Assembly: GCA_902787755.1 (NCBI GenBank)
Contig: CADAHL010000018.1
Span: 1-42,491 of the forward strand
Source: Oscillospiraceae bacterium
GTDB taxonomy: Bacteria; Bacillota; Clostridia; Oscillospirales; Oscillospiraceae
Direction: 5' to 3'
Length of the DNA stretch: 42,491 nt
The translations under genes were made by a program, and so were the position numbers. Position 1 is the first letter of the stretch. Every line of letters starts with the position of its first letter. A model generated the notes under the pieces. It searched no databases. It was not told the origin of the DNA and saw nothing but the letters and a program-made list of their open reading frames with translations. This document shows, piece by piece, positions 1 through 42,491 of this stretch.

Positions 1-99
1 GCTGCGGATCGTGGTGTCCGCTACCATCTTGCCGTTCTCGTCCAGAATAACCGCCTTGGTGTAGGTGGATCCTACGTCACAACCGCCAAAGTATTTCAT
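1..99 (-). CDS. 2-hydroxyacyl-CoA dehydratase activator (N-terminal fragment)
   Basis: This is the first 33 codons of an ASKHA-fold ATPase of the BadF/BadG/HgdC activator family; the rest lies beyond the window edge. The N-terminus contains DVGSTYTKAVI, the phosphate-1 motif of that fold. Such activators carry a 4Fe-4S cluster at the dimer interface and use ATP hydrolysis to push one electron into the dehydratase. The start is supported by GGAGG nine bases upstream of the ATG. It is downstream of and on the same strand as two dehydratase subunit genes, which fits an activase. Only the N-terminus is visible, so subfamily is open. Confidence 0.85.
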   Translation of the reverse strand, partial: MKYFGGCDVGSTYTKAVILDENGKMVADTTIRS

Positions 100-129
100 T
101 ACAAATAACCTCCGTATATTCTTTATAGG

Positions 130-250
130 CTCTCCCTCCGGGGGAGCTGCTGCGCCGTCGCGCAGCTGAGGGGGTGCTCCCATCGCACACCGTCTGTCGG
201 GGCGAAGCACCCCTTCCGGCCTTCGGCCACCTCCCCCGAGGGGGGAGGCA
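130..250. repeat. GC-rich palindromic intergenic repeat (CCCTCCGGGGGAGC type)
   Basis: A run of short inverted repeats fills most of the gap between the 72-residue gene and the activator gene. It starts with CTCCCTCCGGGGGAGCTG and GCGC-rich stems ending in TGAGGGGGTG. It continues with GGGG/CCCC and GGCC/GGCC hairpins and ends with CCTCCCCC-GA-GGGGGGAGG. A second relative of the first part lies inside the GH78 remnant near 11515-11560, so this is a dispersed family rather than a local hairpin. It separates two genes expected to be co-transcribed and may affect transcription read-through or mRNA stability. Confidence 0.6.
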
Positions 251-282
251 AAGCCGCAGGCGGGTGGGCTATGCCGGGATCA

Positions 283-501
283 TCAGGAATCGTAGTCGTA
301 CTTGGGGAACTTGTGGATATCGTAGGGAGTCTTCAGGGTGTCCTTACGCTCCATATTGTCGTAGTGATCCTTCAGGAAGGGCTCCACCACGTTGAAGAGC
401 AGCTTGCCGTCCAGGTCGAAGAAGAAGGCGCAGAACAGGCCGATGTTCAGCACCAGAGCGATCCCAAGGAACTTCAGCAAAAACTTACCAAATTTGCACA
501 T
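283..501 (-). CDS. Small membrane protein in the dehydratase operon (72 aa)
   Basis: A 72-residue protein I do not recognise. Residues about 8-28 form one hydrophobic helix (LKFLGIALVLNIGLFCAFFF). They are followed by a charged, tyrosine-rich tail ending KYDYDS. The start has AGGAGG ten bases upstream. It begins 17 bases after the stop of the large dehydratase subunit and precedes the activator gene, so it is very likely in the same transcript. A membrane anchor or adaptor for the dehydratase or its electron donor is conceivable, but nothing in the sequence proves that. Confidence 0.6.
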   Translation of the reverse strand: MCKFGKFLLKFLGIALVLNIGLFCAFFFDLDGKLLFNVVEPFLKDHYDNMERKDTLKTPYDIHKFPKYDYDS

Positions 502-518
502 TTCTCAATTTCCTCCTA

Positions 519-2126
519 TTACCAGGTCATGGAATCGTCGAAGTCGAGCAGGGACGGATCCAGAGGCTCCTCGTGCATGACGGTGGTCATGTAGTCGTTG
601 ATCAGGCGGCGGATCTCGGCGCGGGAGACCGTGCGGCTGTCGGGCAGAGCGTGGGGGACCCAGAAAGCGTGGATGTTGCGATCCCGGAACTCATCCTCGA
701 ACAGGCCGTGCAGACCCTGCACGCCCTTGCACTGCAGCTGGTCATACATGGCGACCATGTCGCAGTTGAACTTCTCCATGTACTCCCACAGCTCGAACAT
801 GTGGCGCATGCCGCCCACGGCCATACGGCGCATGGGAGCCCACATGTGGTACTGGGCCATGTCTTCCAGCGTGTGCTCGTAGGAATCGGTGCGGATGGTC
901 ATATCGAACATCAGAGAGTCCATGTTGATGATGACGTTCAGGCCCCAGCAGTTGTAGGCCCAGGTGCACCAGTTGGAGTAGTACAGAGGAGCGCAGGACC
1001 AGGCGATCACGCGGTGGCGGGTCTGGGGGAAGGAGTTGATCTTCTTGGACACGCACTTCTCCAGGATCTTGCGGACCTTCTTGTCGGTGACGTGCCAGAT
1101 CTCCCAATCGCCGTACTGGGTCTGGTAGATCCGGTACAGGGCCTGGGCCACGCCGTTGATGGGGTAGTAATCGGACTTGCCGGCCACTTCCCACTTCTCC
1201 CACTCGAAGCGCTGCAGCTCGTTCTGCTGCTCCAGCTTCTTGACCAGCTTCTCCCAGCTGAAGGGGATGCCGTACTGCTGCTCAACGAACTTCCACAGCT
1301 CCTCGATCTCGCGCATGCAGTACTTCTTGACCAGAGGATCGTCGAAGATCATGGGCATGGGCAGGGAGAACAGGGGCTTGTCGAAGAACCAGTCCTGCAG
1401 AGTGGAGGTGGACACGGAAGCGTCGCAGGCCTCGTTGCAGGTGACCACGGCGGGAGCGTAGTCGGGCACGTCGTCCAGGACGAAGATGCCGGACTCGGCC
1501 TGGCACATGGGGCAGGGGTCGCCGGGCAGGCCGATGGACTGGACCGCGTCGATATAGTTGAGAACGGTGTGGGAGTTGACGTGGCAGGTGACGAAGTAGG
1601 GGATCATCTCCAGAGGCACGTTCTGGATCTCACCGTCCCAGGGATAGAACACGCCGCCCCAAACGGTCTCGTTGTGGGCGATGGTGTGCTTGTACAGGTC
1701 GTTCTGCTTGCCGCCGTGCAGACGGGTATCGGCGGCGAACATGCGCTGGAACTGACGGATGGTGGTGGAGACCATGGCCCGGTAGTGCCAGGCGGAGGCC
1801 TTCATGGCCTCGCCGCGCATACCCTCGAGGCCGCGGTCAAACCAGTGCAGCACGGGCAGATAGGTCTGGCCTACCCAGCGGTAGCGCCACACGCCCTTGG
1901 CGAAGTTCACCAGGCCGCCCATGACCATAACGTCCTTGACCATGAAGATGTAGTTGTACAGCCAGATCATGTAGAAGTAGTACATGGTGTCCTTGAAACC
2001 ACGCCACTCTCTGTGCTTGTACAGATGGGTCTTGTCCTCGTGCAGATCACCCAGACGGCGGCCGCCTTCCTCAGCGGTGTGGGGCTTGCCGTACCAGAAA
2101 TCCTTCAACGCTTTTTTGATATCCAT
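519..2126 (-). CDS. 2-hydroxyacyl-CoA dehydratase, large subunit-like protein (535 aa)
   Basis: Probably the larger (HgdA-like) subunit of a 2-hydroxyacyl-CoA dehydratase, the iron-sulfur enzyme family that removes water from (R)-2-hydroxyacyl-CoA by a ketyl-radical mechanism in anaerobes. It is unusually long (classical subunits are about 380-480 residues) and rich in Trp, Tyr and Met. Possible cluster ligands include DPCPMCQAESG, CNEACDA, SCAPLYYSNWC and YDQLQCKG. The chosen start MDIKKALKDFW lies one base after the stop of the partner gene, with GGAGG-type sequence overlapping that gene's end; a longer frame upstream would overlap the partner. The family call relies strongly on the partner subunit and the activator; the substrate is unknown. 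Confidence 0.7.
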   Translation of the reverse strand: MDIKKALKDFWYGKPHTAEEGGRRLGDLHEDKTHLYKHREWRGFKDTMYYFYMIWLYNYIFMVKDVMVMGGLVNFAKGVWRYRWVGQTYLPVLHWFDRGLEGMRGEAMKASAWHYRAMVSTTIRQFQRMFAADTRLHGGKQNDLYKHTIAHNETVWGGVFYPWDGEIQNVPLEMIPYFVTCHVNSHTVLNYIDAVQSIGLPGDPCPMCQAESGIFVLDDVPDYAPAVVTCNEACDASVSTSTLQDWFFDKPLFSLPMPMIFDDPLVKKYCMREIEELWKFVEQQYGIPFSWEKLVKKLEQQNELQRFEWEKWEVAGKSDYYPINGVAQALYRIYQTQYGDWEIWHVTDKKVRKILEKCVSKKINSFPQTRHRVIAWSCAPLYYSNWCTWAYNCWGLNVIINMDSLMFDMTIRTDSYEHTLEDMAQYHMWAPMRRMAVGGMRHMFELWEYMEKFNCDMVAMYDQLQCKGVQGLHGLFEDEFRDRNIHAFWVPHALPDSRTVSRAEIRRLINDYMTTVMHEEPLDPSLLDFDDSMTW

Positions 2127-2127
2127 A

Positions 2128-3339
2128 TTACTTGCCCTCCTGGATCTGCTTGATCTCAACACTTTCAACGAAGGCCTGGAAGCGGGTACGCAGCTGGCCG
2201 GAAGCGGAGTTGATGTACTCTTTCTCGATGGAGCAAACGGGCAGGCCGAAGTCGCGCTTGAGGATCACGGTGTCGATCACGCGCTCATAGCTCCAGTACT
2301 CGCAGAACTTGTTGGAGGCGATGATGACGCCGTCGGCGTGATACTCCTTGGCCAGCTCGGCGATGCGCTGCTTGCGGGCGCGCATCTCGTCCTGGGGCAT
2401 GAAGCGGGGGCAGTTGGAGGTGACCAGATAGTGCTTGGCAATGGTGAAGACAGGATCCTCGCCCTCTTTGAGCTCGATGGGCTGGCGGCTCTCCACAGCG
2501 CCGTAGCAGTAGCGGTCGCAGACGACCCGGGCGCCGCAGCTCTCCACCAGCTTGGTGAAGTCGGGATCGTCGTTCTCGGAGCCGGCCAGGACCACCTTGC
2601 AGCGGAATTCCTTCTTCAGATCCGGCTCGCGGGTCTTCAGCTCCTCGGCGGTCTCCCGCAGATAGGGCAGGATCAGGTACTTGGGACATACCAGGCTCAC
2701 CAGCTGGATCACGTGGAACTCATAGCCGGTAATGGTGGGGTTGTCCAGCTTGCGGTAGTCGCCGATCTCATTGATGAGCCGGCAGACCTCGTTGTGCTGT
2801 TCGACGGCCTGGCGGATGGCCTCGTCAGACACGTCGATGCCGAAGTGCTTGTTCAGCTCGTCCAGCACGTGAACGCGCAGCTGTTCGGCAAAGTGCTCAT
2901 AGGCAATCTGGTTGTTTTTGAAGGGCACGTCGCTGAAAGAGCAGAAGAAATCATCGTTGTCGATGATGCGCATATCCTTCACGGAGTCGATATGCTTCTG
3001 CTCCAGGTGCTCCTGGAAGCGGCAGGTCGCGGTGCAGGTCTCGGTAGCCATCTGGGCGTCCAGGAAGTTGAAGCCGCCCTCCAGGGCGCGCTCCATCAGG
3101 CTGCGGGCGTAGTGGCAGACACGGGCGGACATGTAGTAGGTGGCGATGTCGGGGGAAGTGCAGCGGGGCGCTCTCAGACGTACGGAGAAGCAGCCGGGCA
3201 GGTCGAGAAGAACTTCAGGCATGAAATAGCAGGTATAACCAATCGCTCTCTTGCCGTCGGCCTTGGCCTGCTTGACAAGATCGTTGTTGGCTTCCTGAAG
3301 CAGATTCTCAAAGTAGATCAGATGTTTGAGATCTCTCAC
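2128..3339 (-). CDS. 2-hydroxyacyl-CoA dehydratase, HgdB-like subunit (403 aa)
   Basis: A subunit of the 2-hydroxyglutaryl-CoA dehydratase/benzoyl-CoA reductase family (HgdB/FldC type). Likely 4Fe-4S ligands are the cysteines in GYTCYFMPE (Cys37), in CDRYCYGA and in NKFCEYWSYE. The C-terminal signature EYINSASGQLRTRFQAFVE is typical. The start is a GTG with GGAGGG six bases upstream; the open frame continues 38 codons further upstream, but those codons cover the promoter and leader. With the following gene it should form the heterodimer that receives an electron from the activator. Such enzymes serve amino-acid fermentation through 2-hydroxyacids, but no CoA-transferase or dehydrogenase is visible here to name the substrate. 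Confidence 0.85.
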   Translation of the reverse strand: MRDLKHLIYFENLLQEANNDLVKQAKADGKRAIGYTCYFMPEVLLDLPGCFSVRLRAPRCTSPDIATYYMSARVCHYARSLMERALEGGFNFLDAQMATETCTATCRFQEHLEQKHIDSVKDMRIIDNDDFFCSFSDVPFKNNQIAYEHFAEQLRVHVLDELNKHFGIDVSDEAIRQAVEQHNEVCRLINEIGDYRKLDNPTITGYEFHVIQLVSLVCPKYLILPYLRETAEELKTREPDLKKEFRCKVVLAGSENDDPDFTKLVESCGARVVCDRYCYGAVESRQPIELKEGEDPVFTIAKHYLVTSNCPRFMPQDEMRARKQRIAELAKEYHADGVIIASNKFCEYWSYERVIDTVILKRDFGLPVCSIEKEYINSASGQLRTRFQAFVESVEIKQIQEGK

Positions 3340-3399
3340 AGATAACCCTCCAAATATCCTAACATTTTTGGGCGCAATACGCCCACTTTCACGGTAAAT

Positions 3400-3428
3400 A
3401 TTATATCGAAGTGTCAGAACATTGTCAA
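3400..3428 (-). promoter_or_regulatory. Consensus sigma-A promoter of the dehydratase operon
   Basis: On the minus strand TTGACA (3423-3428) and TATAAT (3400-3405) are separated by exactly 17 bases, a perfect housekeeping promoter. The leader to the GTG start is about 55 bases and contains a small GGGCG-TATTG-CGCCC hairpin (about 3370-3384). A full consensus promoter suggests strong expression. Confidence 0.85.
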
Positions 3429-3504
3429 ATTTAATTTCGGCGAATGTGCCCAAAAGGGGGCCGAAATCGGGCGTTTTTCTTATACATTATCCTCTTATGT
3501 GTAT

Positions 3505-3543
3505 AAAAAATGTCGAACCTGCACAAAAAGTCCGACATTTTTT
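3505..3543. terminator. Rho-independent terminator downstream of alaX
   Basis: AAAAAATGTCG at 3505-3515 pairs with CGACATTTTTT at 3533-3543 around a 17-base loop. On the minus strand this stem ends in a T run a few bases after the alaX stop codon. Because A and T tracts lie on both sides it could work in either direction, but only the minus strand has a gene reading into it. Confidence 0.75.
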
Positions 3544-3553
3544 GTTCACAATG

Positions 3554-4714
3554 TTAGGCTTCCGTTCCGCCCTCGAAAAAGGCCCGGATCTGCGCCTCCG
3601 ACCCGGAGGCCCGGCCCTGGATCATCTCCGGACTGCCGCCTCCTTTGCCGCCGATGGCGGCGTTGATGCGCCGACTGTCGGCCCTCAGATCCAGGTGACG
3701 GCTGCCGATGATGTAGCGATAACCGGTCTCATCGCTGCCGGAGAAGGCCCCGGCCATGCCGGTACACTTGTCCGCCAGGAGATTCACCAGCTCCCGCAGG
3801 GAGATCTCATCCAGCACCGAATCGAACACGCACAGGTTCCCCTCCGTCTCCGGGATCTGGGCCGCCCGCAGCCGGGCAAGCTCGGTGCCCAGCAGGGCCA
3901 GGCGTTCCTTCTGGGCGCTCTGCTGCTCCAGCAGCCGCTCCACCGCCGGGGCCACCTGGTCCCGCTTGGCGCTGAGCAGATTGGAGATGGCGGTGACGCT
4001 CTCCTGCCGTCGGCGGGCCTCCTCCAGGGCGTCCATGCCGCAGACCAGGGTGATCCGCACCCCGCCCCGGTGCCGCTCGGCGGTCAGGAGCTTGATGAGT
4101 CCCACTTCCCCGGTCCGGCTGACGTGGGGCGCGCAGCAGGCGCACAGGTCCACTCCCGGGATCTCCACCAGGCGCACGTTCTCTGTCAGCTCCAGCTTGC
4201 TGCGGTAGTGCAGGCTCTTCCGCTCCGCCGCTTCGGGAAACCAGGTCCGGACCGGCAGATCCGCTCGAACCACCCGGTTGGCCTCGGTCTCGATTTCCGT
4301 CAGCTCCTCCCAGCTCAGCTCCCCGTCAAAGTCGATGGTCATGCAGTCGCTGCCCATGTGGAAGCCCACGTTCTCCAGGCCGTGGCGGCTGTGGGTGAGG
4401 CCGGAGAAGATATGCTCTCCGGAGTGGTTCTGCATCCGTCTCAGACGCTGCTCGGCGTCGATCTCGCAGTCGAAGCGCTCCCCCACCGGCAGCGCGCGGT
4501 CCGTGTAGTGGAGGATCCTCCCCTCCCGCTCGTGGACGTCGGTGACCCGGGCCGGGCCGATGGTCCCGGTATCCGCCGGCTGTCCGCCGCCCTCCGGGAA
4601 GAAGGCCGTTTGGTCCAGCGTCACCAGCCAGCCCTTTTTCCCCGCCTCACAGCCGGTGACCAGGGCGGAAAAGGCGAAGAGATGGCTGTCCTCGTAGTAT
4701 AGCTTTTCGGTCAT
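3554..4714 (-). CDS. Alanyl-tRNA editing protein, AlaX-L type (386 aa)
   Basis: A free-standing homologue of the alanyl-tRNA synthetase editing domain that hydrolyses mischarged Ser-tRNA(Ala) or Gly-tRNA(Ala) in the cytoplasm. The zinc site is visible as NHSGEH (His97, His101) and CACCAPH (Cys193, His197), the counterparts of HxxxH and CxxxH in AlaRS. The C-terminus holds a DHHA1-like glycine-rich segment, GGKGGGSPEMIQGRASG, so this is the long AlaX form with a central helical region. The start has AAGGAG five bases upstream. It follows an MTA nucleosidase gene on the same strand, but a repeat-filled gap of 196 bases separates them. Confidence 0.9.
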   Translation of the reverse strand: MTEKLYYEDSHLFAFSALVTGCEAGKKGWLVTLDQTAFFPEGGGQPADTGTIGPARVTDVHEREGRILHYTDRALPVGERFDCEIDAEQRLRRMQNHSGEHIFSGLTHSRHGLENVGFHMGSDCMTIDFDGELSWEELTEIETEANRVVRADLPVRTWFPEAAERKSLHYRSKLELTENVRLVEIPGVDLCACCAPHVSRTGEVGLIKLLTAERHRGGVRITLVCGMDALEEARRRQESVTAISNLLSAKRDQVAPAVERLLEQQSAQKERLALLGTELARLRAAQIPETEGNLCVFDSVLDEISLRELVNLLADKCTGMAGAFSGSDETGYRYIIGSRHLDLRADSRRINAAIGGKGGGSPEMIQGRASGSEAQIRAFFEGGTEA

Positions 4715-4763
4715 AGCGTCTCCTTACTTGCTCTTTCCGTCTTTCGCGGATCCGCCGGGGATC

Positions 4764-4854
4764 GCGAAAAGCGGATCATGAATCGTTAAGGTATCCTCCA
4801 AAGCAGGGCGGATCATCCTTCCTCGCCGGAGGCGATTCCGTAACTCCTCACTCA
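4764..4854. repeat. Degenerate copy of the two-hairpin heptamer element
   Basis: Heptads GCGAAAA, GCGGATC and ATGAATC lead into GTTAAGG-TATCC, then a GGCGGATCATCC linker, then a CGCC-GGA-GGCG hairpin, GATTCCG and TCCTCAC. The order matches the copies at 6969-7079 and 39134-39247. An ATTCCGA array follows directly. Confidence 0.5.
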
Positions 4855-4885
4855 GCTCCGAATTCCGAACTCCGAATTCCGAATT
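4855..4885. repeat. ATTCCGA heptamer array, four units
   Basis: Four consecutive 7-bp units (GCTCCGA, ATTCCGA, ACTCCGA, ATTCCGA) plus ATT. It lies 25 bases from the stop codon of the MTA/SAH nucleosidase gene and is one of five such arrays in the window, each with four units. Confidence 0.85.
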
Positions 4886-4910
4886 TTCCCTCGTCCCCAG
4901 CGCGCAGCGC

Positions 4911-5588
4911 TCACAGCTCCCGGATGATCCGGTCGGCCACCTCCAGGCAGATCCGGGAGGTCTCGGCCAGGGCCGCGCCGAAGTCCTGGCCGCCCTGGGT
5001 CAGGCCGTCGGAGACGGTCTTGATCAGCAGGCAGGGGATGCCGCTGCGGTCGCAGGTCAGCACCACGGCGGCAGCCTCCATCTCGCAGATATCTGCGTCC
5101 CAGCGCTCATGCAGGGCGTTCTTGGCCTCTCTGCCCTCCACGAACTTGTCCGCGGAGGCGCAGGTGACCCGCTTCAGCTCTGGGAAAATGGCCACGGCCT
5201 TGTCGATCAGCTCCGGCGTGGGGCGCAGGTACTCGTCCGGGTACTGGATGTAGCGCCCGGGCTGGACGCCGTCGTAGGCGGAGGTATCAAAGTCGTAGTG
5301 GACCACCCGCTCCACCACGCAGGTTTTGGTCTGGCCCATCTCCTCGGTCAGGCCGCCCACCACGCCGAAGTTCACCACCAGCTCCACCTCGTAGCGGTCG
5401 ATGAGCATCTGAGCAGCCGCGGCGGCGGAGAGCTCTCCGGCGCCGGAGCGCATCACGTACAGCTCATAGCCGCCCATATCATAAAGGTGCATCTCAAAGC
5501 CGTGGCGGATCTCCGTCCGCTCCGCGGTCCCATAGCGGCGCAGCACCGCGTCCATCTCCACCGCCACCAGCATTCCGATTTTCTTCAT
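4911..5588 (-). CDS. mtnN: 5'-methylthioadenosine/S-adenosylhomocysteine nucleosidase (225 aa)
   Basis: A purine nucleoside phosphorylase-fold enzyme that cleaves adenine from methylthioadenosine and S-adenosylhomocysteine, by-products of polyamine synthesis and SAM-dependent methylation. Visible features are the N-terminal acidic residue in MLVAVEMDAV, the central NFGVVGG, the substrate-pocket Glu in ICEMEAAAVV and the catalytic Asp in VSDGLTQGGQDF. Length fits the family. The start MKKIGML has AAGGAG eight bases upstream; an in-frame upstream extension has no ribosome-binding site and overlaps the mtaB 3' end. It follows mtaB by 47 bases, which suggests co-transcription. Some related family members use other nucleosides, so substrate preference is inferred. 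Confidence 0.85.
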   Translation of the reverse strand: MKKIGMLVAVEMDAVLRRYGTAERTEIRHGFEMHLYDMGGYELYVMRSGAGELSAAAAAQMLIDRYEVELVVNFGVVGGLTEEMGQTKTCVVERVVHYDFDTSAYDGVQPGRYIQYPDEYLRPTPELIDKAVAIFPELKRVTCASADKFVEGREAKNALHERWDADICEMEAAAVVLTCDRSGIPCLLIKTVSDGLTQGGQDFGAALAETSRICLEVADRIIREL

Positions 5589-5635
5589 GGGAAACTTCTC
5601 CTTCTTCTCTTGTTGTCGGGAATGGGCCCGGCTCC

Positions 5636-6943
5636 TCAATTCCGAATTCCGATCTCCGAATTCCGAACCTCCCCAATGGCCTTCTCCCCGTCGATACCGG
5701 TGATACGCACCGGGAGGAGCTGACCCTGCAGGCCCGTGTCCGGGACCTTCACCAGCAGATAGGTGTCGCTGTGGCCCAGGCTGCCCTCCTCCCCGGACTC
5801 GAACAGCACCGGCAGGGTCTGGCCCACGCTCTCTTCCAGAAAGCGCAGATGCATCCGGGCCGCAAGCGTCTGGGCCTCATGGGCCCGGGCGGCCTTCACG
5901 GCGTTGGTGCACTGCCCGGGCATGGCGTCCGCCGGAGTGCCGGGCCGCCGGGAGTAGGGGAAGATGTGCATATCCGCAAAGGCGCACTTCTGAATAAAGG
6001 CCAGGGTCTGGGCCTGGTCCTCCTCGGTCTCGCCGGGAAAGCCGGTGATCAGATCGGTGGTGATGGCGCAGCCGGGGAACCAGCGCCGCAGCCGCTCCAC
6101 GGATTCGTAGTACCGGGCCGTGTCGTACTTCCGGTTCATGGCCTTCAGGATCCGGTCGCAGCCGGACTGGAGGGACAGGTGAAAATGACGGCAGAGCTTG
6201 CCGCTGCGGGCAGCCTTCCGGCAGAAGTCCTCGGTGATCAGCGTGGGCTCCAGGGAGCCCAGGCGCAGGCGCATGGGGCCGGAGACGGCGGCCACCGCGT
6301 CGATCAAATCCCCCAGATCCGGCTTCCCGGGCAGATCCACCCCGTAGGCGGCCACCTCAATGCCGGTGAGCACCAGCTCCCGGAAGCCCAGATCCCGCAG
6401 CCTCTCCGTCTCGGCCACGGCGTCCTCCAGGGGCAGGCTGCGCAGCCGCCCCCGGGTGTAGGGGATGATGCAGTAGCTGCAGAAGTTGACGCAGCCGTCC
6501 TGGACCTTGAGCATGGCCCGGGTCCGGCCGGCCAGAGCCCCGGCGGGCAGCTTCTCATAGCTCCGGCGCTGGAAGGGCCGGTCGATGCTGGTCTCCTCCG
6601 TTCCCTCGACCACCGCCTTCTCCACCGCCCGGACAAAATCGGCCCGGTCGGCGGCGCCGAAGATCACCCGGCAGCCGATCTCCCTGGCCTCCTCGGGGCT
6701 GAGTTGGGAATAGCAGCCGCAGACTGCCAGCACCGCACCGGGATTCTCGTCCCGGAGCCGGCGCAGAAGCTGGCGGGACTTTCGCCCGCTCTCCGCCGTC
6801 ACGGCGCAGGTGTTCACGATCACCGCGTCGGCCAGCTCGCCGGGGGAGGCGGGCTCATGGCCGTCCTCCCGGAGCATGCTCTCCATGGCCTGGGTCTCAT
6901 ACTGGTTGACCTTGCAGCCCAAAGTCGATATAATATACTTCAT
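5636..6943 (-). CDS. mtaB: tRNA t6A37 methylthiotransferase MtaB (435 aa)
   Basis: A radical-SAM methylthiotransferase that adds methylthio to threonylcarbamoyladenosine at position 37 of tRNAs reading ANN codons. The N-terminal UPF0004 domain starts MKYIISTLGCKVNQYE and has Cys10, Cys46 and a CGC at 75-77 for one 4Fe-4S cluster. The radical-SAM motif is CVNFCSYC (Cys151, 155, 158). A TRAM-like domain follows. The start codon has AAAGGTG about ten bases upstream. The 3' end is odd: the last nine or ten codons (RNSEIGIRN) and the stop codon are written by a four-unit TTCGGAA heptamer array, so the original C-terminus seems to have been replaced or extended. Confidence 0.92.
   Translation of the reverse strand: MKYIISTLGCKVNQYETQAMESMLREDGHEPASPGELADAVIVNTCAVTAESGRKSRQLLRRLRDENPGAVLAVCGCYSQLSPEEAREIGCRVIFGAADRADFVRAVEKAVVEGTEETSIDRPFQRRSYEKLPAGALAGRTRAMLKVQDGCVNFCSYCIIPYTRGRLRSLPLEDAVAETERLRDLGFRELVLTGIEVAAYGVDLPGKPDLGDLIDAVAAVSGPMRLRLGSLEPTLITEDFCRKAARSGKLCRHFHLSLQSGCDRILKAMNRKYDTARYYESVERLRRWFPGCAITTDLITGFPGETEEDQAQTLAFIQKCAFADMHIFPYSRRPGTPADAMPGQCTNAVKAARAHEAQTLAARMHLRFLEESVGQTLPVLFESGEEGSLGHSDTYLLVKVPDTGLQGQLLPVRITGIDGEKAIGEVRNSEIGIRN
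5639..5666. repeat. ATTCCGA heptamer array inside the mtaB 3' end
   Basis: Four 7-bp units (ATTCCGA twice, TCTCCGA, ATTCCGA). Unlike the other arrays it is translated, supplying the final residues of MtaB. Confidence 0.88.
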
Positions 6944-6968
6944 CTGTGACTTTCACCTTTCAAATACC

Positions 6969-7079
6969 GGGAAGATCGAAGAGGAAATCGCTATGGTGTC
7001 CCGCGAAACGGGGCGGATTCAAACTTATGCCGCTTCGCGGCATACCGAATCTCTTCACTTTTCACTTTTTCTCTTCCCT
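6969..7079. repeat. Two-hairpin element flanked by heptads (mtaB/cysteine desulfurase gap)
   Basis: Left heptads GGGAAGA, TCGAAGA and GGAAATC run into GCTATGG-TGTCC. Then come a CCCG-CGAAA-CGGG hairpin, the linker CGGATTCAAACTT, and a second hairpin ATGCCGC-TTC-GCGGCAT. After ACCGAAT the right arm has four heptads TCTTCAC, TTTTCAC, TTTTTCT and CTTCCCT. The layout equals the copy before dnaG but both stems have different sequence. It occupies nearly the whole space between two divergent genes and so must overlap or replace their promoters. Confidence 0.65.
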
Positions 7080-7097
7080 TCGAAACGAGGTTTCGCT

Positions 7098-8225
7098 ATG
7101 CACTATTTCGACAACTCCGCCACCACCCGGGTCTGCCCGGAGGCGGCGCAGGCGGCCCTGGAGGCCATGACCGGGACCTTCGGCAACCCCAGCTCCACCC
7201 ACACCCTGGGCCGGGAGGCGAAAAAGCTCCTGGATCAGAGCCGGAAGCAGGTGGCCGACGCCCTGGGCTGTACGCCGGGAGAGCTGGTCTTTACCTCCTG
7301 CGGCTCCGAGAGCGACAACTGGGCCATTCTGGGCGGCGCTGAGGCCATGAAGCGCCGGGGCGGGCACATCATCTCCTCCCCGGTGGAGCACGACGCGGTG
7401 CGCAAAAGCCTGGAGGAGCTGGAGGCCCGGGGCTTCACCGTCACCCGGCTGAAGCCGGAAAAGGACGGCTCCGTCTCCCCGGAGGCGGTGCGGGCGGCCC
7501 TGCAGGAGGATACGGTGCTGGTGACGCTGATGCTGGTGAACAACGAGACCGGCGGCGTTACGGACATTGCCGGGGTCTCCCGGGTCCTGAAGGAATCCGG
7601 CTCCCCGGCCCTGCTGCACACCGACGCGGTCCAGGCTTTCCTGAAGGTCCCCTTCTCGGCGAAAAGTCTGGGGGCGGATCTGATCAGCGTCAGCGGCCAC
7701 AAGATCCACGCCCCCAAGGGTATCGGCGCTCTCTATCTCCGCAAGGGGCTGCGGCTCAAGCCCTATATTCTGGGCGGAGCCCAGGAGGAGGGCCGCCGGG
7801 CCGGCACCGAGGCCATGCCCCAGATCGCCGCCTTCGCCGCGGCCGCGGCCCTGGGAAAGGCCGGGCTGGCGGAAAACGGCGCCCGGATGGCGGCCCAGAA
7901 GCAGCAGCTGATCGACCGGCTGAGCCGGGAACTCCCGGAGCTGCGGTATATTCCCTCGGACGCGCCGCACATTCTCTCCATCTCCCTGCCCGGCTGGCGC
8001 AGCGAGGTGCTGATGAACTTCCTGGAGGCCCGGGAGATCTATGTATCAAAAAGCTCCGCCTGCAAGAAGGGCGGGCGGAGCCATGTGCTGGAGGCGGTGG
8101 GCCTGGACGCCAAGACCATCGACGGCGCCCTGCGCATCGGCCTTTCCCGATACACCGACCAGGAGGATCTGGACGCGCTGTGTCAGGGGCTCAAGGACGC
8201 CAGAGCCATGCTGGCGCATCGGTAA
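7098..8225 (+). CDS. Cysteine desulfurase, NifS/IscS family (375 aa)
   Basis: A class V PLP aminotransferase-fold enzyme that takes sulfur from cysteine as an enzyme persulfide for Fe-S clusters, tRNA thiolation or thiamine. It starts MHYFDNSATTRVCPEA. The PLP lysine is in SVSGHKIHAPKG (Lys202) and the persulfide cysteine in SSACKKGG (Cys322). Other family marks are GTEAMPQIAAFAAA and NNETGGVTDIAG. The start is preceded by ACGAGG. It is divergent from mtaB, which itself needs sulfur; a tRNA-sulfuration role (as with ThiI in related genomes) is plausible, but no thiI is in the window. Confidence 0.92.
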   Translation: MHYFDNSATTRVCPEAAQAALEAMTGTFGNPSSTHTLGREAKKLLDQSRKQVADALGCTPGELVFTSCGSESDNWAILGGAEAMKRRGGHIISSPVEHDAVRKSLEELEARGFTVTRLKPEKDGSVSPEAVRAALQEDTVLVTLMLVNNETGGVTDIAGVSRVLKESGSPALLHTDAVQAFLKVPFSAKSLGADLISVSGHKIHAPKGIGALYLRKGLRLKPYILGGAQEEGRRAGTEAMPQIAAFAAAAALGKAGLAENGARMAAQKQQLIDRLSRELPELRYIPSDAPHILSISLPGWRSEVLMNFLEAREIYVSKSSACKKGGRSHVLEAVGLDAKTIDGALRIGLSRYTDQEDLDALCQGLKDARAMLAHR

Positions 8226-8232
8226 GGGAAGC

Positions 8233-8305
8233 GTGAATAGTGAATACCTGCGGTGTCTCTTGGCGGGACGCCACATCTCTTCTCTTTTCACTTTTATCTC
8301 TTCCC
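8233..8305. repeat. Short variant of the heptad element
   Basis: Two GTGAATA units, then CCTGCGGTGTCTC, a GGCG-GGA-CGCC hairpin, and a right arm of 7-bp units TTTTCAC, TTTTATC and TCTTCCC. Only one hairpin is present. It fills the convergent gap after the cysteine desulfurase gene. Confidence 0.55.
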
Positions 8306-8308
8306 TTC

Positions 8309-8336
8309 ATTCCGAATTCCGAACTCCGAATTCCGA
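8309..8336. repeat. ATTCCGA heptamer array next to a permease stop codon
   Basis: Four units (ATTCCGA, ATTCCGA, ACTCCGA, ATTCCGA). The stop codon of the minus-strand permease gene (8338-8340) overlaps the trailing ATT. Confidence 0.88.
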
Positions 8337-8337
8337 A

Positions 8338-9645
8338 TTATCCCTCGTCCCCCGCGTCTTTTGGCTCCGTCTTAGCTTCTTCCTCTCTTTGTCCGGCCCT
8401 CTTGACGGCCTCTCTCGTCACCGGGTCGATGTGATCCAGATCTTCATAAGAAGCGGTCTCCCAGGGGAGGTCGCTTTTTTTCAGCCTCTTTTCCACCAGA
8501 TCGTTCAGGAGCGTGTAGATCACCACGAAGACCGGAACGCCCAGGAGCATTCCCCAGAAGCCGAAGAGGCCGGCGCCCAGGATGATGGAGAACATGACCC
8601 AGAAGCCGTCGATGCCGATGGAGTTGCCCAGGATCTTGGGCCCGATGATATTGCCGTCCACCTGCTGGAGGACGATAACGAAGATCACGAAGATCAGGGC
8701 TTTCAAAGGGTTGGCCATCAGGATAATGAAGGCGCTGGGCACCGCGCCGAGCAGGGGCCCGAAGAAGGGAATGATATTGGTCACGCCCACGATCACGCTG
8801 ACCAGCAGGGCGTAGGGCATATTCACAATGGCACAGAAGATGTAGCAGATCAGGCCGATGATGGCCGAATCCAGGAGCTTGCCGTTGATGAAGCCCATGA
8901 AGGTCCGGTCGGTGAAGGCCACGCCCTCCCGGATCTTTTCCGCCGTCTCCACGGAGAACAGGCTGTACAGAAGCCTCCGGCAGCCGGCGGTGAAGCTCTC
9001 CACGTTGCCCAGGATGTATACGGACACGATGATGCCGATGATCAGGTTGTAGATGCCCATGACCACATAGTACACGCCGGTAGTCAGGTTGGAGATCATG
9101 CTGCCCAGGCCGGGCAGGACCGTGTTCTGCACCCAGCTGCGCAGCTCCACGCTCACCTCATCCAGGACGGTGTTGGCGTACTCCATGATCTCCGGGTAAT
9201 CCCGCAGCAGGTTGTTGATCCAGACCTCCACCGTGGCGGCATAGCCGTTGGAGTTCTGCACCATGCTCTCAATGCTGCTGTACAGCTGAGGCAGGATCAG
9301 ATACACCAGGGCGGTGATGATGGCCAGCATCACGATCTCGGAGACCAGGATGGACAGGCCCCGGGCCATCTTATGCCCGTCGTCCTTTTTGTTCTTCCGG
9401 TAGGCCTTCTTCATCAGCGGCCCGAAGACGTTGCGCTCCATCAGGCGCATGAGGGGCAACAGCAGATAGGTGATCACCAGGCCCCAGATGAAGGGGCTGA
9501 GGATCTTCACCAGCTTCCCCAGCGCCTTGCCCAGGGCGGGCAGATAGCTGAGGATCATATAGAAAAGGATGGCGCAGGCGATGACGCCGAAGGCCGTCAT
9601 GCCCCAATACAGGTACTTTTTGTCCCAGTTAAAGCGGCGCCGCAT
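8338..9645 (-). CDS. AI-2E family transporter (PerM/YdiK-like permease, 435 aa)
   Basis: An integral membrane protein of the AI-2E transporter family, whose members include autoinducer exporters and ion antiporters; the substrate cannot be read here. Two N-terminal helices (about 12-34 and 40-65) come first, then a soluble helical segment (about 100-170). Then follow the conserved membrane block with NLIIGIIVSVYILGN, the family signature FFGPLLGAVPSAFIIL, and GNIIGPKILGNSIGI. The C-terminal tail is charged. The start MRRRFNWDKK has AAAGGAG seven bases upstream and a good promoter beyond. The stop codon touches a heptamer array, suggesting that array landed exactly at the gene end. Confidence 0.88.
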   Translation of the reverse strand: MRRRFNWDKKYLYWGMTAFGVIACAILFYMILSYLPALGKALGKLVKILSPFIWGLVITYLLLPLMRLMERNVFGPLMKKAYRKNKKDDGHKMARGLSILVSEIVMLAIITALVYLILPQLYSSIESMVQNSNGYAATVEVWINNLLRDYPEIMEYANTVLDEVSVELRSWVQNTVLPGLGSMISNLTTGVYYVVMGIYNLIIGIIVSVYILGNVESFTAGCRRLLYSLFSVETAEKIREGVAFTDRTFMGFINGKLLDSAIIGLICYIFCAIVNMPYALLVSVIVGVTNIIPFFGPLLGAVPSAFIILMANPLKALIFVIFVIVLQQVDGNIIGPKILGNSIGIDGFWVMFSIILGAGLFGFWGMLLGVPVFVVIYTLLNDLVEKRLKKSDLPWETASYEDLDHIDPVTREAVKRAGQREEEAKTEPKDAGDEG

Positions 9646-10022
9646 GGATCTTCTCCTTTCCGAAGGCCTCTTCCTCCGGCCTCTGTGCCTGGAAAACGCC
9701 CGAAAACCCGTTTGTTCCGTACCTCTTATTTTACTATCCCCCGGGCTGAGCGTCAACCAATAATTTCTCCTCTCGACCCTTTCTCCGGGCAGAGCTTGAT
9801 TATGTAAACTTTTTGACACCCGTTTTTCACGGAATATTCATTTTCTCCGGTGCAAAACTCTGTGGAAAATGTGTAAAACCGCCCGTTTGTCCATGGTTTA
9901 TTTCCAGTTCCTGAAATGAATATACATTTTCCCTCTGCAAAAAAAGCATAATTTGAGCAACCGGTTCAGGCTTGGCTCCTCCGCGCATATTCTATTAGCA
10001 ACACACGAAACGGGAGGTCGCC
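9646..10022. other. 377-bp divergent intergenic region
   Basis: The region between the permease and the carboxypeptidase holds the permease promoter (9728-9756) and AT-rich DNA toward the plus-strand gene. Candidate plus-strand promoter parts are TTCAGG and TATTCT spaced by 17 bases just before the ribosome-binding site. I see no RNA gene, open frame or array in it. Confidence 0.6.
9728..9756 (-). promoter_or_regulatory. Promoter of the AI-2E family permease gene
   Basis: Minus strand TTGACG (9751-9756) and TAAAAT (9728-9733) with a 17-base spacer, about 80 bases before the ATG. Confidence 0.75.
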
Positions 10023-11168
10023 ATGAAACGAATCGTCTGTCTCTGCCTGCTGCTGCCCATGCTGATGCACGTCCCCAGGGCTCTGGCTCTGGAGCCTCTC
10101 CGGGACGGGGAGATCCCCATCGCCGCGCCGTCCGCCATCCTGATGGAAAAGACCACCGGCCAGGTCCTCTACGAAAAGGACGCCGACCGGCGGATGCCCC
10201 CGGCCAGCGTGACCAAGGTCATGACCCTGCTGCTGATCGTGGAGGCGGTGGAGTCCGGGAAGATCTCGCTGGAGGACAGGGTCACCGCCAGCGCCAGAGC
10301 CGCCTCCTTCGGCGGAAGCTGCGTCTATCTGGAGCAGGGCGAACAGATGAGCGTGGACGACATGCTCAAGTGCATCGCCGTGGTCTCCGCCAATGACTGC
10401 GCCGTGGCCATGGCCGAGCATCTGTGCGGCACGGAGGAACTGTTCGTGGCCGAAATGAACCGTCGGGCCGGGGAGCTGGGCATGGAGAACAGCCATTTCA
10501 CCAACTGCACCGGCCTGTTCGAGGACGCGGAGCATTACACCACCGCCCGGGACGTCGCCCTGATGTCAAGGGAACTGATCTCCCACGAGCTCATCAAGGA
10601 CTATTCCACCATCTGGATGGACAGCATCCGGGACGGCAGTTTCGAGCTTTCGAACACCAACAAGCTGGTGTACTGGTACGAGGGCTGCACCGGGCTGAAG
10701 ACCGGCTTTACCAGCGCCGCCATGTACTGCCTGTCCGCCACGGCGGAGCGGGACGGCGTGGAGTACATCGCCGTCGTCATGCACGGGGAGACCATCGAAT
10801 CCCGGAACGCCGACGCCACCACCCTGCTCAACTACGCCTTTGCCAACTTCAGCCTCTGTCCTCTCCGCCCGGCGGAAGCGCTGCCGGCGCTGCCGGTGGA
10901 TCTGGGCTCTCAGACCGCCGTGGAGCTGCTGGTCCAGGGGGAAGAGGCCGCGCTGCTGCCCAAGGGCGGTGCCGCGCCCGAGGTTCGGGTGGAGCTGCCG
11001 GAGCGGATCCCGGCTCCGGTAAAGGCCGGTCAGCCGCTGGGGACGCTCCGGGTCCTCTCCGGCGGCGAGGAGATCGCCTGTCTGGAGATCACGGCGGCTT
11101 CGGACGTGGAGCGGATCGGCTTCTGGCCCCTGCTCCTGCGCCTGGCGGCCAGCCTGGTGGGAAGGTAG
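10023..11168 (+). CDS. D-alanyl-D-alanine carboxypeptidase, PBP5/DacF family (381 aa)
   Basis: A secreted S11-family serine peptidase that trims the terminal D-Ala from peptidoglycan stem peptides outside the membrane. Residues about 1-23 form a signal peptide. The three catalytic motifs are present: SVTK (Ser62, Lys65), SAN (122-124) and KTG (226-228). A beta-rich C-terminal domain follows, and the end (FWPLLLRLAASLVGR) is a membrane-associating helix as in other PBP5-like proteins. GGGAGG lies shortly before the ATG. The single-gene unit ends in a 13-bp hairpin. DacF-type enzymes can be sporulation-specific; I could not find a convincing sporulation promoter, so that role is open. Confidence 0.92.
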   Translation: MKRIVCLCLLLPMLMHVPRALALEPLRDGEIPIAAPSAILMEKTTGQVLYEKDADRRMPPASVTKVMTLLLIVEAVESGKISLEDRVTASARAASFGGSCVYLEQGEQMSVDDMLKCIAVVSANDCAVAMAEHLCGTEELFVAEMNRRAGELGMENSHFTNCTGLFEDAEHYTTARDVALMSRELISHELIKDYSTIWMDSIRDGSFELSNTNKLVYWYEGCTGLKTGFTSAAMYCLSATAERDGVEYIAVVMHGETIESRNADATTLLNYAFANFSLCPLRPAEALPALPVDLGSQTAVELLVQGEEAALLPKGGAAPEVRVELPERIPAPVKAGQPLGTLRVLSGGEEIACLEITAASDVERIGFWPLLLRLAASLVGR

Positions 11169-11177
11169 GGGAGAGCG

Positions 11178-11211
11178 GAATGAAGGGAAGAGATAAAGGG
11201 AAAAGGGAAGA
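11178..11211. repeat. Degenerate purine heptads after the carboxypeptidase gene
   Basis: The stretch reads as 7-bp units (AATGAAG, GGAAGAG, ATAAAGG, GAAAAGG). It is close to the reverse complement of the right arm at 8285-8308, so it is another arm of the heptad family next to a hairpin. Confidence 0.45.
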
Positions 11212-11241
11212 GAATCCGGGCTTCAAACGAAGCCCGGATTC
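11212..11241. terminator. Perfect 13-bp hairpin after the carboxypeptidase gene
   Basis: GAATCCGGGCTTC, loop AAAC, GAAGCCCGGATTC. It follows the stop codon by 43 bases but has no T run on the plus strand. It may end transcription weakly or protect the 3' end. Confidence 0.55.
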
Positions 11242-11286
11242 TGTGTGTCCGGATGTATTCACTTACCACGTCCACTGCCGCTCCGT

Positions 11287-11810
11287 TTATTTTGCCGCAG
11301 TCCAGAAGGTATAGCTTCCGGCTTCCAGCTGCCGCTGGGTATGGTCAAGGCGGACGGTCACGGGAACCGGTGTCTCCAGCTCGTACCGGACGCCGTCGCC
11401 TTCACAGCGCCAGACCGCAGGGCTGATGGAAGCGGCGGCGCTTGTCCTCCGTATCCTCCCACCCCGGCATGGGAGAGCGGAACCAGCCGCGGCCGAGCGT
11501 AACACGCAGATCGTTGACCCCCTCAGTCGCTGACGCGACAGCTCCCCCGGAGGGGGCGCCAAGCAGCAGCTCCGTCACCTCGTAGGTCTGTACCTGCAGG
11601 CGGTGGTCATAGCTGGTCCAGCCCGGGGCCAGGACGAAGTCGCCCACACGCCGGCCGTTCAGCTCCGCCTCATAGACGGACGCCGAGGGAGGTGATCTCC
11701 AAAGTGGCGGAGACGATCTCTTTCTCCGCAGGGAAAGTCTTTCGGAAAACCGGGCAGACGCCGCCCAGGTCCCGCGCTGTGGTGATCCATTGACTGTTTT
11801 TCAGATCCAT
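11287..11810 (-). pseudogene. GH78 alpha-L-rhamnosidase remnant
   Basis: This is a wreck of a rhamnosidase gene. It starts MDLKNSQWITTARDLGG, continues through VFRKTFPAEKEI and LEITSLGV, then loses frame. The frame resumes at YEAELNGRRVGDFVLAPGW and TSYDHRLQVQTYEVTELLL, typical of the GH78 N-terminal sandwich domain. The frameshift is a 4-bp tandem duplication (GACG-GACG on the plus strand, about 11676-11684). A palindromic GC-rich repeat sits between ELLL and NDLRVTLGRGWF. Soon after, the sequence jumps to a family-like C-terminus (VRYELETPVPVTVRL ... EAGSYTFW), so several hundred catalytic residues are missing. It follows the GH3 gene by 15 bases and was probably the last gene of that operon. 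Confidence 0.8.
11515..11560. repeat. GC-rich palindromic repeat inserted in the rhamnosidase remnant
   Basis: CCCCCTCAGTCGCTGACGCG followed by ACAGCTCCCCCGGAGGGGGCG is related on the opposite strand to the repeat at 130-175 (CCCTCCGGGGGAGCTG and TGAGGGGGT boxes). It adds about 14 codons without changing the local frame. Confidence 0.65.
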
Positions 11811-11825
11811 GAGAATGCCCTCGAA

Positions 11826-14228
11826 TTATTGGATTTCAACTCCGGCGTAGAAGGCGCGGTCGCGGCCCTCGATCCAGGCGTTTTTCGTAAGGGTGTAGCT
11901 GCCCGTCAGGCGGATATCTTCGGAAGAGGCCCCGAGCTGCACTTCGATTTCGCCCTTTTCGATCTTCCACTTGCCGTCCTCGTCCACAAAGGCCATCTGG
12001 CTGGGAGTGACGGTAAAGCAGACCGTTTTCTGCTCTCCCGGCTGCAGTTCGACGCGGGCAAAGCCCTGCAGCTCCTTGCAGGGGCGTGTCATGGAGGCGT
12101 GCGCGTCCCGCAGATAGAGCTGCACGATCTCCGTTCCGGCAACGCTGCCGGTGTTCTTGACGCTTAAAGATACCGTCAAGGTCTCGTCGGGAACGACTTC
12201 AGGTTTGCTGATTACCAGATCCCCATAGGCAAAGTTGGTGTAGCTCAGACCGTGGCCGAAGCAGTAGCGGGGTTTGTGCGAGCAGTCCACATAGTCGGCG
12301 AAACCGATGCTGGGGCCCTGGTGCCAGCCGGAGCCATTGGGGTGGTTATAGTAAATGGGGATCTGTCCGGCATTGCGGGCGACGCTCAGCGGCAGCTTGC
12401 CGGAGGGGTTGTATCTGCCCAGCAACACGTTGACCACTGCCTCCGCACCGAACTTGGCGGGAGTAAAGGCCTCGATCAGCGCGTCCAGCTTTTCGTCCGC
12501 CGTGTCGGAGGACACGGGGCGGCCGTCAAAGTGCACACCGATCAGGGGCTTTCCGAACTTCGCCGCTTCGCGGATAAAGGCGTCCTGACAGGCGGGCAGA
12601 TTGACGTCTGTGCCGTCCACGCCCTCGGCCATGGTGGCAATGGAACCGGAGCCGTTTTTGCCGCCCAGGGTCAGGATCACCACGTCGGCCTGCCTGACGA
12701 GCTCCATCGCCTCGGGGAAGAGCGATTCGTCCGCGCCGGCCTTGTGGTAGCCGGGGGCGTAGAGGATCTCCACCCCGGGCAGCTCGTCGCGCAGCACCTC
12801 AAGGAGATTGCGGCATTTGGGCTCCAGCTTGCGGAGCACCCCGTTGAATTCTTCCGTCTCGTCCACCTGTACGTTGGTGCCGGGGACGCGCTCCATCTCG
12901 GCCTTGCTGCTGTCCCCGCCGCCGCCCGTTCCGGCCATGGAGTTCATGGCGGCATACACGGCCTCCACCATGCTCAGGTGGGTGTAGCCGCCGAAGTAGT
13001 AGCGGGCGTTGTTGGCGTGCGGGCCGATGACCGCGATGGTCTTCTCCCTGCCAGAGAGCGGCAGCACGCCGTTGTTCTTCAGCAGGACGATGCTCTGCTG
13101 CGCGGCGCGGAAGGACACCTCGTCGTCATGGCTGTGGTGGATAGTATCTTCCAGTTCAGTACCCTGGAGCGCATAGGGATTTTCAAACAGCCCCATGCGG
13201 AACTTGGCCTCCAGCACTCGCAGCACTGCGGCGTCCAGAATGCTCTCGTCCGCCTCGCCCTTTATGAACAGTTCCTTCATGGCGGCAAAGGTAGAGGGCA
13301 TGGGCAGCTCCACGTCCAGACCGGCTTTCAGGCAGCGATAACCCGCCTCGGCTTTGCTTTCGCCGGTACCCTGAACCGTGTATGTGTTTTCCGCGCCGCC
13401 ATAGTCCGAGACCGTGACTCCCTCAAAGCCCATCTCCTCACGGAGAAGGCCGGTGAGAATCTTTTTGCTCGCATGAACGGGCAAGCCGTTGATGGAGCAG
13501 TAGCAGGGCATCACGCCTCGAAGCCCCGCTTCCGAGATGGCGGCCTGGAAGGGCTTGGCATAGACCTCTCTCAACAGACTCTCGCCGATTTCTACGTCAG
13601 CCCCGTGGATGCCCGCCGCACCCCGGTGAAAGCCCAGGAAGTGCTTGGCGGCGGATTCGGGATGGCGGCCCGCCGTCCCGGTCTCCTGAATGCCGCGGGT
13701 GTAGGCGGAACCCAGCGCGGCGGCCAGAGTGGGATCCTCGCCGTAGGCTTCGGACTGGCGTCCCATGCGGGAATCCCGGGAGATGTCCAGCACCGGGGCC
13801 AGGATCTGGGTAAAGCCGAAGGCGGCCTCCTGGCGGGAGACGATCTCGCCGATCTCCTGCTCCAGCTGGGGGTCAAAGCCCGCGCCGCGGTTCACGCCGG
13901 AGGGGAAGGCCGTGGTGTCCTGCAGCAGCGCCCCATTCACGCCCTCCATGTGGAAGACGGCGGGAATGTGCAGGCGGCTCGCCTCCATCACAGCGCTTTG
14001 CAGCTCGCGCTGCCAGGCGCAGGCCTCCTCAATGCTCTCGCACATGCGAAAGCCAAGCGTGCTGATCTGGCCGATCCCGTTTTTGAAAAACGCAGCCATC
14101 TCCTTATCCCGGCCCTTGACGGAGAAAACGCCCGTCAACTGGGCGATCTTCTCGTCCAGGGTCATTTCCTTGAGCAGCAGCTCCGCCCGCTCCCGGGCGG
14201 TCAGAGAGGTATCCATATAGTTTTTCAT
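11826..14228 (-). CDS. Glycoside hydrolase family 3 beta-glycosidase (800 aa)
   Basis: A GH3 exo-acting beta-glycosidase (beta-glucosidase or beta-xylosidase type) without a signal peptide, so probably cytoplasmic. The (beta/alpha)8 domain shows FHMEGVNGALLQDTTAFPSG, the KHF motif (195-197) and the nucleophile Asp275 in VTVSDYGGAEN. The second sandwich domain includes IAVIGPHANNARYYFGGYTH. A C-terminal fibronectin III-like domain starts near FGHGLSYTNFAYGDL. GAGGAG lies before the chosen ATG; a longer frame upstream overlaps the neighbouring gene and lacks such a site. It sits between the DUF5060/DUF5605 remnant and the rhamnosidase remnant, downstream of the AraC gene on the same strand. The sugar is not determinable from sequence alone. 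Confidence 0.92.
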   Translation of the reverse strand: MKNYMDTSLTARERAELLLKEMTLDEKIAQLTGVFSVKGRDKEMAAFFKNGIGQISTLGFRMCESIEEACAWQRELQSAVMEASRLHIPAVFHMEGVNGALLQDTTAFPSGVNRGAGFDPQLEQEIGEIVSRQEAAFGFTQILAPVLDISRDSRMGRQSEAYGEDPTLAAALGSAYTRGIQETGTAGRHPESAAKHFLGFHRGAAGIHGADVEIGESLLREVYAKPFQAAISEAGLRGVMPCYCSINGLPVHASKKILTGLLREEMGFEGVTVSDYGGAENTYTVQGTGESKAEAGYRCLKAGLDVELPMPSTFAAMKELFIKGEADESILDAAVLRVLEAKFRMGLFENPYALQGTELEDTIHHSHDDEVSFRAAQQSIVLLKNNGVLPLSGREKTIAVIGPHANNARYYFGGYTHLSMVEAVYAAMNSMAGTGGGGDSSKAEMERVPGTNVQVDETEEFNGVLRKLEPKCRNLLEVLRDELPGVEILYAPGYHKAGADESLFPEAMELVRQADVVILTLGGKNGSGSIATMAEGVDGTDVNLPACQDAFIREAAKFGKPLIGVHFDGRPVSSDTADEKLDALIEAFTPAKFGAEAVVNVLLGRYNPSGKLPLSVARNAGQIPIYYNHPNGSGWHQGPSIGFADYVDCSHKPRYCFGHGLSYTNFAYGDLVISKPEVVPDETLTVSLSVKNTGSVAGTEIVQLYLRDAHASMTRPCKELQGFARVELQPGEQKTVCFTVTPSQMAFVDEDGKWKIEKGEIEVQLGASSEDIRLTGSYTLTKNAWIEGRDRAFYAGVEIQ

Positions 14229-14238
14229 TCCGATCTCC

Positions 14239-14724
14239 TCAGTCGATCCTTGTTGCCAGCACCGCCAGCCCTTCTTTCCCGGGCAGGCGGAGCTTCGTCG
14301 TCCCGAAGGCATTCTCATTCAGGACGGTTCTTATCCTGTTCCAGACGTCGATCAGCTCCACGCGGTAGTACTTGTCCTCCGGCAGGGGCAGGGCATAAAC
14401 TGTGGTGCCAAAGGGCGTGAACAGCTTTCCGTCCTCGTACTCAAAATGTGTGTCCACAGCTTTGACAAGGCCGTGGTGCACGCCGTCGGCCGCTTCGCAG
14501 GTCTCATGCCCCTCGGCGTTCACCGCGCCGGTGACCTTCCAGCTGTATTCACCCGTCTTCTCAGGCAGGAAACGGACGATGTACCGACCCTCGCCGTCGT
14601 AAAAGCCTTTGACGGTTTTGCTCTCTCCGCTGCAGGTGAATTCCGCAACAAGCGGAATGTCCGCATAATCCGCGGTCAGGGCTTCCCCCGCAAACTGCAG
14701 TTCAAAGGTCTCGTACTGTCTCAT
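14239..14724 (-). CDS. DUF5060/DUF5605 glycosidase-like protein lacking its catalytic middle (161 aa)
   Basis: The first ~110 residues are a DUF5060 beta-sandwich (MRQYETFELQFAGEAL, GFYDGEGRYIVRFLPEKTGE), the usual N-terminus of DUF4038-type glycosidase-like proteins. HFEYEDGKLFTPFGTTVYAL is the normal beginning of the following barrel. The barrel is then missing, and the frame goes straight to a DUF5605-like C-terminus (YYRVELIDVWN, LRLPGKEGLAVLA). Family members are usually about 500 residues or longer. The fusion is in frame, so a short protein could be made, but it should have no catalytic site. AGGAG is eight bases before the chosen ATG. It lies ten bases before the GH3 gene. Confidence 0.75.
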   Translation of the reverse strand: MRQYETFELQFAGEALTADYADIPLVAEFTCSGESKTVKGFYDGEGRYIVRFLPEKTGEYSWKVTGAVNAEGHETCEAADGVHHGLVKAVDTHFEYEDGKLFTPFGTTVYALPLPEDKYYRVELIDVWNRIRTVLNENAFGTTKLRLPGKEGLAVLATRID

Positions 14725-14744
14725 TGATCTATCTCCTGTCAACT

Positions 14745-14978
14745 TTACTGCTCCGTCAAAAACGAACGGAGGCGTTGATAGTCCGCGTCCTTGCTGCAGA
14801 CGATCTCTCCTTGCGTCAGGAACTCTTTATCCCCACACACAGAGGCAAACAGGTACTTACAAAAAGTCGATTTTAAATTCAGGTGATCACCTTCCGCGGA
14901 GTTGAAATAGACTTCTCCCTCGCAGTCCTGTACAGCGGTCATAAAATCCAGATAGGTATTCAGTCGTTTGAGCTTCAT
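14745..14978 (-). CDS. Small conserved protein coupled to the AraC regulator (77 aa)
   Basis: A soluble 77-residue protein beginning MKLKRLNTYLDFMTAVQDCE, with GEVYFNSAEGDHLNLKST in the middle and an alternating hydrophobic C-terminus. It resembles a group of ~75-80-residue clostridial proteins with an EGDRxNLKS-type motif that databases often label polyA polymerase without good reason. I know no established function. Its ATG overlaps the TGA of the AraC gene by four bases (ATGA), so translation is probably coupled. It may modulate the regulator or be a sensor accessory; this is inference. Confidence 0.7.
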   Translation of the reverse strand: MKLKRLNTYLDFMTAVQDCEGEVYFNSAEGDHLNLKSTFCKYLFASVCGDKEFLTQGEIVCSKDADYQRLRSFLTEQ

Positions 14979-16210
14979 ATTGTTTCCTTTCCCTGGCCTC
15001 TTGTCTCCCGGAACTGCTTGGGCGACAGGCCGATCTCCTGCCGGAACACCCGGTCGAAATAGCTGCGGCTGCCGAACTGCAGCTCCTCGCTGATCTGCTG
15101 AATGTCCTTCTCAGATGTCAGAAGCATCACCTTGGCCGCGTCCAGACGGACGGAGCGGATATAATCCGTCAGCTTCATGCCCATCTCTTTGGCAAACTTC
15201 CGGGTCAAATAGTACTCCGTATAGCCGCAGTGCCGGGCGATCTCCTCCGCGCTCAGGCTCTTGGTATAATTCATGCGGATATAATCCCGGGCATCCCGAA
15301 CCGCTTTGGACAGCCCGTCGGCTTCCAGCGTCTGACGGATCATCTGCTGGAAGTCTCTGTACATGCTCTGCACAACGCGGCTGACGGCCCCGAAGCCGCG
15401 CAGCTCTTCGATCTGCCGCACCCATTCGCTCTCCCGAGTTTTAGCCGCGTTCAGGTTGACGCCGCTGCGGATGGCGGTTCTGGCGCAGAGCGCGGTGAAC
15501 ACAATCAGGTTGTCCTTGACCTGCCGCATGCTGTCTTTCAGATGAAAATCCTGTACTTCTCCGCCATAGCTGTTGTCGTACGCGGACGGCGCCCGGCCCT
15601 CGCTCAGGCATCGCAGCATCATTTCCTCGTGCGCTACCTGGCGTGCGAAATCATTTTCCGGCGCAGGAAGTTCTTCTTTTGCCTTCTCCTTGATCGCCTG
15701 TCCGATCGCTTCATAAGGGATGCTGTCCCGCCCCAAGTTCTCCTCGTAGCAGATAAAGTGGAGCATACTGGCAATGTTTTTTATGGACTCCGAATGCACA
15801 TAAGGCACATCGCCCAAAACCTTCATATAGTCCCGGCGAAGATGCTGGGACAGGCCCTTCTGATCCAGCCGCTGCAGGCTCTCCTCAATGGAGCTGTTTT
15901 TCAGGACCATCGGCCCCAGGATCACCAGAAGATGCCCTCCGTTTTGCAGATGAACCCATTCCGCGATCCAGCCAAGGCCCAGTTCCCCGGTCATGATGCA
16001 GGGAAGACCGGGGTAATTCTTCTTTTCCATGGCCGCATCCAGGCAGCCGCCGGATTGCAGCAGCATGTGATACTCCTGCTCATGGGGCGACGTGGTGAAA
16101 AACAGCTTTTTCTGAACGCTGAAACACCAGGCGCCCAACCGGCAGGCCGCATACACCATGCCCTGCAGATCGTTGAGCCGATATTCCACATCCGGACGAG
16201 CAAGTTTCAT
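14975..16210 (-). CDS. AraC family transcriptional regulator (411 aa)
   Basis: A one-component regulator. The C-terminal ~100 residues hold two helix-turn-helix motifs typical of AraC/XylS proteins (SLSAEEIARHCGYTEYYLTR, then DIQQISEELQFGSRSYFDR and LSPKQFRE). The N-terminal ~300 residues are a sensor region I cannot assign; it starts MKLARPDVEYRLNDLQGMVY and is rich in Cys and Met, and there is no transmembrane helix. It sits in the middle of the glycoside locus, between the symporter and the GH3 gene, and most likely controls both flanking groups. A GGAG is about 12 bases before the ATG, slightly far. Confidence 0.9.
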   Translation of the reverse strand: MKLARPDVEYRLNDLQGMVYAACRLGAWCFSVQKKLFFTTSPHEQEYHMLLQSGGCLDAAMEKKNYPGLPCIMTGELGLGWIAEWVHLQNGGHLLVILGPMVLKNSSIEESLQRLDQKGLSQHLRRDYMKVLGDVPYVHSESIKNIASMLHFICYEENLGRDSIPYEAIGQAIKEKAKEELPAPENDFARQVAHEEMMLRCLSEGRAPSAYDNSYGGEVQDFHLKDSMRQVKDNLIVFTALCARTAIRSGVNLNAAKTRESEWVRQIEELRGFGAVSRVVQSMYRDFQQMIRQTLEADGLSKAVRDARDYIRMNYTKSLSAEEIARHCGYTEYYLTRKFAKEMGMKLTDYIRSVRLDAAKVMLLTSEKDIQQISEELQFGSRSYFDRVFRQEIGLSPKQFRETRGQGKETI

Positions 16211-16250
16211 GTTTTGCTCACACTCCTTTTTCTGAAGCTGATTCTATCAC

Positions 16251-16260
16251 AGAAATCGCG
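16251..16260. promoter_or_regulatory. Candidate AraC operator, araC upstream site
   Basis: AGAAATCGCG upstream of the AraC gene. The same A(G/A)AAATCGC core occurs upstream of the symporter gene and of the plus-strand GH3 gene. Both minus-strand sites also share ATAGAATCAG nearby. Confidence 0.35.
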
Positions 16261-16290
16261 GCAGCGCCAGTGTTCCGGCGTTGCCGCGAT
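16255..16290. terminator. Strong 14-bp hairpin between the symporter and araC genes
   Basis: ATCGCGGCAGCGCC pairs with GGCGTTGCCGCGAT (one G-U pair) around an 8-base loop. It lies 20 bases beyond the symporter stop codon on the minus strand. The following TTTCT is a weak T run, so it may only partly stop transcription into araC. It overlaps one candidate operator. Confidence 0.5.
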
Positions 16291-16310
16291 GCTCGCTTGT
16301 GAAGGAGGTG

Positions 16311-17732
16311 TTACTGTGCTGCGGATTCGGCTAGGGCCGCTGCGGCCTCTGCGCGGCTCTTCTCGTTGACCGCCTTAATTTCAGGCATCATCTTATCCAG
16401 TTTGTACAGACGGCAGACCAGGTAGACGATCACATACATGGCAGCGGGAATCAGTGAGTAAAGGAGGCGCACCATGGTGATGGCGGAGGCAGGCTGCACG
16501 GCCAGATTTCCGTCATACCCTGCCATGCCGATCAGGATGCCCAACAGACCGCTGCCGAGACCGGCACCGACCTTCTTGGCAAATCCCTCAACGGCACCGA
16601 GGGTGCCCTCCAGGCGGCGGATGCCGATGTACTCATTATAGTCGGCACACTCGATGATCAGCAGGCTCGCAAGCATGGAAATGGGAACCACACCCGCGCC
16701 GGTGAGCAGATTGCCGACGATCAGCATGGGCAGGTTACCGCCCGCAAAGTAGTTGACGATATAACCGGACACCGTGCAGAGCAGACCGATGCGGGTCAGC
16801 TTGATCACGGAAATCTTTTTGAGGATCTGGGGGAAGATGAACATCAGAGGCAGAATGATGATCTGGGTCGCGGCGAGGATGCTCATCAGGCCCACATTCC
16901 CGACGATATCCGTGAAATAGAACACATTTACGCCCATGTTGGTGATCAGGTTCATGACGAGCACGCTCAGAGAAAGGATGTAGATATACGGGTTCTTCTT
17001 GAGAACTTCCAGCACATCCTTAAACTCCACCTTCTGTCCGCCGGCTTTGACATCAACGTCATTGGTCTCTTTGATCACGAAGAAGCGGAGCATGCCGAGG
17101 ACGGTCAGGGGAACGGCAAAGATGAGCACCAGCTTGATCCAGCCGGCCTGCGTAGTAGCCAGCGCTTTCATCATCATCGGGAACGCGATGTTGAAGATCA
17201 GAGTCATCAGCATGGGAACAACGCCGCCGTAGGTGGACAGCTGCACATATTCCTTCTGCGTTTTGAAAGCGCGGACCATGTAAACCGTGTGATTGGCGTT
17301 GAGGAAAGTATAGAAAATGGAGTTGGCAAACAGATACATCAGCAGCACCCAAATGGCTTTGACAACTGTTGTGGCACCGGCCGGGACCATAAAGATCAGC
17401 ACAGTGCAGAGCCACATCCCGACGACACACCACTCATAGGGACGGCCTTTGCCCCACTTGGTCTTGGTCTTGTCAACGAAATATCCGGCAAATAGGTCGG
17501 TGATACCGTCGATCAGCTTGCTGACAAGCAGCAGCGTACCGATCAGCTTCGGATCCATTTTCATGGTGTTGACTGCAAATACAGTCAGATAGCCAAATAG
17601 CATTGTTGCAATGCCGGTGGAGCCTCCGCGCAGAGACCAGGCCATCAGTTTTCCGAAGGGCACGCCCTTCTCTTTTTTCTTCTTGGTTTCTGCTTCTGCA
17701 GTCTGCGCGACCACTTTGCTTTCTTCGCTCAT
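16311..17732 (-). CDS. Glycoside-pentoside-hexuronide:cation symporter, MFS fold (473 aa)
   Basis: A 12-helix sugar/cation symporter of the GPH family (MelB/XynB/UidB relatives). Diagnostic segments are LLLVSKLIDGITDLFAGYFV with the conserved Asp pair, DKTKTKWGKGRPYEWC after helix 2, and the ECADYNEYIGIRRLEGTLGA loop near helix 10. A lysine-rich cytoplasmic N-terminus of about 25 residues precedes helix 1. GAGGAG lies seven bases before the ATG. It is placed 112 bases after the esterase gene and upstream of araC, so it probably imports the oligoglycoside or glycoconjugate that the cytoplasmic GH3 enzymes cut. Confidence 0.92.
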   Translation of the reverse strand: MSEESKVVAQTAEAETKKKKEKGVPFGKLMAWSLRGGSTGIATMLFGYLTVFAVNTMKMDPKLIGTLLLVSKLIDGITDLFAGYFVDKTKTKWGKGRPYEWCVVGMWLCTVLIFMVPAGATTVVKAIWVLLMYLFANSIFYTFLNANHTVYMVRAFKTQKEYVQLSTYGGVVPMLMTLIFNIAFPMMMKALATTQAGWIKLVLIFAVPLTVLGMLRFFVIKETNDVDVKAGGQKVEFKDVLEVLKKNPYIYILSLSVLVMNLITNMGVNVFYFTDIVGNVGLMSILAATQIIILPLMFIFPQILKKISVIKLTRIGLLCTVSGYIVNYFAGGNLPMLIVGNLLTGAGVVPISMLASLLIIECADYNEYIGIRRLEGTLGAVEGFAKKVGAGLGSGLLGILIGMAGYDGNLAVQPASAITMVRLLYSLIPAAMYVIVYLVCRLYKLDKMMPEIKAVNEKSRAEAAAALAESAAQ

Positions 17733-17795
17733 TTGTTTTCTCCTCTCGTTTTTTCTCAGTTTGGGTTCGTCTGATTCTATTTTAAGGATTCTCAG

Positions 17796-17805
17796 GGCGA
17801 TTTCT
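17796..17805 (-). promoter_or_regulatory. Candidate AraC operator upstream of the symporter gene
   Basis: Minus strand AGAAATCGCC, followed by TTAAAATAGAATCAG, where TAAAAT or TAGAAT could be the -10 box. It matches the site at 16251-16260 and, less one base, that at 20073-20082. Confidence 0.35.
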
Positions 17806-17844
17806 ATGAAACAATTGGCGTTCTATTTCCAAAATTCGTGTTCT

Positions 17845-19935
17845 TTACTCTACGATGATGCGCACGCGATCGAGGTTTCTCACCTGGGTGAAGATCTCAT
17901 CCTTGTTGCCTTCCCGCTGAGAGGAGACCCGGGTGGAGACAAAGTAGGTGCCCGGCTCGTCAAAGCGGTAGATGATCTCTGCATAAGCGCCTTTGACGCC
18001 GTCTTTCTCCGTGCGGACCACCTTGCCCTGCACCGGGAAGAGGCCCTTGAGCTTCTCGGGGAAGCCCCAGCGGTCCCGGAAGTCGAAGGCGATCTTGGTG
18101 ATCTCGCCGGCGTTCTCAGGGAGAGTTGCCTCGGTGCGGAGCACGAACTCGCCGCCTGCGCGCACATGGGCGCATTTCTGGCCGTTGGCCGTAAGGACCA
18201 CACCGGCCTGCATGCCGTTTCGCCTCGAGGCGTCCGCCTCCTCCACGATCTGGCCGCCCCTGCGCTCATAGGTGGTGGTCTTCAGCGGCTCCTTGCCAAG
18301 CTGCAGCCAGTCGGCCATATCCAGCAGCGCCTGATACAGCGCGCCCATGTAGTTGACGACCATGTTGTTGGCCGAGTCGTTGGAGTTGTTGTGCATGCAG
18401 CGCTGCATGTAGTAAAGACGGAAGTCGTCCTCATTTCCCTTGGCCTCGATGACCTTGTTGCGGTACCAGTCGCCGCACCAGGGGCAGGTCGATTCGTCCA
18501 TCAGAGACTGGATCACGATCACCTTGCCCTGGATCTGTCCGTCCTGGGGCCGGCCGGTGCCGTTGAGGCGGTAGCCCATCACGTTGGGGCGCTGGGGCAG
18601 AGCGGGCGTGCCGTCCTCCTTGCGGAACTGATCCCAGGCGTGGAAGGAGGCGTCCGGCACCTGGTGGCGGTAGTAGTGCTGGATGGCGATATAGTCGGAG
18701 TTGTCCAGACTCAGTTCGTCGCCGGGCTTGACCCTGGAGAGAGCTTCGTTCAAATCGGACATGCCGAAGCACATGCCGATGGTGAGGAAACCGCCGCCGG
18801 TGCTCGCGTCCCGCTTCATGTCGCCCAGAAGCAGGGTCATACCCTTGGCGTCACCAGTCTCGAAGGTGATGTTCACGCCCTTGAGGTAGAGGTCGTCGCC
18901 CTCCGGCAGCGTCTCCAGCTCGATCCAGGCGTCCTTGCCGTCGGTAAGCATCTTCTTCCAGGCGTCGTCCACGCCGTTGCGGCTCTCAATTTCCCGCTCC
19001 TCATCGGCGCTCTCGGGCTTGCCCGGCAGGTGGACCCGCTTCACGATCCCCCTGAACTGCAGGCGATCCTTCACCGCGCTGCTGTCAGGGTCTGCCCCCG
19101 CGTAGCCGGGTATGGTCCAGAACTCCTCAAAGAAGCCGGGATCCGCCCGCTTCACGCCGGGAGAGAGCACAGGAAGGGCGCCGTCGTCGATCTTGCCGCT
19201 GGCCTCCAGATACCAGGCCATGGGAGGAAAGCCCATATCGGTCAGCTCTTTGAGCATGGCAGCCTCCATCTCGTTCAGACCGTCATACATATTGCCGCTG
19301 CCGCCGGGCTCCAGATTGTCCACGATTTTCGCAAAGCAGTTGCGCAGGACACGTTGGCCCTGGGCGTGCATGGTGATGGTGTTGGGCAGAGAGGCCGGGG
19401 AGCCGATCACGAAGGGCACCGCGCCCTCCCAGGCATCGGTATTTTCCATGCAGGCCATGGTCTTGTATCCGCCGCCGCTGCCTCCGAAGACGATACCCAC
19501 GGGGCGAGAGCCGCCGTAGATCTCCAGAGCCATCTTCCGGCTGTACTCGGCCACCGCCGCGCTGGACTTCCAGCGGTCCGTGTCGTCGCCGTTGGGGCCG
19601 AACATGGCAACGGAACCCATGTTGCTCTCCACGAAATAGGCCCCGTTCAGGAGAGAGAAGCCGATCATGTCGTCCGCGCCGGACTTGTTCAGACTGGCCA
19701 GCTCTTCATCCGGCCCGGGGAAGGGAGAGAGATACTGGAAAAAGCGCCCCTTGTAGGCGTCCCGGCGCGGGAAGCAGAAGCTGAACTTCACATTCGTGCC
19801 CGTGAAACCGCCGTGCACATAGCGATAGGCCAGTTCCGTGCCGTCTAAGAGCACACGGGAACGCATCTCTTCCACGTCAACAAAGGGTTCCTGATACCTG
19901 GGATCCGATAATGCATGATAGATTTCTTTTGCCAT
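17845..19935 (-). CDS. Large alpha/beta-hydrolase, tannase/feruloyl-esterase-like (696 aa)
   Basis: A probable serine esterase. The nucleophile elbow is GIVFGGSGGGYKTMA (Ser153). A plausible acid and base are Asp480 in VIVIQSLMDESTCPW and His515 in QRCMHNNSNDSANN. Between them lies a lid-like insertion of about 300 residues. The final ~120 residues look like a beta-sandwich domain (AGGEFVLRTEATLPENAGEI, PGTYFVSTRVSSQ). No signal peptide is visible, so it is likely cytoplasmic. The architecture recalls the tannase/feruloyl esterase group, but the match is by layout only. Next to a GPH symporter and GH3 enzymes it may remove acyl or aromatic groups from imported plant glycosides. AGGAGG is seven bases before the ATG. 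Confidence 0.6.
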   Translation of the reverse strand: MAKEIYHALSDPRYQEPFVDVEEMRSRVLLDGTELAYRYVHGGFTGTNVKFSFCFPRRDAYKGRFFQYLSPFPGPDEELASLNKSGADDMIGFSLLNGAYFVESNMGSVAMFGPNGDDTDRWKSSAAVAEYSRKMALEIYGGSRPVGIVFGGSGGGYKTMACMENTDAWEGAVPFVIGSPASLPNTITMHAQGQRVLRNCFAKIVDNLEPGGSGNMYDGLNEMEAAMLKELTDMGFPPMAWYLEASGKIDDGALPVLSPGVKRADPGFFEEFWTIPGYAGADPDSSAVKDRLQFRGIVKRVHLPGKPESADEEREIESRNGVDDAWKKMLTDGKDAWIELETLPEGDDLYLKGVNITFETGDAKGMTLLLGDMKRDASTGGGFLTIGMCFGMSDLNEALSRVKPGDELSLDNSDYIAIQHYYRHQVPDASFHAWDQFRKEDGTPALPQRPNVMGYRLNGTGRPQDGQIQGKVIVIQSLMDESTCPWCGDWYRNKVIEAKGNEDDFRLYYMQRCMHNNSNDSANNMVVNYMGALYQALLDMADWLQLGKEPLKTTTYERRGGQIVEEADASRRNGMQAGVVLTANGQKCAHVRAGGEFVLRTEATLPENAGEITKIAFDFRDRWGFPEKLKGLFPVQGKVVRTEKDGVKGAYAEIIYRFDEPGTYFVSTRVSSQREGNKDEIFTQVRNLDRVRIIVE

Positions 19936-20072
19936 AATGCCGCCTCCTGAAAAGTATTCGGTTTTTCTGGGATCAGAATAGCAAAATTCGCGGGGCAGGT
20001 ATATGAAATCTCTCGCTTTTTTTGTCCATTTTTCGCTGAGTCTTTTCCGGAGCGAATTAACGAATTATGAGC

Positions 20073-20082
20073 AAAAATCGCC
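20073..20082 (+). promoter_or_regulatory. Candidate AraC operator upstream of the second GH3 gene
   Basis: AAAAATCGCC, followed at 15 bases distance by AATAGAC. It lies in the divergent region between the esterase and GH3 genes and shares its core with the sites at 16251 and 17796. Confidence 0.3.
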
Positions 20083-20156
20083 AATTATGGAATAGACGCC
20101 CCCGCTTCGCCATGCCATACTATGAGCAGGAAAACAAACAAATGGGAGGTATCTCA

Positions 20157-22400
20157 ATGAACGCGGAACAGGTTTTAAAAGAAATGACTCTGGAAGAAAA
20201 GGCGGCCTTCTGCTCCGGCAGGGACTTCTGGCACACAAAGGCGATCGAGCGTCTGAATGTCCCCTCCGTCATGATGTGCGACGGCCCTCACGGTCTGAGA
20301 AAGCAGGAGGGCGAGGGCGACCACCTGGGCATCAACAAGAGCATCGAAACGGTCTGCTATCCCACGGCCGCGGCGCTGGCCTCCTCCTTTGACCGGGACG
20401 TGATGCGCCGTCTGGGCGAGGCGCTGGGTCAGGAATGCCAGGCCGAGAACGTGGCTATGCTCTTAGGCCCCGGCCTCAACATCAAGCGCAGTCCTCTCTG
20501 CGGACGGAACTTCGAGTATTTCTCCGAGGATCCAACTCTGGCGGGAGAGATGGGCGCCGCCTATGTGCAGGCGCTGCAGTCCAAGGGCGTCGCCGCCTGC
20601 GCCAAGCACTTTGCCTGCAACGACCAGGAGACCCGGCGCATGTCCGGCTCCTCCAATCTGGATGAGCGGACGCTGCATGAGATCTATCTGCCCGCCTTTG
20701 AGGCTGTCGTGAAAAAAGGCAAAACTCGCAGCCTGATGTGCGCCTACAACGCTATCAACGGCGAATTCTGCGCGGAGAATAAAATGCTGCTGACCGATAT
20801 TCTCCGCAGGGACTGGGGATTTGACGGCTTCGTGGTCACCGACTGGGGCGCCGTCAAGGGTCGGGCCAAGGGCGTGGCCTCCGGCCTCGACCTGGAGATG
20901 CCCGGCGGCCCCAACGCCACCGGGGAAGAGCTTCTGGAAGCCGTCCGGAATGGCGAACTCGCCGAAGCGGATCTGGACAAGGCCGTGCTGAATCTGCTTC
21001 GCTTTGTGGAAACCGCCCTCAGGGCGCGGGACGAAAACGCCGTCATTGACCGGGACGCCTGCCGGGTGCTGGCAAGGCAACTTGCCGGGGAGTGCGCGGT
21101 GCTGATGAAGAACGAAGGCCTGCTGCCGCTGGAGGCGGGACAGAAGGTCGCCTTCATCGGCGAGTTTGCCGATAAGCCCCGGTATCAGGGTGCGGGCTCC
21201 AGTCACATCAACGTTCCCCATCCCGTGAGCGCCCTGGAGGCGGCCGGAGGCGCCGTCGTCTATACCAGAGGCTACGACGCCCACAGCGACAAGACCGACG
21301 AGGCGCTGCTCACCCAGGCGGTGGACGCGGCCCGGGAAGCCGAAGTCGCCGTGATCTTCGCGGGGCTGCCTGACGCTTTTGAGTCCGAGGGAGCAGATCG
21401 GGAGCACATGCGCCTGCCGGACAATCAGAACGAGCTGATCGCGGCGGTGGCGGCGGTCAACCCCAAGACCGTGGTCGTTCTCCACGGCGGCTCCCCGGTG
21501 GAGCTTCCCTGGCTGGATCGGGTTCCCGCTGTCCTGTGCATGTATCTGGGCGGCGAACAGGTAGGCGCGGCGGCGGTCGATCTGCTGTACGGCAAGGTCA
21601 ACCCCTCCGGCCATCTGGCTGAAACCTGGCCCATCCGCCTGCAAGACACTCCCTCTTACCTGAACTTCCCCGGTGATGACGGCGTGGTCACCTACGCCGA
21701 GGGCATCTTTGTGGGCTACCGCTACTATGACAAGAAAGAACTGCCCGTCAACTTCCCCTTTGGTCATGGCCTGAGTTATACGAGCTTTGCCTATTCCAAC
21801 CTCTCCGTAGATAAGGAAAAGCTGACGGATCGGGAGACCGTCACCGTCAGTGTGGATGTGAGCAATGTGGGAACTGTCGCGGGCAAGGCAGCGGTGCAGC
21901 TCTATGTCCGCGATGTGAAAAGCGCCGTGCGCCGCCCGCTGCGCGAGCTGCGGGACTTCGCCAAGGTGGCGCTGCAGCCCTGCGAAACGAAGACCGTCAC
22001 CTTCACCCTGGACAAACGCGCCTTTGCCTACTATGAGCCCAGGGTGCACGACTTCTTTGTGGAGAGTGGGGAGTTTTTGATCGAGATCGGCGAGAGCTGC
22101 CGGGACATCCGCCTGTCCAAGCCTGTCCAGGTAGAGGGCACGACCCTCATGAGCTTCACGATCGACGCCAACACCACCATCGGCCAGCTGATGAAGCACC
22201 CCAAGGGCGCGGCCTTTATCCGCCAGATGATGGGCAAATCTCACAGGCCCTCCGACGCTGAGCAGGCCGAGGCCATGGGCGAGGGCAGCGAGAAGATCAT
22301 GCAGCAGATGATGTTCGACATGCCCCTGGGTTCTCTGGTCAGCTACGGCCGGATGACGAGCAAGCAGCTCAAGGACCTGATTGCGTCATTAAATGCGTAA
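20157..22400 (+). CDS. Glycoside hydrolase family 3 beta-glycosidase with extra C-terminal domain (747 aa)
   Basis: A second GH3 enzyme, only distantly similar to the one at 11826-14228. Visible marks are MCDGPHGLRKQ, KHFACNDQETRR (Lys150, His151), the nucleophile Asp229 in GFVVTDWGAVKGR and a fibronectin III-like domain from FGHGLSYTSFAYSNL. It has no signal peptide. After the usual end there is an additional helical tail of about 85 residues (from SFTIDANTTIGQLMKHPKGA to KQLKDLIASLNA), Met-rich with GSLVSYGRMTSKQL. The start is fixed by GGGAGG seven bases upstream; an in-frame longer start has no such site. It is divergent from the esterase gene and shares its control region. Confidence 0.9.
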   Translation: MNAEQVLKEMTLEEKAAFCSGRDFWHTKAIERLNVPSVMMCDGPHGLRKQEGEGDHLGINKSIETVCYPTAAALASSFDRDVMRRLGEALGQECQAENVAMLLGPGLNIKRSPLCGRNFEYFSEDPTLAGEMGAAYVQALQSKGVAACAKHFACNDQETRRMSGSSNLDERTLHEIYLPAFEAVVKKGKTRSLMCAYNAINGEFCAENKMLLTDILRRDWGFDGFVVTDWGAVKGRAKGVASGLDLEMPGGPNATGEELLEAVRNGELAEADLDKAVLNLLRFVETALRARDENAVIDRDACRVLARQLAGECAVLMKNEGLLPLEAGQKVAFIGEFADKPRYQGAGSSHINVPHPVSALEAAGGAVVYTRGYDAHSDKTDEALLTQAVDAAREAEVAVIFAGLPDAFESEGADREHMRLPDNQNELIAAVAAVNPKTVVVLHGGSPVELPWLDRVPAVLCMYLGGEQVGAAAVDLLYGKVNPSGHLAETWPIRLQDTPSYLNFPGDDGVVTYAEGIFVGYRYYDKKELPVNFPFGHGLSYTSFAYSNLSVDKEKLTDRETVTVSVDVSNVGTVAGKAAVQLYVRDVKSAVRRPLRELRDFAKVALQPCETKTVTFTLDKRAFAYYEPRVHDFFVESGEFLIEIGESCRDIRLSKPVQVEGTTLMSFTIDANTTIGQLMKHPKGAAFIRQMMGKSHRPSDAEQAEAMGEGSEKIMQQMMFDMPLGSLVSYGRMTSKQLKDLIASLNA

Positions 22401-22720
22401 AGACCTATCTTGAAAAGTAAAAAGAAGGAGAACACCGTGAAAAAGGAGAAATTGAGGAAGAAGACTGTGGTTATTATCGTAGATGAATTGCAGATTCAGG
22501 GCGTCGTGAGAGGCTCCTATCACAAGCAGTGATTACGGAGGACACAGGCAGGAATTGAAACCCACTATCGCAGAAGATCGTCTTCGACTTCCTTCTTTTG
22601 ATTGCCCCAATCCAAACTGCAAGGCAAAGAACATCAGGCGTATCTTGCTTTAGAAATGTCACTGAAAGAATTTTAAAAGAAATAGCTGTCGAGTACTTGC
22701 AAGGATACCCCGGGGATTGG
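22401..22720 (+). other. Degenerate region, possible mobile-element relic
   Basis: A good ribosome-binding site (AAGGAG) precedes a GTG at 22437 that opens a 31-codon frame (to 22532) containing TVVIIVDELQIQG; I do not recognise it. Beyond, frames are broken every 20-30 codons. One piece, LPSFDCPNPNCKAKNIRR, looks like half of a zinc ribbon as found at transposase N-termini. Another, ERILKEIAVEYLQGYPGDWG, is in a different frame. The stretch is less GC-rich than its neighbours. This fits a decayed inserted gene, but the family cannot be named. Confidence 0.35.
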
Positions 22721-22794
22721 GGTTAGTGAGGGAACAGATTTGTTCCCATTATGAAAAGAGGAGAGGTACGGATTCGCCCGGGGGTTCTGCGTCT

Positions 22795-23035
22795 CCCAGG
22801 TTCTCCCGCCGGGCGGGGACGAGCCCCGCCCCTACATGGGGACGGAACGGGTTCCGGTTCTCCGTAGGGGCGATTCACGAATCGCCCGCCGGTCCCATTC
22901 AAACCGTAGGGGCCCGGCCACGGGCTCCCCGGCGGCCCGCAGGCCAGTTCGGAATTCGGAGTTCGGAGTTCGGAATTGAGCGGGAACGTGCCGTTACACC
23001 GTAGGGGCGACCGCAAGGGTCGGCCCCTACGGTAT
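22795..23035. repeat. Cluster of GTAGGGGC palindromes
   Basis: Four hairpins lie in series. They are GGGCGGGG-ACGAG-CCCCGCCC, then CGTAGGGGCGATTCACGAAT closing with CGCCC, then GTAGGGGCCCG-GCCA-CGGGC, then ACCGTAGGGGC pairing with GGCCCCTACGGT. All but the first start with GTAGGGGC. An ATTCCGA-type array is embedded among them. These look like REP-type intergenic palindromes. Confidence 0.7.
22948..22975. repeat. TTCGGAA heptamer array, four units
   Basis: Units TTCGGAA, TTCGGAG, TTCGGAG, TTCGGAA. This is the reverse complement of the ATTCCGA family and again has exactly four units. Confidence 0.88.
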
Positions 23036-23058
23036 CAACCAGGCCGGTCTACAAAAAT

Positions 23059-23116
23059 CCAATTCGTCCCCGAAGGGGACACCGCAACTATTCACTTTTC
23101 ACTATTCACTATTCAC
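23059..23116. repeat. Right half of the heptad element ending in four TATTCAC units
   Basis: A linker ATCCAATTC, the hairpin GTCCCC-GAA-GGGGAC, ACCGCAAC, then TATTCAC, TTTTCAC, TATTCAC, TATTCAC (23089-23116). It corresponds to the second hairpin and right arm of the dnaG-proximal copy, with a different stem. The last unit contains the stop codon of the YgjP-like gene. Confidence 0.65.
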
Positions 23117-23667
23117 TTCTCCCCCGCCCGGGCCATCAGCTCAGAGCCGTGGTCCCGGAGCCATTTCTTCCGCTGCTCGTAATCCGGCAGGACCCGCCGG
23201 ACCTGGGCCCAGAACCGGGCGGAGTGGTTCATCTCCAGCCGGTGGCAGAGCTCGTGGACCACCACGTAGTCCAGCACCTCCCCGGGGGCCAGAAGCAGCA
23301 GGCAGTTGAAGTTCAGGTTCCCCTTCGCGGAGCAGCTGCCCCACTTGGTCTTCTGACAGCGCACGGAGATCTGCCCATAGTCCACCCCCACCAGGGGCGC
23401 ATACCGGGCCGCTCTTTGGGCGAAGATCTGCTTTCCCCGCTGCTTCAGCGCGGCCAGCTCCCCGGCGGTCAGGGGAGGCGTCCCCGCCGCAGGCGTGGGG
23501 CGCGCCTGGCGGTGCTTTTCCACCCAGCCGGCGTGGCTGCGCACAAAGCGGTCGATCTCCGCCCGGGGGAAGCGTCGGGGCGCCCGGACCTCCAGACTCC
23601 CGTCGGGCAGCAGCCGCAGGGCCAGGGTTCTCCGGTCGCTGCGGATCAGGGTATAGTTCAGTTCCAT
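23113..23667 (-). CDS. YgjP-type (DUF45) zinc metallopeptidase-like protein (184 aa)
   Basis: A SprT/WLM-like predicted metalloprotease of the YgjP/DUF45 family. The zinc motif is VVVHELCHRLEMNHSARFW (His138, Glu139, His142; a further His148). The family signature KTKWGSCSAKGNLNFN precedes it. The N-terminal part is a small beta-rich domain (LALRLLPDGSLEVRAPRRFP). Some relatives sit beside restriction enzymes, but here it is alone. The start MELNYTLIRSDRR has AAGGAG upstream and TATACT further up; a longer upstream frame is not supported. The stop codon falls inside a heptamer array, so the last residues may have been altered by the repeat. Confidence 0.85.
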   Translation of the reverse strand: MELNYTLIRSDRRTLALRLLPDGSLEVRAPRRFPRAEIDRFVRSHAGWVEKHRQARPTPAAGTPPLTAGELAALKQRGKQIFAQRAARYAPLVGVDYGQISVRCQKTKWGSCSAKGNLNFNCLLLLAPGEVLDYVVVHELCHRLEMNHSARFWAQVRRVLPDYEQRKKWLRDHGSELMARAGEK

Positions 23668-23757
23668 CTCTGCTCGTCTCCTTTTTCCCGTCCAGTATAC
23701 CACCGGCGTCCACCCAAAAAATGAAAAATTCTTCAATTTTGTATCCCCCCGGGGGGC

Positions 23758-23786
23758 TTGCGCCGAACTTTTCCCGGTTTTATACT
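23758..23786 (+). promoter_or_regulatory. Promoter of the nickel/cobalt ECF transporter operon
   Basis: TTGCGC (23758-23763) and TATACT (23781-23786) with a 17-base spacer. A CCCCCC/GGGGGG palindrome lies just upstream. The leader is only about 25 bases, too short for a cobalamin or NiCo riboswitch, so control would have to be by a protein. Confidence 0.7.
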
Positions 23787-23818
23787 GAAGGCACTTCAAG
23801 AAAAACGAGGTGTCCCGT

Positions 23819-24868
23819 ATGCATATGGCAGACGCTTTGCTGGCCCCCGCGGTAGCCGCCACCATGTACGTGGCCTCCGGCTCCGCCGCCGGCGTTTCCA
23901 TCCACCAGCTGAGAAAGGACGACGAGCCCGGGAAGCTGCCCACCATGGCGGTCACCGCCGCTCTGGTCTTCGCCGGACAGATGATCAACTACACCATCCC
24001 TGGCACCGGTTCTTCGGGCCACATGTGCGGCGGTATGCTGCTGTCGGCCCTGCTGGGACCCCAGGCGGGCTTCCTGTCCATGATCGTGATCCTGGCGATC
24101 CAATGTCTCTTCTTTGCCGACGGCGGCCTGCTGGCCCTGGGAGCCAATGTCTGGAACATGGCCTTCTACGGCTGCTTCGTCGGCTACTATCTGATCTGGC
24201 GGCCCATCATGCGCAGTCACCTCTTCGGCCAGGGCCGGGGCGCTCAGCGCGGCCGGATCGTTCTGGCCTCCATCCTGGGCTGCGTGATCACCCTGCAGCT
24301 GGGCGCCTTCTCCGTGGTTCTGGAGACCAGCCTGTCCGGCATCACCGATCTGCCCTTCGGCGCCTTCGCGGCGCTGATGCTGCCCATCCATCTGGCCATC
24401 GGCCTGGTGGAGGGCCTGATTACCTCGGCGGTGCTGCTGTTCGTGTTTGAGTCCCGGCCGGAGCTGCTCCAGTGTGTGGACGTGCCGGAGGGCGAAGGCT
24501 CCAAGCGCTCTCTGAAGGCCGTGATCGCCGTTCTGGCGGTGGTGGCCCTGGTGGTAGGCGGCGGGCTGAGCCTGCTGGCCAGCTCCAATCCCGACGGTCT
24601 GGAGTGGGCTCTGTTCGGCAACAGCGAGGCCGGCTATGCCGAGAACATGGGTCTGGACGAGGAGGACTTCGGTGTTGCCAGCACCGCCGCGGACAAGGCC
24701 GGTCAGATCCAGGAGGCCACCTCCTTCCTGCCCGACTACGCCCTGCCGGATAACGACAGCCCCGCGGGCACCAGCCTGTCCGGCGTGGTCGGCTCGGTCA
24801 TGGTTGCCGGCGTGGCGGTGCTGATCTGCCTGGCCGGCGGCTTCTTCCGGAAGAAACGGGCCAAATAA
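23819..24868 (+). CDS. Nickel/cobalt ECF transporter, fused M and N components (349 aa)
   Basis: The substrate-binding membrane subunit (CbiM/NikM) fused to a PDGLE-type N component. The N-terminus MHMADALL keeps the metal-binding Met1-His2, and the third ligand is His68 in GTGSSGHMCGG. The core also has GDGGLLALGANVWN-like sequence (ADGGLLALGANVWNMAFYG). After the six or seven core helices come a further helix, the extracytoplasmic SSNPDGLEWALFG segment and a last helix before FRKKRAK. The ATG at 23819 is chosen over an in-frame GTG nine bases upstream because the free MH end is needed and GAGG is well spaced. The PDGLE domain favours nickel, but cobalt is possible. Confidence 0.88.
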   Translation: MHMADALLAPAVAATMYVASGSAAGVSIHQLRKDDEPGKLPTMAVTAALVFAGQMINYTIPGTGSSGHMCGGMLLSALLGPQAGFLSMIVILAIQCLFFADGGLLALGANVWNMAFYGCFVGYYLIWRPIMRSHLFGQGRGAQRGRIVLASILGCVITLQLGAFSVVLETSLSGITDLPFGAFAALMLPIHLAIGLVEGLITSAVLLFVFESRPELLQCVDVPEGEGSKRSLKAVIAVLAVVALVVGGGLSLLASSNPDGLEWALFGNSEAGYAENMGLDEEDFGVASTAADKAGQIQEATSFLPDYALPDNDSPAGTSLSGVVGSVMVAGVAVLICLAGGFFRKKRAK

Positions 24869-24972
24869 GCTGTTTGGAAACTTATACTTGATAAAGCAGA
24901 GAGCCTGCCGTAAAATGCTCTTATCCGCCTCCGGCGGATTGAGAGGATTCACGGCGGGCCCTTTGGCTATGG

Positions 24973-25785
24973 ATGAAGAACATGAACAAGATGGAAACCG
25001 CGCTGCACGAGCTCAGCCAGATGGACGAGCTGGCAGCCCAGTCTTCGCCCATCCACCGGCTGCATCCGGCGGCGAAGCTGCTGACCACAATTGTATATAT
25101 CGTGCTGACGGTGTCCTTCCCCAAGTACGCGCTCAGCGGGCTGATCCCCATGGTCCTGTGGCCGGTGCTGCTGTTCCAGATCAGCGCCATCCCGGTACGC
25201 ACCTGCTTTTACAAGCTGCGGATCGTGCTGCCCCTGGTCATGGCCGTGGGGCTGTTCAATCCCTTTTTCGACCGGGCCCCGCTGCTGAGCCTGGGCGCGC
25301 TGACCGTGTCCGGCGGCGTGGTGTCCATGGTGACGCTGATGCTCAAGGGCCTGTTCTGCCTGATGGCCTCCTTCCTGCTCATGGCCACCACCCCCATCGA
25401 CAGCCTGTGCTCGGCCCTGCGGAAGCTGCACATGCCGGGCCTGATCGTCACCCTCCTGCTGCTGACCTACCGCTACGTGGGGGTGATGACCGAGGAGCTG
25501 GCCATCATGACCGACGCCTATCTGCTGCGCGCGCCGGGCCAGAAGGGCATCCATATATCGGCCTGGGGTTCTTTTCTGGGCCAGCTGCTGCTCCGGAGCA
25601 TGGACCGGGCCCAGGAGCTGTACGGCAGCATGCTCCTGCGGGGCTACCACGAGCATTTTCACTACGCCGAGGCCGGCCCCTTCCGTCTGCGCGACGGGCT
25701 GTACACCCTGGGCTGCGGCCTGGTCTTTCTGCTGCTGCGTTTTGTCCCGGTGACCCGGCTGCTGGGCAGCCTGTTTGTGAGGTGA
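24973..25785 (+). CDS. Nickel/cobalt ECF transporter, T component (CbiQ/NikQ, 270 aa)
   Basis: The transmembrane energy-coupling subunit. It has about five hydrophobic helices and the coupling-helix pattern DAYLLRAPGQKG followed by RSMDRAQELYGSMLLRGY, which contacts the ATPase. The N-terminal cytoplasmic segment ends SSPIHRLHPAAKLL, usual for CbiQ. The start is uncertain: neither ATG (24973 or 24982) has a strong ribosome-binding site. The 104-base gap to the M/N gene carries a small TCCGCC-TC-CGGCGGA hairpin. It is followed after five bases by the ATPase gene. Confidence 0.88.
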   Translation: MKNMNKMETALHELSQMDELAAQSSPIHRLHPAAKLLTTIVYIVLTVSFPKYALSGLIPMVLWPVLLFQISAIPVRTCFYKLRIVLPLVMAVGLFNPFFDRAPLLSLGALTVSGGVVSMVTLMLKGLFCLMASFLLMATTPIDSLCSALRKLHMPGLIVTLLLLTYRYVGVMTEELAIMTDAYLLRAPGQKGIHISAWGSFLGQLLLRSMDRAQELYGSMLLRGYHEHFHYAEAGPFRLRDGLYTLGCGLVFLLLRFVPVTRLLGSLFVR

Positions 25786-25790
25786 GAGCG

Positions 25791-26510
25791 ATGATCGAAT
25801 TTCAGAACGTATCCTTTGCCTACGACAAGGGAAGCCCGGTGATCCGGGATCTGAGCTTCCGGGTGGAAGACGGCCAGTCCGTGGGTCTCATCGGCGCCAA
25901 CGGCGCGGGCAAATCCACGGTGATGAAGCTGCTGCTGGGCCTACTGACCGGCGAGGGGAAGATCCTGGTGGACGGCCTGGAGGTCCGGAAAGAGAATCTG
26001 TTCCAGATCCGCCGGAAGCTGGGCTTTGTGCTCCAGAATTCGGACAACCAGATGTTCATGCCCACGGTCTACGAGGACATGATCTTCGCCCCGCTGAACT
26101 ACGGGCTCAGCCGCCCGGAGGCGGAGGCCCGGGTGGACAGGGCTCTGGGGCTGCTGGGTCTGGAGGAGCTGAAGCATCGGCACAACCACAAGCTCTCCGG
26201 CGGCGAGAAGCGCATGGCGGCCATCGCCACCATCCTGGCCATGGAGCCGGAGGCCATCCTGATGGACGAGCCCACCGCCGCTCTGGACCCCTACAACCGC
26301 AGGATCGTCATCAATATCATCCGGGGCTTGAGCCAGACCAAGATCATCACCTCCCATGACCTGGACATGATCCTGGACACCTGCGACCGGGTGATCCTGC
26401 TGTCCCACGGGGAGCTGGTGGCGGACGGCCCGGCGGACGCGATCCTTCGGGACAAGGCCCTGCTGGAGCGCAACCGTATGGAGCTGCCGCTGCGGTTTTC
26501 CGGAAAATAA
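25791..26510 (+). CDS. Nickel/cobalt ECF transporter, ATP-binding component (239 aa)
   Basis: An ABC ATPase of the CbiO/NikO/EcfA type. Walker A is GANGAGKST (35-43), the Q loop is in LGFVLQNSDNQMF, the signature is LSGGEKRMAAIAT, Walker B is AILMDEPTAALDP, and the switch His is in ITSHDLDMI. QNSDNQMF in the Q-loop area is characteristic of ECF ATPases. Only one ATPase gene is present, as expected for a dedicated nickel/cobalt system with a homodimer. It begins five bases after the T-component stop codon. A strong two-way terminator follows. Confidence 0.92.
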   Translation: MIEFQNVSFAYDKGSPVIRDLSFRVEDGQSVGLIGANGAGKSTVMKLLLGLLTGEGKILVDGLEVRKENLFQIRRKLGFVLQNSDNQMFMPTVYEDMIFAPLNYGLSRPEAEARVDRALGLLGLEELKHRHNHKLSGGEKRMAAIATILAMEPEAILMDEPTAALDPYNRRIVINIIRGLSQTKIITSHDLDMILDTCDRVILLSHGELVADGPADAILRDKALLERNRMELPLRFSGK

Positions 26511-26521
26511 AATATTGGAAC

Positions 26522-26559
26522 AAAAAATGCGCTTTCGCCCAGGCGAAAGCGCATTTTTT
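26522..26559. terminator. Bidirectional terminator between the nickel and maltose operons
   Basis: A perfect 18-bp inverted repeat (AAAAAATGCGCTTTCGCC and its complement) with a 2-base centre. A and T runs on both sides serve the two converging operons. Confidence 0.92.
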
Positions 26560-26570
26560 CGGTTTTTGGA

Positions 26571-27701
<1,131 letters not shown>

Positions 27702-27728
27702 ACTGAATTCTCCTTTACATCATTGGGC

Positions 27729-28598
27729 TTAGCCCTTGACGGCGCCGCCGGTGACGCCTTCCACATAGTATTTCTGCAGGCACATGAACAGGATCGTCAC
27801 GGGGATCGCCACCACTACGCCGCCGGCGCAGAACATGGTGTATTTCTGGCCGATCTGGTCCAGCTGCAGCCAGCCGTACATACCCACGGCCACGTTCATG
27901 CCTGCGGAGGTTCCGAAGGACACGTACCTGGCGAACACGAAGTCGCCCCAGGGCGCCATGAAGGCGGTCAGGATCGTGTAGATGACGATGGGCTTGGCCA
28001 GGGGCAGGATGATCTTGGTCAGCACCTGGGCCCTGGTGGCGCCGTCCACCCGGGCCGCCTCGTCCAGAGATTTGGGGATGGTGTCAAAGAAGCCCTTGGA
28101 CACATAGTAGCCCATGCCGGAGGAGGCCACGTACACCAGGATCAGTCCGGGCACGGCGTTGGCCTGGGTCAGACCCAGATCCTTCAGCACGCGGTAGAGG
28201 ATGATCATGGTCAGCATGCCCGGGAACATGCCCAAGATCAGCATGAAGCGCATCAGACCGTCGCGCAGCTTGAAGCGGAAACGGGACAGGGTGTAGCTCA
28301 TGCACAGCACGATCACCGTCTGCAGCACCGCCACCGCCAGGGCGATGATGAAGGTGTTCAGATACCAGCGCTTGAAGTCCGAATTCCACAGGGCGATGTA
28401 ATTGTCCCAGCCCCACTGCTGGGGGATGACGTAGCCCACCTGCCAGGTGGATTCGACGCGGAAGGACTGGAGCACGATGCAGATGAAGGGGATCAGCCAC
28501 ACGACGCTCATGATGACGAGGACGATGTAAATGAGGGTGTTGGAAATGGTGCGGCTGGCCCGCAGGCCCATGGACCGCTTCTCTAATGTTTCATTCAT
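27729..28598 (-). CDS. malG: Maltose-type ABC permease, MalG-like (289 aa)
   Basis: The second membrane subunit of the importer, with six helices. The EAA loop that docks on the ATPase is SLDEAARVDGATRAQVLTKI. The C-terminal end KYYVEGVTGGAVKG is typical of MalG proteins from malto-oligosaccharide systems, where the tail reaches into the transporter. The ATG overlaps the TGA of the preceding permease by one base. A GTG one codon earlier is closer to the AGGAGG (seven instead of ten bases) and could be the real start. Substrate is inferred from the whole operon. Confidence 0.92.
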   Translation of the reverse strand: MNETLEKRSMGLRASRTISNTLIYIVLVIMSVVWLIPFICIVLQSFRVESTWQVGYVIPQQWGWDNYIALWNSDFKRWYLNTFIIALAVAVLQTVIVLCMSYTLSRFRFKLRDGLMRFMLILGMFPGMLTMIILYRVLKDLGLTQANAVPGLILVYVASSGMGYYVSKGFFDTIPKSLDEAARVDGATRAQVLTKIILPLAKPIVIYTILTAFMAPWGDFVFARYVSFGTSAGMNVAVGMYGWLQLDQIGQKYTMFCAGGVVVAIPVTILFMCLQKYYVEGVTGGAVKG

Positions 28599-30139
28599 CA
28601 CTGGAAATCCTCCTCATTCTTGATCGAGGGCAGGACATTGTAGACCACCAGGGAGATGACCGCCACCACCACGAAGACCATGATGCCGACCACGGAGGCC
28701 AGGTAATACTGGGCCTCGGCGCCGGTGGTGATCTTAAACAGCCAGGTGATCAGCAGGTCGGTATAGCCCACGCTGCCCGCCGCGCCGGAAGCCGCCGCGT
28801 TGGTAGGCGCGCCGCCGGTGAGCAGGAAGATGACGTTGAAGTTGTTCATGTTGCTCGTAAAGCTGGTCAGCAGATACGGGCCGGTGATGAACAGCATGTA
28901 GGGCAGGGTGATCTTGGTGTACTGCTGCCAGGCATTGGCGCCGTCGATGCGGGAGGACTCATACAGGTCGGCGGGGATGTTCATCAGAATGCCGGTGGCG
29001 ATGAGCATCAGGTAGGGGATGCCGATCCAGATGTTGATGACGATGACCATGACCCGCGGCAGCAGGCCGTTGTTGGCGGTGCTGCCCCAGAAGTCGATGG
29101 CCTGTTTGATCCAGCCCAGATCCAGCAGCAGGCCGTTGACAATGCCGTTCTTGGCGAACATCTTGGAGACGTACAGCAGGGAGATAAACTGAGGGATGGC
29201 GATGGTCATGACCAGGACGGTGCGCCAGAGCTTTTTGAGCCGGATGCCCTTCTTGTTGATCATCATGGCCACGAACATGCCCAGGAAGTAGTTGGTGAAG
29301 GTGGCGAAGAAGGCCCAGATCAGGGTCCAGGTCAGGATCTCGCCGAAGGTGGCGGAGTAGTTGACGCCGCTGCCGGACCAGGTGAGCAGGGTGCGGAAGT
29401 TGGAAAAGCCCTGCCAGCCAAACAGCGCGTTGTTGTAGCCGTCGTGGGTGCCGTCATAGTTGGTGAAGGCCACCAGGATCATGAAGACGATGGGCAGGAC
29501 CGTGAAGATCAGGATGCCGGTCAGAGGGAGGGCCAGCAGGGTCTTGTAGAACTGCTCGTCCACCAGGCTGCGCAGATCGTCGCCGCTGGATTTGAGCCTG
29601 CGGCCGGCCTTCAGATACTCTTGGGCGATCTTGTTCTGCTTCACGTTCATGCGCCAGGTGTAGAGAAAAGCCACGATGAAGAAAATGGTCAGCACGCCGT
29701 AGAGCAGGATCTTGAAGGAGTTGTCCCCGTAGGTCTTGGTATAGGCGTCCAGCACCGCGTTGTACTCATCGTGGGGGCCGATCTTGCCCAGGGAGGGCAG
29801 CATGCTCATCCAGTAGCCGCCGGTGGTGACCATGTAGAAGATGAACACGATCTCGAAGAGCAGGAACAGCAGGCCCCGGAGCACCTGGCCCCGGGCGATG
29901 CTGCCCAGGCCCATCACCAGGAAGGAGGCCCGGGTCTTCCAGTCGCCCTCCTTGAAGGTGGTGAAGATATCCTTGAATTCATTGGCGACGCCCAGCCCCA
30001 GGTTCTTGAAGAAGCGGCCGATGGCCAGGAAAAGATTGCCGATGGCCCTGGGGATGGCGGCGAAAAAGCTGGTGAGCTTATAGAGGAATTTCTGACCCTT
30101 GGACAGCTTCAGAAATTCCAGATCGCTGTATCTTTTCAT
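28598..30139 (-). CDS. malF: Maltose-type ABC permease, MalF-like (513 aa)
   Basis: The first membrane subunit. It is long for a Gram-positive MalF. About 90 amphipathic residues (KLTSFFAAIPRAIGNLFLAI and following) precede two membrane helices and an extracytoplasmic loop (YWMSMLPSLGKIGPHDEYNA). Then comes the standard six-helix core, with ILIFTVLPIVFMILVAFTNY and the EAA-type loop YESSRIDGANAWQQYTKITL. A large periplasmic-like loop in the core (DGTHDGYNNALFGWQGFSNF) is typical of MalF. It follows the binding protein gene after a 109-base gap containing a hairpin. Confidence 0.92.
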   Translation of the reverse strand: MKRYSDLEFLKLSKGQKFLYKLTSFFAAIPRAIGNLFLAIGRFFKNLGLGVANEFKDIFTTFKEGDWKTRASFLVMGLGSIARGQVLRGLLFLLFEIVFIFYMVTTGGYWMSMLPSLGKIGPHDEYNAVLDAYTKTYGDNSFKILLYGVLTIFFIVAFLYTWRMNVKQNKIAQEYLKAGRRLKSSGDDLRSLVDEQFYKTLLALPLTGILIFTVLPIVFMILVAFTNYDGTHDGYNNALFGWQGFSNFRTLLTWSGSGVNYSATFGEILTWTLIWAFFATFTNYFLGMFVAMMINKKGIRLKKLWRTVLVMTIAIPQFISLLYVSKMFAKNGIVNGLLLDLGWIKQAIDFWGSTANNGLLPRVMVIVINIWIGIPYLMLIATGILMNIPADLYESSRIDGANAWQQYTKITLPYMLFITGPYLLTSFTSNMNNFNVIFLLTGGAPTNAAASGAAGSVGYTDLLITWLFKITTGAEAQYYLASVVGIMVFVVVAVISLVVYNVLPSIKNEEDFQ

Positions 30140-30159
30140 AACATTGCCCCTTTATTAGA

Positions 30160-30195
30160 AATGGTTGGAGTCAAACGGATTTGACTCCAACCATT
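30160..30195. terminator. 16-bp hairpin between malE and malF (attenuator candidate)
   Basis: AATGGTTGGAGTCAAA, loop CGGA, then its exact complement. A second smaller hairpin (CCAAAGT/ACTTTGG, 30207-30228) lies between it and the malE stop. No strong T run follows on the minus strand. Such stem-loops after binding-protein genes usually stabilise the upstream mRNA and lower permease expression. Confidence 0.65.
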
Positions 30196-30248
30196 GTTTG
30201 GTTCAGCCAAAGTGAATGTTTACTTTGGACAAGTATTCAGCTTTTGAC

Positions 30249-31817
30249 TTACTGAGCGATCAGCTCCACGGTGCCGGTATCGCCGTCGATGGTCAGCTGA
30301 ACGATGTAGCTGCCGTCAGCCTCAACGACCACGTTCTCGGCGGGGAAGTTCACGTCCCAGGAAGCGCCCTGACGGCACTTCAGCTCGTCGCCGGCCTTGA
30401 GCTCCAGAACCTCGGACTGGAACACGCCGGGCTCGACCTCGGTCATGGCGAAGTCGGTATCCCAATTGGTGCCGCACAGGGCGCCGATGACGGACCAGGC
30501 GTTCTTCTCCTCGTCGCTCATGTTGAACACGGCGGAGATGGCGGCGGTGTAGTTGTCCAGAGCAGCCTGCAGGCCGGCCTCGTCGGTGGCGGCCTTCACG
30601 TCAGTACCGATGACCTTGGCGATATCCCACCAGGAGCCGTGGATCTGGCCCTGAGGCACGGAGTACTGGTTCTGCTGGAACAGAGCGGCCAGGCCGGGGT
30701 TGGCCTGAACCTCTTCGGTGGCCTGATCAGCCAGGTTGGAGGGACCCCAGGAGACGGCGTTGAAGCGCTCCATCTGGCCCTGCTCGCCGGTCAGGTACTG
30801 AGCCAGCTTGTGCAGCGCGGCGGACTTGACGGCGTCGGTCTGGGGCTTGACGCCCATCAGCTTGCAGCCGTTGAAGGAGCCCATGTGGTAGGTCTGACCG
30901 TCCACCTCGAAGGAGGGCAGGTCGGTGGCGCCCAGGTTGTCGCCCAGGATGCCCTTGACGGTCTCGAAGGCCCAGGTGCCGGTGACCACGATGGCGCAGC
31001 CGGAATCAAAGCCGGCGCCGTCGGAGGAGCTCAGGTACATGGGGGAGTCCAGCAGCTTCTTCATGCCCTTGACGGCGATCAGGCCCTCGGGGCTGTTGAA
31101 GGTGTCATGCACGGAGATGAACGCGCCGTCGGAATCGGTCTCCCAATCGGACACGCAGCCGGTGCCGAAGAACCAGGAGGCGATGTACCAGGCGGAGGTC
31201 TCATTCTCCATGGAGAAGTACTTGCCGGCGGCCTCGCAGTCAGCGATCAGGGCCTCCAGGGAGTCCAGGTCCTCCTCGGGGATGACGGACTTGTCGTAGT
31301 ACATGAAGTAGCCGTTGTCGGAGGTCAGGGGGTAAGCATACAGCTCGCCGCCCACGGAGCCGGCAGCGACAACGCCGGCGTCGTTGGCCTCAGAGACGGT
31401 CTGAGAAGCCTGAACGCCCAGCTTGGACAGAGCGCCGGCCTGAACCAGACGGGCAAACTGGTCCTGCGCGAAGCAGAACAGGTCGCCGCCAGCTTCCACG
31501 TCGGTGATCATCTGGGTGGCAGCGTCGCCCTCGCCCACGGGCTCGACCGTGGCGTTGAAGGTGATGCCGTCGGTGTTGGTGGCGTTGAAGTCCTCGATCT
31601 GTTTCTTGGTCAGATCGACGATGGCGTCGGCGCACCAAACGGTAATGTCATAGGTGCCGGCCAGCTCGCCGCCGGAAGCGGCAGGGGCCTCGGAGCCGCC
31701 CTCAGCGGGGGCAGCGGGCTCGCTTCCGCTCTGTGCGGGGGCAGCAGACTGTCCGCCGCAGGCAGCCAGCGCGAAGATCATAACCAGCGCCAGAAGCATT
31801 GCAAGAATTTTCTTCAT
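30249..31817 (-). CDS. malE: Malto-oligosaccharide-binding lipoprotein with C-terminal starch-binding-like module (522 aa)
   Basis: The extracellular solute receptor of the importer. A lipoprotein signal ends in FALAAC (Cys20), followed by a Ser/Ala/Gly/Pro/Glu-rich linker to about residue 52. The SBP family 1 domain follows (YDITVWCADAIVDLTKKQIE, GELYAYPLTSDNGYFMYYDK, NPGLAALFQQNQY). After about residue 430 there is an added domain of ~90 residues: VIGALCGTNWDTDFAMTEVE, VLELKAGDELKCRQG, GSYIVQLTIDGDTGTVELI. This resembles the SusE/SusF- or X25-type starch-binding modules of amylases. AGGAGG is seven bases before the ATG. It is the first gene after a consensus-like promoter. Confidence 0.88.
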   Translation of the reverse strand: MKKILAMLLALVMIFALAACGGQSAAPAQSGSEPAAPAEGGSEAPAASGGELAGTYDITVWCADAIVDLTKKQIEDFNATNTDGITFNATVEPVGEGDAATQMITDVEAGGDLFCFAQDQFARLVQAGALSKLGVQASQTVSEANDAGVVAAGSVGGELYAYPLTSDNGYFMYYDKSVIPEEDLDSLEALIADCEAAGKYFSMENETSAWYIASWFFGTGCVSDWETDSDGAFISVHDTFNSPEGLIAVKGMKKLLDSPMYLSSSDGAGFDSGCAIVVTGTWAFETVKGILGDNLGATDLPSFEVDGQTYHMGSFNGCKLMGVKPQTDAVKSAALHKLAQYLTGEQGQMERFNAVSWGPSNLADQATEEVQANPGLAALFQQNQYSVPQGQIHGSWWDIAKVIGTDVKAATDEAGLQAALDNYTAAISAVFNMSDEEKNAWSVIGALCGTNWDTDFAMTEVEPGVFQSEVLELKAGDELKCRQGASWDVNFPAENVVVEADGSYIVQLTIDGDTGTVELIAQ

Positions 31818-31942
31818 AATGGTTCCTCCTAAGATGATATATTCCATGGCATTCGCCAGAGAATTCCGTAAAGAAAGCCCATCCTTCCACACCTGTGCGG
31901 AAGGCGAAGCAGGGTCCCGCTTCGGGCCATGGGCGGGCCCTA

Positions 31943-31960
31943 TGTAATACAAATTTTACA
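31943..31960. promoter_or_regulatory. Dyad at the malE transcription start (operator candidate)
   Basis: TGTAA-N8-TTACA lies just downstream of the -10 box, overlapping the expected transcription start. It could bind a repressor. It does not match the CcpA cre consensus well, and no LacI-type regulator is in the window. Confidence 0.35.
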
Positions 31961-31965
31961 ACTAC

Positions 31966-31994
31966 ATTATACTATTTTGACTTTTTGTTGTAAA
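31966..31994 (-). promoter_or_regulatory. Promoter of the malE operon
   Basis: Minus strand TTTACA (31989-31994) and TATAAT (31966-31971) with 17 bases between. The leader is about 140 bases and can form two hairpins (CGAAGC/GCTTCG and CCTTCCGCACA/TGTGGAAGG). Confidence 0.85.
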
Positions 31995-32019
31995 CCACGG
32001 GTTTGGCATCTTTTTCAAC

Positions 32020-32060
32020 AAAAAAACAATCCCGACTTTGGCGATTTTGCCAAGGTCGGG
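32020..32060 (-). terminator. Terminator after the two small membrane protein genes
   Basis: CCCGACTTTGGC (32031-32042) pairs with GCCAAGGTCGGG (32049-32060) around GATTTT. On the minus strand a run of seven T follows. It separates this gene pair from the malE promoter just downstream. Confidence 0.85.
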
Positions 32061-32071
32061 AGGTAGCTTTT

Positions 32072-32644
32072 CTATGGCCGGGGCGGGAGGGAAGCCGTCT
32101 CCAGCAGGGCCCTTGCGATCTCAATCGCCCCGTCGTCGCCCTGGCCGGTGAGGCTGCGGATGTGGCCCGAGCCCCCGTTTACGAACAGCCAGCAGTCCTC
32201 GTCGGGGTACTGGATGTACGCCGCGGCCACGCCCTGCCCGCTCTGATGGTCCCAGACCTTCAGGCCCCAGAGCTCTCCCTCCCGGAAGTATCCCCCCTCC
32301 GGATCGAAGCCCGCGCCCTCCAGAGAGCGGAAGCTGCCGGCATAGTCCTCCACGTGGCTCTCGGGGATGATGTACAGGTCGGCGCTCAGCAGGTTCTCCG
32401 CGTCGAACATGGCGTAGGAGAAGGGGTGGACCTGGACCATCCGGATCCCCGCCGGGGCTTTCTGCTCCAGGGCCCAGGCCAGCTCCCGGTCGCTGATGGC
32501 CGGCACGTCGGCAAAGAGCACCACCTTATGGGCCGCGTCGGTGTCGGTCAGGCGCAGAAAGACAGAGCCCAGCAGCAGCACCGCCAGGAAGGCCCACAGC
32601 ACGTAGAGATACAGCTTGGAAACGATCGTCCGGATCACTCTCAT
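32072..32644 (-). CDS. Membrane-anchored protein of unknown function (190 aa)
   Basis: I do not recognise this protein. Residues about 10-31 (LYLYVLWAFLAVLLLGSVFL) form one membrane helix near the N-terminus. The rest is soluble and probably outside: VVLFADVPAISDRELAWALE, then ADLYIIPESHVEDYAGSF and a region with WGLKVWDHQSGQGVAAAYIQ and DCWLFVNGGSGH. The IIPESHVEDYA segment recalls solute-binding-like folds, but this is weak. The ATG overlaps the stop of the upstream gene (ATGA), so the pair is translationally coupled and likely works together. Confidence 0.7.
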   Translation of the reverse strand: MRVIRTIVSKLYLYVLWAFLAVLLLGSVFLRLTDTDAAHKVVLFADVPAISDRELAWALEQKAPAGIRMVQVHPFSYAMFDAENLLSADLYIIPESHVEDYAGSFRSLEGAGFDPEGGYFREGELWGLKVWDHQSGQGVAAAYIQYPDEDCWLFVNGGSGHIRSLTGQGDDGAIEIARALLETASLPPRP

Positions 32645-33126
32645 GGCTCAACCCCCGTGACAAAGCCCTGGCTGACCAGCAGGCCCAGCTCTTTTCCGGC
32701 AAACGGCGTCAGCTGCTTTGCGAAGACCTCCGCCACGTGTACCCGCGTCTGTCCCTCCGGAGCATCCAGGCTGACTCTGCGCACCGACAGACCTCCCGGG
32801 ATCTGCACGGATCGCTTCTCCATCTGCAGACGCCCCCGGAGGACCCGGCTCCCGCCGGCAGCCAGGATCCGCTCCTCATGCAGGATCAGCGCGCGGTTGT
32901 ACCGCAGCACCGCGCTGACGAGGGTGATGCCGATCCAGCCGGTGAGGGTAAAGGTCCCGATGGCGTACCACTCCATCCGCTGGGCGTTGAGCACGTTGGT
33001 ATTTACGCAGAAAAAGACGCACAGCCCCAGCCCGGTCAGGCATACCAGGGTGAAGACCAGGTTCCATATTCTGTTTTTTCTCCTGACGGACGCGATATGC
33101 TCCGCCGTGTAAAAGGTCGTTTTCAT
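32641..33126 (-). CDS. Two-helix membrane protein of unknown function (161 aa)
   Basis: I cannot assign a family. Two membrane helices are clear (about 20-40, IWNLVFTLVCLTGLGLCVFF, and about 53-72, AIGTFTLTGWIGITLVSAVL). A cytoplasmic domain of about 90 residues follows, with LHEERILAAGGSRVLRGRLQ and VRRVSLDAPEGQTRVHVAEVF, which looks beta-rich. The ATG is preceded by GGGAG with little spacing. TATACT lies six bases before the start, so a leaderless transcript is possible. The gene is coupled by an ATGA overlap to the 190-residue gene. Confidence 0.7.
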   Translation of the reverse strand: MKTTFYTAEHIASVRRKNRIWNLVFTLVCLTGLGLCVFFCVNTNVLNAQRMEWYAIGTFTLTGWIGITLVSAVLRYNRALILHEERILAAGGSRVLRGRLQMEKRSVQIPGGLSVRRVSLDAPEGQTRVHVAEVFAKQLTPFAGKELGLLVSQGFVTGVEP

Positions 33127-33132
33127 GCTCCC

Positions 33133-33161
33133 AGTATAGCACAGGAAAGGTGAAGAGTGAA
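33133..33161 (-). promoter_or_regulatory. Possible promoter using a heptad as -35 box
   Basis: Minus strand TTCACT (33156-33161, inside the heptad array) and TATACT (33133-33138) are 17 bases apart. The expected start point is the A of the ATG at 33126, giving a leaderless mRNA. Confidence 0.45.
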
Positions 33162-33177
33162 GAGGGAAAAGGGATGG
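33150..33177. repeat. GTGAAGA heptad array, four units
   Basis: Units GTGAAGA, GTGAAGA, GGGAAAA, GGGATGG; a left-arm form of the GTGAATA family. Confidence 0.6.
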
Positions 33178-33181
33178 CTTA

Positions 33182-33209
33182 GTGCGCAGTGCGCAGGAAA
33201 CAGTGCTCA
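33182..33209. repeat. GTGCGCA heptad array, four units
   Basis: Units GTGCGCA, GTGCGCA, GGAAACA, GTGCTCA. The deviant third unit parallels GTTAACA in the array at 39134-39161, so the position-specific pattern is shared although the unit sequence differs. Confidence 0.75.
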
Positions 33210-33247
33210 GGGGATGCGGAGGCGCGGCAAGAAGATCCGTCTGCTCA

Positions 33248-33275
33248 ATTCCGAACTCCGCATTCCGAATTCCGA
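33248..33275. repeat. ATTCCGA heptamer array, four units
   Basis: Units ATTCCGA, ACTCCGC, ATTCCGA, ATTCCGA, ending 15 bases before the -35 box of the GH13 gene. Confidence 0.88.
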
Positions 33276-33290
33276 ACTTCCCCCGCGCAC

Positions 33291-33319
33291 TTGACATTCT
33301 CTCCCGGTTTTTGTATTTT
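33291..33319 (+). promoter_or_regulatory. Promoter of the GH13 lipoprotein gene
   Basis: TTGACA (33291-33296) and TATTTT (33314-33319) separated by 17 bases; the leader to the ATG is about 20 bases. Confidence 0.8.
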
Positions 33320-33345
33320 GGAGGCAGAAAGGACGGTGCTGAACC

Positions 33346-34998
33346 ATGAAGAAAGCTGTTTGCGCGCTTCTGTGCCTGCTGCTGGTATTCTCCCTGCTGC
33401 TCGCGGGCTGCGGCGCTCCCCTGTCCACCGCCCCCGCCCCGGCGGAGGAGCTTCCGGAGGAGGAAGGCGGCGAATACCGGGTCACCGGGGACAATCTGTG
33501 CACGGACTTCGTCTGTGAGGACAACGACCGGGTCTTCTATGAGATCTTCGTGGGCTCCTTCTCCGACAGCGACGGAGACGGGGTCGGGGACCTGCGGGGC
33601 ATCATCAACCGCATGGACTACCTGAATGACGGCGACCCGGACTCCGGGCGGAGCCTGGGCGTGGAGGGTCTGTGGCTGACCCCCATTTTCAAATCCCCTT
33701 CCTATCATAAATACGACGTGACCGATTACTACACCATCGACCCGAGCTTCGGCACGCTGGAGGATCTGCAGGAGCTGGCAAAGCTGTGTGAGGAGCGGAA
33801 CGTGAAGCTCATCATCGACCTGGTGCTCAATCACAGCGGCTCCCAGAACAAGTGGTTTTCCGAGTTCAAGACCGCCCACCGGGCGGGCAACACCGAAAAC
33901 CCCTACTACGACTACTATACCTGGGCCAGACAGGGCGAGACCCCGGGCGGCCGGACCTTCCGGGCCGTGGACGGCACCGAGGACTACTACGAGTGCAACT
34001 TCTCCGGGGATATGCCGGAGCTGAACTACGACAACCCCGCCGTCCGGGAAGAGATGCTGAACGTGGCCAAATACTGGCTGGAGCAGGGTGTGGACGGCTT
34101 CCGCTTCGACGCCATCAAGTACGTCTACTTCGGCGATCACCAGGCCAACGCCGATTTCTGGAGCTGGTACGTGGATGAGCTGCGCGCCGTCAAGCCCGAC
34201 ATCTACACCGTGGGCGAGTGCTGGGATTCCGACGGCGTCACCGACGTCTACTACGGGGCCCTGAACTGCTTCAACTTCACCGTGTCCCAGGCGGAGGGCC
34301 TGATCGCCAAGGCCGCCGGGGGCGGAGACGTGAGCATCCTGACCAATTATGTGGAGAGCTACGTGGATCGGATCCGGGGCCTGCGTTCCGACGCCGCCAT
34401 CGTGCCCTTCGTGTCCAACCACGACATGGACCGGGCCGCGGGCTTCCTGCCGGTGACCAACGGCCGGGCCTATATGGCCGCCAACCTCTATCTGCTGGGG
34501 CCGGGCTCCCCCTTCCTGTACTACGGGGAGGAGCTGGGGATGAAGGGCTCCCGGGGCTCGTCCAATACCGACGCCAACCGCCGCCTGGCCATGGTCTGGG
34601 GCGACGGGGACACGGTGGCCGATCCGCCGGAGACCAGCTACGACGCCTCCAAGCAGGTATCCGCCACCGCCGCCGACCAGATCACGGACCCGGGCAGCCT
34701 CTATACCTATTATAAGACGCTGATCATGATCCGCCACGCCAATCCCGAGATCGCCCGGGGCGAGTACCACGCCGTGAAAAGCGACAGCAAGCTGGGCGGC
34801 TTCGTCTCCGTCTGGAACGGCAGCGCGGTCTGTGTGCTGCACAACACCACCCAGAACGAGCTGAGCTACGATCTGTCCCGGATCGACGGATTCAGCTTTG
34901 ACGAGATCTCCGCCGTGGCGGGTCTGAACGGCGCCAGCCTGGAGGGGACCGTTCTCACCCTGGGCCCCCAGACCAGCGCGGTCCTCCGGGAGGGCTGA
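33346..34998 (+). CDS. GH13 alpha-amylase family lipoprotein (550 aa)
   Basis: A secreted, lipid-anchored alpha-glucan hydrolase. The signal ends in LLLAGC (Cys22), then an acidic linker. The barrel begins VFYEIFVGSFSDSDGDGVGD, a Ca-binding-like loop. The catalytic set is complete: nucleophile Asp255 in GFRFDAIKY, acid/base Glu291 in YTVGECWD and transition-state Asp360 in FVSNHDMDR. A short beta-domain ends the protein. Layout resembles extracellular oligo-1,6-glucosidase or alpha-amylase enzymes of the neopullulanase neighbourhood; exact specificity is not readable. It lies near the malto-oligosaccharide importer and could feed it. It has its own promoter and ends in a two-way terminator. 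Confidence 0.92.
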   Translation: MKKAVCALLCLLLVFSLLLAGCGAPLSTAPAPAEELPEEEGGEYRVTGDNLCTDFVCEDNDRVFYEIFVGSFSDSDGDGVGDLRGIINRMDYLNDGDPDSGRSLGVEGLWLTPIFKSPSYHKYDVTDYYTIDPSFGTLEDLQELAKLCEERNVKLIIDLVLNHSGSQNKWFSEFKTAHRAGNTENPYYDYYTWARQGETPGGRTFRAVDGTEDYYECNFSGDMPELNYDNPAVREEMLNVAKYWLEQGVDGFRFDAIKYVYFGDHQANADFWSWYVDELRAVKPDIYTVGECWDSDGVTDVYYGALNCFNFTVSQAEGLIAKAAGGGDVSILTNYVESYVDRIRGLRSDAAIVPFVSNHDMDRAAGFLPVTNGRAYMAANLYLLGPGSPFLYYGEELGMKGSRGSSNTDANRRLAMVWGDGDTVADPPETSYDASKQVSATAADQITDPGSLYTYYKTLIMIRHANPEIARGEYHAVKSDSKLGGFVSVWNGSAVCVLHNTTQNELSYDLSRIDGFSFDEISAVAGLNGASLEGTVLTLGPQTSAVLREG

Positions 34999-35015
34999 GG
35001 CGCTACGGCGGTTCA

Positions 35016-35064
35016 GTGCTCAGTGCTCAGTGCTCAGTGCTTTGTGCATAGTGCTCAGTGCATA
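35016..35064. repeat. GTGCTCA heptad array, seven units
   Basis: Seven consecutive units: GTGCTCA three times, then GTGCTTT, GTGCATA, GTGCTCA, GTGCATA. It is the longest array in the window and lies between the GH13 stop codon and the terminator stem. Confidence 0.85.
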
Positions 35065-35072
35065 GATAAAAA

Positions 35073-35116
35073 TTCCGGGGAATGCGATATCCGCTCGCAT
35101 TCCCCGGAAACTTTTT
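35073..35116. terminator. Bidirectional terminator between the GH13 and surface protein genes
   Basis: TTCCGGGGAATGCGA (35073-35087) pairs perfectly with its complement at 35095-35109 around TATCCGC. T runs follow on the plus strand (CTTTTTT) and the minus strand (TTTTT). Confidence 0.92.
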
Positions 35117-35144
35117 TCCTGATTTGTCGTCTTTGCCTCCGCGG

Positions 35145-37907
35145 CTACTTGCCGTCCCTGCGGTTCCGGCGCAGAAGGAGGACCACCACCGCCACGACGG
35201 CGGCCAGAGCGACCAGCGCCAGAATGGCGAAGAAGACGGGATTGCTCTCATCCCCGGTCTTGGGATTGGCGCCGGGACCCTTCGCCGCGCTGCTGCCGGA
35301 GCTGCCGGAGGAAGAGCTGCCCGTCCGCTCCCACACCGCGTACAGGGTCACGTCGCCGCCGGTGATCTCCGCCTCGTCCCCGGCCAGGAACTGGGCGCTG
35401 CCCCGTCGGGTCACGGCCCAGCCCTTGAAGGTGTAGCCGCTGCGGGTGGGCTGCTGATCGGTGATGGTCAGCTTGCCGGAGTATTTGCCGCTGCCGTTTT
35501 TCGTCTGGGTCAGCAGGGTCTGGGCCCCGGGGGCGTTGGAGCCGCCGTTGGCGTCATAGTACAGGGTGTAGTTCTTCACCCAGACGGCGTAGAGGGTCGT
35601 GTCCTCGCTGACGCGAATGTCGCGCTTGGCGGCCTTGTCGGCGTCGTGCCTGTACTCGCCGGCAGTGGCGTCCGGATCCTCGCTCCAGCCGTCGAAGGTG
35701 TAGTAGTCCCGACTGGGCTCCTGCTCCGGGATATCCACCTGGAAGCCCATTCCGGAGGCCGAGCTGTCGCTGGTGCCCACCACATGGATGATGGGCTCCG
35801 GGGCGCCGACGCCGCCGTTGGCGTCGAAGGTCAGGGTGGCAAAGACCTGGTCCACGTCGGCGATCCCATCCCCGTTCTCGTCATAGCCCCAGACGGCGTA
35901 GACGGTGACCGAGGGGGTAAAGCTCAGATTGGCCGGATCGACGCCGGGGACGGCGACGGTCTCGATGGTCTGGGGCTTTGACTCGTCACCATTGACGTAG
36001 ATGTGTTCGTCCTTCTCTGTGGACCAGCCGAGGAACAGGATCGGCGTGCCGTCCTCTTCCGGGGCGTGGGTGGGTGCGGGAGTCTGCTTCAGCTTGTAAT
36101 TCTGCTGTTCGGACAACCCTATATCCTGTCGGGGGCCTGTTCCGTCGTTGCCGCCGTTCACATCGTAGATCACCGCAGACAACTGGACGGCGCTGAGCAT
36201 CTTGGTCTCGGCCGTCTTTTCTCCCAGGCTGAAGTTGGCCGGGCTGCCGGTCTCGCTGACCTTGATCTCCAGGTCAACCCTGGCTGTGGTCTTGATGATC
36301 TCGTCCTTCTCGGCGGTGCTGGGAGTAAAATTGGCAAGGGGCAGCTGGGCGCTGAAGCTCAGCGTGGCTTTCTGATTCTCTTTTCCGATGTTGTCCTTCC
36401 AATTCTCCCGAAGCTTGAAGGCGAAGCGGAACGTGCCGTCCTCATTGTGGACCGGCTCTCCGTCCAGCTCGAACAGGTCGCTGCTGAAGCCGGGCTCCGA
36501 CAGCTCCTGGGTCAGACGCTCATCCAGGGTAACCGTGATGGTGCCCTTGAAGTCCACGTCGGACAGATATTCCACCTTACTGGCCGTCTCCAGCTTGGAA
36601 CGCGCGTCCTCGGACAGGGTAAAGTCCAGAGAATAGGCGATGGTCTTGTACAGGGTCTGATAGGAGTGGAGCTCGTCGGGATCCGCGGTAAATACCAGGG
36701 TGCTGCCGTCTCCGCTAGTCTCCTGGGTCCCCGGGTTCAGGATATCCCCCAAGTCGTTGGTCACCGCGGGCTGGGACACCCGGTTGGTCAGGGACGGGGC
36801 CGCGCCCTCCCGCTCCTGAAGGACCGCACCCTCAAAAACCTGGGCGGCGGCTTCGTCCTCCAGGCGCACCGCGCTCAGCGGCGCCCGGGTCACGGGTTCC
36901 GGGACGGCCTGGAGCTGAACCTCGGCCTCCGGCGCCGGCTCCTCCACGTCGGCGATCACCGAGCCCTCCTGGGCCGCCAGACGGCTGCGGCCGGTCAGAC
37001 GCGCGGCACTCAGACCGCCGAAATTCCGCAGCTCAGCGCCGGCGGACAGGATCAGGGAGGAATCCCCGTAGGCGGCGATGATGGCGTCCTGGCTCTTGTC
37101 CAGATTATCGAGTACCGGGGCCGGGGTCTCCTCCGGCTCGGCGGCGGTCTCCTCCGGGGCTTCCCCGGCCGGGGCCTCCTCCGCAGGAACTTCTTCCGCC
37201 GCAGGTTCTTCCGTCAGCGTCTCTTCCGCGGTCTCCTCCGCCGGTGCCTCTGTGGGAGTCAGCGGCTGCTGCGCCTCCCGCTTCTCGCCCCGGCTGAGCC
37301 CTCTGTCGTCCAGGATCAGATTCTCCACCATCAGAGCGGCGGAGGCCCGGGAGCCGTCGGCACTGCCCAGCTCGATCATGGCCGGGTGGTACTCGCCCCG
37401 GAGGGCGTCGACGGCGATCTGGAAATTCCGGGACCGGCTCAGGGTCCAGGGTCCGCCCTGGCCCTGGAGGATCACGGTCTTGCCGGAGAAACGCGCCACG
37501 GTATCCAGCTCCAGATCCGAGGTCACCAGGATATAGACCAGGGCTGTGGGAGCCTCCTGGGCGGCCTGGGCCGCCCGGGCCAGAGAGGCGAAGGGCAGGG
37601 TCTGGGAGCCGTCGCCCAGGTAGTCATGGCCCAGGTAGTTCACGTAGATCTCGGTATACTCCCCGGCTTCCGGTTCGTCCTGGGACAGTTCTCCCTCCAC
37701 ACGGCTGATACCGCCCCCGGCTTCCGCCTCCCCGGGCAGCTCCTCCTGGGGCTCAACCGTCTCCGTCGGATCGGCGAGCGGCTCGACGCTCTCCTCCGCA
37801 GGCTCCGTCTCTCCGCCCTCCTCGCCGAAGGCGGGAACAGCAAGGGACAACAGCAGGATCAGCGCAAACAGCAGCGACAGCCAGCGTCTGCAAGATATAC
37901 CGGTCAT
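35145..37907 (-). CDS. Wall-anchored surface protein with InlB-type repeats (920 aa)
   Basis: A large secreted protein. Residues about 8-33 (SLLFALILLLSLAVPAFGEE) are the signal peptide. An acidic region comes next, then a segment with YVNYLGHDYLGDGSQTLPFA suggesting a beta-helix start. After it comes a low-complexity Glu/Ala/Pro/Thr stretch (TEAPAEETAEETLTEEP) and a domain with FTLSEDARSKLETASKVEYL. At least three InlB/Flg_new-type repeats follow (TLTFDANGGVGAPEP, YTLYYDANGGSNAPG, each with GWA/GWS and TLYAVW). The C-terminus is a sorting signal, NPKTGD (881-886), a hydrophobic helix and RRNRRDGK. The start MTGISCRRW is favoured over MSMTG because GGGAGG is seven bases away. Adhesion is likely but unproven; no sortase gene is present here. 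Confidence 0.88.
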   Translation of the reverse strand: MTGISCRRWLSLLFALILLLSLAVPAFGEEGGETEPAEESVEPLADPTETVEPQEELPGEAEAGGGISRVEGELSQDEPEAGEYTEIYVNYLGHDYLGDGSQTLPFASLARAAQAAQEAPTALVYILVTSDLELDTVARFSGKTVILQGQGGPWTLSRSRNFQIAVDALRGEYHPAMIELGSADGSRASAALMVENLILDDRGLSRGEKREAQQPLTPTEAPAEETAEETLTEEPAAEEVPAEEAPAGEAPEETAAEPEETPAPVLDNLDKSQDAIIAAYGDSSLILSAGAELRNFGGLSAARLTGRSRLAAQEGSVIADVEEPAPEAEVQLQAVPEPVTRAPLSAVRLEDEAAAQVFEGAVLQEREGAAPSLTNRVSQPAVTNDLGDILNPGTQETSGDGSTLVFTADPDELHSYQTLYKTIAYSLDFTLSEDARSKLETASKVEYLSDVDFKGTITVTLDERLTQELSEPGFSSDLFELDGEPVHNEDGTFRFAFKLRENWKDNIGKENQKATLSFSAQLPLANFTPSTAEKDEIIKTTARVDLEIKVSETGSPANFSLGEKTAETKMLSAVQLSAVIYDVNGGNDGTGPRQDIGLSEQQNYKLKQTPAPTHAPEEDGTPILFLGWSTEKDEHIYVNGDESKPQTIETVAVPGVDPANLSFTPSVTVYAVWGYDENGDGIADVDQVFATLTFDANGGVGAPEPIIHVVGTSDSSASGMGFQVDIPEQEPSRDYYTFDGWSEDPDATAGEYRHDADKAAKRDIRVSEDTTLYAVWVKNYTLYYDANGGSNAPGAQTLLTQTKNGSGKYSGKLTITDQQPTRSGYTFKGWAVTRRGSAQFLAGDEAEITGGDVTLYAVWERTGSSSSGSSGSSAAKGPGANPKTGDESNPVFFAILALVALAAVVAVVVLLLRRNRRDGK

Positions 37908-37990
37908 GGACATACCTCCCGAAAGCGGCAAAAAAAGCTCTGCCGCCTTAAAACTTTCATTCAGATAACAATCGCTTTTCTTCATTTTGA

Positions 37991-37996
37991 ATTATA
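37991..37996 (-). promoter_or_regulatory. Extended -10 promoter of the surface protein gene
   Basis: Minus strand TGGTATAAT, an extended -10 box. The -35 region is poor. The leader would be about 75 bases. Confidence 0.6.
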
Positions 37997-38127
37997 CCAT
38001 AGCAATTCTAAAAAAGGTATGAGATTCTCGGCGGAAAAAACAGAAAAAATTTTTACGGAAAAGAAGGGAAATCTCATTTTGCGTCGTATTTCTTGAATAG
38101 AGGTAAAATCGCGAGGAGGTATGATCC

Positions 38128-39132
38128 ATGTCCTGTCCCCGGGAAGAACGCGAAGCGCTGGAGCGCCTGCTGGTGGGTCCCTACGGGGTTCTGGCTGCGG
38201 ACACCAGGGGCCGGGCGATACCCGAGCCCGAGTGCCAGATCCGCACCTGCTTCCAGCGGGATGTCGACCGGATCACCCACTCCAAGTCCTTCCGCCGCCT
38301 GAAGCACAAGACCCAGGTCTTCCTCCAGCCGGAGGGGGATCACTACCGCACCCGCCTGACCCACACCCTGGAGGTGACCCGTCTGGCCCGGACGGTGGCC
38401 CGGGCCCTGCGGCTCAACGAGGATCTGGCCGAGGCCATGGCCCTGGGTCACGATCTGGGTCACACCCCCTTCGGCCACGCCGGAGAGCGGGCGCTGAACC
38501 GGATCTACGAGGGCGGCTTCAAGCACTACGAGCAGAGCCTGCGGGTGGTGGATATCCTGGAGCGGGACGGTCAGGGCCTGAACCTGTGCTGGGAGACCCG
38601 GATGGGTATCCTGCACCACACCTTCGGCGCCCCGGACGACACCCGGGAGGCCACCACGGTCCGTCTCTGCGACCGGATCGCCTACATCAACCACGACCTG
38701 GACGACTCCATCCGGGCGGGCCTGCTGACCGCGGAGGACGTGCCCGCCCTCATCCGGGAAAACTGCGGAGAGCGCAACAGCGAACGCATCAACGCCTTCA
38801 TCACGGACCTTGTGGCGAACAGCACCGGCGGGGAGCTGAAAATGTCCCCCCGGATGCAGGAGACCTTTGATTTCTTCCACCGCTTCATGTACTCCGACGT
38901 GTACACCAACCCTGTGGCCAAGAGCGAGGAGAGCAAGGTGGAGGGGATCCTGGCAAAGCTGTTTGAGTACTACGTGGCCCATCCCGACAGACTGCCGGAG
39001 GATCTGCGGCCCGTCATCGACCGGGACGGCCTGGGCCGGGCGGTCTGCGACTATATCTCCGGCATGACCGACGGCTACGCCATGGAAAAATACGGCGAGC
39101 TGTTTATCCCCTTCGCCTGGAGCGTGAAATAG
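38128..39132 (+). CDS. dgt: Deoxyguanosinetriphosphate triphosphohydrolase-like protein (334 aa)
   Basis: An HD-domain dNTP triphosphohydrolase that splits dNTPs to nucleoside and tripolyphosphate, helping to balance DNA precursors. Motifs are ITHSKSFRRLKHKTQVF, RTRLTHTLEVTRLA (His79), the HD pair in ALGHDLGHTPFGHAGE (His108, Asp109) and a later Asp in CDRIAYINHDLDD. Length fits the shorter Firmicute form. GAGGAGG is eight bases before this ATG; an ATG seven bases earlier is in another frame and too close to it. It opens the cluster dgt-dnaG-rpoD, a common order in Clostridia. A weak TAAAAT lies at 38104-38109. Confidence 0.92.
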   Translation: MSCPREEREALERLLVGPYGVLAADTRGRAIPEPECQIRTCFQRDVDRITHSKSFRRLKHKTQVFLQPEGDHYRTRLTHTLEVTRLARTVARALRLNEDLAEAMALGHDLGHTPFGHAGERALNRIYEGGFKHYEQSLRVVDILERDGQGLNLCWETRMGILHHTFGAPDDTREATTVRLCDRIAYINHDLDDSIRAGLLTAEDVPALIRENCGERNSERINAFITDLVANSTGGELKMSPRMQETFDFFHRFMYSDVYTNPVAKSEESKVEGILAKLFEYYVAHPDRLPEDLRPVIDRDGLGRAVCDYISGMTDGYAMEKYGELFIPFAWSVK

Positions 39133-39133
39133 A

Positions 39134-39247
39134 GTGAAGAGTGAATAGTTAACAGTGAATCGTTATGGTGTCCGCTCCGCGGACGGAATTTGAATCATCG
39201 CCGAAGGCGATACCGCAATTATTCACTATTCATTATTCACTATTCAC
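39134..39247. repeat. Two-hairpin element with inverted heptamer arms (dgt-dnaG gap)
   Basis: The best copy in the window. The left arm has four heptads (GTGAAGA, GTGAATA, GTTAACA, GTGAATC; 39134-39161). Then come GTTATGGTGTCC, a hairpin with GTCCGC and GCGGAC stems, the linker GGAATTTGAATCAT, the hairpin CGCC-GAA-GGCG, and GATACCGCAAT. The right arm is TATTCAC, TATTCAT, TATTCAC, TATTCAC (39220-39247). The arms are largely complementary, and GGTGTC can pair with GATACC, so the RNA can fold as a long stem closing a junction with two hairpins. It lies inside an essential operon and must be transcribed. Confidence 0.75.
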
Positions 39248-39248
39248 T

Positions 39249-39267
39249 GAATCACCGGAGGTGATTC
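39249..39267 (+). promoter_or_regulatory. Hairpin that buries the dnaG ribosome-binding site
   Basis: GAATCACC, loop GGA, GGTGATTC is a perfect 8-bp stem. The sequence GGAGGTGAT, a nine-base match to the 16S rRNA end, forms the loop and 3' strand. It sits five bases before the dnaG ATG, so folding would block initiation. Confidence 0.6.
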
Positions 39268-39271
39268 CCAC

Positions 39272-41004
39272 ATGGCATTTCCCGAAAAGTTCATAACCGA
39301 CCTGGTGGAGCGCAGCGACATCGTGGACGTGGTCTCGGGCTACGTGCAGCTCACCAAGCACAGCGGGGCCAATCTCTTCGGCCTGTGCCCCTTCCACAGC
39401 GAGAAGACGCCCTCCTTCTCCGTCAACCGGACCAAGCAGATCTACCACTGCTTCGGCTGCGGCAAGGGCGGCGGGGTCATCAACTTCATCATGGAGATCG
39501 AGAACCTGGGCTACCGGGACGCGGTGGAGCTGCTGGCCCGGCGGGCCGGGATGGCCATGCCGGAGGAGGCCAACGACCGGGAGAGCCGGCGGCGCGGCAG
39601 ACTTCTGGCGCTGAACAAGGACGCCGCCCGCTTCTTCTACGAGCAGCTCTCGACCCCCGCCGGGCAGGCCGGCCGGGACTATATGCGCTCCCGCCGGATC
39701 GGCGCCGCCGTGGCCAAGAACTTCGGCCTGGGCTACGCGCCGGATTCCTGGGACAGTCTGCGCAAGGCCATGCGCGCGAAAGGCTATACCGAGCAGGAGC
39801 TCTTCGACGCCGGGCTGGTGCGCCGGGGCAAGAGTGGAAACAGCTTTTACGACACCTTCCGCAACCGGCTCATGTTCCCGGTGATCGACGTGCGCGGAAA
39901 CGTGATCGGCTTCTCCGGGCGGATCCTGGGCGACGGCGAGCCCAAGTACATGAACAGCCCGGAGACCCCGGTCTTTGACAAGGGGCGGAACCTTTTCGCC
40001 CTGAATCTTGCAAAAAAATCAAAAAGCGGATATATTATCCTCTCCGAGGGCAACATAGACGTAGTGTCCCTGCATCAGGCCGGCTTCGACTCGGCGGTGG
40101 CCTCGCTGGGCACCTCCCTGACGCCGGAGCAGGCCCGGCTCCTGTCCCGCTACACCGATCAGGTGATCATCGCCTACGACAACGACGGCGCCGGCCAGAA
40201 GGCCGCCCAGCGGGCCATCGGGATCCTGGAGAAGCTGGATCTGCGGGTGAAGGTGCTGCGCCTGACCGGGGCCAAGGACCCGGACGAGTACATCAAGGCC
40301 CGGGGGCCCGACGCCTTCCGGAACCTGCTGGAAGCCTCGGAGAATCAGGTGGATTACCGGCTGCGCTCGGTGGCCGACAAGTACGATCTGGAGATCGACG
40401 AGCAGAAGGTGCTGTTCCTCCGGGAGGCCACCGATCTGCTGGCCCGGCTGCCAAACGCCGTGGAGCGCCAGGTCTACGGCATGCGGGTGGCCGCCATGGC
40501 CGGCGTGGGAGCCGACGCGGTGAACGCCGAGGTGGAACGGCTGCGCAAGCGGCTGCTCCGCTCCGCCCAGAAGACCGAGGAGCGGGAGCAGCTCCGGACC
40601 GACAGCCCCAAAGAGAGGGAGCTGCGCTATGAGGATCCCGCCTCCGCCAAGGCCGAGGAAGGGCTGGTGCGCCTGCTCTTCCTGGATCCGGTTCTGGCCC
40701 GCCGGCAGACGCTGCCCAAGCCGGAGGACTTCTCCTCCCCCGCCCTGGGCCATATCTACGCAGCCCTGCTGGAGCTGATCGAACAGGGCCGGGCGGTGAA
40801 CCTGGGCGTCCTGGGCGAGAAGCTCAGCCAGAGCGAAATGAGCCTTCTGGTTCGGATCCAGGACGAGCCGGAGGATCTGTCCCGGGGCGAACAGGCCCTG
40901 GGGGACTACATCCGGAAAATTAACGCAAAGAAAACCTATGACCCGACCGATCTGGTCGCATTGGCAAATACATACCGAGAAAAAGGAAAGGGGTATGAGG
41001 GAAA

Positions 41005-41008
<4 letters not shown>
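39272..41008 (+). CDS. dnaG: DNA primase (578 aa)
   Basis: The primase that makes RNA primers for DNA replication. The zinc-binding domain is CPFH (Cys39, His42) with HCFGCGKGG (Cys60, Cys63). The catalytic core has [20 protein letters not shown], the TOPRIM motif [17 protein letters not shown] (EGNID where most primases have EGYMD) and [19 protein letters not shown]. The C-terminal helicase-binding region is short and charged. Start is fixed by the strong GGAGGTGAT site. Its last four bases overlap the rpoD start (ATGA). The element at 39134-39247 separates it from dgt. Confidence 0.97.
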
Positions 41009-42267
<1,259 letters not shown>

Positions 42268-42282
42268 ACCTGTTATGATGAG

Positions 42283-42324
42283 AAAGACCTGCTCCGTCCG
42301 AAAGGCAGAGCAGGTCTTTTGTTG
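42283..42324 (+). terminator. Terminator of the dgt-dnaG-rpoD operon
   Basis: AAAGACCTGCTC (42283-42294) pairs with GAGCAGGTCTTT (42308-42319), followed by TGTTGTT, 15 bases after the rpoD stop codon. Confidence 0.9.
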
Positions 42325-42397
42325 TTCATTCGGTGCCACCGGCACGTTTTCTCACACCGCTCGGTTCGAGTCCCGCCGGGGACGAGAGGATCAAAAA

Positions 42398-42472
42398 GGG
42401 GCTGTCTCAAAAGGCAGCCCCGAAAAAAGAGTAAAATAACGGCAGCCGTCCCTTGAAAGAGGGGCGGCTGTC
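42398..42472. repeat. Two hairpins at the window end, possible insertion-element terminus
   Basis: GGGGCTG-TCTCAAAAGG-CAGCCCC (42398-42421) has AAAAA before and AAAAAA after, so it would be a terminator on the minus strand. A second near-palindrome (GGCAGCCGTCCC with GGGGCGGCTGTC, 42441-42472) follows. GGGGCTGTCTCAAAA resembles terminal sequences seen in some insertion sequences, for example IS1182-like ones, but no transposase is in view. Confidence 0.4.
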
Positions 42473-42491
42473 GGCATATAATTTGGTTGTG

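What the first reader, a model, noticed from the sequence alone, without database searches (positions are those of the whole stretch)
4855..39247. Dispersed 28-bp arrays made of four 7-bp units, in three unrelated sequence families
Seen directly: ATTCCGA-type arrays at 4855-4882, 5639-5666, 8309-8336, 22948-22975 and 33248-33275 all have exactly four units. TATTCAC/GTGAATA-type arrays (23089-23116, 39134-39161, 39220-39247, 33150-33177) and a GTGCGCA-type array (33182-33209) also have four. Different unit sequences sharing length seven and count four argue against simple slippage, which would give variable counts. Heptameric tandem repeats (STRRs) are known from cyanobacteria; I know of no counterpart description in Clostridia. 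Inference: an unknown process or selection fixes period and copy number, possibly a templated copying mechanism or a protein that reads 28 bp.
Basis: partly seen in the sequence, partly recalled or inferred. Interest (0 to 1): 0.75.

Follow-up and report, generated by a model that had tools for sequence, protein, structure and literature searches.

The report
Seven-base repeats arm a selfish element
The scattered 28-base blocks of seven-base repeats look like the two matching ends of a small selfish DNA element that normally carries one gene, and the same arrangement turns up in cyanobacteria and other bacteria, which offers a common explanation for a type of repeat known for decades.

Summary
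In 442 kb of this genome there are 51 strong period-7 arrays, against 0 in shuffles and few at other periods. They are nearly all intergenic and centre on 4 units (54 of 63 have 3.5-5.0), but 'exactly four' fails: the window also has a 7-unit array. The arrays are arms of inverted-repeat elements. Window 39134-39161 and 39220-39247 are the two arms of one hairpin. At the same site, before dnaG, 12 of 58 congeneric genomes carry inverted heptad arms around a gene for a 23S-rRNA-IVP/S23 four-helix-bundle protein (PF05635). Of 97 distinct S23 genes, 49 have matching inverted period-7 arms (3 more period-8), against 2 of 341 control genes. Both main window families flank an S23 gene in this same genome. 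S23 genes on plasmids of cyanobacteria, Riemerella and Azospirillum show the same layout (Gemmatirosa: period 8). I conclude that the arrays are terminal arms of S23/IVS-type elements, mostly gene-less derivatives. Likely, but not shown: the transcribed arms pair and RNase III cuts them, and the S23 pentamer reads the heptads. No paper that I saw links S23 to heptameric repeats outside the rRNA.

The parts
39133..39248 (+). Complete gene-less element ('A-type' hairpin) between the stop codon of an HD-domain gene (ends 39132) and dnaG (starts 39272)
   Evidence: RNA fold (39131-39248) -46.1 kcal/mol against shuffle mean -24.5, z -6.4, three-way junction; DNA z -5.9; 15 of 25 predicted pairs show a double compensatory change among 13 hand-picked copies; 21-base core 39167-39187 identical to the core beside an S23 gene of the same genome (L187)
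39134..39161 (+). Left arm, heptads GTGAAGA GTGAATA GTTAACA GTGAATC
39220..39248 (-). Right arm, inverted heptads (TATTCAC)
4715..4909 (.). Inserted intergenic block: decayed A-type hairpin (by eye) plus one TTCGGAA-family arm
   Evidence: the aligned flanks of this gap are only about 9-11 bp apart in L083, L088 and L089
4857..4885 (-). TTCGGAA-family arm, 4.1 units
5638..5667 (-). TTCGGAA-family arm that forms the last codons of the radical-SAM/UPF0004 gene 5636-6943 (-)
8226..8308 (+). Decayed A-type hairpin directly after the stop codon (TAA 8223-8225) of the gene 6810-8225
   Evidence: read by eye; decayed hairpins of the same type at the orthologous site in L084, L085 and L087; none in L083, L086 or L090
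8309..8339 (-). TTCGGAA-family arm, 4.4 units
22948..22974 (+). TTCGGAA-family left arm of a composite repeat
23087..23117 (-). GTGAATA-family right arm of the same composite, 4.4 units
33150..33174 (+). Decayed GTGAATA-family arm
33181..33209 (+). AGTGCNC-family arm (two to three units recognisable)
33247..33276 (-). TTCGGAA-family arm, 4.3 units
35013..35061 (+).

Best explanation
The heptad arrays are the terminal inverted arms of a family of small selfish elements related to the 23S-rRNA intervening sequences (IVS). The full element is: an arm of about 4 heptads, a ribosome-binding site, a gene of about 120 codons for an S23/23S-rRNA-IVP four-helix-bundle protein, and the same heptads inverted. 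The copies in the window are gene-less derivatives (A-type hairpins) and single or composite arms. How it most likely works (inferred): the element sits at or near stop codons, often between operon genes, and is transcribed with them. The two arms pair into a duplex of about 28 bp that RNase III can cut, which frees the S23 message and limits harm to the host operon, as shown by others for the rRNA IVS. S23, a homopentameric ring in solved structures, probably binds the repeat arms (of DNA or RNA) and helps copies spread, including gene-less copies in trans. The arms evolve together: their unit sequence turns over, but the period (7, rarely 8) and the match between the two arms are kept. Shown here: anatomy, association, presence/absence, unit turnover. 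Not shown: RNase III cutting, binding, how copies move.
For: Association: 49 of 97 distinct full-length S23 genes have inverted period-7 arms with the same unit within 220 bp on both sides, 3 more have period-8 arms, and none has 5, 6, 9 or 10 as its best period. Controls: 3 of 342 own genes, one of which is itself an S23 gene; 0 of 25 other genes on a Nostoc plasmid; swapped S23 flanks match in 213 of 9,312; Fisher p 5e-35 for 49/97 against 2/341. Same genome: S23 at C6 has GTGAATA arms plus the A-type core, S23 at C11 has TTCGGAA arms. Orthologous site upstream of dnaG: 12 of 58 genomes carry arm-S23-arm, 17 of 58 have <=62 bp; 11 of the 12 pass the strict arm rule, L147 by eye. The S23 genes at that site are one lineage (91/91, tree of 41 of the 97) yet carry at least six different units, both arms matching. 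Prediction test: AGTGTGG-type S23 arms are known in G083, G036 and G082; these rank 1st, 2nd and joint 3rd of 102 genomes for AGTGTGG arrays (chance 2.3e-5). Further sample: 6 of 17 S23 genes on IMG/VR contigs have strict arms. Other phyla. Protein: PF05635 E 4.7e-42; PDB 2gsc and 2rld, five chains each. rRNA IVS precedent: 28-bp stem, RNase III excision, heptameric repeats before the S23 start (PMC4990558).
Against: 40 of 76 Clostridial and 5 of 21 plasmid S23 genes show no arms by my rule, including one of the three S23 genes of this genome (L200); at least one miss (L147) has arms visible by eye. 11 of 17 IMG/VR S23 genes fail the rule. Some genomes hold many arrays without a matching S23 gene found (G080, G091, G123 for AGTGTGG; G006 for ATTCCGA); most genomes are incomplete. 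No target-site duplication was seen and no mobility enzyme found: weak Y1-transposase hits occur in own, G006 and G021 but none in array-bearing G004, G019 and G023, and this genome has no RVT_1 match. 7 of 97 also pass a same-orientation test, partly because TTCGGAA is nearly self-complementary. In Nostoc L207 the S23 gene is on the strand opposite to its neighbours, which does not fit co-transcription. RNase III cutting and S23 binding are untested here. The heptad/protein correlation (r 0.36) may be common descent only.
Confidence: 0.82

Rival explanations
1. Ordinary simple-sequence repeats made by polymerase slippage, with a bias to 7 nt (the Mrazek idea as reported in PMC4679880 and PMC4692102).
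For: Heptamers are the commonest long repeat class in most repeat-rich genomes (as reported in PMC4679880); unit numbers do vary; slippage probably tunes the arrays.
Against: It does not explain inverted matching pairs around one gene family, the three-way hairpin with compensatory changes, or appearance of whole 100-500-bp inserts at an orthologous site.
Confidence: 0.06
2. The arrays are host regulatory sites: binding sites for a regulator, or bidirectional terminators at gene ends.
For: 30 of 63 arrays lie within 15 bp of a gene 3' end against 12% of random intergenic positions; the A-type copy folds strongly; ordinary terminator-like hairpins (by eye) occupy one orthologous site in L086 and L090.
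Against: Orthologous sites lack them in many relatives; units differ between relatives at one site; S23-bearing copies have arms hundreds of bases apart; A-type copies lack a clear T run by eye.
Confidence: 0.07
3. The arrays are written by a templated, telomerase-like reverse transcriptase such as DRT10.
For: DRT10 makes tandem-repeat cDNA from an RNA template (PMC12632851, passages); S23 is distantly related to the DGR accessory protein Avd (bAvd hit 35.4 bits, below its cut-off of 40).
Against: No RVT_1 match in this array-rich genome, G004 or G006 (genomes incomplete); arrays are paired inverted arms, not one-sided additions.
Confidence: 0.03

Closest known systems
23S rRNA intervening sequences with an S23p/IVP gene (Leptospira, Coxiella; PMC4990558, abstract, passages and Discussion seen)
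   Same: S23-family gene between terminal inverted repeats; about 430-450 nt there, 441-623 bp at the dnaG site here; 28-bp stem; heptameric repeats next to the gene (reported for Coxiella).
   Different: Here the elements lie between protein genes at stop codons, the whole arm consists of heptads, and most copies have lost the gene.
Heptameric STRRs of cyanobacteria, TAACTGA repeats of Beggiatoaceae (PMC4679880, abstract, two sections and passages seen), GGGAATC repeats of Xanthomonas (PMC4692102, passages seen)
   Same: Tandem 7-nt units, intergenic, many unit sequences; inverted pairs reported in Xanthomonas (70 and 75 cases).
   Different: Those two papers treat them as free repeats and their main texts do not mention S23 or four-helix proteins (0 occurrences); here they are arms of an S23 element. 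Beggiatoaceae and Xanthomonas were not tested here.
MITEs / REPINs
   Same: Gene-less palindromic copies, dispersed and intergenic, sharing their ends with a gene-bearing element.
   Different: No transposase partner found (only Y1 and RVT_1 were searched); arms are tandem heptads; the parent gene is S23.
DGR accessory protein Avd
   Same: Same broad fold family (weak Pfam bAvd hit).
   Different: No reverse transcriptase in this genome; template/variable repeats were not searched for.

Membership tests
S23/IVS element | Encodes an S23/23S_rRNA_IVP protein | tested here: met
   PF05635 E 4.7e-42; 45 of 102 congeneric genomes have a match. Window copies are gene-less derivatives; none of the three own S23 matches is on the window's contig.
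S23/IVS element | Terminal inverted repeats that form a stem of about 28 bp | tested here: met
S23/IVS element | Located in a helix of 23S rRNA | tested here: not met
   Window copies and the orthologous-site copies lie between protein genes; on the plasmid stretches with annotation the S23 gene lies among protein genes (L214, L223 and L224 show no annotated features).
S23/IVS element | Excised from RNA by RNase III | not testable with these tools
   Shown by others for the rRNA IVS (PMC4990558).
Heptameric STRR | Tandem intergenic 7-nt units | tested here: met
MITE | Short, gene-less, inverted ends shared with a gene-bearing element | tested here: met
MITE | Target-site duplication and a transposase | tested here: inconclusive
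   No duplication seen in flanks read by eye; the relatives are too distant. Y1 transposase does not track the arrays; other transposase families not searched.
REPIN/RAYT | Cognate Y1 transposase | tested here: not met
   Own genome 2 weak hits, G006 2, G021 1; array-bearing G004, G019 and G023 none.
Diversity-generating retroelement | Reverse transcriptase partner | tested here: not met
   0 RVT_1 matches in this genome.

The most novel reading that the evidence does not exclude
Many heptameric tandem repeats in bacteria (cyanobacterial STRRs, Clostridial arrays, perhaps the Beggiatoaceae TAACTGA and Xanthomonas GGGAATC repeats) are arms of one ancient class of S23 elements. The homopentameric S23 ring reads the arm one heptad per subunit, as TRAP reads spaced triplets (recalled analogy), which would fix the period at 7 and the count at 4-5 while the unit sequence drifts with the protein. 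A concerted process rewrites both arms together.
Probability: 0.35. Interest if true: 0.92.

Novelty: new variant of a known kind. Interest (0 to 1): 0.8.

Why it matters
Two old puzzles meet: what heptameric STRRs are (known for decades, recalled, without explanation) and what the orphan S23/IVP protein does (known from rRNA intervening sequences, function unknown). If the link holds, a widespread selfish element has been annotated as two unrelated things, a 'four helix bundle protein' and simple repeats. It would also be a clean natural case of concerted evolution of two inverted arms, and it makes simple biochemical tests possible.

Tried and rejected
Y1/RAYT transposase as the driver: PF01797 does not track the arrays. 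Reverse transcriptase as the driver: none in the own genome. Rfam: no hit in the window at gathering scores; no tRNA. Target-site duplications: not visible in flanks read by eye; the listed matches of relatives are 72-85% identical in DNA, too distant. 'Exactly four' as a rule: rejected. Phage records: only two weak S23 hits, not followed. Xanthomonas XCC0516 (PDB 2gsc) should be flanked by GGGAATC arrays if the idea is right; I had no way left to reach that genome. The TTCGGAA presence test (p 0.007) is partly circular and carries no weight (see full report).

Literature: 8 searches. Several listings were capped (for example 15 of 1,446, 12 of 174), so I can say only that no listed title or abstract start, and nothing I saw of the five papers opened, ties four-helix-bundle/S23 genes to heptameric repeats outside the rRNA IVS. 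PMC4990558 reports the heptamers inside the Coxiella IVS. The library holds open-licence papers only.
Full report
WHAT WAS CHECKED. The window is a whole contig (C18) of a 2.54-Mb genome in 86 contigs. Nearest named relatives found are Ruminococcaceae/Clostridia MAGs (the RUG names suggest rumen, recalled). I sampled 400 kb more of the genome (the choice of contigs was partly guided by contigs known to hold arrays, so the density is a mild over-estimate). In 442,491 bases, period-7 arrays scoring >=14 number 51, two Markov shuffles give 0, and periods 3-6, 8-13, 15-20 and 22-30 give 0-4 each (14 and 21 are harmonics, with 27 and 9 rows). Of 63 arrays at the looser cut-off the median is 4.3 units and 54 of 63 have 3.5-5.0. 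30 of 63 lie within 15 bp of a gene's 3' end, against 12% of random intergenic positions. The arrays are unevenly spread: seven of the 20 sampled stretches (L043-L047, all on contig C1, L051 and L055) list none.

ANATOMY. Window 39133-39248 is one hairpin: four GTGAATA-type heptads, GTTATGGTGTC, a small hairpin, a second small hairpin, and the heptads inverted. It folds to -46.1 kcal/mol against -24.5 (sd 3.35) for shuffles, z -6.4, as a three-way junction. An alignment of 13 such copies (nine from this genome, four from relatives; chosen by hand) has 25 consensus pairs, of which 15 show at least one double compensatory change. The consensus structure does not include the outermost heptads. 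TTCGGAA-type arrays also occur as inverted pairs about 235-450 bp apart, and composites of the families lie side by side.

ELEMENTS COME AND GO. At two further window sites relatives lack the insert: the aligned flanks of the gap 4715-4909 are about 9-11 bp apart in L083, L088 and L089, and the block after the stop codon at 8225 is absent in L083, L086 and L090. At the third site (5639) several relatives carry other inserts. The best site is the gap between an HD-domain gene and dnaG (identities). I compared 58 congeneric genomes, those for which one search listed both genes close together on one contig (of 101 searched; its listing is truncated). 17 of 58 have 62 bp or less. 12 of 58 carry a 441-623-bp insert of the form heptad arm, gene, inverted heptad arm. 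2 of 58 (G082, and G021 by eye) carry gene-less hairpins like the window's. The other 27 hold other inserts, many with palindromes; G026 and G123 of these also have a period-7 array. In G017, G019, G031, G035 and G072 the left arm is exactly 28 nt, four units, directly after the host stop codon.

THE GENE. The inserted gene belongs to PF05635, 23S rRNA-intervening sequence protein (E 4.7e-42), with a sub-threshold bAvd hit (the copy of G019 was scanned). Solved relatives 2gsc (X. campestris XCC0516, 5e-21) and 2rld (5e-6) have five chains each; the pentameric ring is reported in PMC4990558 (passages). PF05635 occurs in 45 of 102 congeneric genomes (43 over the cut-off) and in 0 of 14 control genomes. 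This genome has three S23 genes. One (C6) has GTGAATA arms plus the same core as the window hairpin: a 90-base inverted repeat scoring 42 against a shuffle maximum of 18, with 21 of 21 identical bases to window 39167-39187. One (C11) has TTCGGAA arms (score 27 against 14). The third (C29, L200) shows none. AGTGC-type arms, the window's third family, flank S23 genes in G035 and G118.

STATISTICS. I pooled S23 loci (via 47-60 and 73-84) and 86-88: 120 domain hits, of which 107 were full length and 97 distinct (13 partial and 10 duplicates dropped). Not fetched: the five short fragments G033, G121:C85, G064, G061:C140 and G114, and five of the 31 plasmid records (H3, H22, H27, H29, H30; the same or a near strain or species as fetched ones). 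Rule: period-p arrays scoring >=8 within 220 bp on both sides, right unit equal to the reverse complement of the left within one mismatch. Clostridia: 35 of 76 period 7, 1 of 76 period 8, 40 none. Plasmids: 14 of 21 period 7, 2 period 8, 5 none. No gene had 5, 6, 9 or 10 as its best period. Fisher p 5e-35 for 49/97 against 2/341; related genes are not independent, so the p-value is nominal. A further sample of 17 distinct S23 genes on IMG/VR contigs (21 loci, 4 exact duplicates dropped) gave 6 with strict arms (5 period 7, 1 period 8; one of the six, L306, has a nearly self-complementary unit and L307 carries the same unit); 3 have arrays on both sides that miss the rule, 4 on the left only, 4 none.

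OTHER PHYLA. On cyanobacterial plasmids the S23 gene and its heptads sit between nrdB- and nrdA-type genes (L207, S23 on the opposite strand), cas6 and cas4 (L205, L215), cas10 and a cmr3-type gene (L212, period 8) and beside a TraM-type gene (L211). Riemerella (L218) and Azospirillum (L223) have period-7 arms, Gemmatirosa (L214) period 8. In two cyanobacteria the same cas6-cas4 gap carries S23 with different units (AGGTGAC, TTAGCTT). The heptads are of the type described as STRRs; that name and its history are partly recalled.

UNIT TURNOVER. The 14 S23 genes at the dnaG site (12 by alignment, two more by contig position) form one lineage in a tree of 41 of the 97 genes (support 91/91, one change, 90% of bootstrap trees, 0 of 500 shuffles). 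Yet their arms use TAGTTTT, TAGTTCG, TAGTTTC, AGTTTTG, AGTTTTC, TAGTGCT or GAGATTC, with both arms of each element matching (one of the 14, L147, fails the rule). So one old insertion has apparently kept arm matching and period while the unit sequence changed. Protein distance and unit distance correlate (r 0.36, 0 of 2,000 permutations; Clostridia r 0.49, 0 of 2,000; plasmids r 0.24, 54 of 2,000). That fits recognition of the unit by the protein but also plain descent.

A PREDICTION. S23 genes with AGTGTGG/AGTTTGG-type arms occur in G083, G036 and G082. The pattern AGTGTGGAGTGTGG, chosen after seeing those arms, occurs in 16 of 102 congeneric genomes, most often in G083 (41), G036 (27), G082 (17) and G080 (17), then G091 (14), G123 (12) and G088 (7). 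One of the 17 hits of G082 is its own S23 arm. The three expected genomes are in the top four (chance 2.3e-5). Against: G080, G091 and G123 have no matching S23 that I found. For TTCGGAA, 3 of 8 array-bearing genomes and 0 of 29 others have a matching S23 (p 0.007); this is partly circular, because the S23 arms themselves contain the pattern, and own and G004 share one orthologous site, so I give it no weight.

MECHANISM (inferred). The rRNA IVS gives the model: a 428-444-nt element with an S23 gene, a 28-bp stem, cut by RNase III, with heptameric repeats before the S23 start codon (PMC4990558; that paper also concludes that S23p is probably not made in Coxiella). The intergenic elements would behave likewise inside messenger RNA, which would explain why they are tolerated between operon genes. 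Why seven is open: a pentameric ring reading one heptad per subunit is my favoured guess; a polymerase-slippage bias is the alternative in print. How copies move is unknown: no reverse transcriptase in this genome and no tracking Y1 transposase.

VERDICT. The heptads are arms of S23/IVS-type elements. The family is known from rRNA; the intergenic, heptad-armed form and its identity with heptameric STRRs I found in no paper seen.

Noticed in passing
window 39248-39272 and the orthologous site in relatives: In many element-bearing genomes the ribosome-binding site of dnaG lies in a small palindrome (GAATCACC GGAGGTGATTC) that covaries (GAACACC/GGTGTTC, GAGCACC/GGTGC); by eye the short element-free gaps mostly lack it. 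It may hide the site or belong to the element's end.
   Followed up: no
L201, L204: Two S23 genes of another family of the order (G039) have arms made of tandem small hairpins of about 22-25 nt instead of heptads.
   Followed up: no
window 22765-23122; L053 10515-11570; L061 4250-4745: Large composite repeats built of several GC-rich palindromes (GTAGGGGCG..., GGGGAGCTGTCGC...) nested with heptad arms.
   Followed up: no
own genome C1 stretches L043-L047: Lower GC (0.55-0.59 against 0.60-0.64 elsewhere in the sample) and no arrays in these stretches; an island difference or a binning mix-up.
   Followed up: no
L086 site 2; L199; L212; L214: Period-8 arrays occur in place of period 7 at a few elements.
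   Followed up: partly
L231 15943-16072 and 23247-23335: Pairs of heptad arrays without a gene between them on a Nostoc plasmid; the first pair is inverted with one unit (GGCAGAA/TTCTGCC), as in the window hairpin; in the second the two sides use different units.
   Followed up: no
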